NCBI GenBank assembly: GCA_949710005.1
Contig: OX453282.1
Coordinates: 21,384,664 to 21,448,663, forward strand
Source of the DNA: Ricordea florida
Lineage: Eukaryota > Cnidaria > Anthozoa > Corallimorpharia > Ricordeidae
Reading direction: 5' to 3'
Length of the DNA: 64,000 nt
Part shown: piece after piece, positions 1 through 64,000 of the stretch
Layout: each line of letters starts with the position of its first letter
Numbering within the stretch: the first letter of the stretch is position 1
The notes under the pieces: generated by a model
What the model was told of the DNA's origin: nothing
Seen by the model: only the letters and a program-made list of their open reading frames with translations
Database searches by the model: none
Program-made: the position numbers and the translations under genes

Positions 1-71
1 AATAATAATAATAATTATAATAGTAATAGTAATAGTAATTACAATAATAATAATGATAATAGTAATAATAA
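1..71. repeat. (AAT)n-type microsatellite
   Basis: Imperfect run of AAT/AAC/AGT triplets at the window edge. It lies beyond the last dehydrogenase exon found (1419-1537), so it is probably intronic. Confidence 0.8.
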
Positions 72-364
72 AAACACCACAGTACAGTAGAGTACTGTTG
101 ACCAGCTTCCCAAAGAATAACACCGCTACAGTGTAGGTGTCTACACTGTTTCTACAGGTTTTTACATCTTTGATTTTTCTCCAAATCAAAAATGTAAAAT
201 TCATCAATATATAGATAATGAGTGCGACATAGTTTGTAGCTGCCCTGGAGTTGAATGTTAACTTCAAGTTACGATTTACCGAACCGATGTTTCGACACCT
301 TCTCAGCCTTGCCTAATCACCACTGAGCAAGACACTATATGGGGCTGGGTTGCCCGAAGCAGGG

Positions 365-466
365 TTAACCCTTTAAGCCCCAATAGTGTCTTAATAGATT
401 TTACTCTGGCTATCGCCAGACGATTTTACTTGTCACAGGGAAACCCCTAGCGGCTTAAAGGGTTAA
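365..466. mobile_element. TTAACCC-type MITE, copy 1
   Basis: About 102 bp with inverted ends TTAACCCTTTAAGCCCC and its complement; the internal part carries TTTTACTCTGGCTA and CGCCAGACGATTTTA. Four more copies lie at 478-579, 49318-49418, 59973-60073 and 62302-62401. No coding capacity, so it must be moved by an enzyme encoded elsewhere. Confidence 0.75.
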
Positions 467-477
467 AAACTATCTCC

Positions 478-579
478 TTAACCCTTTAAGCCCCAATAGT
501 GTCTTTATAGATTTTACTCTGGCTAACGCCAGACGATTTTCCTCGTCACAGGGAGACCCCTCGGGGCTTAAGGGGTTAA
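478..579. mobile_element. TTAACCC-type MITE, copy 2
   Basis: Direct neighbour of copy 1, separated by about 11 bp. The linker AAAACTATCTCC also precedes the copy at 62302, so a larger unit than the MITE itself may have been duplicated. Confidence 0.75.
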
Positions 580-1205
580 GGAAACCCAGGGTTAGTGCGA
601 CATTTAAATGCATGTATGAGAGCTTACAAAGCACATTCAGTTTAATCCTTTTTTAATACAATTTGATGATTGTATGCTCTAAAACAAAATAGAGAAAGTT
701 AGCGGAGAAAATGCTTTTTAACAAGAGGGAAAGAAACCCGGGTTAAAATTTAACCCTGGATTAGCGCCAACCGGCCTTCGAACAACCGGCCCCGGGTGTG
801 TCGAAACGTTGAGTTGGTGAATTGAAACGTTTTAAGTTCCATTCATTATTTTAAACCAGCGAAGCATCTAACTGTGTCTGATTATTCACATCGTGTCAAT
901 GTGCACTTTTTTCTAATAAGTGAGTGGGTCAGCCAATCAGAATACGGAACGCATCAATCAATGTTTCTTGGTTTACGCTTTAAACATTTATATTAGTCGT
1001 TACACTTGTTCTCTGTGAATCGAAAGCCAACTTTGAGCTGCACGTCTCGTCGACCAATAGAACTGTAGGATCCGCTATAGTTCCAAGTTAGTCTATTCTG
1101 TTAGTGAATAAAGTAATAAAATATTGTGGGATAGTTTCTAAAGAAACTGGTGCTGCGTCGGTGGGGAATTAAAACACAAGAAATTGGCATGATCAAACGA
1201 AAATT
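580..1205. other. Stretch without recognised gene
   Basis: No exon of the flanking dehydrogenase and no convincing ORF or repeat was found on either strand. Confidence 0.4.
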
Positions 1206-1351
1206 TTGATAAAGTAAGTTATATCACCGTAAGGTAAAAGGGAGGTTTTGACGTTTCGATTGTTAGCCCTTCGTCAAAGCGAATGACGAAGGGCTAACAC
1301 TCGAAACATCAGCACCCCCATTTCTCACCTTACGGTTGTTTAACTTATCAA
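1206..1351. mobile_element. Hairpin MITE
   Basis: Long imperfect palindrome: TTGATAAAGTAAGTT at the left mirrors AACTTATCAA at the right, and GTTAGCCCTTCGTCA near the centre mirrors TGACGAAGGGCTAAC. Ends about 70 bp from dehydrogenase exon 9. Confidence 0.65.
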
Positions 1352-1418
1352 CTTGTTTGATTATCATAATTTCCAAAATAGTTAACAGCAGCGTTAGCTC
1401 ATGGGGTCATAAACTTAC

Positions 1419-4400
1419 TAAATTGGCCACCCTATCATCACCGGTCCACCGTCGAACATTTGGACCAAATGCGGCACCAGACAGTATACCACAGAACAAC
1501 TCAACCATTACAGCCAAACCATAACCTTTGAAACCACCTGTAAACAAATAACACACAGATTATCAGGTCTAATACCACACCTCAAACAAGTACTGAACAG
1601 AACTGCACCGCGGAACACTTTGTTTTACTATACAGTGTGGTTCTAACTTTTTCATCTGTGGATCAAACCATGCAGTGTGATCATTCTTTGTAAAGCTACT
1701 GAACAGTACTGTACTGTGGTACTGTTTGTTTTACTATACAGTGTGGTTCTATCTTTTTCATCTGTGGATCAAACCATGCAGTGCGACCATTCTTTGTAAA
1801 GCTACTGAACAGTACTGCACTGTGGTACTGTTTGTTTTACTATACAGTGTGGTTCTATCTTTTTCATCTGTGGATCAAGCCATACAGTGTGATCATTGTT
1901 TGTAAACCTACTGAACAGTACTGTACTGTGGTACTGTTTGTTTTACTATACAGTGTGGTTCTATCTTTTTCATCTGTGGATCAAACCATGCAGTGTGACC
2001 ATTCTTTGTAAAGCTACTGAACAGTACTGTACTGTGGTACTGTTTGCTTTACTATACAGTGTGGTTCTAACTTTTTCATCTGTGAATCAAACCATGCAGT
2101 GTGACCATTCTTTGTAAAGCTACTGAACAGTACTGTACTGTGGTACTGTTTGTTTTACTATACAGTGTGGTTCTAACTTTTTCATCTGTGGATCAAACCA
2201 TGCAGTGCTTTAATGCACTGGAAAGTACAAATCACTTCTCACTTGTTATCTCTGTTCCACCCAATGGCAGCTGCCCTCCACCTCCTAACACCTTCTCGGG
2301 ATGAACGGTTTCCTGAAAAACAAGTAAGAAAAATAAATCCAAAATAGTGGTAAATTAAGCAATTCATTTTTAACTCGTGGATACGCGAAGCGTATTTGCG
2401 AGTTTTTGTGGGGACTCCGATATGCAAATTGTCACTCACTCACTCACTCACTCACTCACTCACTCACTCACTCGCTCACTCACTCACTCACTCACTCACT
2501 CACTCACTCCAGTGTAGACACACTTCGTAATTAGTCGGATAGAACTCGGGGGCACCGATATGAAGACGACAATTGTCGTGACCGAAGTCACGGAAGTCTG
2601 TTGATGAAAGTTCACGCTGAAAGTTTATCGTACCGTTGCCAGAGTTTGTAATGATTTTGTAGCTTAAGAGGACGATTAGCGAGGCCCTGTTAGGGGTAAA
2701 TTTCGACAAGCGACGTGGCCTTGAAACGGCGACATAAAGGACCTGAAATGGCGACGAACGACGAGCCGCTCACGGGAAATTACGACAGCGACCTTCGACC
2801 TTCCGAAATTGCGACGTGAAAAGGTTTGAAACTCAGACGCGCGACATAAAGAACCTCACTAACAGGGCCTCATTAGCGGTCTTACTAAAATCAAAAGGAG
2901 TTTAAATTTTTCCAGTTAGGACAATGACCAACTTGGAGACTGAATTTCATGAGCCTTTTACTCGGCCAGGCGCTAAACGTGAACAGATGATAACTATTCG
3001 CTTTTCCGACATCGACCGCCATCGACCGCCCCCAAGATTACAAGCAGTATATGAATTTCAGTTGGCTCGAAAGTGATCTGAAGATGAGAAAATCTCTTGC
3101 TAATATAGTAAGCTTTGATGAGAACTCATAGAGCGAAATTAGCACTTGAATGAGAATTTATTTGAGCGAAATGAGTACTCGTTATTGAACGAAACCACTA
3201 CTGAAAACAGAATAAATTGACGAATCCATGATGTGAAACCGAAGAACTTCTGCGGCCAACCTGGATAAGAAACATCGCATGGAGGACTTTTCTACTGATT
3301 TAAGTGTTAGTACTAACAGGAATGGAGTTGGAAAAGTATTGGGACGGTCAAGAAGTATGTCAACGCTTACCATTAAATATAGAGGCGCATGCCGTGACGG
3401 AGAACCAGGGTTCGAAAAGAGTAAGTCATGTAGAAAATGTATTAAGCGTTATATTATATACAATACACCACAAGCCGTTACAATGAAACGTTTTCTGTCT
3501 ATTGATTTCCGAATTTACCTTGAAGTGAACTAGATTGTGTTGAAGTAGATATGTTGGAAAAATAGGCTTACCTGTTTTGCTTACTGTTGTGTGACTCATC
3601 ATATTTACATTGTAAAAACAAGAAGTTATAAGGATAAAAACAAAGATGTATTGCTGTATTAATGATGGCAAGTGTGATTTTTTTTAAGTGCAACCCTGAA
3701 TATATATACCACTGATAACCTAAAATGAGATTGTACGGTAAATAAACTAATTCAACTTGATAAAGGATTGAGAGTCTTAAGGATTTTAAGATCATCACAT
3801 CAGCTGGGCTATCCTACATGGTTTTGTTCATTATCAGCTGCAGAATCAAGGTGGATATTTCTGTTGCATACATTGAATAGACTTGTAGACAACAAAAACT
3901 ATAATGATGATAAAATTGACAATGTCATGGCAACAAAATTCAGACCTTATTCAGAAGGACCCTGTTACTTTGAACACACAGACAGTGAGCAGCAGGATAC
4001 CAGAACTACATTTGGTTTCGGTGCCATTTAATCCTGTACCCTTATGTTAAGTTATCAAATTTTTTAACAACTGTATGCTTGCCACCTGCCTTATAACTGA
4101 TGCCTAGTGTAGTCAAATGATTGGCGTCATCTACTCACTGTATGTTTATTTCAAAAAGCTACTCAGCTCCCGGGTCACTTTTATGTTGTGATTATAGATT
4201 ATTAAAATTATCTTCAAGTTCATTCAATCACAACTCTGAAAAAACACCTCATTAATTTTTAAATTATTTCTTTTTTCTCTGTTTTGTAAACATATCCACG
4301 AGTTCACCATAGTCCTACTTTGATTAACTTATGAATGGCTAAAGCTATGAGCGAGTTACAGTAGTTAGAGGAAATTTCGGTCAGTCGGTCGATCGATCGA

Positions 4401-7400
4401 TTCCTTTAAACATTTCTCGCATGTTACGAAACAACAAATATAAATAAATAATCTTGTTCTCTGTCCGTACAGAAAAGAATGACAAACGTACTTCCGCTAC
4501 CTCGGTCGTGTGTACAAACCTCACTGCATTCGGTCTATACTCACGACCTCGGTCAAGATTCTCCCATTCAGACCTCCATCTCGGTTAATAAGAGCTAAAA
4601 AATGAACTGTAGAATTCTAAAAATATTCTTAATCAGTTGTTATTTGCTTATGAACTTTAATTTTTTCTCCACTCCACATATAATTACATTTAAAATGTCA
4701 ATTTGTTACATTAATATCAATTTTAATTTTATAAATGAATATGAATAAATATGATTCCTTACCAGTCCTCTTGAATCCACTCCCCAGCCGTGAGGAATTT
4801 CAATATTCTTCCGTTTTGCCATTTCTATCTGAGAACAAAATTAACATGGAGTTTTATCACAAACACAGGATAGAACATAATGTTACATGTGCCCAACTCC
4901 TGTTTGGACTGTTAGCTCCCTTTCCATTCTTTCTTAGTGCTGGCCACAGATGAATTGTGTGAAATTTCCGGAGCGTGCCTCGGGGAGGGTTCCAAGAGTT
5001 CCAGATTCCCCACCCCACCCCCCTTCTTTACAAACAAACCTTTTGAGACAGGAGTCAATACTTGCCAAATCAGAAGGGAAACAACTTTATGGATGGTCTG
5101 ACGACCAGGAGCCCCCCACCCCACCCCCCTTCTTTGCAAACAAACCTTTTGAGACAGGAGTCAATACTTGCCAAATCAGAAGGGAAACAACTTTATGGAT
5201 AGTCCGACAACCAAGAGCCCCCCACCCCACCCCCCTTCTTTGCAAACAAACCTTTTGAGACAGGAGTCAATACTTGCCAAATCAGAAGGGAAACAACTTT
5301 ATGGATGGTCTGACGACCAAGAGCCCCCCACCCCACCCCCCTTCTTTACAAACAAACCTTTTGAGACAGGAGTCAATACTTGTCAAATTAGAAGGGAAAC
5401 AACTTTATGGATGGTCTGACGACCAAGAGCCCCCACCCCACCCCCCTCCCACTTATAAATCCCCTGGGCACGCCCCTGTATTCACATTCAGTCAAAAGGC
5501 AATCTATGACTTATGTTAGTCAATGGAAAAACAGATCTGCATACAGCATAGAGTGAGTGCAGTTAGGAAGAAAGCCGGCATCACTGAAAGACACGCGTGT
5601 GGGGCAAAACGAACCCTGAGACTCGTCTGTACTAGCATAATGTGAAAGAGGCTTTGTTTTGCACCTTGTAACCTTATGTAAGAAACGCGTAATGTACTTA
5701 ATTTATTTTGGCGCGAAATAATGTCCGCGCGAGGACCCGGCTAATTATTCTTATAAGCGATCGCACTTTTTGAAAATTGAAAACCAGTTAACAGTTGCCG
5801 AAGCGAACGATGACGAGAAGATCTACATAAGTTTTTTTTTGGACGCTACAGAACTGTAAGTAGTATTTCCTCGACAAGTCATGGCAAGATTTCCGCACAG
5901 GTCCCTACTTCATTACGCATGCAGCAGATGAATTGTTCAGGGTAATGCACATGTAAACATTTCTTGTTATTGCAGAATGAAACAGTATGGCTACAGCATG
6001 CACAATGAAGTAGGGACCTGTGCGGAAATCATTCCCAAATCATATATATATTTAACAAATAAAGAAGCCTAAGCCGTGTATTACACTGTGATAAAACACG
6101 ACGGGCATTTGAGAACACGAGTGAAATGTAGAAAACACGAGCCGCAGGCGAGTGCTTTCTACATTTCTCGAGTGTTCTCAAATGCCTGGAGTGTTTTAAT
6201 CACAGTGTAATACACGGCTTAGGCTAATTTATTCGCTTTATGATATAGATTTTACATGCCGCGAGTAGAAACAACAAAGCACACAGATTGACAAACCGAC
6301 GCCATTTAATACCAAATTCTCGACTGTTTTCGCTTCTTCTTCTTTATTTGTTTTATTATTCTCAGCTTCAAAACTTTCTGCTGCTTCGCAGAGAATTCCA
6401 TCATGAATTTCTTAAAAGAAAAATGTTTTGCGCCATCTCTTAGAGAATTGTCGAGTGGAGGTAATGTGGCGAAAAACAATAAAAACACGCTTTTCCTATG
6501 TTTTATACTCTGATAAAACATAGGTTTTTGACCAATCATAGCGCGCGTAAGAACGTAGCTATATTATAAATATATTAATATCATGGGTGACAAATTACTC
6601 AGTAATTTTGGCGCGAAATTTCAGCGTGAATTTGTAATTTCACATGTGAAAGCCCAAAAGGCTCGGGAAATTATTAGGATTTCGACAAACCGCGCGTGAA
6701 ATTTTCCCTAATTTCACTCGTCACCATTTGATTACACATACTAATTAAGGAGCTAATTTCCAAGGCATAATTCTTAAGCTCAGCTAGATTTCAGAATATT
6801 TACATACTGATAAATTACACATACATATATCCGCTTGTTTATTAACCAATTTCAAGATCAAGGTAACGTAAGCGACTTTACTATTATTTTCTTCCAGTTG
6901 ACTATGTACAACGTATCACGTTGGAGTGCAGAATGAAAAGTGGCCTACGACTTACCACGAGTGTTGTATCTTCAAAATAAAGTGATACTTCGAATCGAAA
7001 GTGCGAAACAGGCTTTCTTTTTTAAACTCAACATCATTACAAGACAATAAAATGATGCCAATTCTAATAACAACGCAACTAAGGATAGCTTGCTATGTGA
7101 TCTCGACTATCAGTACCTTTCCTAAAGCCACTGATGATGTTGCCATATCCAGAACAAAGCTGTCTCCGTTTCTTCCTGGGGCAGCCACAGAGATAGGATT
7201 TGTACCTACAGCCACCTAGGATGATGAATATGTAATTATAGCATAATGGGGTTCTTTGTACAATAAGTGATGACTGAGTATCTCACATACAACTGCTTTG
7301 CGTTTCAATCCATGGAAAACTTGACGTCAAATCTCCAAAGTGAGTACCGTAGAAGTATATGTATAAGCCTCACCCACAGATAAGCTGCACCCCTAATTTG

Positions 7401-10400
7401 AAAGCATGCATTTCAAGAGAAAAAGATAGGAGACAACAAAGTTTGAATTTTTAATGACAAAAATAACAAGTCTGCTGTAAGTTTAGTTTGTCTCTTTTCA
7501 GTAAGTATCTTTTCAGTAAGTATCTTTTCAGTAAGTATCTTTTCAGTAAGTCTCTTTTCAGTAAGTCTCTTTTCAGTAAGTCTCTTTTCAGTAAGTCTCT
7601 TTTCCGTAAGTCTCTTTTCCGTAAGTCTCTTTTCCGTAAGTCTCTTTTCAGTAAGTCTCTTTTCAGTAAGTCTCTTTTCAGTAAGTCTCTTTTCAGTAAG
7701 TCTCTTTTCAGTAAGTCTCTTTTCAGTAAGTCTCTTTTCAGTAAGTCTCTTTTAGTAAGTCTTTTTTCAGTAAGTCTCTTTTCAGTAAGTCTCTTTTCAG
7801 TAAGTCTCTTTTCAGTAAGTCTCTTTTCAGTAAGTCTCTTTTCAGTAAGTCTCTTTTAGTAAGTCTTTTTTCAGTAAGTCTCTTTTCAGTATGTCTTTTA
7901 GTTCAATACTACATACACTGGCCAACAGTACAATCTTGGAAAACAAAGATGCAAAAGAGCCACAGGAAACCTAACGTTTACATCTTTATTAAATTTGTAG
8001 CAGGGATACTTCCAGCACTTCATTATCGGTAACTACCATAACATAGCTTTGGGAAAGAGCATGCTTTGATTGGTTTATACACGTGATCCATTTGCCCATG
8101 GGCTGAACGTTGACGTCAGATTGTTAACCAGTATAAAAAATGCAAAGTCAAATGTTATAAAAGAAATGGTAAACACAACAGCTGTCCAACCATTGAGTTA
8201 TGGATGCACTTGGGAGGTTTGCTAAGCACTCAAGAAGCTAGAGATGCTCTTGCCTGCACCTAAAGCATTTCTTACACTTGTTTCATGCTTAGCAACCTCC
8301 TGCATGCCTCCATAACTCAATGGTTGCATGCTGCATGTTTATTATCTGTTCATTCATGCACAGGCCTGGGAAGGGAGACAAAAATACTGATTTACCTCAC
8401 GTGCTCTTGTGGGAACAACCAGGGGTGAAGTATTTGTCAAGCTCATTCCCTGGAAAACATGTACAATATAAATATTAAAACTTTTTTAATTCAAGACTCA
8501 CAAAGACTGTTGCAGATGCTGTATTACAATGAGGAGAACATTACACTATATTTTATTACTGGTGAATTGATGTTCTTAAGTTCTAGTTAACAATTCAGAA
8601 ATGGAAAAAAATAACAAGTTGTGCACAGCTCTTTTTAATGACAGTATGATGATTCTAATGGGGAGCCAAGCATTGCAATGAAGCTTGTTAAATCAGACGA
8701 ACTTAAACATGAAATGAAGGAATCTCAAAATGCCATGTGGGTGTCACAAAAGATTAATAATTCTTAAAAAACATACTAATTTAATCATGTTTCTAACTGC
8801 AGCACACGACAGTACATACACGTAATATCTAAAGGAAAAAGGAGAGATATTTTTTATACACTTACAATGAGCCCTTGTTCAACAGCTTTTATTGTATACC
8901 AACCAGCAATTCCGTAATGGTTTGAACCTGGTAAAAATGGACATATTTGAGAATAAGCGCTTCATTCAAGTGAATGACCCAGGGCTGGTGACAAGACACC
9001 TCACAAAGTTGTTGTGGTTTAATAATTTGTCTATTCAACCCAATTTAATTGATCTGTAAGTCAGTGGTTAAAAGTGGCTTCTTTAATAAGTAAAAGATCC
9101 TCACAGTTATGTATGTTGTGGTTCAATTTTATCCTTGGTTTAAATTTTATTTCCCTTTGTCTTTTGGTATGGTAATGCATTATAACATGGTTGAAACAAA
9201 GAAAAATAACATTTGCACCAAGGATAAAATTGAACCACAACATAGTCACCCTTTGTAGAAAAGGGGGAATTTTTCACTTAAGATCGATGTAGGCATAAAT
9301 CCTGAACACCTCTTCACAACCATCGTAAAATAATTGTTACTTCTTAGGGGTCAACTGAAGCTCATGCGCCCCCCCGGAATGGTGATCTTAATCATGATTG
9401 GCTAAAAGATAAGACATGAAAAATTCAGGCTTTTGTACAGGATTCAAACCCATGACCTTGCGCAACACCAGTACAATGCTCTAACCAACTGAGCTCTCAA
9501 GCCATCTGGGAGCTGGTCATTTGCGAGTTTGTAACATACCCAAGTCTTGTAACATATAATGGTAATTGACCTGAGTGGAGTGCAATTTGGTCTGAAATCA
9601 TACACGTGATTTCAAATATTGAACGAGCGCATAGCATGAGTTCAATTTGAAATAACAAGTATGATTTCAGACCAAAATTGCACGGCACAAAGTTCAATTA
9701 CCACTTTATTAAACTCATTTTGAAATCACAGTTTTTTGTCAATACTACTTATTTATTTACTTCAGGCAGCCCGGTTTTTGAAGAAAAGTAACTTTTTAAA
9801 AATGATGCAATTTAGAGCAAAAAATGGTGCAATTTATGAATAAATCACACTGCTATGAGCCAATCAAATTGCAGGGATCACCTGTGATTTCAAAATGGGT
9901 GTAATAAATACTTTAATCTGTCTATATATTTTCAGCATATTTAACATTATTGTTATCTATTACTTTCTTTATAGTACTCATATTGCATTTTGTTTATTAC
10001 GTACACCTCATTCCAATGGTTTCTCAAAAACCATTAGTGAATCCAATAAAGATATTATTATTACTATTATATGGATAATAGTGTTTTACTAGAAACTAAA
10101 ACACTTGTATTTTCGATATTTTTACTCAGTCAAGTTATAAAAAAGTTATGTACCAAATGTCCCAGATGTACGTACACGTCCTAACAAAATTTTCCCGCTA
10201 GTTTCTTCTTCATATAATAAAAAGAACATTACATGGTGGCTTGAAGATATTTGAATTTTATTTTGTCATAAAATATTGTTTTCACCACTCAAAAATAAAA
10301 TCCATATCTTAATCTGCGCCACAGTGTAATATCCTCTATTTATTATACCCGCAAATAGGTGATTTTGATTACACCACTAGTAAAATACGGACAACAATGT

Positions 10401-10635
10401 AGATACAGGGACCTATAGAACGGGGGGGAGGGGGGTTACTTTAGGAATTTTTGGGTGGGGATGTGTTGCTGGAACCCTGGAACCCTTGGCCTACACCAGA
10501 GCTGGTTCAGCTGAATTTTGCTACCCTATACTAGAGTAACCCCCCCCCCCCCCAAAAAAAAAAATAACACCTATCCTAAAGAAGCTGTTTTCCTAAAACC
10601 TTCAACCAACTGGTCAGTTTTGTGAAAAGTGATAC

Positions 10636-10684
<49 letters not shown>

Positions 10685-10702
10685 GCTGCTTGAAAATCAT
10701 AT

Positions 10703-10733
<31 letters not shown>

Positions 10734-13700
10734 AATATGGCAGTACCCCCCCCCCACCCCCAAGGCCTATAGGCCAGCAAAGACCTTGTAAGAATGACAG
10801 TCATCCTATTCATACTTAAATGATTATTCACCTCCAGCTCAGTGATTAACGGTAAATATTCACCTTAACTTCATCTCAGTGAATATTCGCCGATAATCAC
10901 TTTGCCTTTGGCGAATAATGGCTACATAATTAGTGCCTGGGGGCATGCAGCTATGAGTCTAGTTCCAGTAAAAACAACCTCATCACTCTCTTGACAAAAA
11001 TCTACTCATTCCAAACAATGCAATCAATTATTCCAAAGGAAATTGTCATTCCATCCCACAAAATGGCATTATTCCAACATAAAAATCCCCTTATTCTTAT
11101 CTGATTATTCCTCTTTACCCCTAGCTGATACAGTGATGCACTGTCATACCTCTACAAGTCACCCAACCAATTCCTACATCTTTGGCTTTCTTCATTGCTA
11201 ATTCATTGCAAAAGTTTCCAACAACCTATTCACAATCACCAGGAATGAAAAAAAGCACCTCAAAAATTGCAGTGTACAGTACTAGTTATTGAGTGCACAG
11301 CACTAGTTATTGAGTGCACAGCACTAGTTATTGAGTGCACAGTACTAGTTATTGAGTGCACAGCACTAGTTATTGAGTGCACAGTACTAGTTAATTTAGT
11401 AAAATAAAAATTACGCATATTTAAACTCTTTAGGGTTTTTTTATTAACAATTTTTTTTGGTCATATGTTAATACATTAACTAGTTCAAACCAAAGCTTAA
11501 ACATGTTTAAATGCTGTTTAGTGAAATACAGTTTAAAATTGTTTCCTTTATCGAAGCTGCTTACAAATTTAGCACAAATGGAACGAATGTGTTTAAGTTA
11601 ATTTCAATCCTGTGTAAAAGCCCATGTCCCAGTGTTCGGTTACCAATTTTCATGTTGTCAAACCCTTGTTTAACCAAACATGTTTAGTTGGTGTGAAATG
11701 GGGCATCAGTTCCTAACACAATTTATTAACTATTAAAATTTACTAAACAATTACATTTAACAACTATTCACCAAAGTGAAGGTGGTTAGTGGTGGATATC
11801 CAAATTCAGTGCGAAACTCATGAATTGCTCGGAGGTAAATAGCAAAGGATATTCGGAGTTTGACTAGCCAATCAGAGTGCACCTTCAAAGCTATTCACTG
11901 TTTTAGCATATACTAAAATAAACTATTATTTAAGTCTGGAACACTTACAGAGAACAAGCTAGGGAGTATCCTACTATGTCCGTAATACAATAATTGAAAC
12001 ATTTGGAATAGCGTTATGGAAAACAGTATTATTCATCAATTGGTGATGTAGTTGTAATATATTCATGTATTTATTCCTTGTCGCATGATATAGTGGATAT
12101 ACCTCTTACTAACAGAGTTCGAGGTCCACACTGTAAGTTACGGACCAAGTTTTTTTCTGCTTGGATTTATGGCCCAAGGATGAGGAGTGCTGGCAGTATT
12201 TTCTATGGCATGGTAAAAATAGACATATATGCACTATGTTGTGGTTCAATTTTATCCTTAGCTTAAATTTTACTTTCCCTTGTTTCAAACTCATTATCAT
12301 ACATAACCATACCAAATAACAAAAGAAAACAAAAATAATTCAATCCAAGGAAAAACTGGAACCACAACACATATATAGCCACACATGCATCTCATATGAG
12401 GTGAATAGTGCTGGGCATTATGGGAAATCCCTGTGCAAGTGAGGTTTGGTTGAAGAAAAAAAATGGCAAATGTCAATCCTCAATTTACAGCTGTTTCTGA
12501 AAGATGTGACTGAGGTTGTGATCTCATTTCAAATTCTTCCCTTTGTTTCACAAGCATTTATCTTACAAACTGGAAGGAGAATCTAAGGGTTCATCAAAAT
12601 TCATTTAGGATTTTATTTTAGGCACCCCTTCAATTACTCTCTCCAATCTTACTGAACAGTGGCTTCAGAAATATTTACCTTGGACCTTTGTAAATATTCT
12701 GCCCATATTCACCTCGATGTCAGAAAATAATTGTTCAAATTAATATCCCCTTCCACTTATTTACTTACAGGTCCTAGAAGGTTGTGTCCTTCCACAAGCG
12801 CTGCAGCAGGTGTTTCATTGACAATCTCCGGAGTTCCATTAAGTACTGTAGTTCCAATTTCAACATCACGAACATACATCTCTGGGACAAAGGGAACAAG
12901 CAAAATCTTTGTTATTGTCACCAAGATAGTGGAGTGATTTTTGTCATGCAAATAATCATTCAGATGCGTGACGTTGAATTGCAACAAGATGATTGTATCA
13001 CGTTGGTCTTATACCCAATGTTGACTTCCTTTTGGTTGCTTTTCTGTAGCACTAATAACCATTTTCTATTTATAGCTACAAGCTATTGTGACTTTGCCTC
13101 ACAGCTGATAGCTTTATCACTCTTAAAAAGACTTGTTGTATCCTTACGATCATTACTAGAAATAAGACTCCCGCAAAACCTCGCAAAGCAAGGTTACTAA
13201 TCATGTCGCTTTCAATCAGATCACGTGAATCACAAGCTCCAGTAAATCGAGCCGAGAGTTTTTACATATGTATATATGTATATATATATATGTATATATT
13301 GAAGAGGTGGATGGAAGACGATAGGGGAACGTGGGTTCAAATCCAGTCAGGGCAAATTTTCTTTCACACATTTATCATAATATATATATATCCTTTAATA
13401 TAAATATATATATATATATATTTATATTTATATTAAAAGATACATATATCTAGCAAAGAGAATTACTACTCATAAGTCAGTAATAGCATCTGCTATATTT
13501 TCAAATGATTGCATTGATCAAGGATAATATTGCAGAACCAGTGCTTAGTGTTAGGTATCTATTCTGTTGAAAATACCTCACATAACTGCTGCATCATACA
13601 TATTTACAATACTTTCACTATTGAAATAATTGCTATAACAACTGCAACCTCTGTATTGGGAATTTCTTCAAAATGGAAGCCAAGGCTATCGTTTCATTAC

Positions 13701-15356
13701 GGAAACAACCCACTTGCATTCTCATTCAGGGATGCATATAAATACTACTGACTAATCTTTCATTACTTTGCGATTGGTTTCAAATCTGTTTCCCCTTTCC
13801 TAGCACTTTTTTCATGACGATATGGTAATCTGTTTTGCCGTTCGTTTTCTGATTCTGTTTGTAAGCTGTTCAGGCACAATTTTCCTTAAATTTTCAACCT
13901 GTTTGCCTTCTAATTATGTTGCATATTGTGTTTCGTTGGGATAATTTTTACCCTTTATTGACAAGAGAAGACATTTATTATCATAATATTGCTGTACAAT
14001 TTCTTGGCACACAGTTAGCCAGAAAAACGCTAGTCGTGGCGTGCCAAATTGATTCTATTACTGATCAGATATTACAAATAAGAAAACGTGGAGAAAATAT
14101 GTGCAAGTCAAAGCAAGAGGTTCCTACTCGGTTTCCGTTCGAATTTGTTTTGCTAAATCTTATTCTCCAATTTCGTTATGTAATTATAGGCTCATGACCT
14201 GTATTGTTTCTATCGACAACACATTGAATTTCCAACCTAACTTGTTTGTATTCCGGGTCCTTTTCCAGGATAACTCCAGTTGTTTTTCCAGACTTCATGA
14301 GGACTTTGACAAAAGCGTCCAAGACTTTATTTGCGTCAGTGAAAACTGCGTCGGCGATGATGGAGAATTGTTTACAGTTTATATCTCGGCGGAGCGCGAA
14401 GGAAGCGGTCAATCGCTCCACATGACTTCCGATACCCGTCCACTTATTTACATACTGATGAATAACAAAAGAGTTCATTGTGACATGCCTCGTTCTTCAA
14501 AAGCCCCCGACACATGTAAATGAAATGAACGTGGTATTCTGAAGTTGCTCCCGGGTATTCTGAAGTCTAAACGACTGTTCTTTCTGACAGTAACTAGGCA
14601 ACAAAGCACATAAAATCAGTGGCGGGTCAAAAGTCCGATCAATCAACTGCGAGCTACACTGAACGCGACCATCACTCCAGCAAGAGCGCAAAATGTCCCA
14701 ATTGCTCATTACATTTGCAACTCGATCGTCCTTTCCAACCAACCTGTTCAGCTGACAAGGAGAATATGACAGCCAAGCAACAGCTGCAAGTACAAGCCGA
14801 GGAAACATTCAGCACTGCAGTTCAAGCATCTCCGGCCGCCGTTCTCGTTCAACACAACCAGTTGGCGGTTTCCAATATGCTGACATGCCTTACACATGGT
14901 GGCCGAGATCATCGCTTTCCTCCACAGTTTAACTTTTATAACTGCATCAAAATTCACAATAATTTTGGTCCTAGCACTTAAGGCGTTTTTCGTTAAGACA
15001 GCTTAATTAAGAGTTATTTCCGTTGAGAATCAGCTTCACTTCGGCTTTTTGAAAATTCATTCACTACGATCTAGCTTCTGTCTCGTTACCATGGATGTGA
15101 CAGATTGACGGTCGTTGAACGTTGGAGCGGAAGTTACTTGTATACACTTCTTGTCTTTTGCACGGAATAAAGAATGCCTTTTTCGCAATTTTTGTACAGT
15201 AAATTTGTACAGTATATTATTTTTGGGGCGTTTTGAATGAAACAATTACTCCACTCGCGCTTGTTGTATAGTTATGGCCAACTCGGCGCTACACGCCTCG
15301 TTGGCTACCAACCCTCTCAGATCCAACGCGCGCTCGTGGAGTAATTGTTAAATATA

Positions 15357-15400
<44 letters not shown>

Positions 15401-18400
15401 TGCGAGTTGCGTAGTATTTAAGAACGAGCTGGACTCGTGTTTGAAACTGTTTTACACATCGGCTCGACAACATGTCGGCTCGACAACAACATGGTTCTGT
15501 TCACAAACAATAACAAAGTCAATTCTTGTCGTACAAAATAGTTCCAGTGTCTCATAAGCGAGGGTTTAGACATATAATAAAACAATTATTCTACTCAATC
15601 TCGTCGTACATGAACTATAGCCAACTCGGCGCTATGCGCCTCGTTGGCTATTAGTTGGGAGTTTTAGCCCATTTTTCCTTAATTTTCATCATCCTTGAAA
15701 ACACTGCTAAAAAATTCTCCCAATTTTTCTGAACATTTTGCTTTTTGAATGATGGAAATCTGCCTTTTAGAAGCAGAGTTATAAATTTTTAAATATTATT
15801 TAATTAGCAATTTTTATGGACATTTAAATACAAGGGCAAGTATGGATCTGATGAATTTCCAGTGGCACCATAATTAACACTATGAATTACATTTTCAGCC
15901 ATAACTTTTGAATGAAGCAAGCTATGGCCATGAAACTTGGCCATCATGTACAACTTTGACAGAGCTATCATCCTATGCATCAATCAAGTTGCCATGACAA
16001 CCCTGATGACGTCAAATTATTAATTAATACAGAGAATACTAAGAAATAGGCCAAATTTTGATCAAAAGACAATAAGTATTCAATAAAAACAAACAACCTG
16101 GCATTTTCTAGCCTATCCGAAATCAAGGGTTGAGGGATTAAGGGTTCTGTTTCCATGGCAACCACCTCCTTTGGTATCATATGTCAGCATATCAAGTAAA
16201 TGGAATCTTATGATATTCAGTATAAACAACACAGATCAGAAACAATAAAATTAAAAGTTGGCTGTTTCTGTGGTTACAAGCTAAATGGGGCTGCTCCGAG
16301 TTAAAAAACCCTTCTGTGGTGGAGGTATGGATATTTATGGAACTACACAATTCTAAAAAATATGTTCAAGTAAATATTAGTTTAGTAAAATCAAATCCCC
16401 TTGTCTAAATCTTCAAGTAATGCCATTGTCCATTCATCATCATCTTCATCAATGTCGTATTTTATAATGTACTCAGGATCTGCTTCAGCAGTAACACCTT
16501 CAGCAAGGTGCAAGACAGTTGCATTGAACCATTCTGCTGCCACATCCAAACCATTTCTCAGAGAGTAAGGTCCCCCAAAACTGCTTTTGTTCAACAAAAC
16601 ATTATCTGGCAATGGAATTAAAAATATTATTAAATCTCTCTTCTTTTAATCTGTAACAATTCAAAATTTGAGCACAAAGTAAAGCTCAGTCCAAAACAAT
16701 ACTCAATATGTCAATAGCTAAAGGCCATAGATTTTCTCTTTGGTGAAATAATAATATACAAGCAAAACAACACTAATATTAGAATATTACACAATAGGAT
16801 ACCTATATCATACATTCAATATTCCAATAGTAGTAGCGAATTCAAGTGGGACATGAACATGTTTTACTAATTTACTCAATTTACTGAATACAATAAGAAC
16901 AATCACCAAGCTTCTGCATCAGGTTCAGCAGGAAAATTCTTAAAGCCATAAACAGCACATTTTATTTTATTTTCTAATAGGTTGCACGTAAAGTGAAGCT
17001 TAAAATCAATTGTCTAAAAACGCTCAATAAAGCAAAGAAATATCTGCTTACCCTCCGTTTTGTTCGAATCCGAAAGGCTTGTTGTAGTTGATGGCCCCAT
17101 GACTTCTCGGTGCGCGTTAGAACTCACATATTATAACTCGCTCTCCGGCGCATGAAAACACGTCAAATTCGACTGATGTTTCGCTTAACAAAAACCTTAC
17201 AAGCTATAAAACACTTCAGGTGTAGTTTAAACCGAATAACGATAACAAATCTCTTCGAAAATAGCTTTTAATTTAGATAATCAACGATATTTCGGGAACT
17301 GCGGACGTTTGACCAAAGAAACCACTGCCTAGGAGTCCCCTGATCCTTTAGCCCTATTGTTTCATACATTAGCGATTGTTTTGTAGCCAATGAGCACTGC
17401 GGAATCGAATTTTGCCCTCCCCGGGTCAGGTCAGGTTTACGCAAGCATGGTGGCCACTTTTCACTTGCGATCCCTGACGCCGAGTGACGGTTTAGTCGGA
17501 TTATTAGCAATAGAAATAAGCCACCAATCACGATGAAATTTAAAGGTTTTATTCTCAAAGGTATGTTCTAAAGGTGGGTGAATTTTAATTGTAGAAGAAC
17601 ACAATATATTAACGAGAATAAACGGAAAGTTTGGAAGTGGTAATGTTTTGGCTAGATTCGCAGGGGAAAATCACGTGACTTAAACTCCCTACTATTAGCT
17701 CATGTACGACTCGATTTCGTGGAATAATTGGTAAATATAAACTCTCGGCTTGATTTACTCGGGCTTGCAAGCTATCTGATCTAACCGAAAGCAACACGAT
17801 TAGTAGCCTCGCTTCGCGAGGAAAAAGTACTATACAGTTGACGGTGTGTCTGTCTTGCGAACGATTACTATGTATGACCACAATGAAGCACGAGACTTTC
17901 ATTCATCTGTTGCTTTTTCAGCTGTTTGGCAATACTTTTTTTGTGGAGTAAAGAGTTAAACAGTTATAAAACTAATCCAATGAGCGCTAGCTTTCTAACC
18001 CAGCAAAAAAGAATTAAGAGCTAACACGAGAATAAGTCAGAGTAGATAGGGAGCGGGAGTCTCACGATGATTCTGTGTAAAAATATCAACAAGAACACAA
18101 TTCAGAAGGAAAGATCTTCGCATACCGTTGCAATACTCAAGCTGAGAAGCACACTTAGCCTATACCTTTCTTTAGAGACTATCCCTACAATAGCCAATAC
18201 CTAGTCTGTTTAGTCCATGGCTAAAGTGTCCTCTAACATCTCCAGCAGTCAACACTTCGGCGAGTGCGATACAGTGTTGTTCAGGGGCCCCCACTGCAGA
18301 CATACATCTTTCCACAAATGATTCTACTTCATTCACAGCGACGCATTTGTGCTGATCATAGGATGTACGAGTACAATGAAGGCCACGGCGAAAGAGTATT

Positions 18401-18468
18401 CCTCCAAGAGCGCGAAACGCTCTGGTTAATCCCGCCATCTTGCTAACGGAGCCTGATACGGCATTCAC
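1419..18468 (-). CDS. Ldh_2-family malate/L-lactate dehydrogenase (YlbC/YjmC-like), multi-exon, 3' end outside window
   Basis: NAD(P)-dependent 2-hydroxyacid dehydrogenase of the Ldh_2 family (not the classical Rossmann MDH). Exons on minus, each with GT-AG borders and matching phases: 18201-18468, 12769-12881, 11150-11225, 8866-8927, 8396-8449, 7117-7215, 4763-4828, 2243-2312, 1419-1537. Together they give 309 codons, ending at ...DDRVANL; the family is about 340-360 residues, so one or two exons should lie left of the window. Family hallmarks: SHGLNRLEMYVRD, NETPAAALVEGHN, LGP/VVGNF, SNHYGIAGWY, GTNPISVAAP, VLDMATSSVA, GGQLPLGG and GFKGYGLAVMVE. The N-terminus is Arg/Ser-rich before the domain (two possible starts, 18468 and 18438), which could be a mitochondrial transit peptide. 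Introns are long and packed with repeats. Exon joins are inferred by eye from frame and splice sites. Confidence 0.86.
1588..2217. repeat. Minisatellite, about 106-bp unit, roughly 6 copies
   Basis: Repeated block including CTACTGAACAGTACTG and CATCTGTGGATCAAACCATG; unit starts near 1695, 1801, 1907, 2013 and 2119. It ends 26 bp from dehydrogenase exon 8. Short ORFs in this stretch are only the repeat read in frame. Confidence 0.9.
2432..2509. repeat. (CACT)n microsatellite
   Basis: About 19 tandem CACT units with one G substitution, within dehydrogenase intron 7. Confidence 0.95.
2513..4762. other. Dehydrogenase intron 7, mostly unassigned
   Basis: Lies between exon 7 (4763-4828) and exon 8 (2243-2312). 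Short ORFs near 3279-3533 and 3768-4031 have no recognisable motif. A stretch near 4500-4590 (TCGGTTAATAAGAGC at the end) resembles the ends of the palindromic element at 19555-19840. Confidence 0.4.
4996..5447. repeat. Minisatellite, about 106-bp unit, roughly 4 copies
   Basis: Units contain ACAGGAGTCAATACTTG, AAACAACTTTATGGAT and a C-rich CCCCACCCC block; starts near 5041, 5147, 5252 and 5358. Unrelated in sequence to the 1588-2217 array despite the same period. Overlapping ORFs here are repeat artefacts. Confidence 0.9.
5887..6030. mobile_element. GATTTCCGCACAGG-type MITE
   Basis: Inverted ends of about 40 bp: GATTTCCGCACAGGTCCCTA at the left, its complement at the right. Relatives: a left-truncated copy at 21203-21326 and a copy at 43283-46256 split by a 2.8-kb transposon. 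Confidence 0.8.
6066..6225. mobile_element. Hairpin MITE
   Basis: Near-perfect 160-bp palindrome: AGCCTAAGCCGTGTATTACA at the left, its complement at the right, with GAGAACACGAGTGAAATGTA mirrored in the middle. Confidence 0.75.
6571..6735. mobile_element. Repeat with ATCATGGGTGACAAATTACT start
   Basis: Shares the start motif, the GGCTCGGGAAATTATTAGGA block and the TCACTCGTCACCATTTGATT end with the longer copy at 24994-25310. Non-coding. Confidence 0.65.
7484..7893. repeat. 15-bp minisatellite TCTCTTTTCAGTAAG, about 27 copies
   Basis: Near-identical 15-bp units inside dehydrogenase intron 5, in the plus orientation (antisense to the gene). Variants are TATCTTTTCAGTAAG at the left end and units with a single-base deletion near 7753 and 7856. 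The 123-aa ORF here (SLFSK repeated) is a by-product because the unit is a multiple of three. Confidence 0.95.
8188..8325. mobile_element. Hairpin MITE
   Basis: Ends AACCATTGAGTTATGGA and TCCATAACTCAATGGTT are inverted; inner GCTAAGCA and TGCTTAGC also pair. Confidence 0.65.
9109..9246. mobile_element. TGTTGTGGTTCAATTTTATC-type MITE, copy 1
   Basis: About 30-bp inverted ends. A second copy lies at 12236-12372, and a relative starts the 177-bp array at 56153. Confidence 0.75.
9434..9512 (-). repeat. tRNA-derived SINE head or tRNA-like pseudogene
   Basis: On minus, an A-box-like GAGCTCAGTTGGTTAGAGCA is followed about 25 nt later by a B-box-like GGTCATGGGTTTGAATCC. The acceptor stem does not close cleanly and no CCA-ready 3' end is seen, so a SINE head is preferred over a functional tRNA. 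Confidence 0.55.
9558..9706. mobile_element. Hairpin MITE
   Basis: Inverted ends: GTCTGAAATCATAC near 9591 pairs with GTATGATTTCAGAC near 9658, and GGTAATTGA pairs with TCAATTACC at the outer edges. Confidence 0.6.
9707..11149. other. Dehydrogenase intron 3, unassigned
   Basis: AT-rich. Contains a G-run (10424-10436) and C-runs (10539-10553, 10746-10764) and no exon-like ORF. Confidence 0.4.
11274..11394. repeat. 21-bp minisatellite CACTAGTTATTGAGTGCACAG, 6 copies
   Basis: Near-identical 21-bp units alternating CACTAG and TACTAG at their start, in dehydrogenase intron 2, about 50 bp upstream of exon 3. Confidence 0.9.
12236..12372. mobile_element. TGTTGTGGTTCAATTTTATC-type MITE, copy 2
   Basis: Same inverted ends as 9109-9246, with the right end more diverged (GGAACCACAACACAT). 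Confidence 0.7.
13262..13445. repeat. TA-rich microsatellite cluster
   Basis: Runs of TATATATG and (TA)n interrupted by a short unique stretch; self-complementary and able to fold. Confidence 0.85.
14176..14478 (-). CDS. Unidentified ORF in dehydrogenase intron 1 (doubtful)
   Basis: 100-codon ATG-started frame with unbiased, protein-like composition (MNSFVIHQYVNKWTG...). I do not recognise it. A possible donor, ACAG/GTCATG, occurs near its 3' end (about 14198), so it may be a first exon. No membrane segment or known motif seen. It may equally be chance. Confidence 0.22.
   Translation of the reverse strand: MNSFVIHQYVNKWTGIGSHVERLTASFALRRDINCKQFSIIADAVFTDANKVLDAFVKVLMKSGKTTGVILEKDPEYKQVRLEIQCVVDRNNTGHEPIIT
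15241..15349. mobile_element. Hairpin MITE
   Basis: AACAATTACTCCACTCGCGC is mirrored by the right end GCGCTCGTGGAGTAATTGTT. A partial relative with GCCAACTCGGCGCTATGCGC lies at about 15580-15660. Confidence 0.65.
16391..17100 (-). CDS. Small two-exon gene, 87-aa acidic-tailed protein of unknown function
   Basis: Exon 1 17052-17100 (ATG at 17100, 16 codons plus one base, donor GGTAAGC) and exon 2 16391-16605 (acceptor CCAG, ends at a stop). The joined frame is continuous and gives 87 residues. The C-terminal half has an aromatic/acidic pattern, EWFNATVLHLAEG... then YIIKYDIDEDDDEW, reminiscent of Tudor-like beta-barrels (W...V...YDxDExDEW), but this is only a resemblance. It sits inside intron 1 of the dehydrogenase on the same strand, so it needs its own promoter; the GC-richer stretch above 17100 is a candidate. 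Confidence 0.55.
17101..18200. other. Stretch between nested gene and dehydrogenase exon 1
   Basis: A plus-strand ATG at 17532 followed by a donor-like AAGGTATGTT at about 17559 could be a tiny first exon. The minus ORF 17268-17558 has one hydrophobic stretch near its start but no recognisable family. Nothing firm. Confidence 0.25.
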
Positions 18469-18953
18469 ATTGTGACGATTGTTTTTTTTTTTTTGGTATC
18501 ACGTGTACATCCGGTGTTGTCGCATTTAAATACCTATTGCAGATAGAAGGACAAGAACATTTACGTGGCACTCCTACGTTAGGATCAAAATAATCGATCA
18601 CGTTTACATTCTAAGATTTCGACCGGAAAAAGAGGTACGATACTTTTCTAGTGATTCAGTTATTCGCTTTATCTCGTTTACTGTTGCAGTCTTAATTACA
18701 CGCAGAGACTCGTCACCACATGCTTTTGTATATTGATTTAATAGTCCATTCTATGCCTCTGATTTCCCCTTATGCTTATTGTAATAGAATCTTTTCTTAA
18801 ATTGTTCTTTCAGTTTTTACGTGGTCCAATCTACATGACTTAAGAAATAAAGGGAGGAAAGATTAGGTTGTGGCCTCAGTAAGACTCTCTCCGCGATACG
18901 AAAACATCACACATAATAAATAATACATAATTATACAAGGTGCCATACAGGAG

Positions 18954-19156
18954 GGTCTCAATGGGGTTGACCGTTAGCCGTAAAACGGGCAAAAAAATTA
19001 GCCGTTAGGCGTAAATATTGAAAAATGTTAGCCGTTAGCCGTAAAAAATATTAACCGTTAGCCGTAAAACAGCCAAAAATATAAACCGTTAGCCGTAAAA
19101 CAGTCAAAAATATTTTTAAAACCGTTAGCCGTAAAAGTCATCACCCCATTGAGACC
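18954..19156. mobile_element. Small TIR element filled with GCCGTTAGCCGTAAAA repeats
   Basis: Ends GGTCTCAATGGGGT and ACCCCATTGAGACC are inverted. The interior is five to six imperfect copies of a CCGTTAGCCGTAAAA unit with A-rich spacers. Confidence 0.7.
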
Positions 19157-19554
19157 TTCATACTGTGTCAGACAGACCGACCAAATGATAACTGGAGCTG
19201 CGTTCATTGATTTGAAAAAGGCTTTTGACTTAGTTGATCATGAATGTTTGCTCTTTAAGCTGGAATATTACGGAGTAAGAGGAAGGTTGGTTCCGGAGCT
19301 ACCTTACGACACGGACACAAAGGGTACATTTTGCAAATGATTTATCTCCCAGCCGAGCCATTCAATTTGGTGTTCCGTAGGGTTCCATTTTAGGGCCTCT
19401 TCTTTTCGTTTTATACATAAATGACTTGCCCCTGTGTTTAGAAAACTGTTCTATGAGGGTCGTACAGGGGTATTCTCGTGACGCGTGATTAGCTGATTTT
19501 ATTTTCCGTGAAACGTGATATCCACATGTATGCGGATGATACTGTACTTTATTA

Positions 19555-19840
19555 TATCTCTCAGTTAGTACGCGCGCTGTGATTGGTCAATTTAGCGGGC
19601 CGTACTTCACTGTACGGCCCGCTAAAGTTTGTTTTGGTCGCCAAAATGACTCCAGAGATATAATAAATATCTTATTAACTTCGTTTTCTGGGTCCGTACT
19701 GTAAAATAAGGATCCTCGTTTTTTCCCGTCGATTTATGGCCCGCGCGCTTCGCGCTTGTGCCATAAATCGACGGGAAAAAACTCGGTCCGTATTCTACAG
19801 TACAGACCTCGAACTCGATTAATAAGAGGTATATAATTTA
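19555..19840. mobile_element. Palindromic element inside the LINE
   Basis: Splits the RT between YADDTVLYY and TSEITEVVQDDLN. Contains two hairpins: TTTAGCGGGCCGTAC/GTACGGCCCGCTAAA (about 19590-19626) and TTTTTTCCCGTCGATTTATG with its complement (19718-19782). A truncated relative is near 12100-12180. Borders approximate. Confidence 0.65.
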
Positions 19841-20545
19841 CGAGTCCTTGTACTTCGGAGATCACTGAGGTAGTGCAGGATGATTTAAATCGAGTTTCAA
19901 AATGGATGGAAAGTAACAAGCTTATCCTAAATCAGAGTAAAACAAAAACAATGCTCCTTGGAAGCCGGCAAAACCTTGCCAAATCGCCAAATTTTTGTAT
20001 ACAATTACACGGAAAGGTCTTAGAAAGAGTACCTAAATTTAGTTACTTGGGTGTTGTATTGGACGAAACACTTTCTTGGAAAGATCACGTTGAGAATGTG
20101 AGTAGCAAAGTTAGTAGGAGGCTTGGGGTTTTGTCTCGTATACGATCATGCCTTACGTTGAAAGCCTCTAAACAGGTATATACTTGACTCGTGCAGCCGT
20201 TATTTGACTACGCTGATGCGGCCTGGGATGAAATCTCAGAAGGATGCTGCAAAGAGCTTCAGCGCCTACAAAAACCGTGCTGCTCGAATTACTCTTCAAA
20301 GAAAAACTTCCAAAGAAACATTTCACGTGCTAAACTGGTTGGATTTAGATTGCAGAAGGAAAATGCATAAATGTATCTTAGTATCAAAGTGTCTAAATAA
20401 TTTAGTACCAAAATACTTAAACCAGTGTTTTATCAGAAACAGGGTTCTGTACGAACACGCAACAAGGACGAGTAACGACCTACACCCACCAAAGCCCAAA
20501 CGCAAACATGGGCAAGAAAACTTTTAAGTACACAGGAACGATATA

Positions 20546-20964
20546 CAGTCGATTGCATCTACCCGTGAACGCACGCGCTCAAAACATGTTTTCACGTGAC
20601 GTCAAACGTCTGAGTTTCAGGCGTCAAACTTTGAAGTTTTCCCGCCCAAATGTGAAGTTCCCTCGATAAACGATTTTTGAAACTGCACCCTTGCTGATGC
20701 GTAATCTTCTCCCAACTTCTGAAAAACAATAATCCTGCGCAAGTTCTTTTACTTGATTCCGCAAATCGCTCGAAAGTGGGACACCTTTTTGATAATTTCT
20801 TCCTTGTTGATATTGAAAACATCTTCCCTTTGAGCAGTGCCGAGAAGGATAACTTCACATTTGGGCGGGAAAACTTCAAAGTTTGACGCCTGAAACTCAG
20901 ACGTTTGACGTCACGTGAAAACATGTTTTGAGCGCGTGCGTTCACGGGTAGATGTAATCGACTG
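20546..20964. mobile_element. Tc1/mariner-type MITE
   Basis: 419 bp with inverted ends beginning CAGTCGATT, about 115 bp long each and nearly identical, flanked by TA on both sides (the mariner target). Inserted in the LINE 3' coding region between ...TGTIY and YNSLPAYV. The 117-aa minus ORF inside is an artefact of the inverted repeats. Confidence 0.85.
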
Positions 20965-21202
20965 TATTACAATTCATTACCCGCCTACGTTAAAAGTGCT
21001 CCGTCCTCAAATAATTTTAAAAGTATGCTAATTAGACATTTTTATTAATTGTAAATTAGCTACTATAAATATTCGTTCGAATTTTTATATTTTTACCATT
21101 TTTATATTGTACATAATTTTATTGTTCCAGGGCCCCAATGGATACCAGCCTCGTTGCTGAATTGGGCTACCCTGGTAAAATAAAGTTTCCTTACCTTACC
21201 TT

Positions 21203-21326
21203 ACTTCATTATGCATGCTGAAGCTGTCTTGTCTGATGCAATGCACGTGCAAATATTTCTTGTGTTCGAAGAACGAAATAGTATGGTTACAGAATGCATA
21301 ATGAAGTAGGGGCCTGTGCGGAAATC
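21203..21326. mobile_element. GATTTCCGCACAGG-type MITE, left-truncated copy
   Basis: Starts inside the family at TACTTCATTATGCATGC and keeps the full right end ...CCTGTGCGGAAATC. Abuts the LINE tail. Confidence 0.7.
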
Positions 21327-21703
21327 TTACCAATCAAACTATCTAAAGTTAAATTATTCAAAACTATTACTTCACTATATATAGATGTACAACGTTAAAA
21401 AACTCTAATACCCTAAATATAATTAAAATCGTTATGTCTAATATTTGTGGTTGTTGTAGAGGTCTCTTTGCAAGTCAACTCTTTAAAAATGTCCATTGAA
21501 CGGATTTTCCTCTTCGGGTTTTTATAGCTTGTATTAGAAAAATTCTTATCCTTAGAAATGAAAATATTCTATAGTACAGGGCCTCTATGAGCAATGGAGC
21601 TTTTGCCGTAAATAGAACTAAAACAAGGGCACCGGTAGAGAGTTTGACGCTCTTAGTGTGTAACCTGTAGGGCGTTTCATCACAATATTCTGTCTATTAA
21701 ACA

Positions 21704-21795
21704 ATTAGATTATTCGCTCTCGATTTCTATGCGTGATAGTTGACGAGGCCCTCGTCAACTATCACGCGATAGAAATCTCGAGCTCATAATCTAAT
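21704..21795. mobile_element. 92-bp palindrome inserted in the ISL2EU-like left TIR
   Basis: ATTAGATTATTCGCTCTCGA and its near complement flank a core GATAGTTGACGAGG/CCTCGTCAACTATC. The right TIR reads CTATTAAACAATAGACAAT without this block, so it is an insertion within the left TIR. Confidence 0.7.
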
Positions 21796-21906
21796 AGACA
21801 ATTTTCGTATTCCCCGACGGCCCTGGGACGAGTAGTCCCTTGAGCATGAATGCGAGGCTAATGCGGGGAAAGTTGCCGCGAAAATACAAGAAAATTATGG
21901 AAAGTT

Positions 21907-23842
21907 ATGGCCGGTTTGGTGGAAAAGGAAGTATATTTTAAAAACTGGAAGGTTCCAGAGCTTAAAAAATACCTGCAGGCTCGCGTTATATCTGTCTCCA
22001 ACAAAAAAAGGAAGAACTAGTCGCATTGACGGAAAAAGCTCACGAACTCGGTCTCGAATTGACGGACGATCGTGAGTCCGTAAGCGATGTTGTGAATGCG
22101 AAGTTGGTTACAAAAGATGGAGTAATCCCAAATCCTTTTGACCTCCATTCTGACTGGAGCACTGATTTTTCAGATGCCCCAAACTTTGCCTGTTGTGACA
22201 TGTACTTCTATTTAATTAACAAGAAGGGATATGACCAAGAATCGTTGAAGGCGTACAAGTCTCTTGAAGGGTACCGCTTACACTGGGATGTACATGTCCA
22301 TAATCTGCAAAGGAACAAGAACATCTATTTTGAACACCAAATCATAAAATTCTCTGTTAAACCTATGGAACGAGAGAAAACGCCATTAGGAAACAAGCCG
22401 ACGTGTGACGGTTGGATCATAATACACCAAGGTGGTGTTGTTCTTTCTGCACATTGTCCTTGCATTGGCGGGTAAGTGCAACTGGTTTGTCCGATTATAC
22501 TTCAATTAAGTTACATAATACAGCGACAAGATTGTTTGTTTTATTCATTTTTTTAGTTCATCGTTTAACAATTCGCGCCTTTTATCATTAACAGCTCTGA
22601 TGGGGCTTGCCGTCACATAGGAGCGGCACTGATCGAACTTGAAGACACTCTTCGACAAAATGCAGTGGTCACTTGCACTAGCGAAAAATGTGTATGGAAA
22701 AGGAGAAAGAGGGCACACAACGAAGCTTGTAATTTAGAAGACATGACCTTTAACAAACCTGAAATCGGTAAGATAAAGAAAAAGGCAGTGAAGCCATCAA
22801 CCAGGAATTATGATCCACGCCCAAAGGCAGCTGTAAACAATGAGATTCTAGTTGAACAGTTTAGAGGATTGCTTATCAACACAGTTCCTTCAGCAGTAGG
22901 CCTCCATTTATTACCTGACCCTGTATTAAATGAAGCAACTGAAGCCCCTGAAGAAATTACAGAACAAAATTATGCAAGTGACCTACCTTTGACAAGTGAT
23001 AATGTAAGCCCATCTAGCCAAGAGCAACCCTTTTACTTAGGCTGTACATCACCTTTCAAGAACCACCCCCCAAGTGTTGATGAAATTAAGCAAAAGGCAC
23101 AGGGAATAAAGAGAAAACTCAACTTTACTGAAGATGAAATAAACTTTATTGAAAAGAAAACAAGGCTTCAAAGTCAAGAATCTGACTGGTTTTTATACAG
23201 AAAAGGCAGAATAACAGCCTCTAAATGTAAAAGAGTGGCAAGTCTTAAGCCAACCACTTCCCCATCCAAAACAATGAAGGAGCTATTGGTGAACAATACA
23301 CCCAATCCACTGCAATGCTACAAGGACTACAAAATGAAGATAGCATTGCAGAAGCATTTATAAACAAGTTGGACACTGAGGGGAAGAAAGTCTCTATTAC
23401 AAAGTGTGGCTTTTTTATCAGCAAAACCCATGGTTTTTTAGGTGCAAGCCCAGATGGTATTATTACTGATCAAGAGGAAAGCACCCCTGGGGTTGTTGAG
23501 TTGAAGTACATTCAAGTTAAACCTGGTGAAACTTTAACAGATGTCCTTTTAAGGCAACACATATGTTTAAAGGTGCAACACAATGATACTGTAACTATCC
23601 AGCTAAACAGAAACCACAAATATTATTTTCAGTTGTAGCAGCAAATGTTTGTCACAGAGTATCACTGGGGAGTTCTCATAGCACAGGGGACTGATGGAGG
23701 CTTGTTTTATGAAAAAGTGAAATTTACAGAGGAGTTCTGGTCTCCTATACTTAAAAAAATGGAATATTTTTTTGACACATTCCTTGTCTATGAACTTGCT
23801 TATCCAAGAGTTCAACTTGGATTAGAACGATTTGCCTTCTAG
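21907..23842 (+). pseudogene. SAP-SWIM-YqaJ nuclease gene of the ISL2EU-like transposon (broken)
   Basis: Begins MAGLVEKEVYF then a SAP-like WKVPELKKYLQAR (21907-21985). A frameshift follows before 22010, and the frame resumes with EKAHELGLELTDD (22035 on). A SWIM zinc finger CPC...CRH is split by an intron 22472-22594 (GTAAGT...ACAG). The YqaJ/lambda-exonuclease-like domain shows SDWFLYRKGRITASK, GASPDGII, VVELKY, then NHKYYFQL. A frameshift at about 23320-23345 and an in-frame TAG at 23636 break it; the frame after the stop continues with family-like sequence to 23842 (QQMFVTEYHWG...). The role in transposition is unclear for the whole group. Confidence 0.72.
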
Positions 23843-24173
23843 AGAAATGCTGAAAGTACTATTACATTAATTTATGTTAATGCAAAAAAAAAAACTACTT
23901 GCCAAGCATTAGTGTACAGAACATGTTTACTTGGCTTCCAAGGACAAGGAAAGCAGGCTTTTGTTAGGCAACAGTCTAGCCTGCATAGTAGGCTCCTTGC
24001 AGAATGTCATCCCTATTAGTATTGCTGCAGTGCCTAATCAGTCTTTAATAAAAAAAATTGCCATGGTATATAATATTCCAATCCCTGAATTTCGATTGGT
24101 TGACAGGCCATGGCGTATGAGCTCATATACCATGGACCACAAATGTTGTATTTCTATGCATCCGTGACAACAG

Positions 24174-24824
24174 CTACATGTCATCGTCTTTGATGTTCGT
24201 AGGACTCACGTTGAATGCATGCACAGATTTTTCGAGCAGCAAATGCTGATCACCGATCAAAGTATCATTGTCATCATTGTGATGTAACTCTGGTGCCACA
24301 AGGAACAAATCCTGATTACCGATTTCCTCGCCTATGATACTTTTATCATGTTCCAAATGATGTTCTTGCGGTTCTAAAATATCGAAATCGAGAGATTTTC
24401 TAACCTTCGATTTGCCATGGCCTGATTTCCTTTCTTTCTGCATTCTGGTTGTTGTACATGTCGAAGCATTCTTCAAGCGTCTGGATCCGGATCCTGGCGC
24501 TGTTTTACTTCTTTCGGCTGAAGATGCTTAGGGAAATCAAAGATCGAAGGAACAGGGTTTTGCCTTTGTGGGCCCTAAGCCTCCTTCAAAGTGTTGGGAG
24601 CATATACGAGTATGCCTTGTGACATTTAGACTTTCAAGGCGGCATGCTGCGATCCAGCTTCGACGTCTTTCCTTCTCACTCGGTCCAGGAGCGTACTGTT
24701 TGTTTTCGTCATTTGATGGGAAACAGTGGAAAGAAACATTTGAAGCTTCGGGATATCTGACTGGGTCTTTTTTCTTTGCCTCGCTGTTGGTGCAGTTGTA
24801 CGCACAACAGTGATGTTTGGGCAT
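24174..24824 (-). pseudogene. THAP-domain protein remnant of the ISL2EU-like transposon
   Basis: A C2CH THAP finger starts at 24824 (MPKHHCCAYNC...) with W...C and CSQHFEGG, followed by GPTKAKP. THAP domains bind transposon ends or target DNA. The frame breaks at about 24540 after CSFDL, where a shifted frame would continue the usual post-THAP segment. A second acidic ORF (24174-24476, LEPQEHHLEHDKS...) is probably the continuation. No DDE catalytic domain follows. Confidence 0.65.
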
Positions 24825-24993
24825 TTTTGACGCAAAGTCGCAGAAATGCCAACACAAACACTGCACGTCTCTTTAACTTTTCCCCGTATTAGCCTCGCAT
24901 TCATGCTCAAGGGACTACTCGTCCCAGGACCGTCGGGGAATACGAATATTGTCTATTGTTTAATAGAGCGCGGCATTTGTGATAGAACGCTAG

Positions 24994-25310
24994 AATATCA
25001 TGGGTGACAAATTACTCCATAATTATTGCGGGAAATTTCAGCGTTAATTTATAATTTCACATGTGAAATTACAAAATTGCCATGGCAACCTTTCCGACGC
25101 AGCCAAAATCGCTTCTTGTGAACGTAATTTGTCACCCAAAATATTAATAGGTAATCAAATGGTGAACTCGTGAAATTAGGGAATAATTTCACTTGCGTTT
25201 TGTCCAAATCCTAATAATTTAAAGGCTCGGGAAATTATTAGGATTTGGACAAAACGCAAGTGAAATTATTCCCTAATTTCACTCGTCACCATTTGATTAC
25301 TCATGCATAT
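24994..25310. mobile_element. Hairpin MITE (relative of 6571-6735)
   Basis: Begins ATCATGGGTGACAAATTACT. The second half is a strong palindrome, GTGAAATTAGGGAATAATTT...TCCAAATCCTAATAATTT and its complement. The shorter relative at 6571 lacks the duplicated arm. Confidence 0.7.
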
Positions 25311-25548
25311 CTGATAGCACTTGTGGGAGCTCATCATGAAATTCTTTATGCATGAGCTTTATAAAACAGAACTAGCTTATAACAATAGCTCAACGGTGCC
25401 AATCGGCTCGAATTAACACGTCCGAGGTCGTCCGACGATCTCATGTCCTTTGTTAAGTTGAAAATAATCCTTGCCGAGTGCAATCGGTTTCAATGAATAC
25501 TGAAAAGAGATCAGCATTAAAGCACGACCCCCACAAAACGAGGCCGTA

Positions 25549-25975
25549 AGTTACTGATGGCAAAATGACTTTGAAATAAATGTTTTAATAAGAACATCCT
25601 TTGGCAAAAACCTCGACCTCCTAATTAGGTCTAGCTTCTTTGCGAAAGACTTCTTGAGATCCAACATACTGAACATATGCGGCACCCGGGAGAGTTTATT
25701 ATCAACTGTTGTAAATAGTAAGCGAGATTTGTTAACCCACTCTATAGCATCAGTGCCGATGTGAATTGGCGCAACTAGTACCAATGCGCGGATTTCACAA
25801 ATGTTTGCTTCGCTTTTTTTTCCCGGATGCGGGGTAAGGTGATTTAAAATACACCAATCATACAGTTCATCTAAAGCTTTGTGACCTTTGTCCAACTGAG
25901 CGACCACTTCGTCTGCCGTTTTTTTTAATGCAGTAAATCGTAACGTCGTCGGCGAATAGGTAAAGGTCGGTAAAT
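25549..25975 (-). mobile_element. LINE reverse-transcriptase fragment
   Basis: On minus: LFADDVTIYCIKKTADEVVA (FADD catalytic box, RC of about 25900-25960), then QLDKGHKALDELYDWC, HIGTDAIEWVNKSRLL and FAKKLDLIRRSRFLPKDVLI. One small frameshift near the FADD box and others downstream. Ends about 115 bp before the Polinton insertion site. Confidence 0.75.
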
Positions 25976-26088
25976 TGCCTTGGGTGACTGATTACCTTGG
26001 ACGACCCGGTGCGACCTCGACGACCTCAGTTGCCATCATCGCGCATTGAATAATCAAAGCAACGAGAACACGAGGCTGTACGGCTGTA

Positions 26089-26093
26089 CGAGC
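26089..26093. repeat. Left target-site duplication of the Polinton (CGAGC)
   Basis: CGAGC directly before the left TIR, repeated directly after the right TIR at 41889-41893. The neighbouring bases differ (A/T), so the duplication is 5 bp. Confidence 0.85.
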
Positions 26094-26334
26094 ATATATA
26101 TCAAAAATGTATTTTCTAGGACAAAAAAAAAATATATAAAAAAATAAATTTTAATAAAGCCTTAGTCATACCTTAGTCAAGCCTTAGTAAAACCTTTATC
26201 AAGTCTTCCTTGCGATCAGCCCTGAGATAAATTTTTAAAGTATCCGAAAATCCTAAGACAAATTTTTTTTAAAAAATAAAATTAAAAAAGATATTTAAAG
26301 ATTAGATAAAAAAAATATAAAATTATGGATAGAC
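26094..26334 (+). repeat. Left TIR of the Polinton (241 bp)
   Basis: Matches the reverse complement of 41648-41888 base for base when read line by line. Contains three imperfect CCTTAGT repeats (about 26160-26192), a long A-run, a promoter-like ATTTAAAGATTAG at 26293-26305 and the first ten bases of the first gene. Confidence 0.95.
26293..26305 (+). promoter_or_regulatory. TIR promoter motif ATTTAAAGATTAG (left)
   Basis: 20 nt upstream of the ATG at 26325. The same motif precedes most genes of the element. Confidence 0.55.
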
Positions 26335-26786
26335 TGTTGAAATTTAGTTATTTACAATTGCTTTATCTCGCCAGACAGCATAAAGTTTATAGACGATCCA
26401 GATTGATAAAAAAAGAGCTTGCTCAAAAATTATTTGATATGAAAATCGATATACCTGAGGAAATTATATTACCAAAAGTTTATAAATATAATTGCATTCA
26501 TGGTGCACTTAAATATTTTTGTAAAGAATGTGGTGGATCACAAATATGTGAGCATGATAGAATTAAGTATGCTTGTAAAGATTGTGGAGGATCACAAATA
26601 TGTGAACATAAAAAACAGAAAGCACGTTGTAAAGAATGTAAAGGTAAAGGAATATGTATTCATGGAAAACAAAGAAATTTTTGTAAGGATTGTGGGGGAT
26701 CTCAAATATGTGAACATAATAGACAGAAGGCATTTTGTAAAGAATGTTATGAAAAAATTAAGTTATATAACAAAAAAATTAATTAA
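26325..26786 (+). CDS. Cys/His-repeat protein with SAP-like N-terminus
   Basis: 153 aa. Residues 5-37 (LKFSYLQLLYLARQHKVYRR...) look like a SAP or Rho-N type helical DNA-binding module. From residue 57 to 141 there are five exact 18-residue units CxH-x6-CxxC-x5 (C57/H59, C75/H77, C93/H95, C111/H113, C129/H131, each followed by a CxxC), mostly with the text CGGSQICEH. This is a tandem zinc-ribbon-like array of a kind seen in large DNA viruses and algae. The ATG and first three codons lie in the TIR. Probably a DNA- or RNA-binding regulator; function not known. Confidence 0.85.
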   Translation: MDRLLKFSYLQLLYLARQHKVYRRSRLIKKELAQKLFDMKIDIPEEIILPKVYKYNCIHGALKYFCKECGGSQICEHDRIKYACKDCGGSQICEHKKQKARCKECKGKGICIHGKQRNFCKDCGGSQICEHNRQKAFCKECYEKIKLYNKKIN

Positions 26787-26823
26787 TTTGTTATTTAAAA
26801 AACAAAAATAATAAATAAATAAA

Positions 26824-27360
26824 ATGAATGTTAAGTTGAATAAAAAAATAAAAAAAAAAAATATTGGTTTTACTATTGAATATTTTAACACTGAAAGAAT
26901 TAATAATATGAATTTTTTGAGATTAATAAAAAAAGATTGTTTATACACACTATCAAAAGCACTTTCTATTAAATATGAGGATATTGATAAAGAACTAGTG
27001 GATTTTCAAATTGAGTATACTCAAGATAATGGGGTTAAATATTATTTTCCCTTTTCGTTTACCCCAAAATGTGATATGAGTGGTATATTCCCAGCTGATG
27101 AATTTTCTAATGATTTTTTAAATGACCGTGAGGAAGCGACAAAATTTAGAAATGCTTTAATTAATAATAAAAAAATTTTTATTGATTCTTTTTGGGTGTG
27201 TATATATACAAACACAGATAAAGTATTACATAAAAATAAATTCTACAAAGACTTGCATAATGATTTAATAGTTAAAGCATGGCATCCGAGCAGGTATTTA
27301 GATTGGTGTGTTGATATAGAGGATTTAAAGTTTTTGAAAGAGTTATGGGGTGAAGATTAA
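26824..27360 (+). CDS. Hypothetical Polinton protein, 178 aa
   Basis: Not recognised. Very Lys/Asn-rich N-terminus (residues 1-15) followed by an apparently globular alpha/beta domain with aromatic-rich segments (YYFPFSFTP, DSFWVCIYTN, WHPSRYLDWCVD). An internal Met29 (MNFLRLIKK) is an alternative start. Follows the Cys/His-repeat gene on the same strand after 37 bp, and no separate ATTTAAAGAT box is seen in that gap. Confidence 0.7.
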   Translation: MNVKLNKKIKKKNIGFTIEYFNTERINNMNFLRLIKKDCLYTLSKALSIKYEDIDKELVDFQIEYTQDNGVKYYFPFSFTPKCDMSGIFPADEFSNDFLNDREEATKFRNALINNKKIFIDSFWVCIYTNTDKVLHKNKFYKDLHNDLIVKAWHPSRYLDWCVDIEDLKFLKELWGED

Positions 27361-27409
27361 TTAAAACTAATTATGTTATATAACTAAAATAATAGTTACA
27401 TAACAAAAT

Positions 27410-28045
27410 TTACCTAAATTTTAAGCTAAAAGTTATGGGAGAACCCTTAAGATCAAGTTTTTTCCATTCATTGTCTAATATGCTTAAATCAAAATGGTTT
27501 ATGACACTCTCATATTTTCGAACTGGAATTGTTGGATAATCCTTTGAGGGTATGTTTGCAAGTAGGGTTGATGGTGAGAGTTTCACAAGTTCACCATATT
27601 TGGTGTTATTCATATATGAAGACTTATTATCCACTATACTACACATAAGTCTCAGAGGCTCCTTAATTTGTATATTTATAGGGTATAATTTACCTGGATT
27701 TATAACCTCAGGCAACCCTAAGCCAAATGACAACCCTCTAGTAAGTTTAATGATGAAGTTCTTATTTGAATATAGATAGTCAACCGTATCAGTCTCAATT
27801 ATTGTTATCTTTTCCCTATCAGTATCTTTTAGAAAGATCGATTGAATATCACACAACGAATATGTACCAGGTTGTATTATTATGACGGCTTGATTCTTTT
27901 CATTGTATAATATCTGTTGATCCTTGAAATTAATCAATCTTTTAGTTTTTATATTACAATCCAGGAGTTGTATCTCTCGAAGATTTTTAAGTGGAGGATC
28001 TAAATATATCCTAGTTTCAGACTCATACATTGTTATGCTCAACAT
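27410..28045 (-). CDS. Candidate minor capsid (penton-like) protein, 211 aa
   Basis: Beta-rich sequence without Cys clusters or membrane spans. The length fits the single jelly-roll minor capsid protein of Polintons. The N-terminal part (YLDPPLKNLREIQLLDCNI) and the C-terminal strand pattern NHFDLSILDNEWKKLDLKGS resemble capsid-associated proteins, but I cannot show a specific match. Promoter-like ATTTAAAAAGAT lies 25-37 nt upstream. Confidence 0.6.
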   Translation of the reverse strand: MLSITMYESETRIYLDPPLKNLREIQLLDCNIKTKRLINFKDQQILYNEKNQAVIIIQPGTYSLCDIQSIFLKDTDREKITIIETDTVDYLYSNKNFIIKLTRGLSFGLGLPEVINPGKLYPINIQIKEPLRLMCSIVDNKSSYMNNTKYGELVKLSPSTLLANIPSKDYPTIPVRKYESVINHFDLSILDNEWKKLDLKGSPITFSLKFR

Positions 28046-28066
28046 TTTGTTTGATTACACCATATT

Positions 28067-28083
28067 CATCTTTTTAAATTTTC
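28067..28083 (-). promoter_or_regulatory. Promoter motif upstream of the 211-aa gene
   Basis: Minus strand ATTTAAAAAGATG, an imperfect version of the ATTTAAAGAT consensus. Confidence 0.4.
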
Positions 28084-28092
28084 TATAATCAC

Positions 28093-28132
28093 AACCTGTG
28101 ATAAAAATCGACTTACGCGTAAGCTGGAAAAA
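28093..28132. repeat. Direct repeat copy 1 with palindrome CTTACGCGTAAG
   Basis: AACCTGTGATAAAAA then CGACTTACGCGTAAGCTG; repeated at 28149-28187 with two small differences. Contains a perfect 12-bp palindrome. Lies between two minus-strand genes. Confidence 0.8.
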
Positions 28133-28148
28133 AATTGTTATGTTAATT

Positions 28149-28187
28149 AACCTGTGATAAAAAACGACTTACGCGTAAGCTGAAAAA
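28149..28187. repeat. Direct repeat copy 2 with palindrome CTTACGCGTAAG
   Basis: Second copy of the 28093 repeat, just downstream of the 526-aa gene. Could form a hairpin at the 3' end of that transcript or serve as a binding site. Confidence 0.8.
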
Positions 28188-28196
28188 TCCAGTCAT

Positions 28197-29777
28197 CTAC
28201 CGAAATAGATACCACGCTAATCCACCAGCGACAATTATAAATGCTAATATATTCTTTTCATGTTGTGTGGTCACGTCCGACTTTACGCGTAGCGGGTCTC
28301 GGCCTTTGACTGACTTTTCATTTTGCGTTGGGGGGATTTTTGGTTTTGGATTTGTCTCAACTATTGAATGAGGTAACTTTAACTTTGAAGATCCTAAGTT
28401 ATGATTTATTCCAACTTGTTTTGCTTCAGTGTTTATGGAATTATTCACACCAAAATTCATATCATTACTCGCTTTCATAAGTTTGTTGTTAAAACCAGTC
28501 ACGCTTTCAGTATTGATTATCATATTACTCGGCATCAACCATACACCAGGAGCAATAGCTAAATCAAGCCTTAATTTCGCTTCCTGTACAGCTAATTGAT
28601 ATCTTTGGATAGAACTAGAAATATCATTCTCGATCACACTACTTTCAAATAAAGCCAAGAATTCTTGTTGTGTCTCAATCGCACCACCACCATTACCATA
28701 AATTGAATTTCTAGTGTTAACTTGTGCCCCCAATATACAGTAAACAAAAGCTTCGGCGGATCGATTCAATCTACCAAGCCCAGCTTTAGTGAGTCCATGA
28801 CCACTTGTAGGGATAAACCAAGCATATTTGAAATCAGCAAAGTCATCATTACGTATAAATGAAATGAGATTACCCTTTTCCTTTTTTCCTCCTTCATCAG
28901 CGAATTTGCCACCTTCACCAGGCCATTGATCCGCTTCAACATCATAATTCCTTATAATATGTACATTTTGGTATCCCCCTCCTTTTCCATGATATCCTGC
29001 ACCATAATCAAGGAATATATCTCCTAATCCTCCGTTTCTACCACCTTTCCATCTAAAATCAGCCGAGGTACTAACTCCAAATTCTGCACACAATCGTTGA
29101 TATGCTACTTTACTATATGGATTATTGTTTATTACAAAGGGTTGCTCATCAGGTAGGGGAAGGTTTAATTCATATAATATTCTCCTTATTGTGAAATATA
29201 TATGAAACTTAATGAAACTATTCACTACTTTAGGATAATTTAGACTCTCAAAAGGACTTATACCACAACCAGATGTTGCACACCAAACTGCAAAGTTAAG
29301 TTGTTGTGGCCAATAATTCATATCTGGTGCATTCAACCATTTTCTACTCTGTTTTCCAAATTTGAAAGTCACAACTTGTGATGTAAATATGTTTCTCATC
29401 TTTGCTGTGAATTTCTTTGTATTTGAAACGTATATATCAAGCGAGGTTAGCATTTTTGTTATATCAGTTGAAAAGTCATCAAAATTAACAGCCGGTATTG
29501 GATAAGATAGATTAGTCAATGTTAAACTTTCAGGAAATGAACTCAAGTTCTTCGCTTCGCTCAGTCCTAAATCTTTCCATAAAATTCTTTTCAAACGAGG
29601 TGAAATATCATCAATCCATGTTTTTCCAGTAGGATCATCATTTGACATTATTGTTGTACCATCAACTTGCCATTTAATATATCCACCATACGAATCAGGC
29701 ACAAATGTGAAATGACTTATATCAGCCCTTGGGTACATATTTCTGAAATCGTTGAATAATGACATTTTTTTGTTCAT
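28197..29777 (-). CDS. Large Polinton protein of unknown function, 526 aa, C-terminal membrane anchor
   Basis: The third-largest ORF of the element has no recognisable enzyme motif. A conserved-looking core has NYWPQQLNFAVWCATSGCG (about residue 153) and Gly-rich WKGGRNGGLGDIFLDYGAGY (about 245-265). The C-terminal 70 residues are Pro/Lys-rich and end in a hydrophobic span ILAFIIVAGGLAWYLFR, so the protein is probably a membrane-anchored virion or assembly component. The start at 29777 is chosen because the promoter-like GATTTAAAAGC lies just upstream; Met5 is an alternative. Confidence 0.8.
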   Translation of the reverse strand: MNKKMSLFNDFRNMYPRADISHFTFVPDSYGGYIKWQVDGTTIMSNDDPTGKTWIDDISPRLKRILWKDLGLSEAKNLSSFPESLTLTNLSYPIPAVNFDDFSTDITKMLTSLDIYVSNTKKFTAKMRNIFTSQVVTFKFGKQSRKWLNAPDMNYWPQQLNFAVWCATSGCGISPFESLNYPKVVNSFIKFHIYFTIRRILYELNLPLPDEQPFVINNNPYSKVAYQRLCAEFGVSTSADFRWKGGRNGGLGDIFLDYGAGYHGKGGGYQNVHIIRNYDVEADQWPGEGGKFADEGGKKEKGNLISFIRNDDFADFKYAWFIPTSGHGLTKAGLGRLNRSAEAFVYCILGAQVNTRNSIYGNGGGAIETQQEFLALFESSVIENDISSSIQRYQLAVQEAKLRLDLAIAPGVWLMPSNMIINTESVTGFNNKLMKASNDMNFGVNNSINTEAKQVGINHNLGSSKLKLPHSIVETNPKPKIPPTQNEKSVKGRDPLRVKSDVTTQHEKNILAFIIVAGGLAWYLFR

Positions 29778-29785
29778 AACATGTT

Positions 29786-29799
29786 GCTTTTAAATCACC
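29786..29799 (-). promoter_or_regulatory. Promoter motif upstream of the 526-aa gene
   Basis: Minus strand GGTGATTTAAAAGC, 9-22 nt before the ATG. Confidence 0.4.
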
Positions 29800-29867
29800 T
29801 CTTTTCTAATACCAGCAAAACAATTAAATCCCACATCAGTTCTTTCATATGAAATTTTTAATGATCT

Positions 29868-29903
29868 GGATCTGGCGGAGCCCTCCCCGGCTATGTCGGA
29901 GTG
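29868..29903. repeat. GC-rich hairpin module (A)
   Basis: GGCGGAGCCCTCCCCGGC in otherwise AT-rich DNA, straddling the 3' end of the 219-aa gene. Shares CTCCCCGGC with the modules at 33301 (complement) and 34961. Confidence 0.6.
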
Positions 29904-30550
29904 GTTAATTCTTTTAATAGATCTGCACGAACTTCTCTCCTTATCTGAGACATGTTTAAGTTTTTTTCTGTATCTTTCCTAAATTTTTGACGGATTTCTA
30001 GTTTTAGTTTTTGAAACTTTTCCGACTCTGCTAAAATTATAGAAAATTCTTGATCGGATATAACATTATCTTTCAAAGCTTTTGAAACCAAGTCGTTAAT
30101 AGTGTTTAATTTTGATTTTGCAATTGCAGCAGTTTGTTCGTGTTTACTAACTTTATTCGAAAGTCTTTTTGAGGCCGCACCAAATCCAACAGATACCCCG
30201 CCACAAATTCCACCGACAACACCCAACGGAATACCAATCATTGCTCCAAAACCGGTAAGAGAAGTTCCAAGGCCACTTGCAGATAGAATAACAGAAAGCA
30301 TTCCACTACAAACACTTATTTTTGTAAATATTCCTCTTGCTCGATTATACTTTTTTCTAACTTCCTCATAATGTTTAATTTCCTTCTCAAGATTTTGTAG
30401 TACTTCACATGATTTTTGTAGTCTGAAATTATTAGGATCATTATTCGTTGGTAATCGCCCGGAGGGCGGGCCCGGCTGAGCCGGAATTTGTGGATAAATC
30501 GAGCTTTGCTCGGGACCGGCTACGCCGTAAATTCTATTGTAGTCATCCAT
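29891..30550 (-). CDS. Polinton membrane protein with Gly-rich hairpin, 219 aa
   Basis: Pro-rich N-terminus (about residues 10-35, partly encoded by a GC-rich hairpin module), a short coiled coil (45-70), then two adjoining Gly-rich hydrophobic spans (about 75-98 and 101-124, FGAMIGIPLGVVGGICGGVS), then a charged helical tail. Looks like a membrane-inserting or pore-type virion component. Family not recognised. Confidence 0.75.
   Translation of the reverse strand: MDDYNRIYGVAGPEQSSIYPQIPAQPGPPSGRLPTNNDPNNFRLQKSCEVLQNLEKEIKHYEEVRKKYNRARGIFTKISVCSGMLSVILSASGLGTSLTGFGAMIGIPLGVVGGICGGVSVGFGAASKRLSNKVSKHEQTAAIAKSKLNTINDLVSKALKDNVISDQEFSIILAESEKFQKLKLEIRQKFRKDTEKNLNMSQIRREVRADLLKELTTPT
30455..30530. 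repeat. GC-rich hairpin modules (B, two adjacent)
   Basis: CGCCCGGAGGGCGGGC (30455 on) and TCGAGCTTTGCTCGGGACC (30499 on), both inside the 219-aa frame. The second is the complement of GAGCAAAGCTC found at 34961 and 33301. They encode a Pro/Gly/Ser-rich stretch. Confidence 0.65.
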
Positions 30551-30574
30551 ATTGTATTTTACTGATCAAAATGA

Positions 30575-30587
30575 TATCTTTAAATTT
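30575..30587 (-). promoter_or_regulatory. Promoter motif upstream of the 219-aa gene
   Basis: Minus strand AATTTAAAGATAT, about 25-37 nt before the ATG at 30550 and just before the 482-aa stop. Confidence 0.5.
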
Positions 30588-30588
30588 G

Positions 30589-32037
30589 TTACTTTCTCTT
30601 CTTTACCCTTTCCACAAAATATAGAACCACAGCCATTATCAAAAGCCAAGCATTTTCGCCTAAAAATCCAATAACCTGACCGGCTGTTTTGAATAGAAAG
30701 CTAACTATTGCTCCAACCATTCCAGGTAATATTTCACCGAGTTTCTTACCAATAGCTTTCAAACCATTGCCAACACCTTTACCTAATTTAGATAGACCTC
30801 TAGAAAGATTAGAAACTATAACACCAATAACCACCCCTACAGCACTTACAACTGCAAATACTGTAAAACCATACTTTTTGAAGATATACTTTACTCGATC
30901 CCTTAATGTTAGATTTTTAAGTATTTCTTCATTTTTACTCTCAATATCAGCTATTTGTTCTTGGTTGTAAATAATACTCTTTCTTGTTAGTTCTCTAAAT
31001 TTATCAACTTCAGCTTGTAATCTTTCATTACCTCTTTCTAACATTGTTAAATTTGACTGTCCCTTCTTATACTTATCTATTTCATCTTTGTATACTTTCA
31101 TTTCATTCAAAAGTGTATCTTTCTGTATTTTTAGTTCTATATTTTGTTTAGCAGTTTCATCAAAAAGAAGTTTATTTTCAAATTGTTGTCTCTCAATGTT
31201 TTCACGAAGTTCTTTTTCTTTTTTAAGGAATTCACGAATTTTTTCTTCGTTTTCTTGATATCGAATAATCTCCATAGGGTATACTTTTAGACTTGTTTCC
31301 AATCCTTGTAATGCATAATTTAATTCCTTAATTTCTTGATTCTTTTCATTCAATTGTGATAAAATATCATCATTAGCTTCAACAATTTCTTCTGCTTTAG
31401 GTCCTAAAGCATCTCTTATTGTTTTTGTTTCCATTACTTTTTTGTTTACATTGCCATATTTATCATAAAAATTATGCCATTTAACCTTATTAGGATCATT
31501 ACGCATTATTCCAACTTGTAATTGACCAAAATCATCATACCTAAAATCAAAATTTGCTTTTGCTTTTGGAAATTTATTTTTAATCTCTTGCCAGGCTTCA
31601 TTTTTGTTTCTTTCCATAGCCTCCATCTCAATCTCTTTACTTGATTTGGTTTTAGGTCTAGCACCCTCATCCTCATAATTCCTATAACCTCTAGTTGTAG
31701 ATGTTACTAGAACTGGTATTTTTGATGGTTTTCTACCGAGTAGTGAACTTTTTTCAAAATCATCAGGATTTTCTTCTTCCCCTAATCCAATGGGATCATC
31801 TTCTGGTACTTCTGGTAATTGTGTATATCCTGATTTTGTTTTAGGTCTATCTCCCACTTTTAAATTTTTGCCTGAAATATTTTTTCTAGGGGCTGGGATA
31901 GGCCTTTTCATTTTATCATCATCAGGGTTAATTAGAGGGGTGGTTGATGATATTGGATCCATTTCTATATTTTCTCTATCATCATCATCGTCTAGATCAG
32001 TTGGTTCAAAGTCTGGTATATCTCCTACTTCTGCCAT
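30589..32037 (-). CDS. Coiled-coil membrane protein of the Polinton, 482 aa
   Basis: Acidic, Pro-rich disordered N-terminus (1-130), a long coiled coil (about 215-375), a first membrane span (about 391-410, FTVFAVVSAVGVVIGVIV), an amphipathic Gly/Lys segment (411-436), then two more hydrophobic stretches (about 437-460 and 463-476) and a basic tail. The layout suggests a virion membrane or tail-like attachment protein, but no family is assigned. Upstream motif TCTAAAGATTTC. Confidence 0.75.
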   Translation of the reverse strand: MAEVGDIPDFEPTDLDDDDDRENIEMDPISSTTPLINPDDDKMKRPIPAPRKNISGKNLKVGDRPKTKSGYTQLPEVPEDDPIGLGEEENPDDFEKSSLLGRKPSKIPVLVTSTTRGYRNYEDEGARPKTKSSKEIEMEAMERNKNEAWQEIKNKFPKAKANFDFRYDDFGQLQVGIMRNDPNKVKWHNFYDKYGNVNKKVMETKTIRDALGPKAEEIVEANDDILSQLNEKNQEIKELNYALQGLETSLKVYPMEIIRYQENEEKIREFLKKEKELRENIERQQFENKLLFDETAKQNIELKIQKDTLLNEMKVYKDEIDKYKKGQSNLTMLERGNERLQAEVDKFRELTRKSIIYNQEQIADIESKNEEILKNLTLRDRVKYIFKKYGFTVFAVVSAVGVVIGVIVSNLSRGLSKLGKGVGNGLKAIGKKLGEILPGMVGAIVSFLFKTAGQVIGFLGENAWLLIMAVVLYFVERVKKRK

Positions 32038-32058
32038 GATTTTTTACTCATCAGTAAG

Positions 32059-32070
32059 AAATCTTTAGAC
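32059..32070 (-). promoter_or_regulatory. Promoter motif upstream of the 482-aa gene
   Basis: Minus strand GTCTAAAGATTT. The following bases CTTACTGATGAGTAAAAAAT resemble those after the motif at 32735, so a longer promoter block is shared. Confidence 0.5.
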
Positions 32071-32097
32071 CTAAAAGTTATGTTTGTGAATTATAAT

Positions 32098-32490
32098 TTA
32101 TAAAAATTTACTAACTGTGTACCCCAATGCTAACATACCACCACCAACATATAACATTTCACCAGTCTTTTGATTACTGCTTGGTCTATAATAATCCGCA
32201 AATTTTGGTTCGTGCATTTCATTATATAATTTCAAAGCTTCATCAGTATTAGAAATATTTTTTGATGCTTGATATTTTGCATCCTTTTGTTGTACTTTCC
32301 AATCAATTAGTTTCTGTCTTTTTTCCTGATATTCAGCATAATCTTTTTGATATTTTTCTAATGCCTTATCGTGTCTTATTCGTTCTGTATCTGTTTTATC
32401 ACCTGAGAGATATTTTGCAAGATATGATCCACCAACAAAGGCAGTTGCATTTAATACAGCCCCCCCTAACATCATTGCTATTGTTGCCAT
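32098..32490 (-). CDS. Small Polinton membrane protein, 130 aa
   Basis: Hydrophobic N-terminal span (about 4-25, MMLGGAVLNATAFVGGSYLA), charged coiled-coil middle (30-75), and a second hydrophobic span at the C-terminus (113-129). The ATG lies 2 nt after the stop of the 72-aa gene and no promoter box lies between, suggesting one bicistronic message. Confidence 0.72.
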   Translation of the reverse strand: MATIAMMLGGAVLNATAFVGGSYLAKYLSGDKTDTERIRHDKALEKYQKDYAEYQEKRQKLIDWKVQQKDAKYQASKNISNTDEALKLYNEMHEPKFADYYRPSSNQKTGEMLYVGGGMLALGYTVSKFL

Positions 32491-32492
32491 GT

Positions 32493-32711
32493 TTAATTTG
32501 GTAAAATCTTTTGATCCTCTAAATATGTTTTTAGATACATACTACCAGACAATACAGCTACCCATTTTGCATAATTTGTAATACTTGAGGATGGGTCGTT
32601 CATAAATGATTCTTTCATAGCCTTTTTAGCTACATAACCAACAGCAGCTGCTAATCCAATAAGGACTGCAGAATCAGTAACAGTTTTCACAAGTTTATTT
32701 TCGCTTGACAT
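32493..32711 (-). CDS. Small Polinton membrane protein, 72 aa
   Basis: Two short hydrophobic spans (about 14-27 and 46-59) around a charged loop MKESFMNDPSSS. Own promoter box at 32735-32749. Upstream partner of the 130-aa gene. Confidence 0.7.
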   Translation of the reverse strand: MSSENKLVKTVTDSAVLIGLAAAVGYVAKKAMKESFMNDPSSSITNYAKWVAVLSGSMYLKTYLEDQKILPN

Positions 32712-32734
32712 AATTTTTTTTACTACATCAGAAA

Positions 32735-32749
32735 GAAATCTTTAGATCC
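32735..32749 (-). promoter_or_regulatory. Promoter motif upstream of the 72-aa gene
   Basis: Minus strand GGATCTAAAGATTTC, 24-38 nt before the ATG, nearly the same block as at 32059. Confidence 0.5.
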
Positions 32750-32785
32750 TTTTAAGGTTTTGTAGTAAAAAAAAATTTTCTATAC

Positions 32786-32813
32786 CGATCTTCAATCGGC
32801 CCCGCGGAAGCGG
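32786..32813. repeat. GC-rich hairpin module (C)
   Basis: CGATCTTCAATCGGCC and CCGCGGAAGCGG, intergenic, downstream of the 183-aa gene. Pairs internally; possibly at the transcript 3' end. Confidence 0.5.
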
Positions 32814-32816
32814 AAA

Positions 32817-33353
32817 TTATATCATTCCTATTTTTGGTCGATCTAGCGGTTGCGATGCTGTAGGACAAGCAGGTATTCTGTTTTTATTATCCTCCTTTTC
32901 AGTGGATCGGGCGAGGGTGGAGCTGGTTCCTTCCTTCGATCGATATCTCATAAACATATCAAATGCTGTAAACCCTATACCAACAATTGATAATACGGTT
33001 GTAAAAGATAGCTCTGGAAGCCACGCCTTATTAGACTCACTTTCTCTATTTTCATTTTCTTCCCTCTTATTTTTTTGCTCCGCGGCCCGCAGGGTCTCTT
33101 CTCTTTTCATCTCCCTAGCTAATGCTTCTTTTGCTTTTTTATTATATTCGGCTAATTTCTTACCAGCTGCGACTTTTTTAGGATCTTTCACCCTCTTTTT
33201 AGAAACATTACCTTCAGTTTTTTCTTTTGGTGTATCCATTGTAATTTGTTCCACAAAGCGGGGAGGGGCTTCGCCCCGATCAACTTCTGTTCCTTCTTCA
33301 CTCTGGCTTTGCCGGGGAGAGCTTTGCTCGATTTGTTCAGTTCGGTCAGACAT
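32817..33353 (-). CDS. Basic, single-span Polinton protein, 178 aa
   Basis: Open frame runs from 33368, but the ATG at 33353 (MSDRTEQ) is preferred because the promoter box at 33374-33387 is then about 20 nt upstream as in sister genes. Disordered Glu/Ser-rich start, a Lys-rich segment RVKDPKKVAAGKKLAEYNKK (candidate nucleic-acid binding, core-protein-like), a coiled coil, one membrane span (about 114-134, LSFTTVLSIVGIGFTAFDMF) and a polar tail. Four GC-rich modules lie in this frame. Function unknown. Confidence 0.7.
   Translation of the reverse strand: MSDRTEQIEQSSPRQSQSEEGTEVDRGEAPPRFVEQITMDTPKEKTEGNVSKKRVKDPKKVAAGKKLAEYNKKAKEALAREMKREETLRAAEQKNKREENENRESESNKAWLPELSFTTVLSIVGIGFTAFDMFMRYRSKEGTSSTLARSTEKEDNKNRIPACPTASQPLDRPKIGMI
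32902..32943. repeat. GC-rich module (D)
   Basis: GGATCGGGCGAGGGTGGAGC within the C-terminal tail of the basic single-span protein. Shares ATCGGGCGA with the integrase module at 36147. Confidence 0.5.
33255..33334. repeat. GC-rich hairpin modules (E, two adjacent)
   Basis: GGGGCTTCGCCCC, a perfect 13-bp hairpin (33265 on), and GGGGAGAGCTTTGCTCGAT (33314 on), both inside a reading frame. The second is the complement of the module in the capsid gene. Confidence 0.7.
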
Positions 33354-33373
33354 TATTTTAAATATCATTAATA

Positions 33374-33387
33374 AGTCTTTAAATCAT
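33374..33387 (-). promoter_or_regulatory. Promoter motif upstream of the basic single-span gene
   Basis: Minus strand CATGATTTAAAGAC; decides the start at 33353. Confidence 0.5.
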
Positions 33388-33389
33388 GC

Positions 33390-33977
33390 TCAGTAAACAG
33401 TATCAGACCCGCTTGCATCTTGCTTACTAGTCTGCTCGGTTGTATTTGAAATCTCTTGATTTTTATACTCAGTTGTACTTGTAAATTGTTGATTTTTGTT
33501 GAATTTAATGTGTTTAACAACCTGAAATAACCCGCTAGCAAGTGCCGCCAATCTTCCTGCTTTCAATGCTAAAAGCCCTACAATGTTTGTTAGTTCACGA
33601 TTAACCAAATAATCATTCTTCAAATCATCACAAAGAGCTTCTATATCATCCACAGGAACCATGTAAGAAATAACTTTAGAAACTAATTTAAGAGATGAAT
33701 CTAATAACCCACCATTAATTTTCTTACCCAATACTGCTTGGTATCGATTATAATATTTATCAACATCTTTCACTGATAATTTTTTTATATCACCTAGACT
33801 CATATCAACACCTAAATATTCTTTTGTGGTTCCAAGAGCTGCTAGAATAGCTAGTGATTCTTGTTTGATTTCAAGTTCATTATCATCATTATCTTTTACC
33901 CCAGTCTTCCCTACAGTCTTTTCTTCCTCTATATCCTTCAGATCAGCAGAGCCGATATAATCTTCTACACCTGTCAT
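33390..33977 (-). CDS. Hypothetical Polinton protein, 195 aa
   Basis: Acidic N-terminus, a helical middle (LSVKDVDKYYNRYQAVLGKK around residue 66) and a moderately hydrophobic Ala/Leu-rich helix (about 132-153, NIVGLLALKAGRLAALASGL) that could be membrane-associated, then a Ser/Thr/Gln-rich tail. Not recognised. Sits between the ATPase and the membrane-protein run. Confidence 0.7.
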   Translation of the reverse strand: MTGVEDYIGSADLKDIEEEKTVGKTGVKDNDDNELEIKQESLAILAALGTTKEYLGVDMSLGDIKKLSVKDVDKYYNRYQAVLGKKINGGLLDSSLKLVSKVISYMVPVDDIEALCDDLKNDYLVNRELTNIVGLLALKAGRLAALASGLFQVVKHIKFNKNQQFTSTTEYKNQEISNTTEQTSKQDASGSDTVY

Positions 33978-34000
33978 CTTATAATTTTCTAATAATACAA

Positions 34001-34018
34001 AGATTCTTTTAAATCGCC
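34001..34018 (-). promoter_or_regulatory. Promoter motif upstream of the 195-aa gene
   Basis: Minus strand GGCGATTTAAAAGAATCT; overlaps the last codons of the ATPase gene. Confidence 0.45.
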
Positions 34019-34635
34019 TCGGGGATCTCCAAATAGCAATTAAATGGATGTCGTAAAGATAAGCAAAGTCTAGAGTATTTTTCAGTTTTCAGGAGTTGTA
34101 CAAACTTTTTACTAGTTTCAGGGTCTAAATCACCCCCATAATCTTCAAAAAACATCTTCATACCTTTCTGCGAGGGATTATGAAATGAAACAACGCAAGC
34201 TACATTTTCACGGAATGGTTTTGCTATCGATGTTAATTGCTGAGTGAGAACCCAAACTGATAATCCATGATGCCTTCCAGAAAATGCTAAATCTATAAAC
34301 TTGTTTGATCGCTTCTTCAAATCATTCGAAACAGCACAATCGTCTAAAATTATTAGTGTATTTGTTCCAGAGAATAAAGTTTGACAATCAGTTAATAACT
34401 CATTAATCTCATCAATGTTACTAGCATCTGGTGATAATACATAGAAATTTTTATCTCCTCGAGCAAAATTATGATAGGTTTTATTTTTAGAATAAGTTGG
34501 GCATATTAAAACAATGAATTCAAACAATTTTCGGAATGAACCTCGGAGTTGATCTATAATGTACTTTGTCTTTCCACAATTTGTTGGACCTGTTATAATA
34601 CAGTTAAAAGGAATTTTATCTCGCAATTCTTCCAT
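34009..34635 (-). CDS. ATP: A32/FtsK-HerA-type DNA-packaging ATPase
   Basis: 208 aa. Walker A GPTNCGKT at residues 16-23 and Walker B LIILDDC at 94-100 (D98/D99), followed by SGRHHGLSVWVLTQQ with the sensor Gln (about 119-133), as in Polinton, virophage and poxvirus-A32-like packaging ATPases. Length is normal for a Polinton ATPase. It would pump the element's DNA into capsids, and it lies directly downstream of the MCP gene on the same strand, the usual morphogenesis pairing. Confidence 0.93.
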   Translation of the reverse strand: MEELRDKIPFNCIITGPTNCGKTKYIIDQLRGSFRKLFEFIVLICPTYSKNKTYHNFARGDKNFYVLSPDASNIDEINELLTDCQTLFSGTNTLIILDDCAVSNDLKKRSNKFIDLAFSGRHHGLSVWVLTQQLTSIAKPFRENVACVVSFHNPSQKGMKMFFEDYGGDLDPETSKKFVQLLKTEKYSRLCLSLRHPFNCYLEIPEAI

Positions 34636-34658
34636 GATTTTTTTGTATCATAACATAA

Positions 34659-34672
34659 GGTTTTAAGTTAAT
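34659..34672 (-). promoter_or_regulatory. Promoter-like motif upstream of the ATPase gene
   Basis: Minus strand ATTAACTTAAAACC, a weak version of the motif, 24-37 nt from the ATG. Confidence 0.3.
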
Positions 34673-34721
34673 ACATGATTGATCTTAAGTTTCCTCACTT
34701 CGTTCGGGGTGCGCTCTTCAC

Positions 34722-36002
34722 TTAGTACATAATGGAGCGCAAACCTGAATTCATAACCTCCATTAATGCATCAGCTACAACAAACATATAACAAGTAATA
34801 ACACCAGACCCACCAACTTTTCTTCTCATTTCTATTTTTATACCATCTTGTGCGTTGTTTAAGGCTAGACCACCCCCATGAATACCATTATCTGGATGAG
34901 TTCTCAAATCTATCCACAGGGCAAACTTATTATTATAAAAATCCTTTTCTTTTACTGACCATCGAGCAAAGCTCTCCCCGGCTAAGCTGGAACGGTAGGA
35001 ACCAGATGGAAGAATGAAGCGTTTCTTTATTGACTCCCAGAAGTCTGAAGGTACCATCCCCTTAGAGTAAAAACGGTTTGGCACACCATTAACATCAATA
35101 TTAATTGAGGTGAAACCTGGATTTAAAAACCTCTCAGAATTTTTTTCCCCTCCCGCGTATGGTAATATAAACAAACATAATATCCCTGTAATTGACCTTC
35201 TGGGTAGATTAATATGTTGATTTATAACACTGTCATTAGGTCTGGATATGGTGAAAGTTTTGTGTAGAGTGACATTCTCGTACAAGAATCCCTTACCAAC
35301 CTGATAAGCTGCCTGTGCCTCACGAGCTAAGTATTCGCTTGATATACAAGAATATTCCAACTCAAGGTTTGTTATTTTGTAAGCTGGAGTCTTGGTCGCG
35401 TCAGAATAGACAACAATATCGTTAACTGGAGCCAGTGTAATCTCAAAGATTAGTTGATGATCTAATGCCTTTGGATAGAAAACCCCATGATCTTTTAGTA
35501 TAGGATGATTTAGCGGGATATGGTACTTGGTGTTATGTACTGCTGCAAGAGCCGCTTCATTTGCATCTGTGTCTACTTTATCACCTGCATTTGTCCGCAG
35601 CTTCCTCATGTTTCTAGAAGAAATACCCTGTTTTAATCTATCCTCACGTTCTTCATCTGTTAAGAATAAGTCATGGTATGTTTGAAAAAGATCGTATCTT
35701 TGAGTATCCTGTAGTGTTTCACCGCCAAAAAGAACCCTGAGTCTGGTTACAAGATTACTACTTACATTATTCACAAGGGTGTTATCTTCATGACCATCAA
35801 CATCCAGGTTAAATACTAGATATACGCTTCCTGGTACAATCACTAAATTTTCAGAAAGTTTAGGAATATTTATATATAAAGTTTCTCCAGGATTAGCTGA
35901 TGAAGGATTTAGTGTAATTCTATTCAATGTTGATTCCGCTTTCAAACCTAGTGGATCTCTTGGAATCCTGTTTGGGTTAATTTTTTCAGATATGGTTGAC
36001 AT
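34722..36002 (-). CDS. MCP: Major capsid protein, double jelly-roll
   Basis: 426 aa, in the length range of Polinton MCPs. The N-terminal RITLNPSSANPGETLYINIPKL leads into the first jelly roll (VYLVFNLDVDGHED..., GGETLQDTQRYDLFQTYHDLF). The C-terminal part has WIDLRTHPDNGIHGGGL, GIKIEMRRKVGGSGVITCYM and the ending FVVADALMEVMNSGLRSIMY, typical of Polinton/adintovirus capsid proteins. It would form the capsid hexons. A GC-rich module at 34961-34995 encodes an in-frame insert (about SSLAGESFAR) before WSVKEKDF. Promoter box 24 nt upstream. Confidence 0.9.
   Translation of the reverse strand: MSTISEKINPNRIPRDPLGLKAESTLNRITLNPSSANPGETLYINIPKLSENLVIVPGSVYLVFNLDVDGHEDNTLVNNVSSNLVTRLRVLFGGETLQDTQRYDLFQTYHDLFLTDEEREDRLKQGISSRNMRKLRTNAGDKVDTDANEAALAAVHNTKYHIPLNHPILKDHGVFYPKALDHQLIFEITLAPVNDIVVYSDATKTPAYKITNLELEYSCISSEYLAREAQAAYQVGKGFLYENVTLHKTFTISRPNDSVINQHINLPRRSITGILCLFILPYAGGEKNSERFLNPGFTSINIDVNGVPNRFYSKGMVPSDFWESIKKRFILPSGSYRSSLAGESFARWSVKEKDFYNNKFALWIDLRTHPDNGIHGGGLALNNAQDGIKIEMRRKVGGSGVITCYMFVVADALMEVMNSGLRSIMY
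34961..34995. repeat. GC-rich hairpin module (F) inside the capsid gene
   Basis: ATCGAGCAAAGCTCTCCCCG followed by GCTAAGC. GAGC-AAA-GCTC is a perfect hairpin. The module is in frame and adds about ten residues between two otherwise contiguous capsid segments. Confidence 0.65.
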
Positions 36003-36025
36003 ATTTTATTTTAAGGAAGGGAGTA

Positions 36026-36038
36026 GTAATCTTTAAAT
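36026..36038 (-). promoter_or_regulatory. Promoter motif between MCP and integrase
   Basis: Minus strand ATTTAAAGATTAC, 24 nt before the MCP ATG. Its complement runs into the integrase ATG at 36037, so the two divergent genes share only 34 bp. Confidence 0.55.
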
Positions 36039-37074
36039 GAGTAATGAAAACATATCCCAAAGGTTATCAAAAAATTTCAGTAGGATATATTATTCAACTG
36101 AAGGGTATTGGAAAGGATATTCTGCAATTAATAAATTAGCTGAAAAGGCGAATCGGGCGAAGCCCTCCCACGAAGTGAAAGTAAGTGAAAATTTAGCTAA
36201 ACAATGGCTTCAGAAACAGGCAATATGGCAAATATATCTGCCGGCTCCAAAATATATCCCTAGACCGCACTGGGTTGTAGATAAACCTAATCAGATTCAC
36301 CAAGCAGATTTATTATTTTTACCACATGATAGAGTTGGAAGAAAAACATATAAATACGCATTAGTTGTGGTTGATGTTGCCTCTAGATATAAAGATGCAG
36401 AGCCATTAACTTCAAAAGAAAGTCTTGAGATATCTAAAGCTTTTGAAAAAATATATTCTAGAAAAATGAAATATCCCAAAACATTAATTGTTGATCCTGG
36501 AAGAGAATTTATGGGTGAGGTTACAAAACTTATGAATTACCATAATGTAAAAATTCAAAGAAGTGAAGCTGGAAATCATAGAGCACAGGCATTTGTTGAA
36601 AGTGCAAATAAAATATTAGGTGAGCGATTATTTAGTCATCAATATGCACAAGAAATGTTGCAGGATGAAAGATCTAGAGTGTGGGTAAAACGATTACCAG
36701 CTATTATAAAAACTTTAAACAGCACACCAACTAGAATAACTGGAAAAGAACCTGATAAAGCCATTAAAATGAAAGAGGTTGAACTTGAAACTAAAAGATA
36801 TAAGAGAGTTGTTGGTCTCGATGAAGTTAGATTAACACCAGATGTAAAAGTTAGATATTTATTATCTCCTGGAGAACTTGAGGGTGGTGAAAAAAAGAGA
36901 GCCACAGACCCCATCTGGACTATCAAAGTTTATGATATTTCTAGAAGTGTCATTTCACCTAATCAACCGGTTTTATATTATTTACTTAATGGCCCAAGGA
37001 GAGGATTTGTTAGAGAGGAATTACAGGTTATTCCTTATGATACTGAGTTGCCACCAGATTCCGTTTTAGATTGA
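36037..37074 (+). CDS. INT: Retroviral-type DDE integrase
   Basis: 345 aa. Catalytic triad visible: D91 (IHQADLLF), D153 (LIVDPGREF) and E188 (QAFVESANKIL), 34 residues between the last two. C-terminal part (about 255-335) fits an SH3-like DNA-binding domain. No HHCC zinc finger is seen in the first 80 residues. The enzyme would insert the element and create the 5-bp target duplication. An in-frame GC-rich module encodes about residues 37-48. The 3' end overlaps the polymerase gene by 40 bp on the opposite strand. Confidence 0.93.
   Translation: MSNENISQRLSKNFSRIYYSTEGYWKGYSAINKLAEKANRAKPSHEVKVSENLAKQWLQKQAIWQIYLPAPKYIPRPHWVVDKPNQIHQADLLFLPHDRVGRKTYKYALVVVDVASRYKDAEPLTSKESLEISKAFEKIYSRKMKYPKTLIVDPGREFMGEVTKLMNYHNVKIQRSEAGNHRAQAFVESANKILGERLFSHQYAQEMLQDERSRVWVKRLPAIIKTLNSTPTRITGKEPDKAIKMKEVELETKRYKRVVGLDEVRLTPDVKVRYLLSPGELEGGEKKRATDPIWTIKVYDISRSVISPNQPVLYYLLNGPRRGFVREELQVIPYDTELPPDSVLD
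36147..36178. repeat. GC-rich hairpin module (G) inside the integrase gene
   Basis: GGGCGAAGCCC, a perfect 11-bp hairpin, within ATCGGGCGAAGCCCTCCCAC; lies in the N-terminal linker of the integrase, in frame. Confidence 0.6.
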
Positions 37075-40000
37075 TCCGGCTTAGTTCGATAATGTCCAAT
37101 AGCTAAAGTATGTTTTCCGTCTTTGCAAATTATTCTTTTATCATCATTAGCGGATAGTGCAATCTTATTGATGGCTACGGTATAAATATCATGTTTTTCT
37201 GTTCTAAACACATTCATCTCTCTCATTTGATGTTCTCCAGTTTCTAAAACATCCTTATAATCGTTGTGTTTTATTGTATTTTTTACAACGCATTGCTTAA
37301 TTCCTTTATCCTTTTTTATCTCATCATTATTATCCTTCAATATTGAGTATAACTTAGGCCTCAGACCGATAAATTCTTTTATAATATTTCCACCCATTTC
37401 ATCTTTAAACATACCAATTACTTTTTTATTTACACCTATCTCAATTCCTGAAGGGTGATCTTTAGGATAATTGCTAGTGTCGAATTTTTCTCTAACGTCA
37501 GAACTAATATCTTTGAAAAAATCTTCAGTTTCAATTTCATATACAAGAGAATCAGTATCAGTCATAAGTAATTCAGCCTTATCTCCATATTTAGGTTTTA
37601 TATAATTATAATGAAAATCATACATTATTACTTTACTCAAATCCAAAATGCACATACCTAAGTAAATGGGTTTATTAAATCTTATAAATTTTTTCTTCAT
37701 ATGTATGGCTGCTAAATCTTCACAAAATATTGTACGGTGATGATAATTAGGCTTACTTATTAACTTTCTAGCTTGTTCTTCATTTGTAACTAATCTAATA
37801 TCAACCCTTTTCCTAATATTTTCCATTGTTTTACCAAAAACAGAGTTATTCATTAATTTGAAAAAATCCTTTTCAAAATCATTCTTTGCATTAGCTCTTA
37901 ATTTAGTATTTAAATCGATATATGGTTTTAACCATGCTGATTCTTTGAATTTAATTGCTCTGTGAATCTTTGTTATTTTTAACCCCAAACTTTCATAAAG
38001 TTTTAAATTTTTACGGTGAAGAACATACTTTTCCTTGTTGTTTAAGTTTGGGATTAATTTTTTCACTTTGTTAACAGTAAGTCTTTCAGGAGCTAGTGGA
38101 TAATCATTATGTAGATCGTGAAGATGCTTTGGATAATCTAGATTAACCTCAAGTATGCATGGTATATCTCTCCAATTTTCAAACTCTTCCTCTGTCATCC
38201 ATTTAAAACCGTGTGTAGGTAATAGATCACTCATTGCTGCTCCATATAAGTTATTCGCATCTAGATATATAATATAACTTTTCACCATATCATCTATAAA
38301 ATTTTCCATATATGGATTGTTAGCTTTAGCTTGTCTTTTTGATATTTGTGATATACCACCTCTTATACCCTTCTCAAACATTAGTAACATATCATTATCG
38401 ATAAGTAATTCTAAATTTACTTTAGTTATTTTTAACATGGCATCCCAGGCTAGTGAGGGTGCTGTAAGATAATGTGCGGGATCTAATTGATAATTTTTCA
38501 TACAAACATCTCTAAAATTTTCGAATACATCGGTTAATAATAATACATCTAATAAGAGATAAAGATCGTGGTAATCCCTCATTGTTTTCATATTAAAAGC
38601 TTTCCACACTTTTTGTGCATGTTTATAATCTTCTTCTGATATTTTTTCATCGTTTAATTTAGAATAAAAAGCTTCTATTTGTGGAAGTTTAGTTTCATTA
38701 AGAATATCAAGACTGGTGAAATATTCATAGGGAAATACTCCCTTCCTCATAGCTAAATATGTTTTATCCTTAAAAACTTTTTTAGTTTCAATTAATTTAT
38801 CATCCTTTGGGGAAAGACATCTACTTTTGCTTAACTTGCAATTTTTACATTTTTCACATCTACCAAAACCAGTATATTTGATTATCTTTCCATCTTCTAT
38901 GTATCTCTTAATACAATCTCCTGGTTTACATGATTCACATTTTCCGCAATTTGTAAGATTTTGAACTAAATTGTTGAGGCTTGTTTGCATAAATTTAAAT
39001 GAATCTACAAATCTAATGTCTAAAATATCTTTTTTCAACACACCGTTTTTATTTTTATATTCTCCGAGTATTATTTGTTTTGTATAGGAAATATATTTTT
39101 CTTCATTATTAGGTATACATTTTACTTTACCTTCAGTTTTACCGATACTCTTAATAGAAAGATGTGCATCAAATCCCGCTAAGTTGTGAAAAAATATTGG
39201 GATAAATTTTCTATTAAAAAAATTTAAGTTACACTTTTTATGTGCTGCTCCTCTATATTTTCCAGTATAATGACAGTGATCTCTAACCTTATCCTCTTCT
39301 AATAATTCTTTTTCACATATATGACAGATTGTTGCGTTTTTATATTCGAGTTGTTCTCTTTGCGTCATCCATTTCAATTTCTTGTTTGGTTTAATTTTTT
39401 CATAAATTTGTCTAATATCCTTTTCTAATTGTAACATAAATATTTCTCCTATATCTTCTTCCGGTGATTTAGCAGTGTATCGTCTAATAAAAGGTTCATA
39501 TTCTTCATCAACAAACTTTATAAAGTAACAATAAGCTGAGGCTTTATGTTTATCATATTTAATTGAGTAACTTTTAGTTTTGTCTTCCGATTCGATATAG
39601 TCTAATAAAATTCTATAAGTCTCTTTATCACAATATACAGAAAAAGGTGCTTTAATTTTATTACTATAATTATTAAATTTAAGAATTTCGGGATTTCCAT
39701 CTTTATCTATTGGCATTTCAATCCTGACAGCATCATGTTCTTTACAATATTCTTCATGTTTTTTCAATGTTTCCTCTTCATGAGTGTGATAAAAACATCT
39801 GCGGCATGTGTAAATCTTTTTTGTATGTTTAGTAACTTGAGAATGTACTAATTTATCAAAATTCTTTATCCAGTAGTAGTGACTAGTTTCATTTTTTGTT
39901 ATATACAGTGATTCTATTAAAAATCTGTTTTCCTTATCGCTTATGTGTAAAGGATATATTTTTAACTTTTTTTCATCAAATCCATACACATTAACTGCAT

Positions 40001-41657
40001 ATTTTTCATTTTGATTCTCAAACTTATTAATATCCGTTAATTTAAATGGAAACTCAATTCCCTTCCAATTAAATCTATTAGACATTTCAATCAGTTCTTT
40101 AGTTATTCTCTCTGGATGAACATCTATTTTATTTGTTGCTATGCTTGCTACATAAGGAAAACATTTTTCATCATAATTCTTAGGATTTATTATTGCTTTT
40201 TTATTTGCTAAGAATTCTGGTAGTTCAATATAACTTTTTGCGGAAAGTGGATCAAATGGGTCAATTTTTATATCAAAGTATTCCACACCATTAAATTCCC
40301 AACCGCTTTCTCTTTTTGTATAACTTTTAAAAAGCTCTAGTAAATATCCAATCATCTCATCGAATAGTTTGGATAAATCTGTTGACTCTGTTATAACCTC
40401 AGGCCTTTGACTGTTAAAAAATCCATATGACCTTTCTTTCATATTTTTATTATAATCAAATTGTACAAATTTACAGACGAAAATAAATTTCATCTTTATA
40501 GGTTTCTCTTGCTTATTAATTAAGTTAATAACTGTCGGTTTTATTTCTCTTATAAATGTTAATTCGTCAAGTCCTAATTCTACGATTTTTTTAGGTTCTA
40601 AAAATGCAAGATCTTTATTTTCTAAATCAGTTTTATATTCCCTTCCATATATTCTATATGTTTTCAGATAACCATCGAATGCTGTATTAATTTCTATTGG
40701 AGTAAAATCTTCTAGTTCTTGTTTTTTTTTATTTCTCTTTTTTCTCGGTGTAGGGATTGGTGGTTCCTGAGGTTGCGGATTAGGTTGAGTTTTATTTTTT
40801 TTATTTTTTCTTCTCCTATTTTTTCTACGTTTATTTTTTGAGTTTTGTGATTGTTGTTGAGGGTTCTCTTCCATTTTTGTTTTAGTAAATGATTGATTTT
40901 GTTGTTGTTGTAGTTCTTGTGTTTGTTCTTGAAGAGTTTGTAATGTTTTTATTTGTTCTTGTTGTTCCTGTGGTGTTTGTTGATTTAAGTTTTGTAATAT
41001 TTGTGATTGTTGTTTTATGTTTTGTAATATTTGCGTTTTTATTTGTTCTTGTAGTTTTTGTTTTAGTATTTGTATTTGTTCAATCTGGGGTTGAGGATTA
41101 TTTTTTCTTAGAATGGGAATAGGTTTTTCCTGAGGTTTTGGTTTTGTTTGTGATTTAGGAACTCTAGGTCTAGGATCTTTCTTTTGATTATTAATATTTT
41201 TTCTAGGATTAGTAATTGGAATAGGTTTAGGTATAAAACTTTTTCTAGGAGTAGTGGTTGGTGGTGGTCTACCTGGAGGTGTTCCGGGGCGGCGATCTCT
41301 AGGTGGTCTACCTGGAGGAGGGCTGTCTGGATTAAAGGTAGTATCTGAAGGGTTGTTAGGTGGTGTATTTTCAATTGTAGGTTGAGTATTTGGAATTGGA
41401 AGAGGTGTGTTCTCATTAGGTCTATGTGGTGTGTCTCGTAATGATGCAGTGATTACTCGAATATTTTTAATTATTTTTTCAACATTATTAGATATTTCAG
41501 AAATTTTAGCTAGAAAATCAATACGTTCTCTTTTAGTCTTATAAAATGACTTTCTCCGTGGGTTATACCAGTAAACTAACATTTTTAATTGTTCAGCACT
41601 TAGTTTTCTTTGTAAATTCTCCATATCAGCACTTAGTTCTCTTTGTGGTCTATCCAT
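37035..41657 (-). CDS. PolB: Protein-primed family B DNA polymerase
   Basis: 1540 aa. SAP-like N-terminus (about 18-55), then a Pro/Gln/Lys-rich low-complexity region (about 78-315). C2H2-like finger (C618, C621, H634, C638). Exonuclease motifs: ExoI D677-x-E679, ExoII N825...D830, ExoIII Y1033-x3-D1037. An endonuclease-VII-like Zn cluster CHIC...RDHCHYTGKYRG...C sits at 778-809 and a CxxC-rich finger at 904-947. Polymerase motif A YLDANNLYG (D1133), motif B NSVFG (1271-1275), motif C DTDS (1367-1370). All catalytic residues present, so likely functional. Longer than typical Polinton PolB because of the N-terminal extension. Start and promoter lie in the right TIR. Confidence 0.95.
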   Translation of the reverse strand: MDRPQRELSADMENLQRKLSAEQLKMLVYWYNPRRKSFYKTKRERIDFLAKISEISNNVEKIIKNIRVITASLRDTPHRPNENTPLPIPNTQPTIENTPPNNPSDTTFNPDSPPPGRPPRDRRPGTPPGRPPPTTTPRKSFIPKPIPITNPRKNINNQKKDPRPRVPKSQTKPKPQEKPIPILRKNNPQPQIEQIQILKQKLQEQIKTQILQNIKQQSQILQNLNQQTPQEQQEQIKTLQTLQEQTQELQQQQNQSFTKTKMEENPQQQSQNSKNKRRKNRRRKNKKNKTQPNPQPQEPPIPTPRKKRNKKKQELEDFTPIEINTAFDGYLKTYRIYGREYKTDLENKDLAFLEPKKIVELGLDELTFIREIKPTVINLINKQEKPIKMKFIFVCKFVQFDYNKNMKERSYGFFNSQRPEVITESTDLSKLFDEMIGYLLELFKSYTKRESGWEFNGVEYFDIKIDPFDPLSAKSYIELPEFLANKKAIINPKNYDEKCFPYVASIATNKIDVHPERITKELIEMSNRFNWKGIEFPFKLTDINKFENQNEKYAVNVYGFDEKKLKIYPLHISDKENRFLIESLYITKNETSHYYWIKNFDKLVHSQVTKHTKKIYTCRRCFYHTHEEETLKKHEEYCKEHDAVRIEMPIDKDGNPEILKFNNYSNKIKAPFSVYCDKETYRILLDYIESEDKTKSYSIKYDKHKASAYCYFIKFVDEEYEPFIRRYTAKSPEEDIGEIFMLQLEKDIRQIYEKIKPNKKLKWMTQREQLEYKNATICHICEKELLEEDKVRDHCHYTGKYRGAAHKKCNLNFFNRKFIPIFFHNLAGFDAHLSIKSIGKTEGKVKCIPNNEEKYISYTKQIILGEYKNKNGVLKKDILDIRFVDSFKFMQTSLNNLVQNLTNCGKCESCKPGDCIKRYIEDGKIIKYTGFGRCEKCKNCKLSKSRCLSPKDDKLIETKKVFKDKTYLAMRKGVFPYEYFTSLDILNETKLPQIEAFYSKLNDEKISEEDYKHAQKVWKAFNMKTMRDYHDLYLLLDVLLLTDVFENFRDVCMKNYQLDPAHYLTAPSLAWDAMLKITKVNLELLIDNDMLLMFEKGIRGGISQISKRQAKANNPYMENFIDDMVKSYIIYLDANNLYGAAMSDLLPTHGFKWMTEEEFENWRDIPCILEVNLDYPKHLHDLHNDYPLAPERLTVNKVKKLIPNLNNKEKYVLHRKNLKLYESLGLKITKIHRAIKFKESAWLKPYIDLNTKLRANAKNDFEKDFFKLMNNSVFGKTMENIRKRVDIRLVTNEEQARKLISKPNYHHRTIFCEDLAAIHMKKKFIRFNKPIYLGMCILDLSKVIMYDFHYNYIKPKYGDKAELLMTDTDSLVYEIETEDFFKDISSDVREKFDTSNYPKDHPSGIEIGVNKKVIGMFKDEMGGNIIKEFIGLRPKLYSILKDNNDEIKKDKGIKQCVVKNTIKHNDYKDVLETGEHQMREMNVFRTEKHDIYTVAINKIALSANDDKRIICKDGKHTLAIGHYRTKPDQSKTESGGNSVS

Positions 41658-41888
41658 AATTTTATATTTTTTTTATCTAATCTTTAAATATCTTTTTTAA
41701 TTTTATTTTTTAAAAAAAATTTGTCTTAGGATTTTCGGATACTTTAAAAATTTATCTCAGGGCTGATCGCAAGGAAGACTTGATAAAGGTTTTACTAAGG
41801 CTTGACTAAGGTATGACTAAGGCTTTATTAAAATTTATTTTTTTATATATTTTTTTTTTGTCCTAGAAAATACATTTTTGATATATAT
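41648..41888 (-). repeat. Right TIR of the Polinton (241 bp)
   Basis: Exact inverted copy of 26094-26334. Carries the polymerase promoter and its first three codons. Confidence 0.95.
41677..41689 (-). promoter_or_regulatory. TIR promoter motif ATTTAAAGATTAG (right)
   Basis: 20 nt upstream of the polymerase ATG at 41657; the inverted copy of the left TIR motif. Confidence 0.55.
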
Positions 41889-41893
41889 CGAGC
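41889..41893. repeat. Right target-site duplication of the Polinton (CGAGC)
   Basis: Matches 26089-26093. Confidence 0.85.
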
Positions 41894-42293
41894 TAACATG
41901 CGGCATGGAATCTCACGAAGTCGAAGCATCATTGGCCAAAACGACCAAAACGGTTAATCACATTAACTATTAACTGGAAAAGGCTGTAATTGAAACCACA
42001 GACTTAAAGCTGATACATAATGAACCCTGTGAACCCTGATGCGTTGTAAAACAAAACACTTGGCTCGCGCTTGCGAAACAACCGGTTGCCGACCGCCTGC
42101 CGACCGTTCTAAAGAGTGTTATCACCGCAGACATTTTTTTTACTACCGAAAACCGCGACTTAAATGTTGTAATAACCGGAAACCGCTTAGTGTCTTGAAA
42201 CCGCAATACCGCGAGTTAAAATGAAAATTACCGCAAAACCGCACCAAAAATAACGTAAAACCGCATCACCGCAAACCATTACGCCCCCCTCCT
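41894..42293. other. Host flank right of the Polinton
   Basis: No gene recognised. The stretch 42060-42260 repeats ACCGC/ACCGN motifs irregularly; short ORFs on both strands look like chance. Confidence 0.4.
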
Positions 42294-43073
42294 GGGTAGT
42301 TTCGAAAACGAAGCACTCGAAAACGAAGACCAAATCACGAAGCACCCAAATCTCGAAAACGAAGCACCCAAAACTCGAAAACGAGGCAGCCAAAACTCGA
42401 AAACGAAGACCCCAAAATCTGGAAAACGAAGCACCCAAAACTCGAAACCACTGTATGTTTAATAACTGCAACTTTACGTCTTGCATGACGCAATCCGAAT
42501 CAGGTGGAGGCAGCGGATGCGTGCGCACCTCCAAAGGTCCATAAAATCCATCCCAAGGTTTTATAAGAGCCTGCCAACTGTTTAACTGAACCTTTCTAGA
42601 TGGGATATAATGTATTAATTTTATTATTGGTCTCGCTTTACTTGATACATCTTACCTTAATATGCGTTTTATCGGTACACATGCATATTGATGTAGACTT
42701 CAAACCTGTCCGTCAGCAGGTTTTGGCGTATTCAAGTACGCGTGAGCAGTAACACAAAAGGTCTGAAACGAGGCTGAAAACGGAGGGTGACGCTCGCGCG
42801 TATTACTCTTACGCCACGCTTTACCGACTTTTTTACTGATTTTGAGAAAAAAACCCGACTATGTTGCAGTCTAACATATTGGATATTTATGACACTGCGT
42901 GATCAGATCAGATCAGATCAGATCCGATCAGATCCAGGCAGAATTTGTTCTAGGGTAATAGCCTGGGATCAGGCTCTATGGTGGGGTCTTCGTTTTCGAG
43001 ATTTGGGTGCTTCGTTTTCGAGATTTGGGTGCTTCGGTCTTCGTTTTCGAGTGCTTCGTTTTCGAAACTACCC
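42294..43073. mobile_element. TIR element with CTCGAAAACGAAGCACCCAA subterminal repeats
   Basis: Ends GGGTAGTTTCGAAAACGAAG and its complement; each end carries several copies of the CTCGAAAACGAAG unit in inverted orientation (42300-42445 and 42985-43065). No ORF of note inside. Lies directly against a LINE RT fragment at its GIQQGS motif. Confidence 0.65.
42900..42937. repeat. (GATCA)n microsatellite
   Basis: Six to seven GATCA/GATCC units within the preceding element. Confidence 0.85.
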
Positions 43074-43282
43074 TGATCCCTGTTGTATACCGATGGATAC
43101 AGGCATAGTGTCAGAGTTATGTCCGTTAACAACTGTGCACTGCTTTCTCCATTTAAATAACTAGCAATCCAACTCAGTGCTTGATCGCAAATGCCAAAGT
43201 TCGTGCGTAATTTCTCCAACAAGACCTGGTGCGAGACACTGTCAAACGCTTTGCGAAAGTCCTCAAAGGCGACAGCGGTAAG
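43074..43282 (-). mobile_element. LINE reverse-transcriptase fragment
   Basis: On minus: TAVAFEDFRKAFDSVSHQVL then LEKLRTNFGICDQALSWIAS and, after a frameshift, a PVSIGIQQGS motif at the element border. The frame is cut on both sides by mobile elements. Confidence 0.75.
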
Positions 43283-44329
43283 ATTTCCGCACAGGTCCCT
43301 ACTTCATTATGCATGCTGTAGCTGTATTGTCTTGGGAAGTGCGAGAGCAAACATTTCTGAGAACGAAACCGTACGGCCACAGCGGTATCCAGTCGTTTCG
43401 TACCCACGACCAGTTCGTACCCAGACGATTCGTACCCAAATGTAGACGATTCGTACCCAACCTCGGATGGTTCGTACCCAACCCTCTGGACGATTCGTAC
43501 CATGGTCAACATTCATAACAAAAAGCATCTTTGAGAACGATTAAAGATCAAGATCAACCGAAGTTACCTTGAATGATGTTGACTGTTTATCCTCCTTGAT
43601 TCATAAGTACATTTTGACTAAGAAAACGGGCTTAAGCAAGCGCAACACAAGCTTCACAAATTCTTTTTTGTGATCGGCTACTCCATTGTTGCGTGCGACA
43701 TGTCGTTAAAGATGTAACGAGTAGGATACAAGTAAACCCCTTTTGTTTATTTTAAAAGAGCATATTTAAGCGAAGTCAAGCGAAGCGAAGTCAAGTCACT
43801 GATTTATTAGATTTAACTTAAGATTTAACAGGTTCCGGCTAAATCCGAGCGCGCTCAACAGAAATCAATAGCTTTTTTTTTTCGATTTTTAGTCGCACGT
43901 GATCGGGACAAGCCAATTTACAAATTGTAAAGAAAGTTTGACTTACTAAACAGTAGACAGCAACTTATCGTCGAATGCAAAGCCGACTCTTTGACATGTG
44001 GGAAGCATTTAACAACAAGCAGAAATCGCTATCGAAACAGCTGCTGAAAGGATGCGCTAACGTCAACAGGCCAGTTATTACTTGAACTGAACACTTTAAC
44101 TTTGCACTGCATCAAATGTAAGAAGTAAAAGCAAAATTACGGTGTTCGAGGAGTATCACTAAAAAAAGTTTGTTTTGATTCTTTTCTTCTCTTGACTTGA
44201 TTTGTTTTGTGCGACTTTTGATTTCTCAAAAGTAATTTTGATTTTTTTAAAAGAACTATTTGATTTATTTTGCTTCACTTTTGATTTCTAAAATAAGTGT
44301 TTGATTTGCAAACTTTGCCCGTTTGATTT

Positions 44330-44690
44330 CTAAAAGGATTTATTTATTTTAGAAAATTTCTCCGTTTGATTTCTCAAATGAATTTTTCATTTCCAAAATT
44401 TCTCCGTTTGATTTCTCAAATGAATTTTTCATTTCCAAAATTTCTCTGTTTGATTTCTCAAAGGAGTTTTTGATTTTCAAAATTTGTCCGTTTGATTTCT
44501 CAAATGAGTTTTTGATTTTCAAAATTTGTCCGTTTGATTTCTCAAATGAGTTTTTCATTTCCAAAATTTTCTTCTTTGATTTCTCAATTGAGTTTTTTGT
44601 TTAGAAAATTTGCTTCTTTGATTTCTCAAATGAGTTTTTGATTTTCAAAATTTATCCGTTTGATTTCTCAAATGAAATTTCGATTTTCGA
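44330..44690. repeat. Minisatellite, about 45-bp unit (TTTGATTTCTCAAATGA)
   Basis: Seven or so imperfect units CCGTTTGATTTCTCAAATGA plus a TTTCAAAATTT spacer. The ORF reading FEKSNG.ILKIKNS in repeats on minus is an artefact. Confidence 0.85.
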
Positions 44691-44872
44691 AACTTGTCCT
44701 TCCATTTCTCACGATTTTTTGATTTCCAAAATTTCCCTGTTGATTTTCAAAATGAGTCCGTTTTATTTCCCAAATGGCGCTTTTGATTTTCAAAATGAGG
44801 CGATTGGCATATCAGCACGTGACAAGCGACCGTAGGTGGTCAGTTCTACTAGTTTGTCAGATCACAATCGGT

Positions 44873-45013
44873 ATGGCCGAACGCGATAGAGAAGGAGTAT
44901 TCCGTGGAAGCTGTATCAACCACCCTCCACATCGATTTGGTGCGTGTGAGAAGTTCGTGCTGATGGAAGGCACATCCAAGTGTAGAACTTGTGGTTGTGT
45001 TACACGTTCCCAC
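44873..45013 (+). CDS. Candidate single Cys/His-rich exon inside the 2.8-kb transposon
   Basis: ATG at 44873, 47 codons, then a consensus donor CAC/GTAAGT at 45013/45014. Cys and His residues C14, H17, C25, C37, C40, C42 and H47 could bind zinc. No partner exon was found, so it may be a captured first exon or chance. Confidence 0.35.
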
Positions 45014-45371
45014 GTAAGTACCATTCTCATTATGCCATGAGTGGTTGGTTAACATACTCACATGGTCATTTGACTGGTAAACATTTTCAGTTTAAGGACT
45101 TTAGGGTTAGCCGTCCAATACGTCAGCTTAAATTGGGTCGGCTGTTTGTTCCTTAGTAAATTAGTTATGAAATGCAGTTAAACATTCCCGTTCGCTAAAC
45201 ACCGAAATAGAAGACTGGACCGTAGAGAGTGGCCTAGGAATGCAGTAAAATACATTTCTTATAGCATTAATTTGTCCAAAAATTTACCTGTATATACCGT
45301 ATTTTCTCAATTAAACTCTCCGGGCGTTTATTTCAAAGTTGGCTTTGTGGACCCAGCGTTTATGCACCTAT

Positions 45372-45912
45372 CATCGCCATCCCCTGGGGGGGGACCCCGG
45401 GCAAGGGAGGGGACTTTGTACAGGATCCTGTCGAAGTTCTTGATTTCCCCCTCCTTGAAGGGGACACAGAGCAAGCAAAGTTGAGAAATCCCCCCTACCA
45501 GATGGGGATCATATTGAACAGCATCAAACCACAGTAAAAACAAAAGTCCAATGTCAGTCAATTGTCTTCCATTGTAATATCTGAAGCAGCAAATATAAGG
45601 AATAACACGATGGAAATGGATTTACATAACAATACCTGAGCTCACGCAGTGCGCCATTTTCCACGAGGAGAAGGTAAACCCGCGTTCTTCTGTACAGTGG
45701 TCTTTATGTCGTTGATGTAAGACCACTTGAAATTGACCTATTTCTTTTACGAAGTCCCCTGTTTTCCCCGGGTTGCCGGGCTTTCAGAAACCAAACCTCC
45801 CTCATTTCCCCCACATGCAGGGTAAAATGATCGTTCAAACCCCCGTGTAAGTCCCCATACAAAGCTGTATTTGCCCGGGGTCCCCCCCCCCCCAGGGGAT
45901 GGCCGATGATAC
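45372..45912. repeat. Inverted G/C-rich pair
   Basis: ATCGCCATCCCCTGGGGGGG at the left is mirrored by CCCCCAGGGGATGGCCGATG at the right, inside the 2.8-kb transposon. Confidence 0.55.
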
Positions 45913-46375
45913 GTGCATTACTTAGTTTATTTGGGCCCGCCATTTCTTTAAAAAGAGTTTTTATTCATTTTGCTTGACATCCTGTATGTTGCCCTTACCA
46001 CAGATAAACGTCTGAGGAGCTTATTCTCGACTTCCTATTTTTGACCTAGCGTTTAATCGGGAAAGAAAAAGACAAGAAAAAGATACTGTTTGACACAAAA
46101 CAACTTGGTAATAGGATGGGTACGAAACGCCTTAATTTGTTGGGTACGAATCGTCCGTGTTGGGTACGAATCGTCTGGGTACGAACTTGTCGAGGGTACG
46201 AAACGACTGGTAAGCGCCACAGCATGCATAATGAAGTAGGGACCTGTGAGGAAATCTCCAATTTGGCTAGATTCTAGAGTACCCGGCCACAAAAATCTGT
46301 GACTTAAAACCCTGCTCCCGTAGTCCCACAGTCCGCATCTAATTTGAATGCACAAGTATATGCTTCGTTCTTTGA

Positions 46376-46620
46376 ATCACTTAGTGTTTGACTGCGTGAC
46401 TGCGGGACTGCGGGAGCACTAGTTGCACATTCCCCTGAATTTCACTTAGTTTTCGACTGCGTGACTGCGGGACTGCGGGAGCACTAGTTACACATTCCCC
46501 TGAATTTCACTTAGCTTTCTACTGCGTGACTGTGGGACTTTGGGAGCACTAGTTACACATCCCCTGAATTTCACTTAGCTTTTGACTGCGGGATTGTGGG
46601 ACTGCGGGAGCACGGGTATA
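46376..46620. repeat. Minisatellite, about 63-bp unit, 4 copies
   Basis: Units contain GACTGCGTGACTGCGGGACT and GCGGGAGCACTAGTTACACA. A partial inverted copy (CTGCTCCCGTAGTCCCACAG) lies just before, at 46312. Confidence 0.85.
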
Positions 46621-46714
46621 TATATAATTACAAATTTTGCAGTTAACTTTATCTACAGAGATTTAAAAAAAATTCGCAAAAAAGTTTATCAGTGTACTTA
46701 TATTATATACTAAG

Positions 46715-47650
46715 GGAAAATTTCGCAGTCAGTGAATTTTCATTAACGGCGAAGTAAGAATCCCCATTTAAGAAATAGAAAACATGTACCGTGTTTCTAT
46801 TGAGTTGTAGAAACACGAGTGAAAGTTTCTAATATAATATAGAAGGAATATTTTGCAGTGAGTAAAATATTGTTTTAGCCACGAGAAAATAAAATTCATA
46901 TCTTCAAGCCGCCGTGTAATGTTCTTTTTATTATATAGACAAAGAGACATCGATACAAATTTCGGAGGGAAATTACCGAGATTACGTCATCGATAAACTC
47001 ACGTGCGAGATTATGGAAAATAAACTACTCGGGTCCCGGATGTAGTTCTTATGAATTTTGTGGGGATACCTACTTCGCCGTTAATGAAAATTCACTAACT
47101 GCGAAATATTCCCTTCTATATTATAATTGGGACTTCCTACTTCGCCGTTAACGAAAATTCACTAACTGCGAAATATTCCCCTCTATATTATAATGGGGAT
47201 TCTTACTTCGCCGTTAATGAAAATTCCCTAACTGCGAAATATTCCCCTCTATATTATAATTGAGATTCCTACTTCGCCGTTAACGAAAATTCCCTAACTG
47301 CGAAATATTCCCCTCTATATTATAATTGAGATTCCTACTTCGCCGTTAATAAAAAATCACTAACTGCGAAATATTCCCTTCTATATTATAATTGGGACTT
47401 CCTACTTCGCTGTTAATGAAAATTCACTAACTGCGAAATATTTCCTTCATATTATAATTGGGACTTCCTACTTCGCCGTTTATGAAAATTCACTACCTGC
47501 GAAATATTTCCTTCCATATTATAATGGGGATTCTTACTTCGCCGTTAATGAAAATTCACTAACTGGGAAATATTCCCTTTTATTTTATAATTGAGATTCC
47601 TACTTCGCCGTTAACGAAAATTCACTAACAGCGAAATATTACCTTTATAT
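46715..47650. repeat. Satellite, about 60-bp unit, with an inverted leading copy
   Basis: About nine units of ACTTCGCCGTTAATGAAAAT plus CACTAACTGCGAAATATTCC from 47075 to 47650, preceded by one unit in the opposite orientation (46718-46766). The stretch 46770-47060 between them is unique. Confidence 0.8.
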
Positions 47651-47704
47651 ATTATATCGAGTGACTTTGTTGCGAAATTTTTTACTCTCTATAGAGTAGA
47701 ATAA

Positions 47705-47915
47705 TTGCAAAATTTGCATTTGTCAAAGTACCGACCAGGGAGTCCTTCAACTCTGATTCTAGGATTTTGCTCGGAATACTAAGTAGTGATATCAGCCTGT
47801 AATTTCCTATCTCTGTAGCATCGTCTTTGTTAAAGATGGGTGTAAGCCTTGCTATTTTCCAGCTCGAGTCGAAAGACTCACTTTCAATACAAGTATTGAA
47901 CAGCCTATATATAGA
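47705..47915 (-). mobile_element. LINE reverse-transcriptase fragment (N-terminal RT motifs)
   Basis: On minus: SFDSSWKIARLTPIFNKDDA, EIGNYRLISLLSIPSKILES (RT motifs 1-2) ending DSLVGTLTNANL at the satellite. May be the missing upstream part of the fragment at 43074-43282, separated by later insertions. Confidence 0.7.
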
Positions 47916-48609
47916 TGGCGTCCCAGGAGAGGGTGGGGGAAAGACTCGTATCTGAAAGAGGCGGGGAAGCTCGACAGAAATTTTGAATGAAACCCCTAAT
48001 GGAGACCGATCTGGGCGTGGCCAAACCTTTTTTGACCCCTAAAAAAGATCATGTTAAAAAGCCCTCTTTAGATAGTGCGTTATAGAAAACTTTGATTATA
48101 TGAATCGACTAATTAAAACAAATTAAAAACATGCATATTAAGTATATATTTTTACACTTCTTTGCGTGAAACACTAAACAAGATCTTCACAGCTAAATAT
48201 ACATGGCGTTTTACCCAGAACACCCCAAGTGAGACCAAAATTGACAATTTACACCTCTAAGAAAGACAAGCATCCCGCCCCTTTCATATGCAAGTCCCCC
48301 CCCCGGAACTGTGTATATAGGTTTCAGCTGTTTCCCTTCCAGCGATGATCAATTTGCAATTTCAGCTAACATATTAATACCATGTAAGGCTAACAGATGA
48401 TAAGAATTCTGACACTTATCAATCAAAGGGTAATATATTGATCAAACAATATAGTCTCCAAACTAGCACATAAGGAAATGTGTGGCTCTTTGTAAGAGAA
48501 TTCCTATTCAGACCTAAGGAGCACAATCATAAGTTAATAGAATGCAGGGCACCCAACTGTTAAAGCATTGTCTACCTACAAGATTTACTGCATCATTTTC
48601 ACAATTGCA
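47916..48609. other. Unassigned stretch
   Basis: No gene or repeat recognised, apart from a short C-run near 48297. Confidence 0.35.
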
Positions 48610-49060
48610 CTCCTCAAGTTCAAGTTCAAGTTCATTTATTCACACTTATTCAATTACAATACAACAACAATAAGGGAAAAAAAAAAACAGAGCTAACTAT
48701 ACCTCGAATTAAACATAACAAAGGAAAAGAGTGTGTAGCAGCCAAAGGAGCCAAGCTTTCGAGTTGGCTACTACCACATGGCGGTGACAAGTGGGTGGAG
48801 GTTGTACAGTGCTACTAATACTACTACTAATAATAATACTATTTAGATTAAATAATTAAATAAGTATAACTAAGTGACAGATTAGAGTTGTTCAAAATAC
48901 CTAACTATCAAGTAGAAAGAGTTTATATTCTTTTTTAAAACTTTTCACGGGGAGACACTTAATTTTCGTAGGTATTGCTTCCCAGGTCTGTGATGCCACT
49001 ACACTAAACCTTGCTAGGCCATAATTAGGCCATAATTAGGCCATAATTAACTCCTGATGC
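48610..49060 (-). mobile_element. LINE 3' end
   Basis: On minus, a C-terminal RT-like frame reads WEAIPTKIKCLPVKSFKKEY then KLFLLDS and a stop, followed by an AT-rich 3' region ending in a poly-T stretch and AAGTTC repeats near 48616 (plus strand). Confidence 0.6.
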
Positions 49061-49317
49061 AGTACCATCAAAGCAATTGCCTGGAATACACAGAGCATGA
49101 CAAAATGAATGGTTTGGTTGCAAAATAAATGAACACCAATCTGATTTATTTAAATTTTGTCCATAGCCTATCACTGCAAAACCTTTAGGGGTCTTGAACT
49201 AAAAGGAATACATTAAAGAGATTCCTCTTAAATACTTTCCACCAAAAATTACAAAATGAATAAATAAATGAAAAAGATAAGTTAGAAGAGTAGTAATAAA
49301 GATTTCAATAGAGTTTA

Positions 49318-49418
49318 TTAACTCTTTAACCCCGATAGTGTCTTTACAGATGTTACTCTGGCTAACGCCAGACGATTTTACTCGTCCCAGGGAGACCCCT
49401 CGGGGCTTAAAGGGTTAA
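49318..49418. mobile_element. TTAACCC-type MITE, copy 3
   Basis: Same family as 365-466. The left end is slightly degenerate (TTAACTCTTTAACCCC) and the right end is intact. Confidence 0.75.
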
Positions 49419-50002
49419 ATACAGAGGTAACACCTTGAACAAAATAGACAAACTTCCAAATAGCTAATTCAACTTGACTTAATGAGTATAGGCAAATTTA
49501 TGAGGTGGAGTAGAGGGACCATGGGAAATGTCACCTGTTCCTTTGCTCCTCTTTATAATGCCTGAGGTTTTTTTGAAATTATCAATATATTCATTGACAT
49601 TTTAAATTTATTTTTTGTAATAAATGTGGTGTTATCAGTGATTCATTTTACTTTCAAAGCTCCTAGTACAATTTTCGCGGCATTAAATTACTTAAGGAAC
49701 AATCCATGTTCAAAGAGCAACACACTGCATTTCTCGCACCATATCTAACAGAAATAAAAACCAATAGCATGACAAGTTCCTTGTTGATCATCATTTGCAT
49801 CCAAGTCTTTTTCAGAGAAATTATCTGCCGTGAATTTGGGCTCCCACACAATCCTTCTTCAAGTGTAACAGGACATTACTATCTCATTGCGTGACAAGTC
49901 GTATAGAACTGGTGGGTTAGTTATTTGTTTCTTATCTACCTTTTAAAATTTGACTGGGTTTTCCTTTATAGATAAATTATGTCTCGCGCTTTGCCTTGTA
50001 TA
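49419..50002. other. Stretch downstream of DPH5
   Basis: Presumed DPH5 3' UTR near 49900-50002 on minus. The short overlapping ORFs at 49663-49894 show no motif. Confidence 0.35.
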
Positions 50003-53000
50003 TCAGCTTTCATCTAACACACTAGGATCAATAGCAAAAAGCCTAAGCATGTCTTTCTCTAGAAAGTGTAAATGTCCAGGAATCACAAGAGAGTGTAATG
50101 GGGGACCCATGTCACATGACAACAGTTCCTTCATACTGCCACACACTATCTTCTGATTGGAAGAACCAATTTGTGCCAATCCCACTGCCAATGAGGCTTC
50201 GGTGTAGGCTGCAAAACAAGCATAGAATGCAGTCAATATTACTTTCGGAAAATATCCCCTTTGCAGCCATTCTTGGGATGTCAAGCAATGCTTCCGCCAA
50301 AGCAGCCACTACACTGCAGTGGAACATTCTATTGCATGACATCCCCAAAACGCCTGCAAAAGAGACTATTTCAGAAATTGTACAGTTGAGTAATTTCATC
50401 TCATGGAATAATAGGGCAAGTCAATGATACAAGACCTTCTTTTTCTCTTCTCACAAATATTGTCATAGCAGCATTTTATAAACACTGTAAAGTCAGTTAC
50501 GTATTTGGCTATGTGCAGTCGCTGTTGGCATATAGTTTCGTGCATCGTATATCTTTTTCTTTAAAAAAATGGTCAAAAGTGTATCAAGTATTTGTAAAGA
50601 ACCATCATGAATAGAGATTCGTGCATCAAGTATTGGCAGGCAGTAAACATGTATCAAGTATTGTTTAACGAGTATGTGTTAAACTGGTAGCACTACCAAG
50701 TTCCTTCTTCGTGCAGACAAAATGTTATTTCAACCTGTACTATTGATATGAAAAGTATTCTTCTCTTTTACAGCGATACGTATTCCACATTTATGAACTG
50801 AAAATGTAAAGGAAACATTTTTTTTCTCTGTATTCCTTACCCTGGGACGTACGCAAACTGTGATCATATAGCTCATATAGCTCATATATAGCTCATATGG
50901 CTCATATATAGCTCATATGGCTCATATATAGCTAAGCTTAACTCAGAAGAGCATATGTAAAAGTAATGAAATCGTATTTATAAAATGTTCGAGTAATTGC
51001 GCGCGCTGTGATTGGTCAGTTCGAGTTCATTATAGCTCCATAAAGCACTCTGCTTACGTCACGCGCGTGCATTATAACTCAACATATGCACGCAAGCTAC
51101 GTCACGAGATAAGAAAACGTTTGTTTCTTGCCACAAAGGGAACGGTTTTACTTTTCATTCAGCATTTAAGCCAATAAAAAGAAAGCATGTACATGTAAGG
51201 AGAATACTTATTTTGATTAATTAAAATTCGCAATCCTTTTCTTGTTTAATATGTCTTTATGTTAATGTGGTGGTTTACATTTTATAAAAGAAATAAAAAA
51301 ACGCGCTCTTCGTGCATTGTTGAGTTATATAAGCACTTGGGAATTTTTAAGAACACTCGAGAAGTGCGAGAAGCACTCGGCTGCGCCTCGTGCTTCTCTA
51401 TGCACTTCTCTCGTGTTCTTAAAAATTCCCGCGTGCTTATATAACTCAACAATGCACTCGGGCGCGTTTTTTATTTCTATAATAATACATGTAGGTATGG
51501 CAAAAAGGTCCAAATAAACTTAATAAATGCAGTACCCACATGCATGCAATGCTTGCCTATTTTTTGTTAAGAGCTATCAAGAGAAAATGAGGTAAGAGAA
51601 CGCATCTTCCTTACTAGGTTTTCTTACTATGATAAGGGGACAGAATCTATTTTTAGATCCCAAAACTATTTTAACTGACCAATGGTTGATGTCCTTCTCA
51701 TCATGATTGTGGTTGTAATTTCAATGCGCCATGGGGAAACTGCGCAGCTATGGAACAAGATATGAACAGATTCAACCCTAAAAATAGATTCTGTCCCCTT
51801 ATCATATCAGATGGGGCTTATGTTCACTTTCATCATTTTCTCTTGGAACTATCTAAGGGTTTACTGATTGCTTAGTGGGTTGATAGATGATAAATTGGAT
51901 TTCATACCTGGTGGTTCCCCTTGAAGGTCCCTATTGCTTGGTACTTCCAGTAACTGCCTAACAGCATCACTTACAGTCATGAACCAGGGGGGTTCATATA
52001 CTTTCTTTCCACTGCAAAATACAGTACGCCTCTTAGAGAACTTTACTTATTGAGTGACACCACTAGACTGGATAAACACTAAAAGAATGACCTACAACAT
52101 CTAAGAGTGTGCTTCCATGGTAATATTTATTTGTGATCAATTAACTCTAAAATACCTCAAAATATCAAATCGAGTGGCAAGAACTACATGTCATCCGTTC
52201 ACTGCGCTTACTCATGAGATATTGTTCTTGCCACACAAACATAAATTTAAGGTTACCGTAAACCTTCGCAGGTGTCTTTAGCCAAAAAATTATTACCGAG
52301 CTGTCTTAAATACAACCACTACAAATTATATATCAATGTCAAGGTTATAGAATGCTCTATTCGATAAAAATTGTTTTGCTTCAATTGTTCTTAATAGTAA
52401 GGCGAGCGCGACCTAAAAGCGCGAAACGACCGACGTCCCTTTGAGCGAATTTATCGGGTATCAAACTCAACCGCGTAAACAAAACTACTGCATTATATCA
52501 TTCACAAGGCATCAATCATCAAAACCGTGTCAGGGATTTCTGTTTTTTAAAATTGATCTCCAGCAATGGCCATTGTTGTGAAAGGTATCAGTAAATTTTT
52601 GATCATCAAAATTGACAGAAAAATTGCGAAGCAACCAATGGGAATATCAAAAAAGCCTCACACGGTGTTGAAGATTAGTGCCCTGTGATTTATATAATTC
52701 AGAAGTTTAGATTCTGCGGTCGAATTCCATACACGATAAATGCGCTCAAAGAGACATCAGCCGTTTTGTGCTTGTGGGACGCACTCTCCTTGCGGTTTGA
52801 AAAAATAAAAGCGAAATAATTTTTGGCGGATAGTGCATTTAATTAGCTTTTTATTGATATATAGTTTGTGGTTGTTGCGTTTTAAGCAGCGCGCAGATGA
52901 TTTTTTTCGCGAAGGACACTCACGAAGGTATACGGTAACCTTAAAGTAATATCAGGAGCCCATCACCAAGCCCATCATCTTCTCTTCACCATGCAATATC

Positions 53001-55117
53001 CTCTATATATGCCATGCTGTGATTCAGAAACATGTACAGCTGCATTTTTATTATTTCAATCTAAAGATCAGGGTATTTTGTTCCTCATTTCCACAGTTCA
53101 CTTTCCCTTATGGGTTGGTCTGGTTAACTTGGTGTGAGATTGATTTGAAATGCTTGGGTTGATACTTTTCTCAGTTCTCATAATCATTCTGTTTGCTTAA
53201 AAAATTTTCAGTGGTACTGTAAGTAGGATTTCAATATTAGTCAATAACTGAAACTTGGGATGCTGGCTAGGAACGTCAGGATTTTGGCCTTCAACTATGA
53301 CTATATTCATACTGTAGACCATGGTACCCATTCAGAGTGGATATTTTCATGCGGATACTCTATAGTTGGTAGACCAACACTCAAGCTCTTAAAGTAACTG
53401 AGGAGAATGTGCTGACTTTGTTATGACATCTACAAATGGTTAGACATTCCAGTCTTCTCGGATAAGGACAAAAAACTGTAGTCGCTGTCTCACAGCACTG
53501 TTCTTGTGGGATGTTAAAGATCCCACAACACTGTTCGAAAAGAGAAGGGGACGTAGACCCAGGTGTTGTGGTCGACCTTTGATTAGTTTCATTGTAATTA
53601 ATAGGAGAATTGATGTAAACGGCCTTTGAACATATCCATATGAAAAAGAGCGTTATACAAAATCATTATCATTATCATTATACCACTCCACAATCTCTAG
53701 AAGGCAGCAGCTAGGTGGTCTTGCCAATTTAACCATGCACAGAATGCACAAAACTCTAAACATGCATCCCAATACAAAAACAGAACCAAAATAACGTGCG
53801 CTGGTTCAACTTAAGACCATCACAGATCCAAATTAAACTGTATCTGCTCTTGGAGCAGATACAAAAATTGCATGCATAGACAATACAACACCTATCCAGA
53901 TTAAGCAGCTACATGTACTGTGTAAATGGAAGGCTTATCTTCGCAAAATTATATATTGATTTAAAGTGCATCTGTTACAGCATGAATGTAGCTTATCACT
54001 CCTCTATCAGAGGGTACCTCCATACTAATAAACAAGTAGAAACAGTGTCCTGGTCTGTACTTACCGCATTAAATTCTCCACAGACTGCTCCTTTACTTTA
54101 ATGTCTGTAGAAATAAAAAACAAAGCAAAGAAATTATTCTTTCCCAACCAAAATTATACATTAAATTTATACAAAATTATACGCTGATACCTATTTATAC
54201 ACCTGGGTGGAGAGAGACAGTGTGGAGTTAAGTTTATTGTCTAAGGAAACAACACAAGTTACCCCCAGCATTAGATCACTGGTACCCACTTATACACCTG
54301 GATGGAGAGAGACAGTGTGGAGTAAAGTTTCTTGTCTAAGGAAACAGCACAAGTTACCCCAGCATTATATCACTGGTACCCATTTATACACCTGGGTGGA
54401 GAGAGGCAGTGTGGAGTTAAGTTTCTTGTCTAAGGAAACAGCACAAGTTACCCCCAGCATTATATCACTGGTACCCATTTATACACCTGGGTGGAGAGAG
54501 ACAGTGTGGAGTTAAGTTTCTTGTCTAAGGAAACAACACAAGTTACTCCAGCATTATATCACTGGTACCCATTTATACACCTGGGTGGAGAGAGACAGTG
54601 TGGACTTAAGTTTCTTGTCTAAGGAAACAACACAAGTTACTCCAGCATTATATCACTGGTACCCATTTATACACCTGGGTGGAGAGAGACAGTGTGGAGT
54701 TAAGTTTCTTGTCTAAGAAAACAACACAAGTTCCCCACAGCATTATATCACTGGTACTCATTTATACACCTGGGAGGAGAGGGACAGTGTGGAGTTAAGT
54801 TTCTTGTCTAAGGAAACAGCACAAGTTACCCCCAGCATTATATCACTGGTACCCATTTCTACACCTGGGTGGACAGAGACAGTGTGGAGTTAAGTTTCTT
54901 GTCTAAGGAAACAACACAAGTTACCCCAGCATTATATCACTGGTACCCATTTATATACCTGGGTGGAGAGAGACAGTGTGGAGTTAAGTTTCTTGTCTAA
55001 TGAAACAACACAAGTTACCCCCAGCATTATATCACTGGTACCCATTTCTACACCTGGGTGGAGAGAGAGAGAGAGTGTGTGTGTGTGTGTGTGTGTGTGC
55101 GTGTGTGTGTGTGTGTG

Positions 55118-55165
<48 letters not shown>

Positions 55166-58100
55166 TGTGTGTGTGTGTGGAGTTAAGTTTCTTGTCTAAG
55201 GAAACAACACAGTGCCATCACCAGGCCTCAAATCCCAGTCCCCTCAATTCGAAGTCTGACACACTAACCACTACACTACAGTGTCTTCACATTTATAAAC
55301 AAAATTAACAAACTGGCATTAAGTATTAAGGGACTCTAACACTAGAATAATAATAATTATCTCACTTAAAGTGCCTATGAAGTACAAAATGATTGGTATT
55401 GAACAGGTGAGTATCGCTCTACACTCTTCACTCTATCTTTCACTCCCAAGATCAGAGTAGCAATTCTCCTAAGTAAGTACAACACATTTTGTTACAAATA
55501 AATGTTTTGAGCATTTGCAGGTATTAGGTCAACTCAATATCTTGAGTTGATCGTTTTGTTCAATTCTCAGAGTAAGTTTGCTTCACAGTGTTGTGTTATG
55601 GAAAGGAGAAGTTCCATGTCCATCACTTCTGGGAGTGAAAGTGTTCAATGATGCCAAGTGTTACCTAACAAACAAAGTGTGTGTAAGCCTCTTTTCCTAT
55701 TAGCTGCAATTTTATCATAAAAACTGTCAGGTTTCCAACTGTCAGTCCATGACACAATTGAAACAGTTTCCCCAAAGTTATAAAGCTGAAAAGGAAACAA
55801 GAGAGGAAATAAGGAGTAATCAACAATTTGAGTACAGTTAATTTTCTCCTTAACCCTTTAAGTTGCAGTAGTAACCAGCATCCAATTTCTCATTACAATA
55901 TTCACTGTTCATCAAACATTCAGATAATGAGAATAACAAAAATGATCACCAAAAAAGGATTGTATTAATTGATTAATTATTTAGACAAATTCTCCTCACT
56001 AGTACCATAACAAATATATGAAAACAGCTAGGAGAAAATGAATATTGATATTGGGGCTTAATGCTGGTTAATGGAAGTGGTTGCTTACATGTAATAGAGA
56101 AGTCAAGAAAAAAAAAAGACAAAATCTGCATGTATCTGTTGTGGTTCAATTTTATCCTTGGTTTAAATTTCATTTTCCATAAATTTCAAACTCATTATCA
56201 CACATTATGTACTATACCAAAAACCAAAGGAAAATAAAATTTAAACTAATGAAAATACCGAACTACAACATATCCATTGATTATGTCAATATTATTTGTT
56301 AAGTCAATAAAGTATTCAAAGAGTGCAAGTTTCCTTGGTTTAAATTTCATTTTCCATAAATTTCAAACTCATTATCACACATTATGTACTATACCAAAAA
56401 CCAAAGGAAAATAAAATTTAAACTAATGAAAATACCGAACTACAACATATCCATTGATTATGTCAATATTATTTGTTAAGTCAATAAAGTATTCAAAGAG
56501 TGCAAGTTTCCTTGGTTTAAATTTCATTTTCCATAAATTTCAAACTCATTATCACACATTATGTACTATACCAAAAACCAAAGGAAAATAAAATTTAAAC
56601 TAATGAAAATACCGAACTACAACATATCCATTGATTATGTCAATATTATTTGTTAAGTCAATAAAGTATTCAAAGAGTGCAAGTTTCCTTGGTTTAAATT
56701 TCATTTTCCATAAATTTCAAACTCATTATCACACATTATGTACTATACCAAAAACCAAAGGAAAATAAAATTTAAACTAATGAAAATACCGAACTACAAC
56801 ATATCCATTGATTATGTCAATATTATTTGTTAAGTCAATAAAGTATTCAAAGAGTGCAAGTGTTTACAAAGTCTTCTGATAAGCAAGAAGCAATAGACGG
56901 TTAATTTGCTCGACTAAACAATAAAATCAGCAAAACAGTGCAAACCTGCTTATAAAATGTGCAAGTGTTTACAAAGTCTTTTGATGAGCAAGAAGCAATA
57001 GAAGATTAATTTGCTCGACTAAACAATAAAATCAGCAAAACAGTGCAAACCTGCTTATAAAATGTGCAAGTGTTTGCAAAGTCTTTTGATGAGCTAGAAA
57101 CATTAAAAGGCTTTTACTTGACTAAACAATAAAAACAGCAAAACGGTGCTAACATTCTAGCTTGTGCACACAACTTTGCAAGTAGTATTGCATTAAACAG
57201 TGGCTTTGCTGCCAATACATGGAAAATATCAAGGCACTGATATTTCAAATTATTCTAAAAATAATGAAAAAATACCTGTAATCCACAGCAACCAATTGCA
57301 TTCATAATCGATGCATTATGAACAACCTTGTAAGGAATGTCCCGTTGATGAGCTCGTAACAGAAGATCAGTGTGAGTTGTAGCTCTACAAAACACAAGGA
57401 CATCAGTGTTACAGTAAGCCCACATTTCTTACATTTGCTGGATACATTTGCTAAGATTTATTGTCAAATTTGCTGGTCTTAGATTTGCTGGTTTCTTAGA
57501 TCTGCTGGTGCAGCAGAGTTAAGTGATTAGGATACATGTAGTACCAATTAACCAATTCACTGCCAGAATTTATCAGCATGGAACTAATCTCCCTACAAGA
57601 GCAGTACAATGTATAGTGGTTACCCGTTAACTTATGGAAATCACAGAAATGATCAACTCAGACATCAGGAATTGACCCGACACCAAATTCTCCAATCTAT
57701 TATAAACTCAAAACCAACTGTATGGCAGTCACTTAACAGAATTGCTACTCAGATCTCGGAGTGAAAAGGTCAAAGCACTGCAATTAGAGTGAGTGACCAA
57801 AGGTCGCTGTGACGGAAGTCACGCTACTCTCGTTCATGAACTTTGATACGATTGATAATTAATTACTAACTACTGACCTCGTGATTCACGCATGATATCT
57901 AAAAGACCAATCCTTTCGCTACATCTTAGTTATAGAACTAACAGAGCTTTCATTCCCGTTTCGAATTTCTCATTTTTTCACGCTAGAGCGCTATCACCAA
58001 GATCCTCAGAAGAGAACAGCGTAAGTTCCTTGTTTTTGGTCCCATTTTTTCTATTCACATTGATTGTATTCAATTGTACCTTTGATCATTTTGATTGTAG

Positions 58101-60001
58101 TTTTTTTACCACGTGTGACGAGAGCTATTATTAAACGAGTTGATGTTAGAATTGTTGCACTGCGTGGTTAAATGGCGTACCTTCACCCAACACTAAGGCA
58201 GCTGTCGGAATGAGGAACGCGACAGTCACAACAGTAATGAGGTGCAAAAGGGTTACAGACCTGTTTTGGTTTATTAACTCTTAAAACAACTGCTTTTTAA
58301 TAGGCTTATAGCCTCCTGGGGCACGTAATCTCCACCTTGTGATGATTGTTGTTAAATAGGCTTAAATGTAATTTTAGCTAGTTAACTACAAGGAGCAATG
58401 TTGTGTGTTTTTTCCTTTGGTGGTTTCATCCTACAGAGTGTTAAGTGTATCATCAGTCAGTATGTCAGTTGTCAGCGTTTGCAGTGGTTAGTGTTTGTGG
58501 CGGTTAGCATTTGTACTGTAGCTGTTGGCATGTTTTGCTGGTGATCTTATCATCAGTTGGCACCTGTGGCATCTGGTATTTTGTCAGTGGTCCACACATG
58601 TGGGGCAGGGTGTTTGATCTACAGTTGACTCAATCACAAGAAAACGGCACGGTATCATTTCTGGTTTACAGCAGGTAGTCATCTTGGCACGTAACCTTTG
58701 TGGTCAGCAGAGCCGTAAGGCAGTTGATTGGGATGACGTCCAGCGATCTTCTCCATTTGCCTTGGTTCATCATAATGCATGTGTACTTTTAGTGTGTACT
58801 TTGCATTCTAAGTCGGCTGTTGCTCTTGACTTGTTCTGATCTGTTCTTCAAGTTCAACTCCCTCCCCATTGCCCTTGGCTTTTGTCAAAGTTAGTTGTTT
58901 TTCTGGACATGTATAATTACGCATTATTGACCAAGAGTGAGGTCAAGATCGCTGCAAATTGGCCATGTTCCTTACACCTGATATTCCCTCTCAGGTAGCC
59001 AATCAGAACCCAGGATTTGCATCATCTTTCCTGCTCACGGAACCAGCCATTTAAAATAAAGGTTGTGTATTACACCCGGGTGAATAAAGTAGTCTTATCT
59101 ACAGCTGCCAAACTTCAGTGTTCATAAACTAAAAAGGGTGCTGTCTCTACCGTGCTTTAACCACAAACATTTTCCTTAATATTTCTTACCCAAATGGATC
59201 TCCAACAACCAGGAAAGCAACATCCTTCTCTTTGGCATGCTCTAGTAGTAAATCTGACTAACACAGTGAAATGTAGAGTTATCAAAATAAAATATTATCC
59301 AATTTGCCATGTCTAATATTGTGGGACACTGTGGAAAATCCCAAACTGACAAGATAGGCCCATTTTCCAGCATGTGGAACCAGCCTTAGCTTTTATTTAT
59401 TTAACATTTTCTTACTCTTTTTCTCTAGTCCTGTTTGTGAGCTATTTGCAATATCTGAGATTTCCCCGCCACATGCACTCCTTCCAAGTTATATGCTTAT
59501 TGTAAATTTAATATTAATTAGCCTATTTATTATCTTTTCTATTCTACTTGTGATTCATTCTGTGTGGCAAGATAATAAAAAAAAAATAAAATATATAACA
59601 CACATGTAACTGTTGTATTTTGAAGTGAATTTCAATTCGAAATGGTTCCAACCTGTCTTGATTTGTTTTTTCCTTTGTTTCATATTTTAAAATTTTCATA
59701 ATCCTCCAATAATCTAAAACAAAGGAAAAACAAATCAAACTAGTTTGGAATCATTTTGACCTAAAATTCATTTTAACCTAAAAAATAACCACTGCTTGTC
59801 TTGACTAGCTAATCTGCTAACCACAAGCAGTGGATATTGCTTGATGTTGAATTCGCTATAAGGAATAAACAGCCTTATAATAAATACATGTATGTGTGCT
59901 TCTCATGCATTGTCATCTGTTTTTTTTTTTATTTTACATGTAGACTTTACCAATTTAAGGGAGATAGTTTTTTTACCCTTTGACTCCCAAGGGGTCTCCA
60001 T

Positions 60002-60045
<44 letters not shown>

Positions 60046-61340
60046 CATTCACTCTTACGAGTGAAAGGGTTAAAAGTGCAGTACATAAAGCACCCAAGAA
60101 TAGGGGGATTGAAAACATGTCAATACAGTCAAACGTCTCGCTATCTCCACCTTGGTTATAAAATATCTCAAACTCCCAAATACCTCAAACTATTTTTTTG
60201 TTTCACTTGAGTATTTGAGATTGCAGGGTTCAAATGCATCTATAATTTGAATATGCAGAATACCCAACTTAACAGACAGAGTATTACCTGAATTCTGTTC
60301 AACAGTTTCTCTGTCAGCTAACTGGATTTGACAACCATAAAATTCCTCCTGAAATCATCAAAAATATCGAAGAAATCAACAACCGCATCCCTAAGCGCAG
60401 GTTGGGTGTCTGGGATATCCAGGGGCTTCCACTGTTGGCAGCCAGCCTCTAGGTGGAAAAAATGCCCCATTGCCAGCAAATCCCTGCAACCCTGCCATGG
60501 GCCCTACACAATGGCAGATCAGGCACCAATCACACACCTAAGCAGTGGAAAAAGGGGGAGTAATGGGAGTTGAGAGTACACAGAAACCGCTCACAGATGA
60601 CAATGCTTCACTTAAACAGCGCCACTAGGTAATGATACCAAGCTGCAAAGCACATGTGACTCTGTGGAGCATGCTCCCTGTAACAGATCACTGGCAACCA
60701 CAGACAAGAAATGTGCCGCTGGACAGGGTATGGTTTTTTTGGCCTCGCTTTCCTGAACAGGGTAAACAATTTCACTCACCTCTTTCCTAAACAAGGTGAG
60801 AACCTGTCCTGAACAGGGTATAGCATTACAAGCCATTACAAGGTCATCAATCAACATCCAATCATTTTCTGGACAAGAATGCTATTGTTGTCAGTATCCT
60901 TAAGTTTGAATTATTTTTCCACTTATCACTATTATAACAAGCGTGCATTTACAGAATAGATCGTACCGGTACACTGTAGCTCTAGTTTCTTTGTGTTGGA
61001 TAACGTGATGAAAGACAGAGGTCACTGTATCGCACAAGCAGATACATGCTGATGTCCGATCTCATCCAATAGAAGTGTAAAGCACCTTTGAAAATCTTCA
61101 TATGAAAAAGTGTGGCCAGGAATGTTTACTGAAGTTCAGTTGCCACACTATAACAAATCTCACATGCATGGTGAAAATATAATATGAGGATTGTCGTGAA
61201 CTCACCAACGCTTCCTTCCCAACACAGAGTATTGACGTATATGCTTCAAGAAAGACTAAATCAGCCTTTTTAACAATTTCAAAGCCTTTAACTGTAATGT
61301 CTTTCGCATCTCCAAGGCCAAGACCGATGAGGTACAACAT
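50003..61340 (-). CDS. DPH5: Diphthine methyl ester synthase, complete 8-exon gene
   Basis: SAM-dependent methyltransferase that methylates the diphthamide precursor on translation elongation factor 2 (cytosol). Exons on minus: 61206-61340, 60288-60348, 59190-59253, 57276-57384, 55665-55785, 54065-54104, 51908-52011, 50003-50208. All joins have GT-AG borders and consistent phase and total 840 nt, 279 aa; the human protein is 285 aa. Motifs in order: [19 protein letters not shown] (SAM-binding start), [70 protein letters not shown] and [11 protein letters not shown] near the C-terminus. Introns carry arrays and MITEs. Shares a short divergent promoter with IMP3. Confidence 0.95.
50209..51286. 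other. DPH5 intron 7, first part
   Basis: Contains a short tandem run of GCTCATATA/GCTCATATG units at 50871-50934 and otherwise nothing recognised. Confidence 0.5.
51287..51480. mobile_element. Hairpin MITE in DPH5 intron 7
   Basis: 194-bp near-perfect palindrome: AAGAAATAAAAAAACGCGCT side mirrors GGGCGCGTTTTTTATTTCT; centre GAAGCACTCGGCTGCG/CCTCGTGCTTC. Confidence 0.75.
52247..52944. mobile_element. TTAA-flanked TIR element in DPH5 intron 6
   Basis: Ends TTAAGGTTACCGTA and TACGGTAACCTTAA, with about 55 bp of imperfect inverted homology. TTAA at both borders fits a piggyBac- or Kolobok-type target. No ORF of note inside. Confidence 0.65.
52945..54064. other. DPH5 intron 6, remaining part
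   Basis: No nested gene recognised. A short inverted pair GTCTCACAGCACTG/CCCACAACACTG near 53490-53540 is the only visible structure. Confidence 0.35.
54206..55060. repeat. Minisatellite, about 95-bp unit, roughly 9 copies
   Basis: Units contain GTGTGGAGTTAAGTTTCTTG, GGAAACAACACAAGTTAC and TATACACCTGGGTGGAGAGA. Ends in a (GT)n tract. Lies in DPH5 intron 5; ORFs here are repeat artefacts. Confidence 0.9.
55073..55180. repeat. (GT)n microsatellite
   Basis: About 50 GT units with a few GC and GA interruptions, grown from the end of the 95-bp array. Confidence 0.95.
55205..55290 (-). repeat. Possible tRNA-like SINE head
   Basis: On minus, GTAGTGTAGTGGTTAGTGTG (A-box-like) and GGGATTTGAGGCC (weak B-box-like) at tRNA spacing. 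Degenerate. Confidence 0.35.
55852..56072. mobile_element. AACCCTTTAAG-end MITE, relative of 63209-63421
   Basis: Shares CATCCAATTTCTCATT, CTGTTCATCAA, ACTAGTACCATAACAAAT and AAAATGAATATTGAT with the copy at 63209-63421, in the same order. Confidence 0.6.
56153..56864. repeat. 177-bp tandem array, 4 near-identical copies
   Basis: Units start GGTTTAAATTTCATTTTCC and end AAGAGTGCAAGTTTCCTT, with no visible divergence between copies, so the expansion is recent. The unit contains part of the MITE family seen at 9109 and 12236. In DPH5 intron 4. Confidence 0.9.
56865..57110. repeat. About 105-bp tandem array, 3 copies
   Basis: Units contain GTGTTTACAAAGTCTTTTGA and ACTAAACAATAAAATCAGCA. Directly follows the 177-bp array; the third copy is diverged. 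Confidence 0.8.
57385..59189. other. DPH5 intron 3
   Basis: No nested gene or clear mobile element recognised in 1.8 kb. The ORF at 57892-58134 lacks any recognisable motif. Confidence 0.4.
59254..59972. other. DPH5 intron 2, proximal part
   Basis: A hairpin-like inverted pair (TTGATTTGTTTTTCCTTTG near 59658 and its complement near 59717) is the only structure seen. Confidence 0.4.
59973..60073. mobile_element. TTAACCC-type MITE, copy 4
   Basis: Opposite orientation to the other copies; the most diverged member (CCCTTTGACTCCCAA end). Confidence 0.65.
60349..61205. other. DPH5 intron 1
   Basis: No motif-bearing ORF. CCTGAACAGGGTA-like short repeats occur at about 60752-60822. Confidence 0.35.
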
Positions 61341-61461
61341 AATTGTAAAATATGAACAGTTGAGCCAGCGATAACACCTTAGGTTATAACACGGTTCTCT
61401 TACATGACGTACCATTAGCCATGTGTGCCTTTATACTAAATGGTTTGTAAAGCCTTTCAAA
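61341..61461. promoter_or_regulatory. Divergent promoter region between DPH5 and IMP3
   Basis: Only 121 bp separate the two start codons, so the promoters and both 5' UTRs must lie here or overlap the genes. No TATA box is evident. Confidence 0.6.
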
Positions 61462-62010
61462 ATGGTTCGAAAACTCAAGTTTCACGAAAAGAAACTGTTA
61501 AAGAAAGTCGACTTCATCTCGTGGAAGAGCGACAACAACTTGCGCGAGGTGAAGATCCTACGGAAATATCACATCCAGAGACGAGAAGACTATACGAAGT
61601 ACAACAAGATTTGTGGCCTTACGCAGTCTCTAGCGACCAAGATCAAGCGACTTGATCCTAAAGATCCTTTCAGGATTGAAGCTACCGAACAACTTTTGGA
61701 GAAGCTCTACTCGCTCGGCTTGATTCATACTAAAAAGAGTTTAGCATTATGCGAGAAACTGACTAGTTCAGCTTTTTGTCGTCGACGTCTTCCGGTTGTG
61801 ATGGTGAAGTTGCGGATGTCGCAGACTGTCAAGGATGCTGTGAGATACATTGAACAAGGGCACGTTAGAGTAGGACCTGAAGTTATTATGGATCCTGCTT
61901 TTCTTGTCACTAGAAACATGGAAGACTTTGTCACTTGGACTGATACATCGAAGATAAGAAAACACGTGATGGAATACAATGACATGAGAGATGACTTCGA
62001 CTTCTGTTGA
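61462..62010 (+). CDS. IMP3: U3 snoRNP protein IMP3
   Basis: 182 aa, intronless; human IMP3 is 184 aa. Starts [18 protein letters not shown]; the upstream in-frame ATG at 61423 adds 13 residues not expected for the family. N-terminal ribosomal-S4-like region, then an S4 RNA-binding domain (about residues 109-155, [19 protein letters not shown] and [19 protein letters not shown]), ending [16 protein letters not shown]3 helps pair U3 snoRNA with pre-rRNA in the SSU processome (nucleolus), needed for 18S rRNA cleavage. Confidence 0.96.
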
Positions 62011-62064
62011 CATGACTTTGAATCGTATTGAAGAGGTGACTTTGACTGAGCCAACAGCATTGAC

Positions 62065-62157
62065 ATGGAAGATTTTATAACTTGGACTGATATGTCAAAA
62101 ATACGAAAACAAGTGATTGAATGCAATGATATGAGAGATAACTTCGACTTCTGCTGA
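62065..62157 (+). pseudogene. Tandem copy 2 of the IMP3 C-terminus
   Basis: 30 codons and a stop, still in frame, matching the last 30 residues of IMP3 (MEDFITWTDMSKIRKQVIEC...) with about six changes. Lacks the rest of the gene. Confidence 0.8.
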
Positions 62158-62301
62158 TCTCATTACAATGCGACTGCTCAAACCAAGGACACTCAAAGGA
62201 ATTTTCATACAAATTATTCAATCACGATCGAGTGTCAACATGTAAGCAATAGAATCTCTATTAAATCTCTCTTAAAAACCATGGCCTTAAAAACTATCTC
62301 C

Positions 62302-62401
62302 TTAACCCTTTAAGCCCCAATAGTGTCTACAGATTTTACTATGGCTAACGCCAGACAATTTTACTCATCACAGTGAGACCCCTCGGGGCTTAAAGGGTTA
62401 A
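62302..62401. mobile_element. TTAACCC-type MITE, copy 5
   Basis: Preceded by the same AAAACTATCTCC as copy 2. Sits between the second and third IMP3-tail copies. Confidence 0.75.
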
Positions 62402-62641
62402 AATGCATACAATTTGCTTTATAACTGTATAAAATATATCAAGATTGAAGAAAGAAAATCGTTTTAGTCACTAGAACCTCGCCACAAATCTGTTGTTCAG
62501 TGTCAGAAACAGACATTCAAAATTTATATGAAAATTAATTTGAGTGGCCTTGGTTCAAGTAGTTGCACTGTAAGATGACTTTGGAAGATATTGACAGCAT
62601 AGGTGACTTTCTGTTGTCAGCATTGAGCCAGCAGCATTGAC

Positions 62642-62739
62642 ATGGAAGACTTTATCACTTGTACTGATACATCAAATTAACAAAATAAGAAAACATGATG
62701 GAATGCATTAACATGAGAGATGACTTCGACCTCTGCTGA
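62642..62739 (+). pseudogene. Tandem copy 3 of the IMP3 C-terminus, frameshifted
   Basis: Begins ATGGAAGACTTTATCACTTG and ends GACTTCGACCTCTGCTGA, with an inserted TTAACAAAA-like stretch that adds a stop. The upstream spacer (GCATTGACATGGAAG and GACTTT...) also matches that of copy 2, so the repeat unit includes 3' flank. Confidence 0.75.
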
Positions 62740-62958
62740 TTGCATGGAGATGACTTTGAATTGTGGTGACAGCATTGAGTCAACATTGACTTCTTTTGCC
62801 AGGACTGAGCTGACAACATTGAAATGACTTTGGATTGTGTTTCAGCACAAATGTGACTTTGACTTCTGTTTGCAACATTTGAGATGGTTCTGACTTTACT
62901 GAAAGCATCAATGTCACAGGAAGGAACTGCATGTTTCAGCTCAATCAGGTTTAACTGG

Positions 62959-63205
62959 GCACTGATGTTTCATGTCATTTGTGTACTGTACAACTACTTG
63001 CCATATGAAAAGCCATTCCTGTTGCATACATCGTTCTTACGTTCCAAGTTCCCATCCTGATAGCTCTTTTTCCGAGAAGGGTGTTCGGCCTTGCAGCTTC
63101 CGGATTCATCCAACTTTCACCGCAAAGCATCATCCTTTTTCTCTGGACACTGATGTTTTATCTCATTTGTGTATTGTATAACTACTTGCCTTATGAAAAG
63201 CCATA
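62959..63205. repeat. Direct repeat pair, about 60 bp
   Basis: CACTGATGTTTCATGTCATT...TATGAAAAGCCAT at 62959-63017 recurs at 63146-63205 with a few changes. Confidence 0.7.
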
Positions 63206-63208
63206 TTA

Positions 63209-63421
63209 ACCCTAAATAAGTACCAGTAGTGACAAGCATCCAATTTCTCATTGCAATATTTACTGTTCATCAACCATTCAGGTCTTGAAAATAAGAAAAA
63301 CAATCATCAAAAAAGAAAGAGATATTGATATTTAAACAATTTCTCCTTACTAGTACCATAACAAATACATGAGAACTGTTAGGACAAAATGAATATTGAT
63401 GTTGGGGCTTAAAGGGTTAAA
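63209..63421. mobile_element. AACCC-end MITE, relative of 55852-56072
   Basis: Right end GGGGCTTAAAGGGTTAA is shared with the TTAACCC MITE family; the interior is unrelated to that family. Confidence 0.6.
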
Positions 63422-63539
63422 TTAAATAGGACATGTTATATAGTGCCATACTCCACTAATTGTCTGTGGTGCTTTACAGTACCATAACTATTGATTTAAT
63501 TACAAACTGCATTATTCAATGAGATTAAAATTAAAAATT

Positions 63540-63690
63540 CAGGCTAAATTAAATGAATTTGTAAACAGAGATGACTTGAGCTTAGTTTTAAATTCAGTAA
63601 CTGACAATGATAGCCTGATGTCCAATGGTAAGGTATTCCACAATTTTGGAGCAGCAACGGAGTTAGCCCTATCACCATATAAAACAAAAT
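63540..63690 (-). mobile_element. LINE 3' coding end
   Basis: On minus: YGDRANSVAAPKLWNTLPLD then VTEFKTKLKSSLF, the characteristic C-terminal end of LINE ORF2. Confidence 0.7.
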
Positions 63691-64000
63691 AAGTGAATGG
63701 TCATGTCAATAACGTGGCTCTTGGAGATGGATTATAAAAGGATAAACTAAGTACTAACACAACAACATATATACAATGCGAAAATGTATCAGTCATCCCA
63801 ATTTATAATGATAAAAATGCTGTCATTGAAAAAAAAAAAATTTTGCAGATCTCAGCTGTACACACGGGCGTATGTGCGTACATGGACGCTACGCCCTTGG
63901 AAAAGCAGTCAGAGTTACATGCTCACAGTGACCAATCCAATCATGTTACACAGCTTGTTCCCATACGATTTAGAATGTGAAAACCTCAACACCAAAAAGG
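63691..64000. other. Unassigned right end of the window
   Basis: No gene recognised; an A-run near 63830. Confidence 0.35.

What the first reader, a model, noticed from the sequence alone, without database searches (positions are those of the whole stretch)
26089..41893. Intact Polinton/adintovirus-like element with identical 241-bp TIRs
Both TIRs agree base for base, the 5-bp flanks match, and all 14 frames are open with polymerase, integrase, ATPase and capsid motifs complete. Older copies in animal genomes are usually broken. This one could be young, possibly able to replicate and package. The gene set implies a virus-like life cycle in the host.
Basis: partly seen in the sequence, partly recalled or inferred. 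Interest (0 to 1): 0.9.

Follow-up and report, generated by a model that had tools for sequence, protein, structure and literature searches.

The report
Intact coral virus-like element, reassorting family
This is a complete, recently inserted virus-like DNA element in an animal (probably coral) chromosome, one of more than a hundred related insertions in the same genome whose capsid and DNA-copying genes have been swapped between members, which suggests a live, recombining virus lineage rather than a fossil.

Summary
A 15,795-bp element (26094-41888) has identical 241-bp TIRs, a 5-bp target duplication and 14 open frames. Four unoccupied copies of the host repeat it sits in run straight through the site with one CGAGC, so the insertion is real. 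It is not a lone intact copy: the genome holds at least 114 related places, and the capsid frame is open in 97 of the 98 best-scoring capsid loci. It departs from textbook Polintons: 5-bp duplication in 18 of 19 copies and 6 bp in none, (AT)n ends, no maturation protease recognised, capsid fold nearest NCLDV capsids. By type it is closest to published 'meldvirus' chimeras. New here: capsid and polymerase genes are partly decoupled. Six copies with 96-98% identical capsid protein have polymerases 27-99% identical; nine others have capsids 77-80% identical with polymerase 87-91% (seven open). AU tests reject a shared tree. Low dN/dS in capsid and ATPase genes, and near-identical TIR pairs within mutually diverged copies, fit recent insertions from a selected, recombining virus population. 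Particles, transcripts and host species were not tested.

The parts
26089..26093 (.). target site duplication, left copy (CGAGC)
   Evidence: single CGAGC in 4 of 4 empty sites
26094..26334 (+). left terminal inverted repeat, 241 bp; its last 10 bases are the first codons of the ORF at 26325
26293..26302 (+). ATTTAAAGAT promoter-like motif in the left TIR
26325..26786 (+). 153-aa cysteine-rich zinc-ribbon-like repeat protein
   Evidence: (Zn_Ribbon_TF E 0.26 only)
26824..27360 (+). 178-aa unknown; the most variable gene between copies (92% in one, 40-72% over part in six, not found in two of nine)
27410..28045 (-). 211-aa conserved unknown, candidate minor capsid protein (inference)
28197..29777 (-). 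526-aa conserved protein with C-terminal hydrophobic segment, 930 homologues, fold not recognised
29891..30550 (-). 219-aa membrane-type protein (by reading the sequence)
30576..30585 (-). ATTTAAAGAT promoter-like motif before the 219-aa gene
30589..32037 (-). 482-aa coiled-coil plus hydrophobic segment protein (by reading the sequence), N-terminal part variable between copies
32098..32490 (-). 130-aa small protein with hydrophobic ends
32493..32711 (-). 72-aa small protein, 90-97% identical to nine copies
32817..33368 (-). 183-aa protein with one hydrophobic segment
33390..33977 (-). 195-aa unknown
34009..34635 (-). A32-type packaging ATPase, 208 aa
   Evidence: Pox_A32 E 4.5e-12; Walker A/B; dN/dS 0.07
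34722..36002 (-). major capsid protein, 426 aa, double jelly-roll
36029..36038 (-). ATTTAAAGAT promoter-like motif before the capsid gene
36037..37074 (+). retrovirus-type (rve) integrase, 345 aa, D91 D153 E188
   Evidence: PF00665 2.8e-9
37035..41657 (-). family B DNA polymerase, 1540 aa, with endonuclease VII-like insertion
   Evidence: motifs A, B, C; PF02945; homologues
41648..41888 (-). right terminal inverted repeat, 241 bp; inner end holds the first codons of PolB
41680..41689 (-). ATTTAAAGAT promoter-like motif in the right TIR, before PolB (the TIR copy of the one at 26293)
41889..41893 (.). target site duplication, right copy (CGAGC)

Best explanation
A recently integrated, coding-complete member of a large family of Polinton-type DNA viruses in an anthozoan-like host. 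Shown: it encodes an rve integrase, and insertion duplicated 5 bp of a host repeat. Inferred: the integrase makes the 5-bp staggered cut; the PolB copies the linear genome by protein priming, which keeps the two TIRs of a copy alike; an NCLDV-like double-jelly-roll capsid is filled by the A32-type ATPase; several genes are read from short TTTAAAGA-type promoters. Copies meet in the same cells and exchange modules, so capsid and polymerase histories differ. Selection has acted on capsid and packaging genes, which fits passage through particles and not only copying within the genome.
For: Boundaries, TIR and duplication; empty sites. 17 of 18 further paired copies have an exact 5-bp duplication at symmetric termini, 0 of 18 a 6-bp one. 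TIR pairs within a copy: 98.8-100% identical in aligned bases, between copies median 83.7%, maximum 97.1%. Same order of the shared genes in 9 of 9 further copies read, with PolB fully open in 7 of 9 and Int, MCP and ATPase open in 9 of 9. Median dN/dS: ATPase 0.07, MCP 0.10, Int 0.19, PolB 0.38. Decoupling: six MCP-picked copies (MCP 96-98%) have PolB 27, 70, 75, 79, 94, 99% identical over the part read; TIR-picked copies have PolB 87-91% (the 7 open ones) with MCP 77-80%; AU tests p 3.5e-5 and 4.9e-4. MCP without stop in 97 of 98 and PolB in 24 of 30 of the best-scoring loci.
Against: No particle, transcript, extrachromosomal DNA or insertion polymorphism was looked at, and three scans of 2.9 million viral contigs found no relative. 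No maturation protease and no certain penton protein were recognised. The terminal-protein and OTU domains of PolB were not modelled. Scored loci are the best matches, so open-frame rates are biased upward. Gene distances among eight copies are still correlated (PolB-MCP 0.64, PolB-ATPase 0.85), so exchange is partial. PolB dN/dS of 0.38 is not low, though dS there is only about 0.08; the 130-aa gene reaches 1.2 in one pair.
Confidence: 0.72

Rival explanations
1. A self-copying transposon lineage that lives only inside the genome; the capsid genes are kept for some intracellular use, and no infection occurs.
For: At least 114 places in one genome (my count); Mavericks are annotated as 1.4-6.7% of three coral genomes (PMC12005156, passages); no relative in viral contigs; no particle evidence here.
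Against: Capsid and ATPase genes have the lowest dN/dS of the genes tested over 100 aa and are open in 9 of 9 copies read. Copies with near-identical TIR pairs are far apart from each other, which fits entries from a diverse pool better than recent copying of one master.
Confidence: 0.25
2. The capsid/polymerase mosaic comes from host-driven gene conversion between chromosomal copies, not from recombination during virus replication.
For: Many similar copies sit in the same nuclei; PolB is unusually uniform in synonymous sites among TIR-picked copies (median dS about 0.08 against 0.55 for MCP).
Against: One copy shares 98% of capsid residues with the window but only 27% of PolB residues in the 254 aligned; conversion cannot easily replace a gene without DNA similarity. 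TIRs stay matched within a copy.
Confidence: 0.2
3. A captured defence element, virophage-like: the host keeps many copies because they hamper large DNA viruses.
For: NCLDV-like capsid fold and high copy number; endogenous virophages are reported to do this in a protist (PMC10945749, listing and abstract start only) and polinton-like viruses are discussed in that role (PMC12220804, abstract start and passages).
Confidence: 0.12
4. Assembly artefact or free virus contig joined to host DNA.
Against: Both flanks are halves of one host repeat whose unoccupied copies are continuous; 18 more paired copies lie on contigs of 24-49 Mb.
Confidence: 0.02

Closest known systems
Meldvirus chimeras with adintovirus-like PolB and integrase plus poxvirus/megavirus-like virion proteins (Meld23486 type, Buck et al. 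2024, PMC11071296; passages and section 16 read)
   Same: Type B polymerase plus rve integrase combined with a capsid protein whose predicted fold resembles large DNA virus capsids
   Different: Sequence relation not tested (no reference sequence at hand); what I read of that text gives no integrated family with target duplications, copy numbers or module exchange within one genome
Polinton/Maverick elements (Polintoviricetes), e.g. vertebrate Mavericks (PMC8097293, passages)
   Same: PolB, rve integrase, packaging ATPase, double-jelly-roll capsid, TIRs of some hundred bp, similar length, uninterrupted genes, purifying selection
   Different: 5-bp not 6-bp duplication, (AT)n not (AG)3/(AGT)2 ends, no protease recognised; 97 open capsid loci here against at most 38 fully intact elements per vertebrate genome there (not the same measure)
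Adintoviruses (definition as in PMC11071296)
   Same: PolB plus rve integrase in animals; one adintovirus capsid record is among the structural matches
   Different: No chromodomain found on the integrase; hexon and OTU-domain criteria were not settled
Endogenous polinton-like viruses of protists (PMC12220804, passages)
   Same: Very many integrated, TIR-bounded copies; short duplications described as 5-6 bp there
   Different: Host here is an animal; no sequence comparison with them was made

Membership tests
Polinton/Maverick | protein-primed-type family B DNA polymerase | tested here: met
   motifs A DANNLYG, B KLMNNSVFGK, C TDTDS; homologues in Nematostella, Stylophora, Exaiptasia; Pfam's PolB models did not match; protein priming itself not tested
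Polinton/Maverick | retrovirus-type integrase | tested here: met
   PF00665 2.8e-9; D, D, E at 91, 153, 188
Polinton/Maverick | long terminal inverted repeats | tested here: met
   241 bp, 100%
Polinton/Maverick | 6-bp target site duplication (as reported for rve-integrase elements) | tested here: not met
   5 bp in the window copy and 17 of 18 others; 6 bp in 0 of 19; the 18th fits 5 bp if one AT unit is added at one end
Polinton/Maverick | AG- or AGT-repeat end motifs (vertebrate Mavericks) | tested here: not met
   19 of 19 copies begin ATATAT
Polinton/Maverick | Ulp1/adenain-type maturation protease | tested here: inconclusive
   no such match for the nine unassigned ORFs of 130 aa or more in Pfam nor for six of them in PHROGs; the 72-aa ORF was not scanned and a diverged protease cannot be excluded
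Polinton/Maverick | double-jelly-roll major capsid protein | tested here: met
Polinton/Maverick | FtsK/HerA-A32 packaging ATPase | tested here: met
   PF04665 4.5e-12
Polinton/Maverick | single-jelly-roll minor capsid (penton) protein | tested here: inconclusive
   211-aa protein is a candidate by position only; the 526-aa model (pLDDT 65) had no match
Adintovirus | hexon recognisable by BLASTP to reference adintoviruses | not tested
   no reference hexon sequences were fetched; a structural match to one adintovirus capsid record was listed
Adintovirus | integrase with C-terminal chromodomain | tested here: inconclusive
   no chromodomain in Pfam at E up to 1
Adintovirus | OTU-like domain in the PolB N-terminal part | tested here: inconclusive
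   no OTU match in Pfam for residues 1-560 or 561-960; no structure model made
Meldvirus chimera | PolB and integrase united with large-virus-like capsid protein | tested here: met
   by type only, no sequence comparison with Meld23486
Virophage (Maveriviricetes) | virophage-type major capsid protein | tested here: inconclusive

The most novel reading that the evidence does not exclude
An animal germline holds a living, reassorting population of integrating DNA viruses: over a hundred places, many with open genes, whose capsid and polymerase modules have been exchanged repeatedly, with fresh insertions still arriving from a diverse infectious pool, using an integrase that makes 5-bp rather than 6-bp duplications.
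Probability: 0.4. Interest if true: 0.85.

Novelty: new variant of a known kind. Interest (0 to 1): 0.64.

Why it matters
Whether animal Polintons are still viruses is an open question, because most known vertebrate copies are fossils (96% defective in PMC8097293, passages). A genome with many open, recently inserted, mutually diverged copies makes it testable by insertion polymorphism, transcripts and particle-protected DNA. The exchange of capsid and polymerase modules in one host shows how chimeric virus groups such as meldviruses can arise, and warns that a tree of one gene does not track the element.
Full report
What is there. The element spans 26094-41888 (15,795 bp). The two TIRs are 241 bp and identical. 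The duplication CGAGC flanks it and does not extend to six bases. Fourteen ATG-to-stop frames cover 14,606 bp and each translates with one terminal stop. GC is 0.317 inside and 0.382 outside. No relic of the element's genes was found in the window's flanks. Each TIR runs ten bases into a terminal gene, so that both terminal genes (PolB and a cysteine-rich 153-aa protein) share their upstream region and first codons; the inner TIR edge lies in such a start-codon region in 19 of 19 copies compared.

The insertion is real. The last 119 bp before the left edge belong to a dispersed host repeat: of the 40 matches scored (48 candidates) to the 400-bp left flank, 31 reach into that stretch, the window itself included. 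Four unoccupied copies picked from these matches were read; 4 of 4 align without interruption across the joined flanks (88-91% identity, 311-317 columns) with a single CGAGC. The matching right-flank search did not complete.

A family in one genome. The window lies in a 538-Mb assembly of 48 contigs. The TIR query (40 of 72 candidates scored) found 19 elements with paired inverted ends, the window's included, and two unpaired ends. The capsid protein query scored 98 loci: 89-100% identical over the whole or nearly whole query, 97 of 98 without a stop. PolB scored 30 loci: 24 without stops in the matched parts, 6 with stops (C9:25814274, C1:29118536, C15:21965160, C16:23228790, C9:7886301, and the N-terminal piece of C3:4163693). 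Sixteen of the 19 TIR-paired elements contain none of the 98 capsid hits, so at least 114 distinct places are occupied (my count). These are best-scoring loci, so the open fraction is biased upward, and the totals are lower bounds.

Duplication length. At symmetric ATATAT ends, 17 of 18 further copies have an exact 5-bp duplication and 0 of 18 a 6-bp one; the eighteenth (C6_4.63) fits 5 bp if one AT unit has been added at one end. Published rve-integrase elements typically show 6 bp (PMC8097293 and PMC12220804, passages); the latter also speaks of 5-6 bp for polinton-like viruses. A constant 5 bp is thus a family trait here rather than noise.

Ages and origins. Within a copy the TIRs are 98.8-100% identical in aligned bases (96.9-100% with gaps), between copies the median is 83.7% and the highest 97.1%. 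Each insertion is therefore much younger than most splits between copies. In the ten copies read gene by gene, the smallest synonymous distances between any two were 0.043 for PolB, 0.053 for Int and 0.047 for MCP; shorter or other genes go lower (526-aa 0.018, 130-aa 0.013, 72-aa 0). This fits repeated entry from a diverse pool better than a burst from one master copy, though ten copies are few and were chosen by TIR similarity, and two on C7 are close relatives in most genes.

Selection. Nine further copies, those for which the tool answered (of 18), have the shared genes in the same order. PolB is open in 7 of 9 (broken in C1_29.12 and C9_7.88), the 219-aa gene is truncated in C7_31.86, the 195-aa gene in C1_29.12 and shorter in C2_41.70; Int, MCP, ATPase, the 211-aa and the 526-aa genes are open in 9 of 9. 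The 178-aa gene was not found in 2 of 9 and is diverged in 6. Median pairwise dN/dS, after leaving out four broken genes (PolB of C1_29.12 and C9_7.88, 219-aa of C7_31.86, 195-aa of C1_29.12): ATPase 0.07, MCP 0.10, 72-aa 0.11, 219-aa 0.15, 211-aa 0.18, Int 0.19, 526-aa 0.24, 153-aa 0.26, 195-aa 0.28, 130-aa 0.36 (up to 1.2 in one pair), PolB 0.38. The 178-, 183- and 482-aa genes were not tested.

Module exchange. Between the window copy and seven TIR-picked copies, dS is 0.08-0.11 for PolB but 0.68-0.85 for MCP and 0.50-0.80 for ATPase. To reverse the choice I took six of the 98 copies, with MCP 96-98% identical to the window's, and read 1.5 kb across the integrase end and PolB: PolB identity over the aligned part was 27% (C3:4256237, 254 residues), 70%, 75%, 79%, 94% and 99%; over the whole PolB the last two are 92% and 95%. 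TIR-picked copies show the opposite, PolB 87-91% in the seven open ones with MCP 77-80% in nine. With eight copies the MCP data reject the PolB tree (AU p 3.5e-5) and the PolB data reject the MCP tree (p 4.9e-4). Distances of different genes remain correlated in these eight (PolB-MCP 0.64, PolB-ATPase 0.85, MCP-ATPase 0.79), so exchange is real but not complete. In the public protein set the nearest capsid is 95% identical while the nearest listed PolB is 75% (only 8,000 candidates scored).

Promoters. ATTTAAAGAT occurs four times in the 64 kb (0.65 expected), all inside the element and upstream of an ORF; two of the four are the TIR copies of one site. A looser form sits upstream of 7 of 14 genes in the window copy, in six of them 31-36 nt before the ATG, and at like distances in other copies, but not before the 526-aa, ATPase and Int genes. 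The motif was picked from these same sequences; as a promoter it is an inference.

Distribution. 770 capsid homologues and 930 homologues of the 526-aa protein pass the cut. Four contig lengths (15,804, 12,278, 16,053 and 13,958 bp) recur in both lists, which suggests the same contigs; the first is about the length of the element. The four named PolB relatives among the 120 listed are from Nematostella (two), Stylophora and Exaiptasia, so an anthozoan host is likely but not established. That Mavericks are abundant in corals is known from repeat annotation: 5.20%, 6.74% and 1.41% of three coral genomes (PMC12005156, passages). In the listings I saw no paper on open, mosaic elements of this kind in corals; most subscription journals are not in that library, the adintovirus paper is not held, and a search for the nematode polinton paper did not list it.

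Verdict. Real, precise, recently inserted and coding-complete. It works like a Polinton-type virus, but two typical Polinton traits were tested and not met, so I file it as a variant, nearest in type to the meldvirus chimeras of PMC11071296 (passages and section 16). The surprise is not the single copy but the size, openness and module exchange of its family in one animal genome.

Noticed in passing
window 21966-23638: Open frames left of the element include a YqaJ-like viral recombinase / alkaline exonuclease domain (PF09588 1.8e-7 at 23249-23638), about 2.5 kb from the insertion; not part of the element.
   Followed up: partly
window 24537-24872 (-): THAP-domain frame (PF05485, 1.7e-11).
   Followed up: no
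window 25170-25282: Perfect 51-bp inverted repeat with an 11-bp loop, MITE- or hairpin-like, less than 1 kb from the element.
   Followed up: no
window 7490-7896; 54176-55068; 56155-56861: Tandem arrays: a 15-bp unit x27, a 95/189-bp unit x9.5, and a 177-bp unit x4 with 100% matches.
   Followed up: no
window 61098-62010: Two neighbouring host genes on opposite strands: a TP-methylase-domain exon (DPH5-like by recall) and an S4-domain protein (IMP3-like by recall).
   Followed up: no
L068 (G000:C3:4258384-4259884): The neighbour of a 98% identical capsid gene is a PolB only 27% identical to the window's, so at least two deep PolB clades are linked to one capsid lineage in this genome.
   Followed up: partly
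P0246 (Stylophora pistillata record): A gene model with PF00665, PF07498, PF02945, PF08398 and PF00385 together (rve, Rho_N, endonuclease VII, parvovirus-coat-like, chromodomain; the names of PF07498, PF08398 and PF00385 recalled), called transposon-derived F54H12.3; database gene models of this family may be fused.
   Followed up: no
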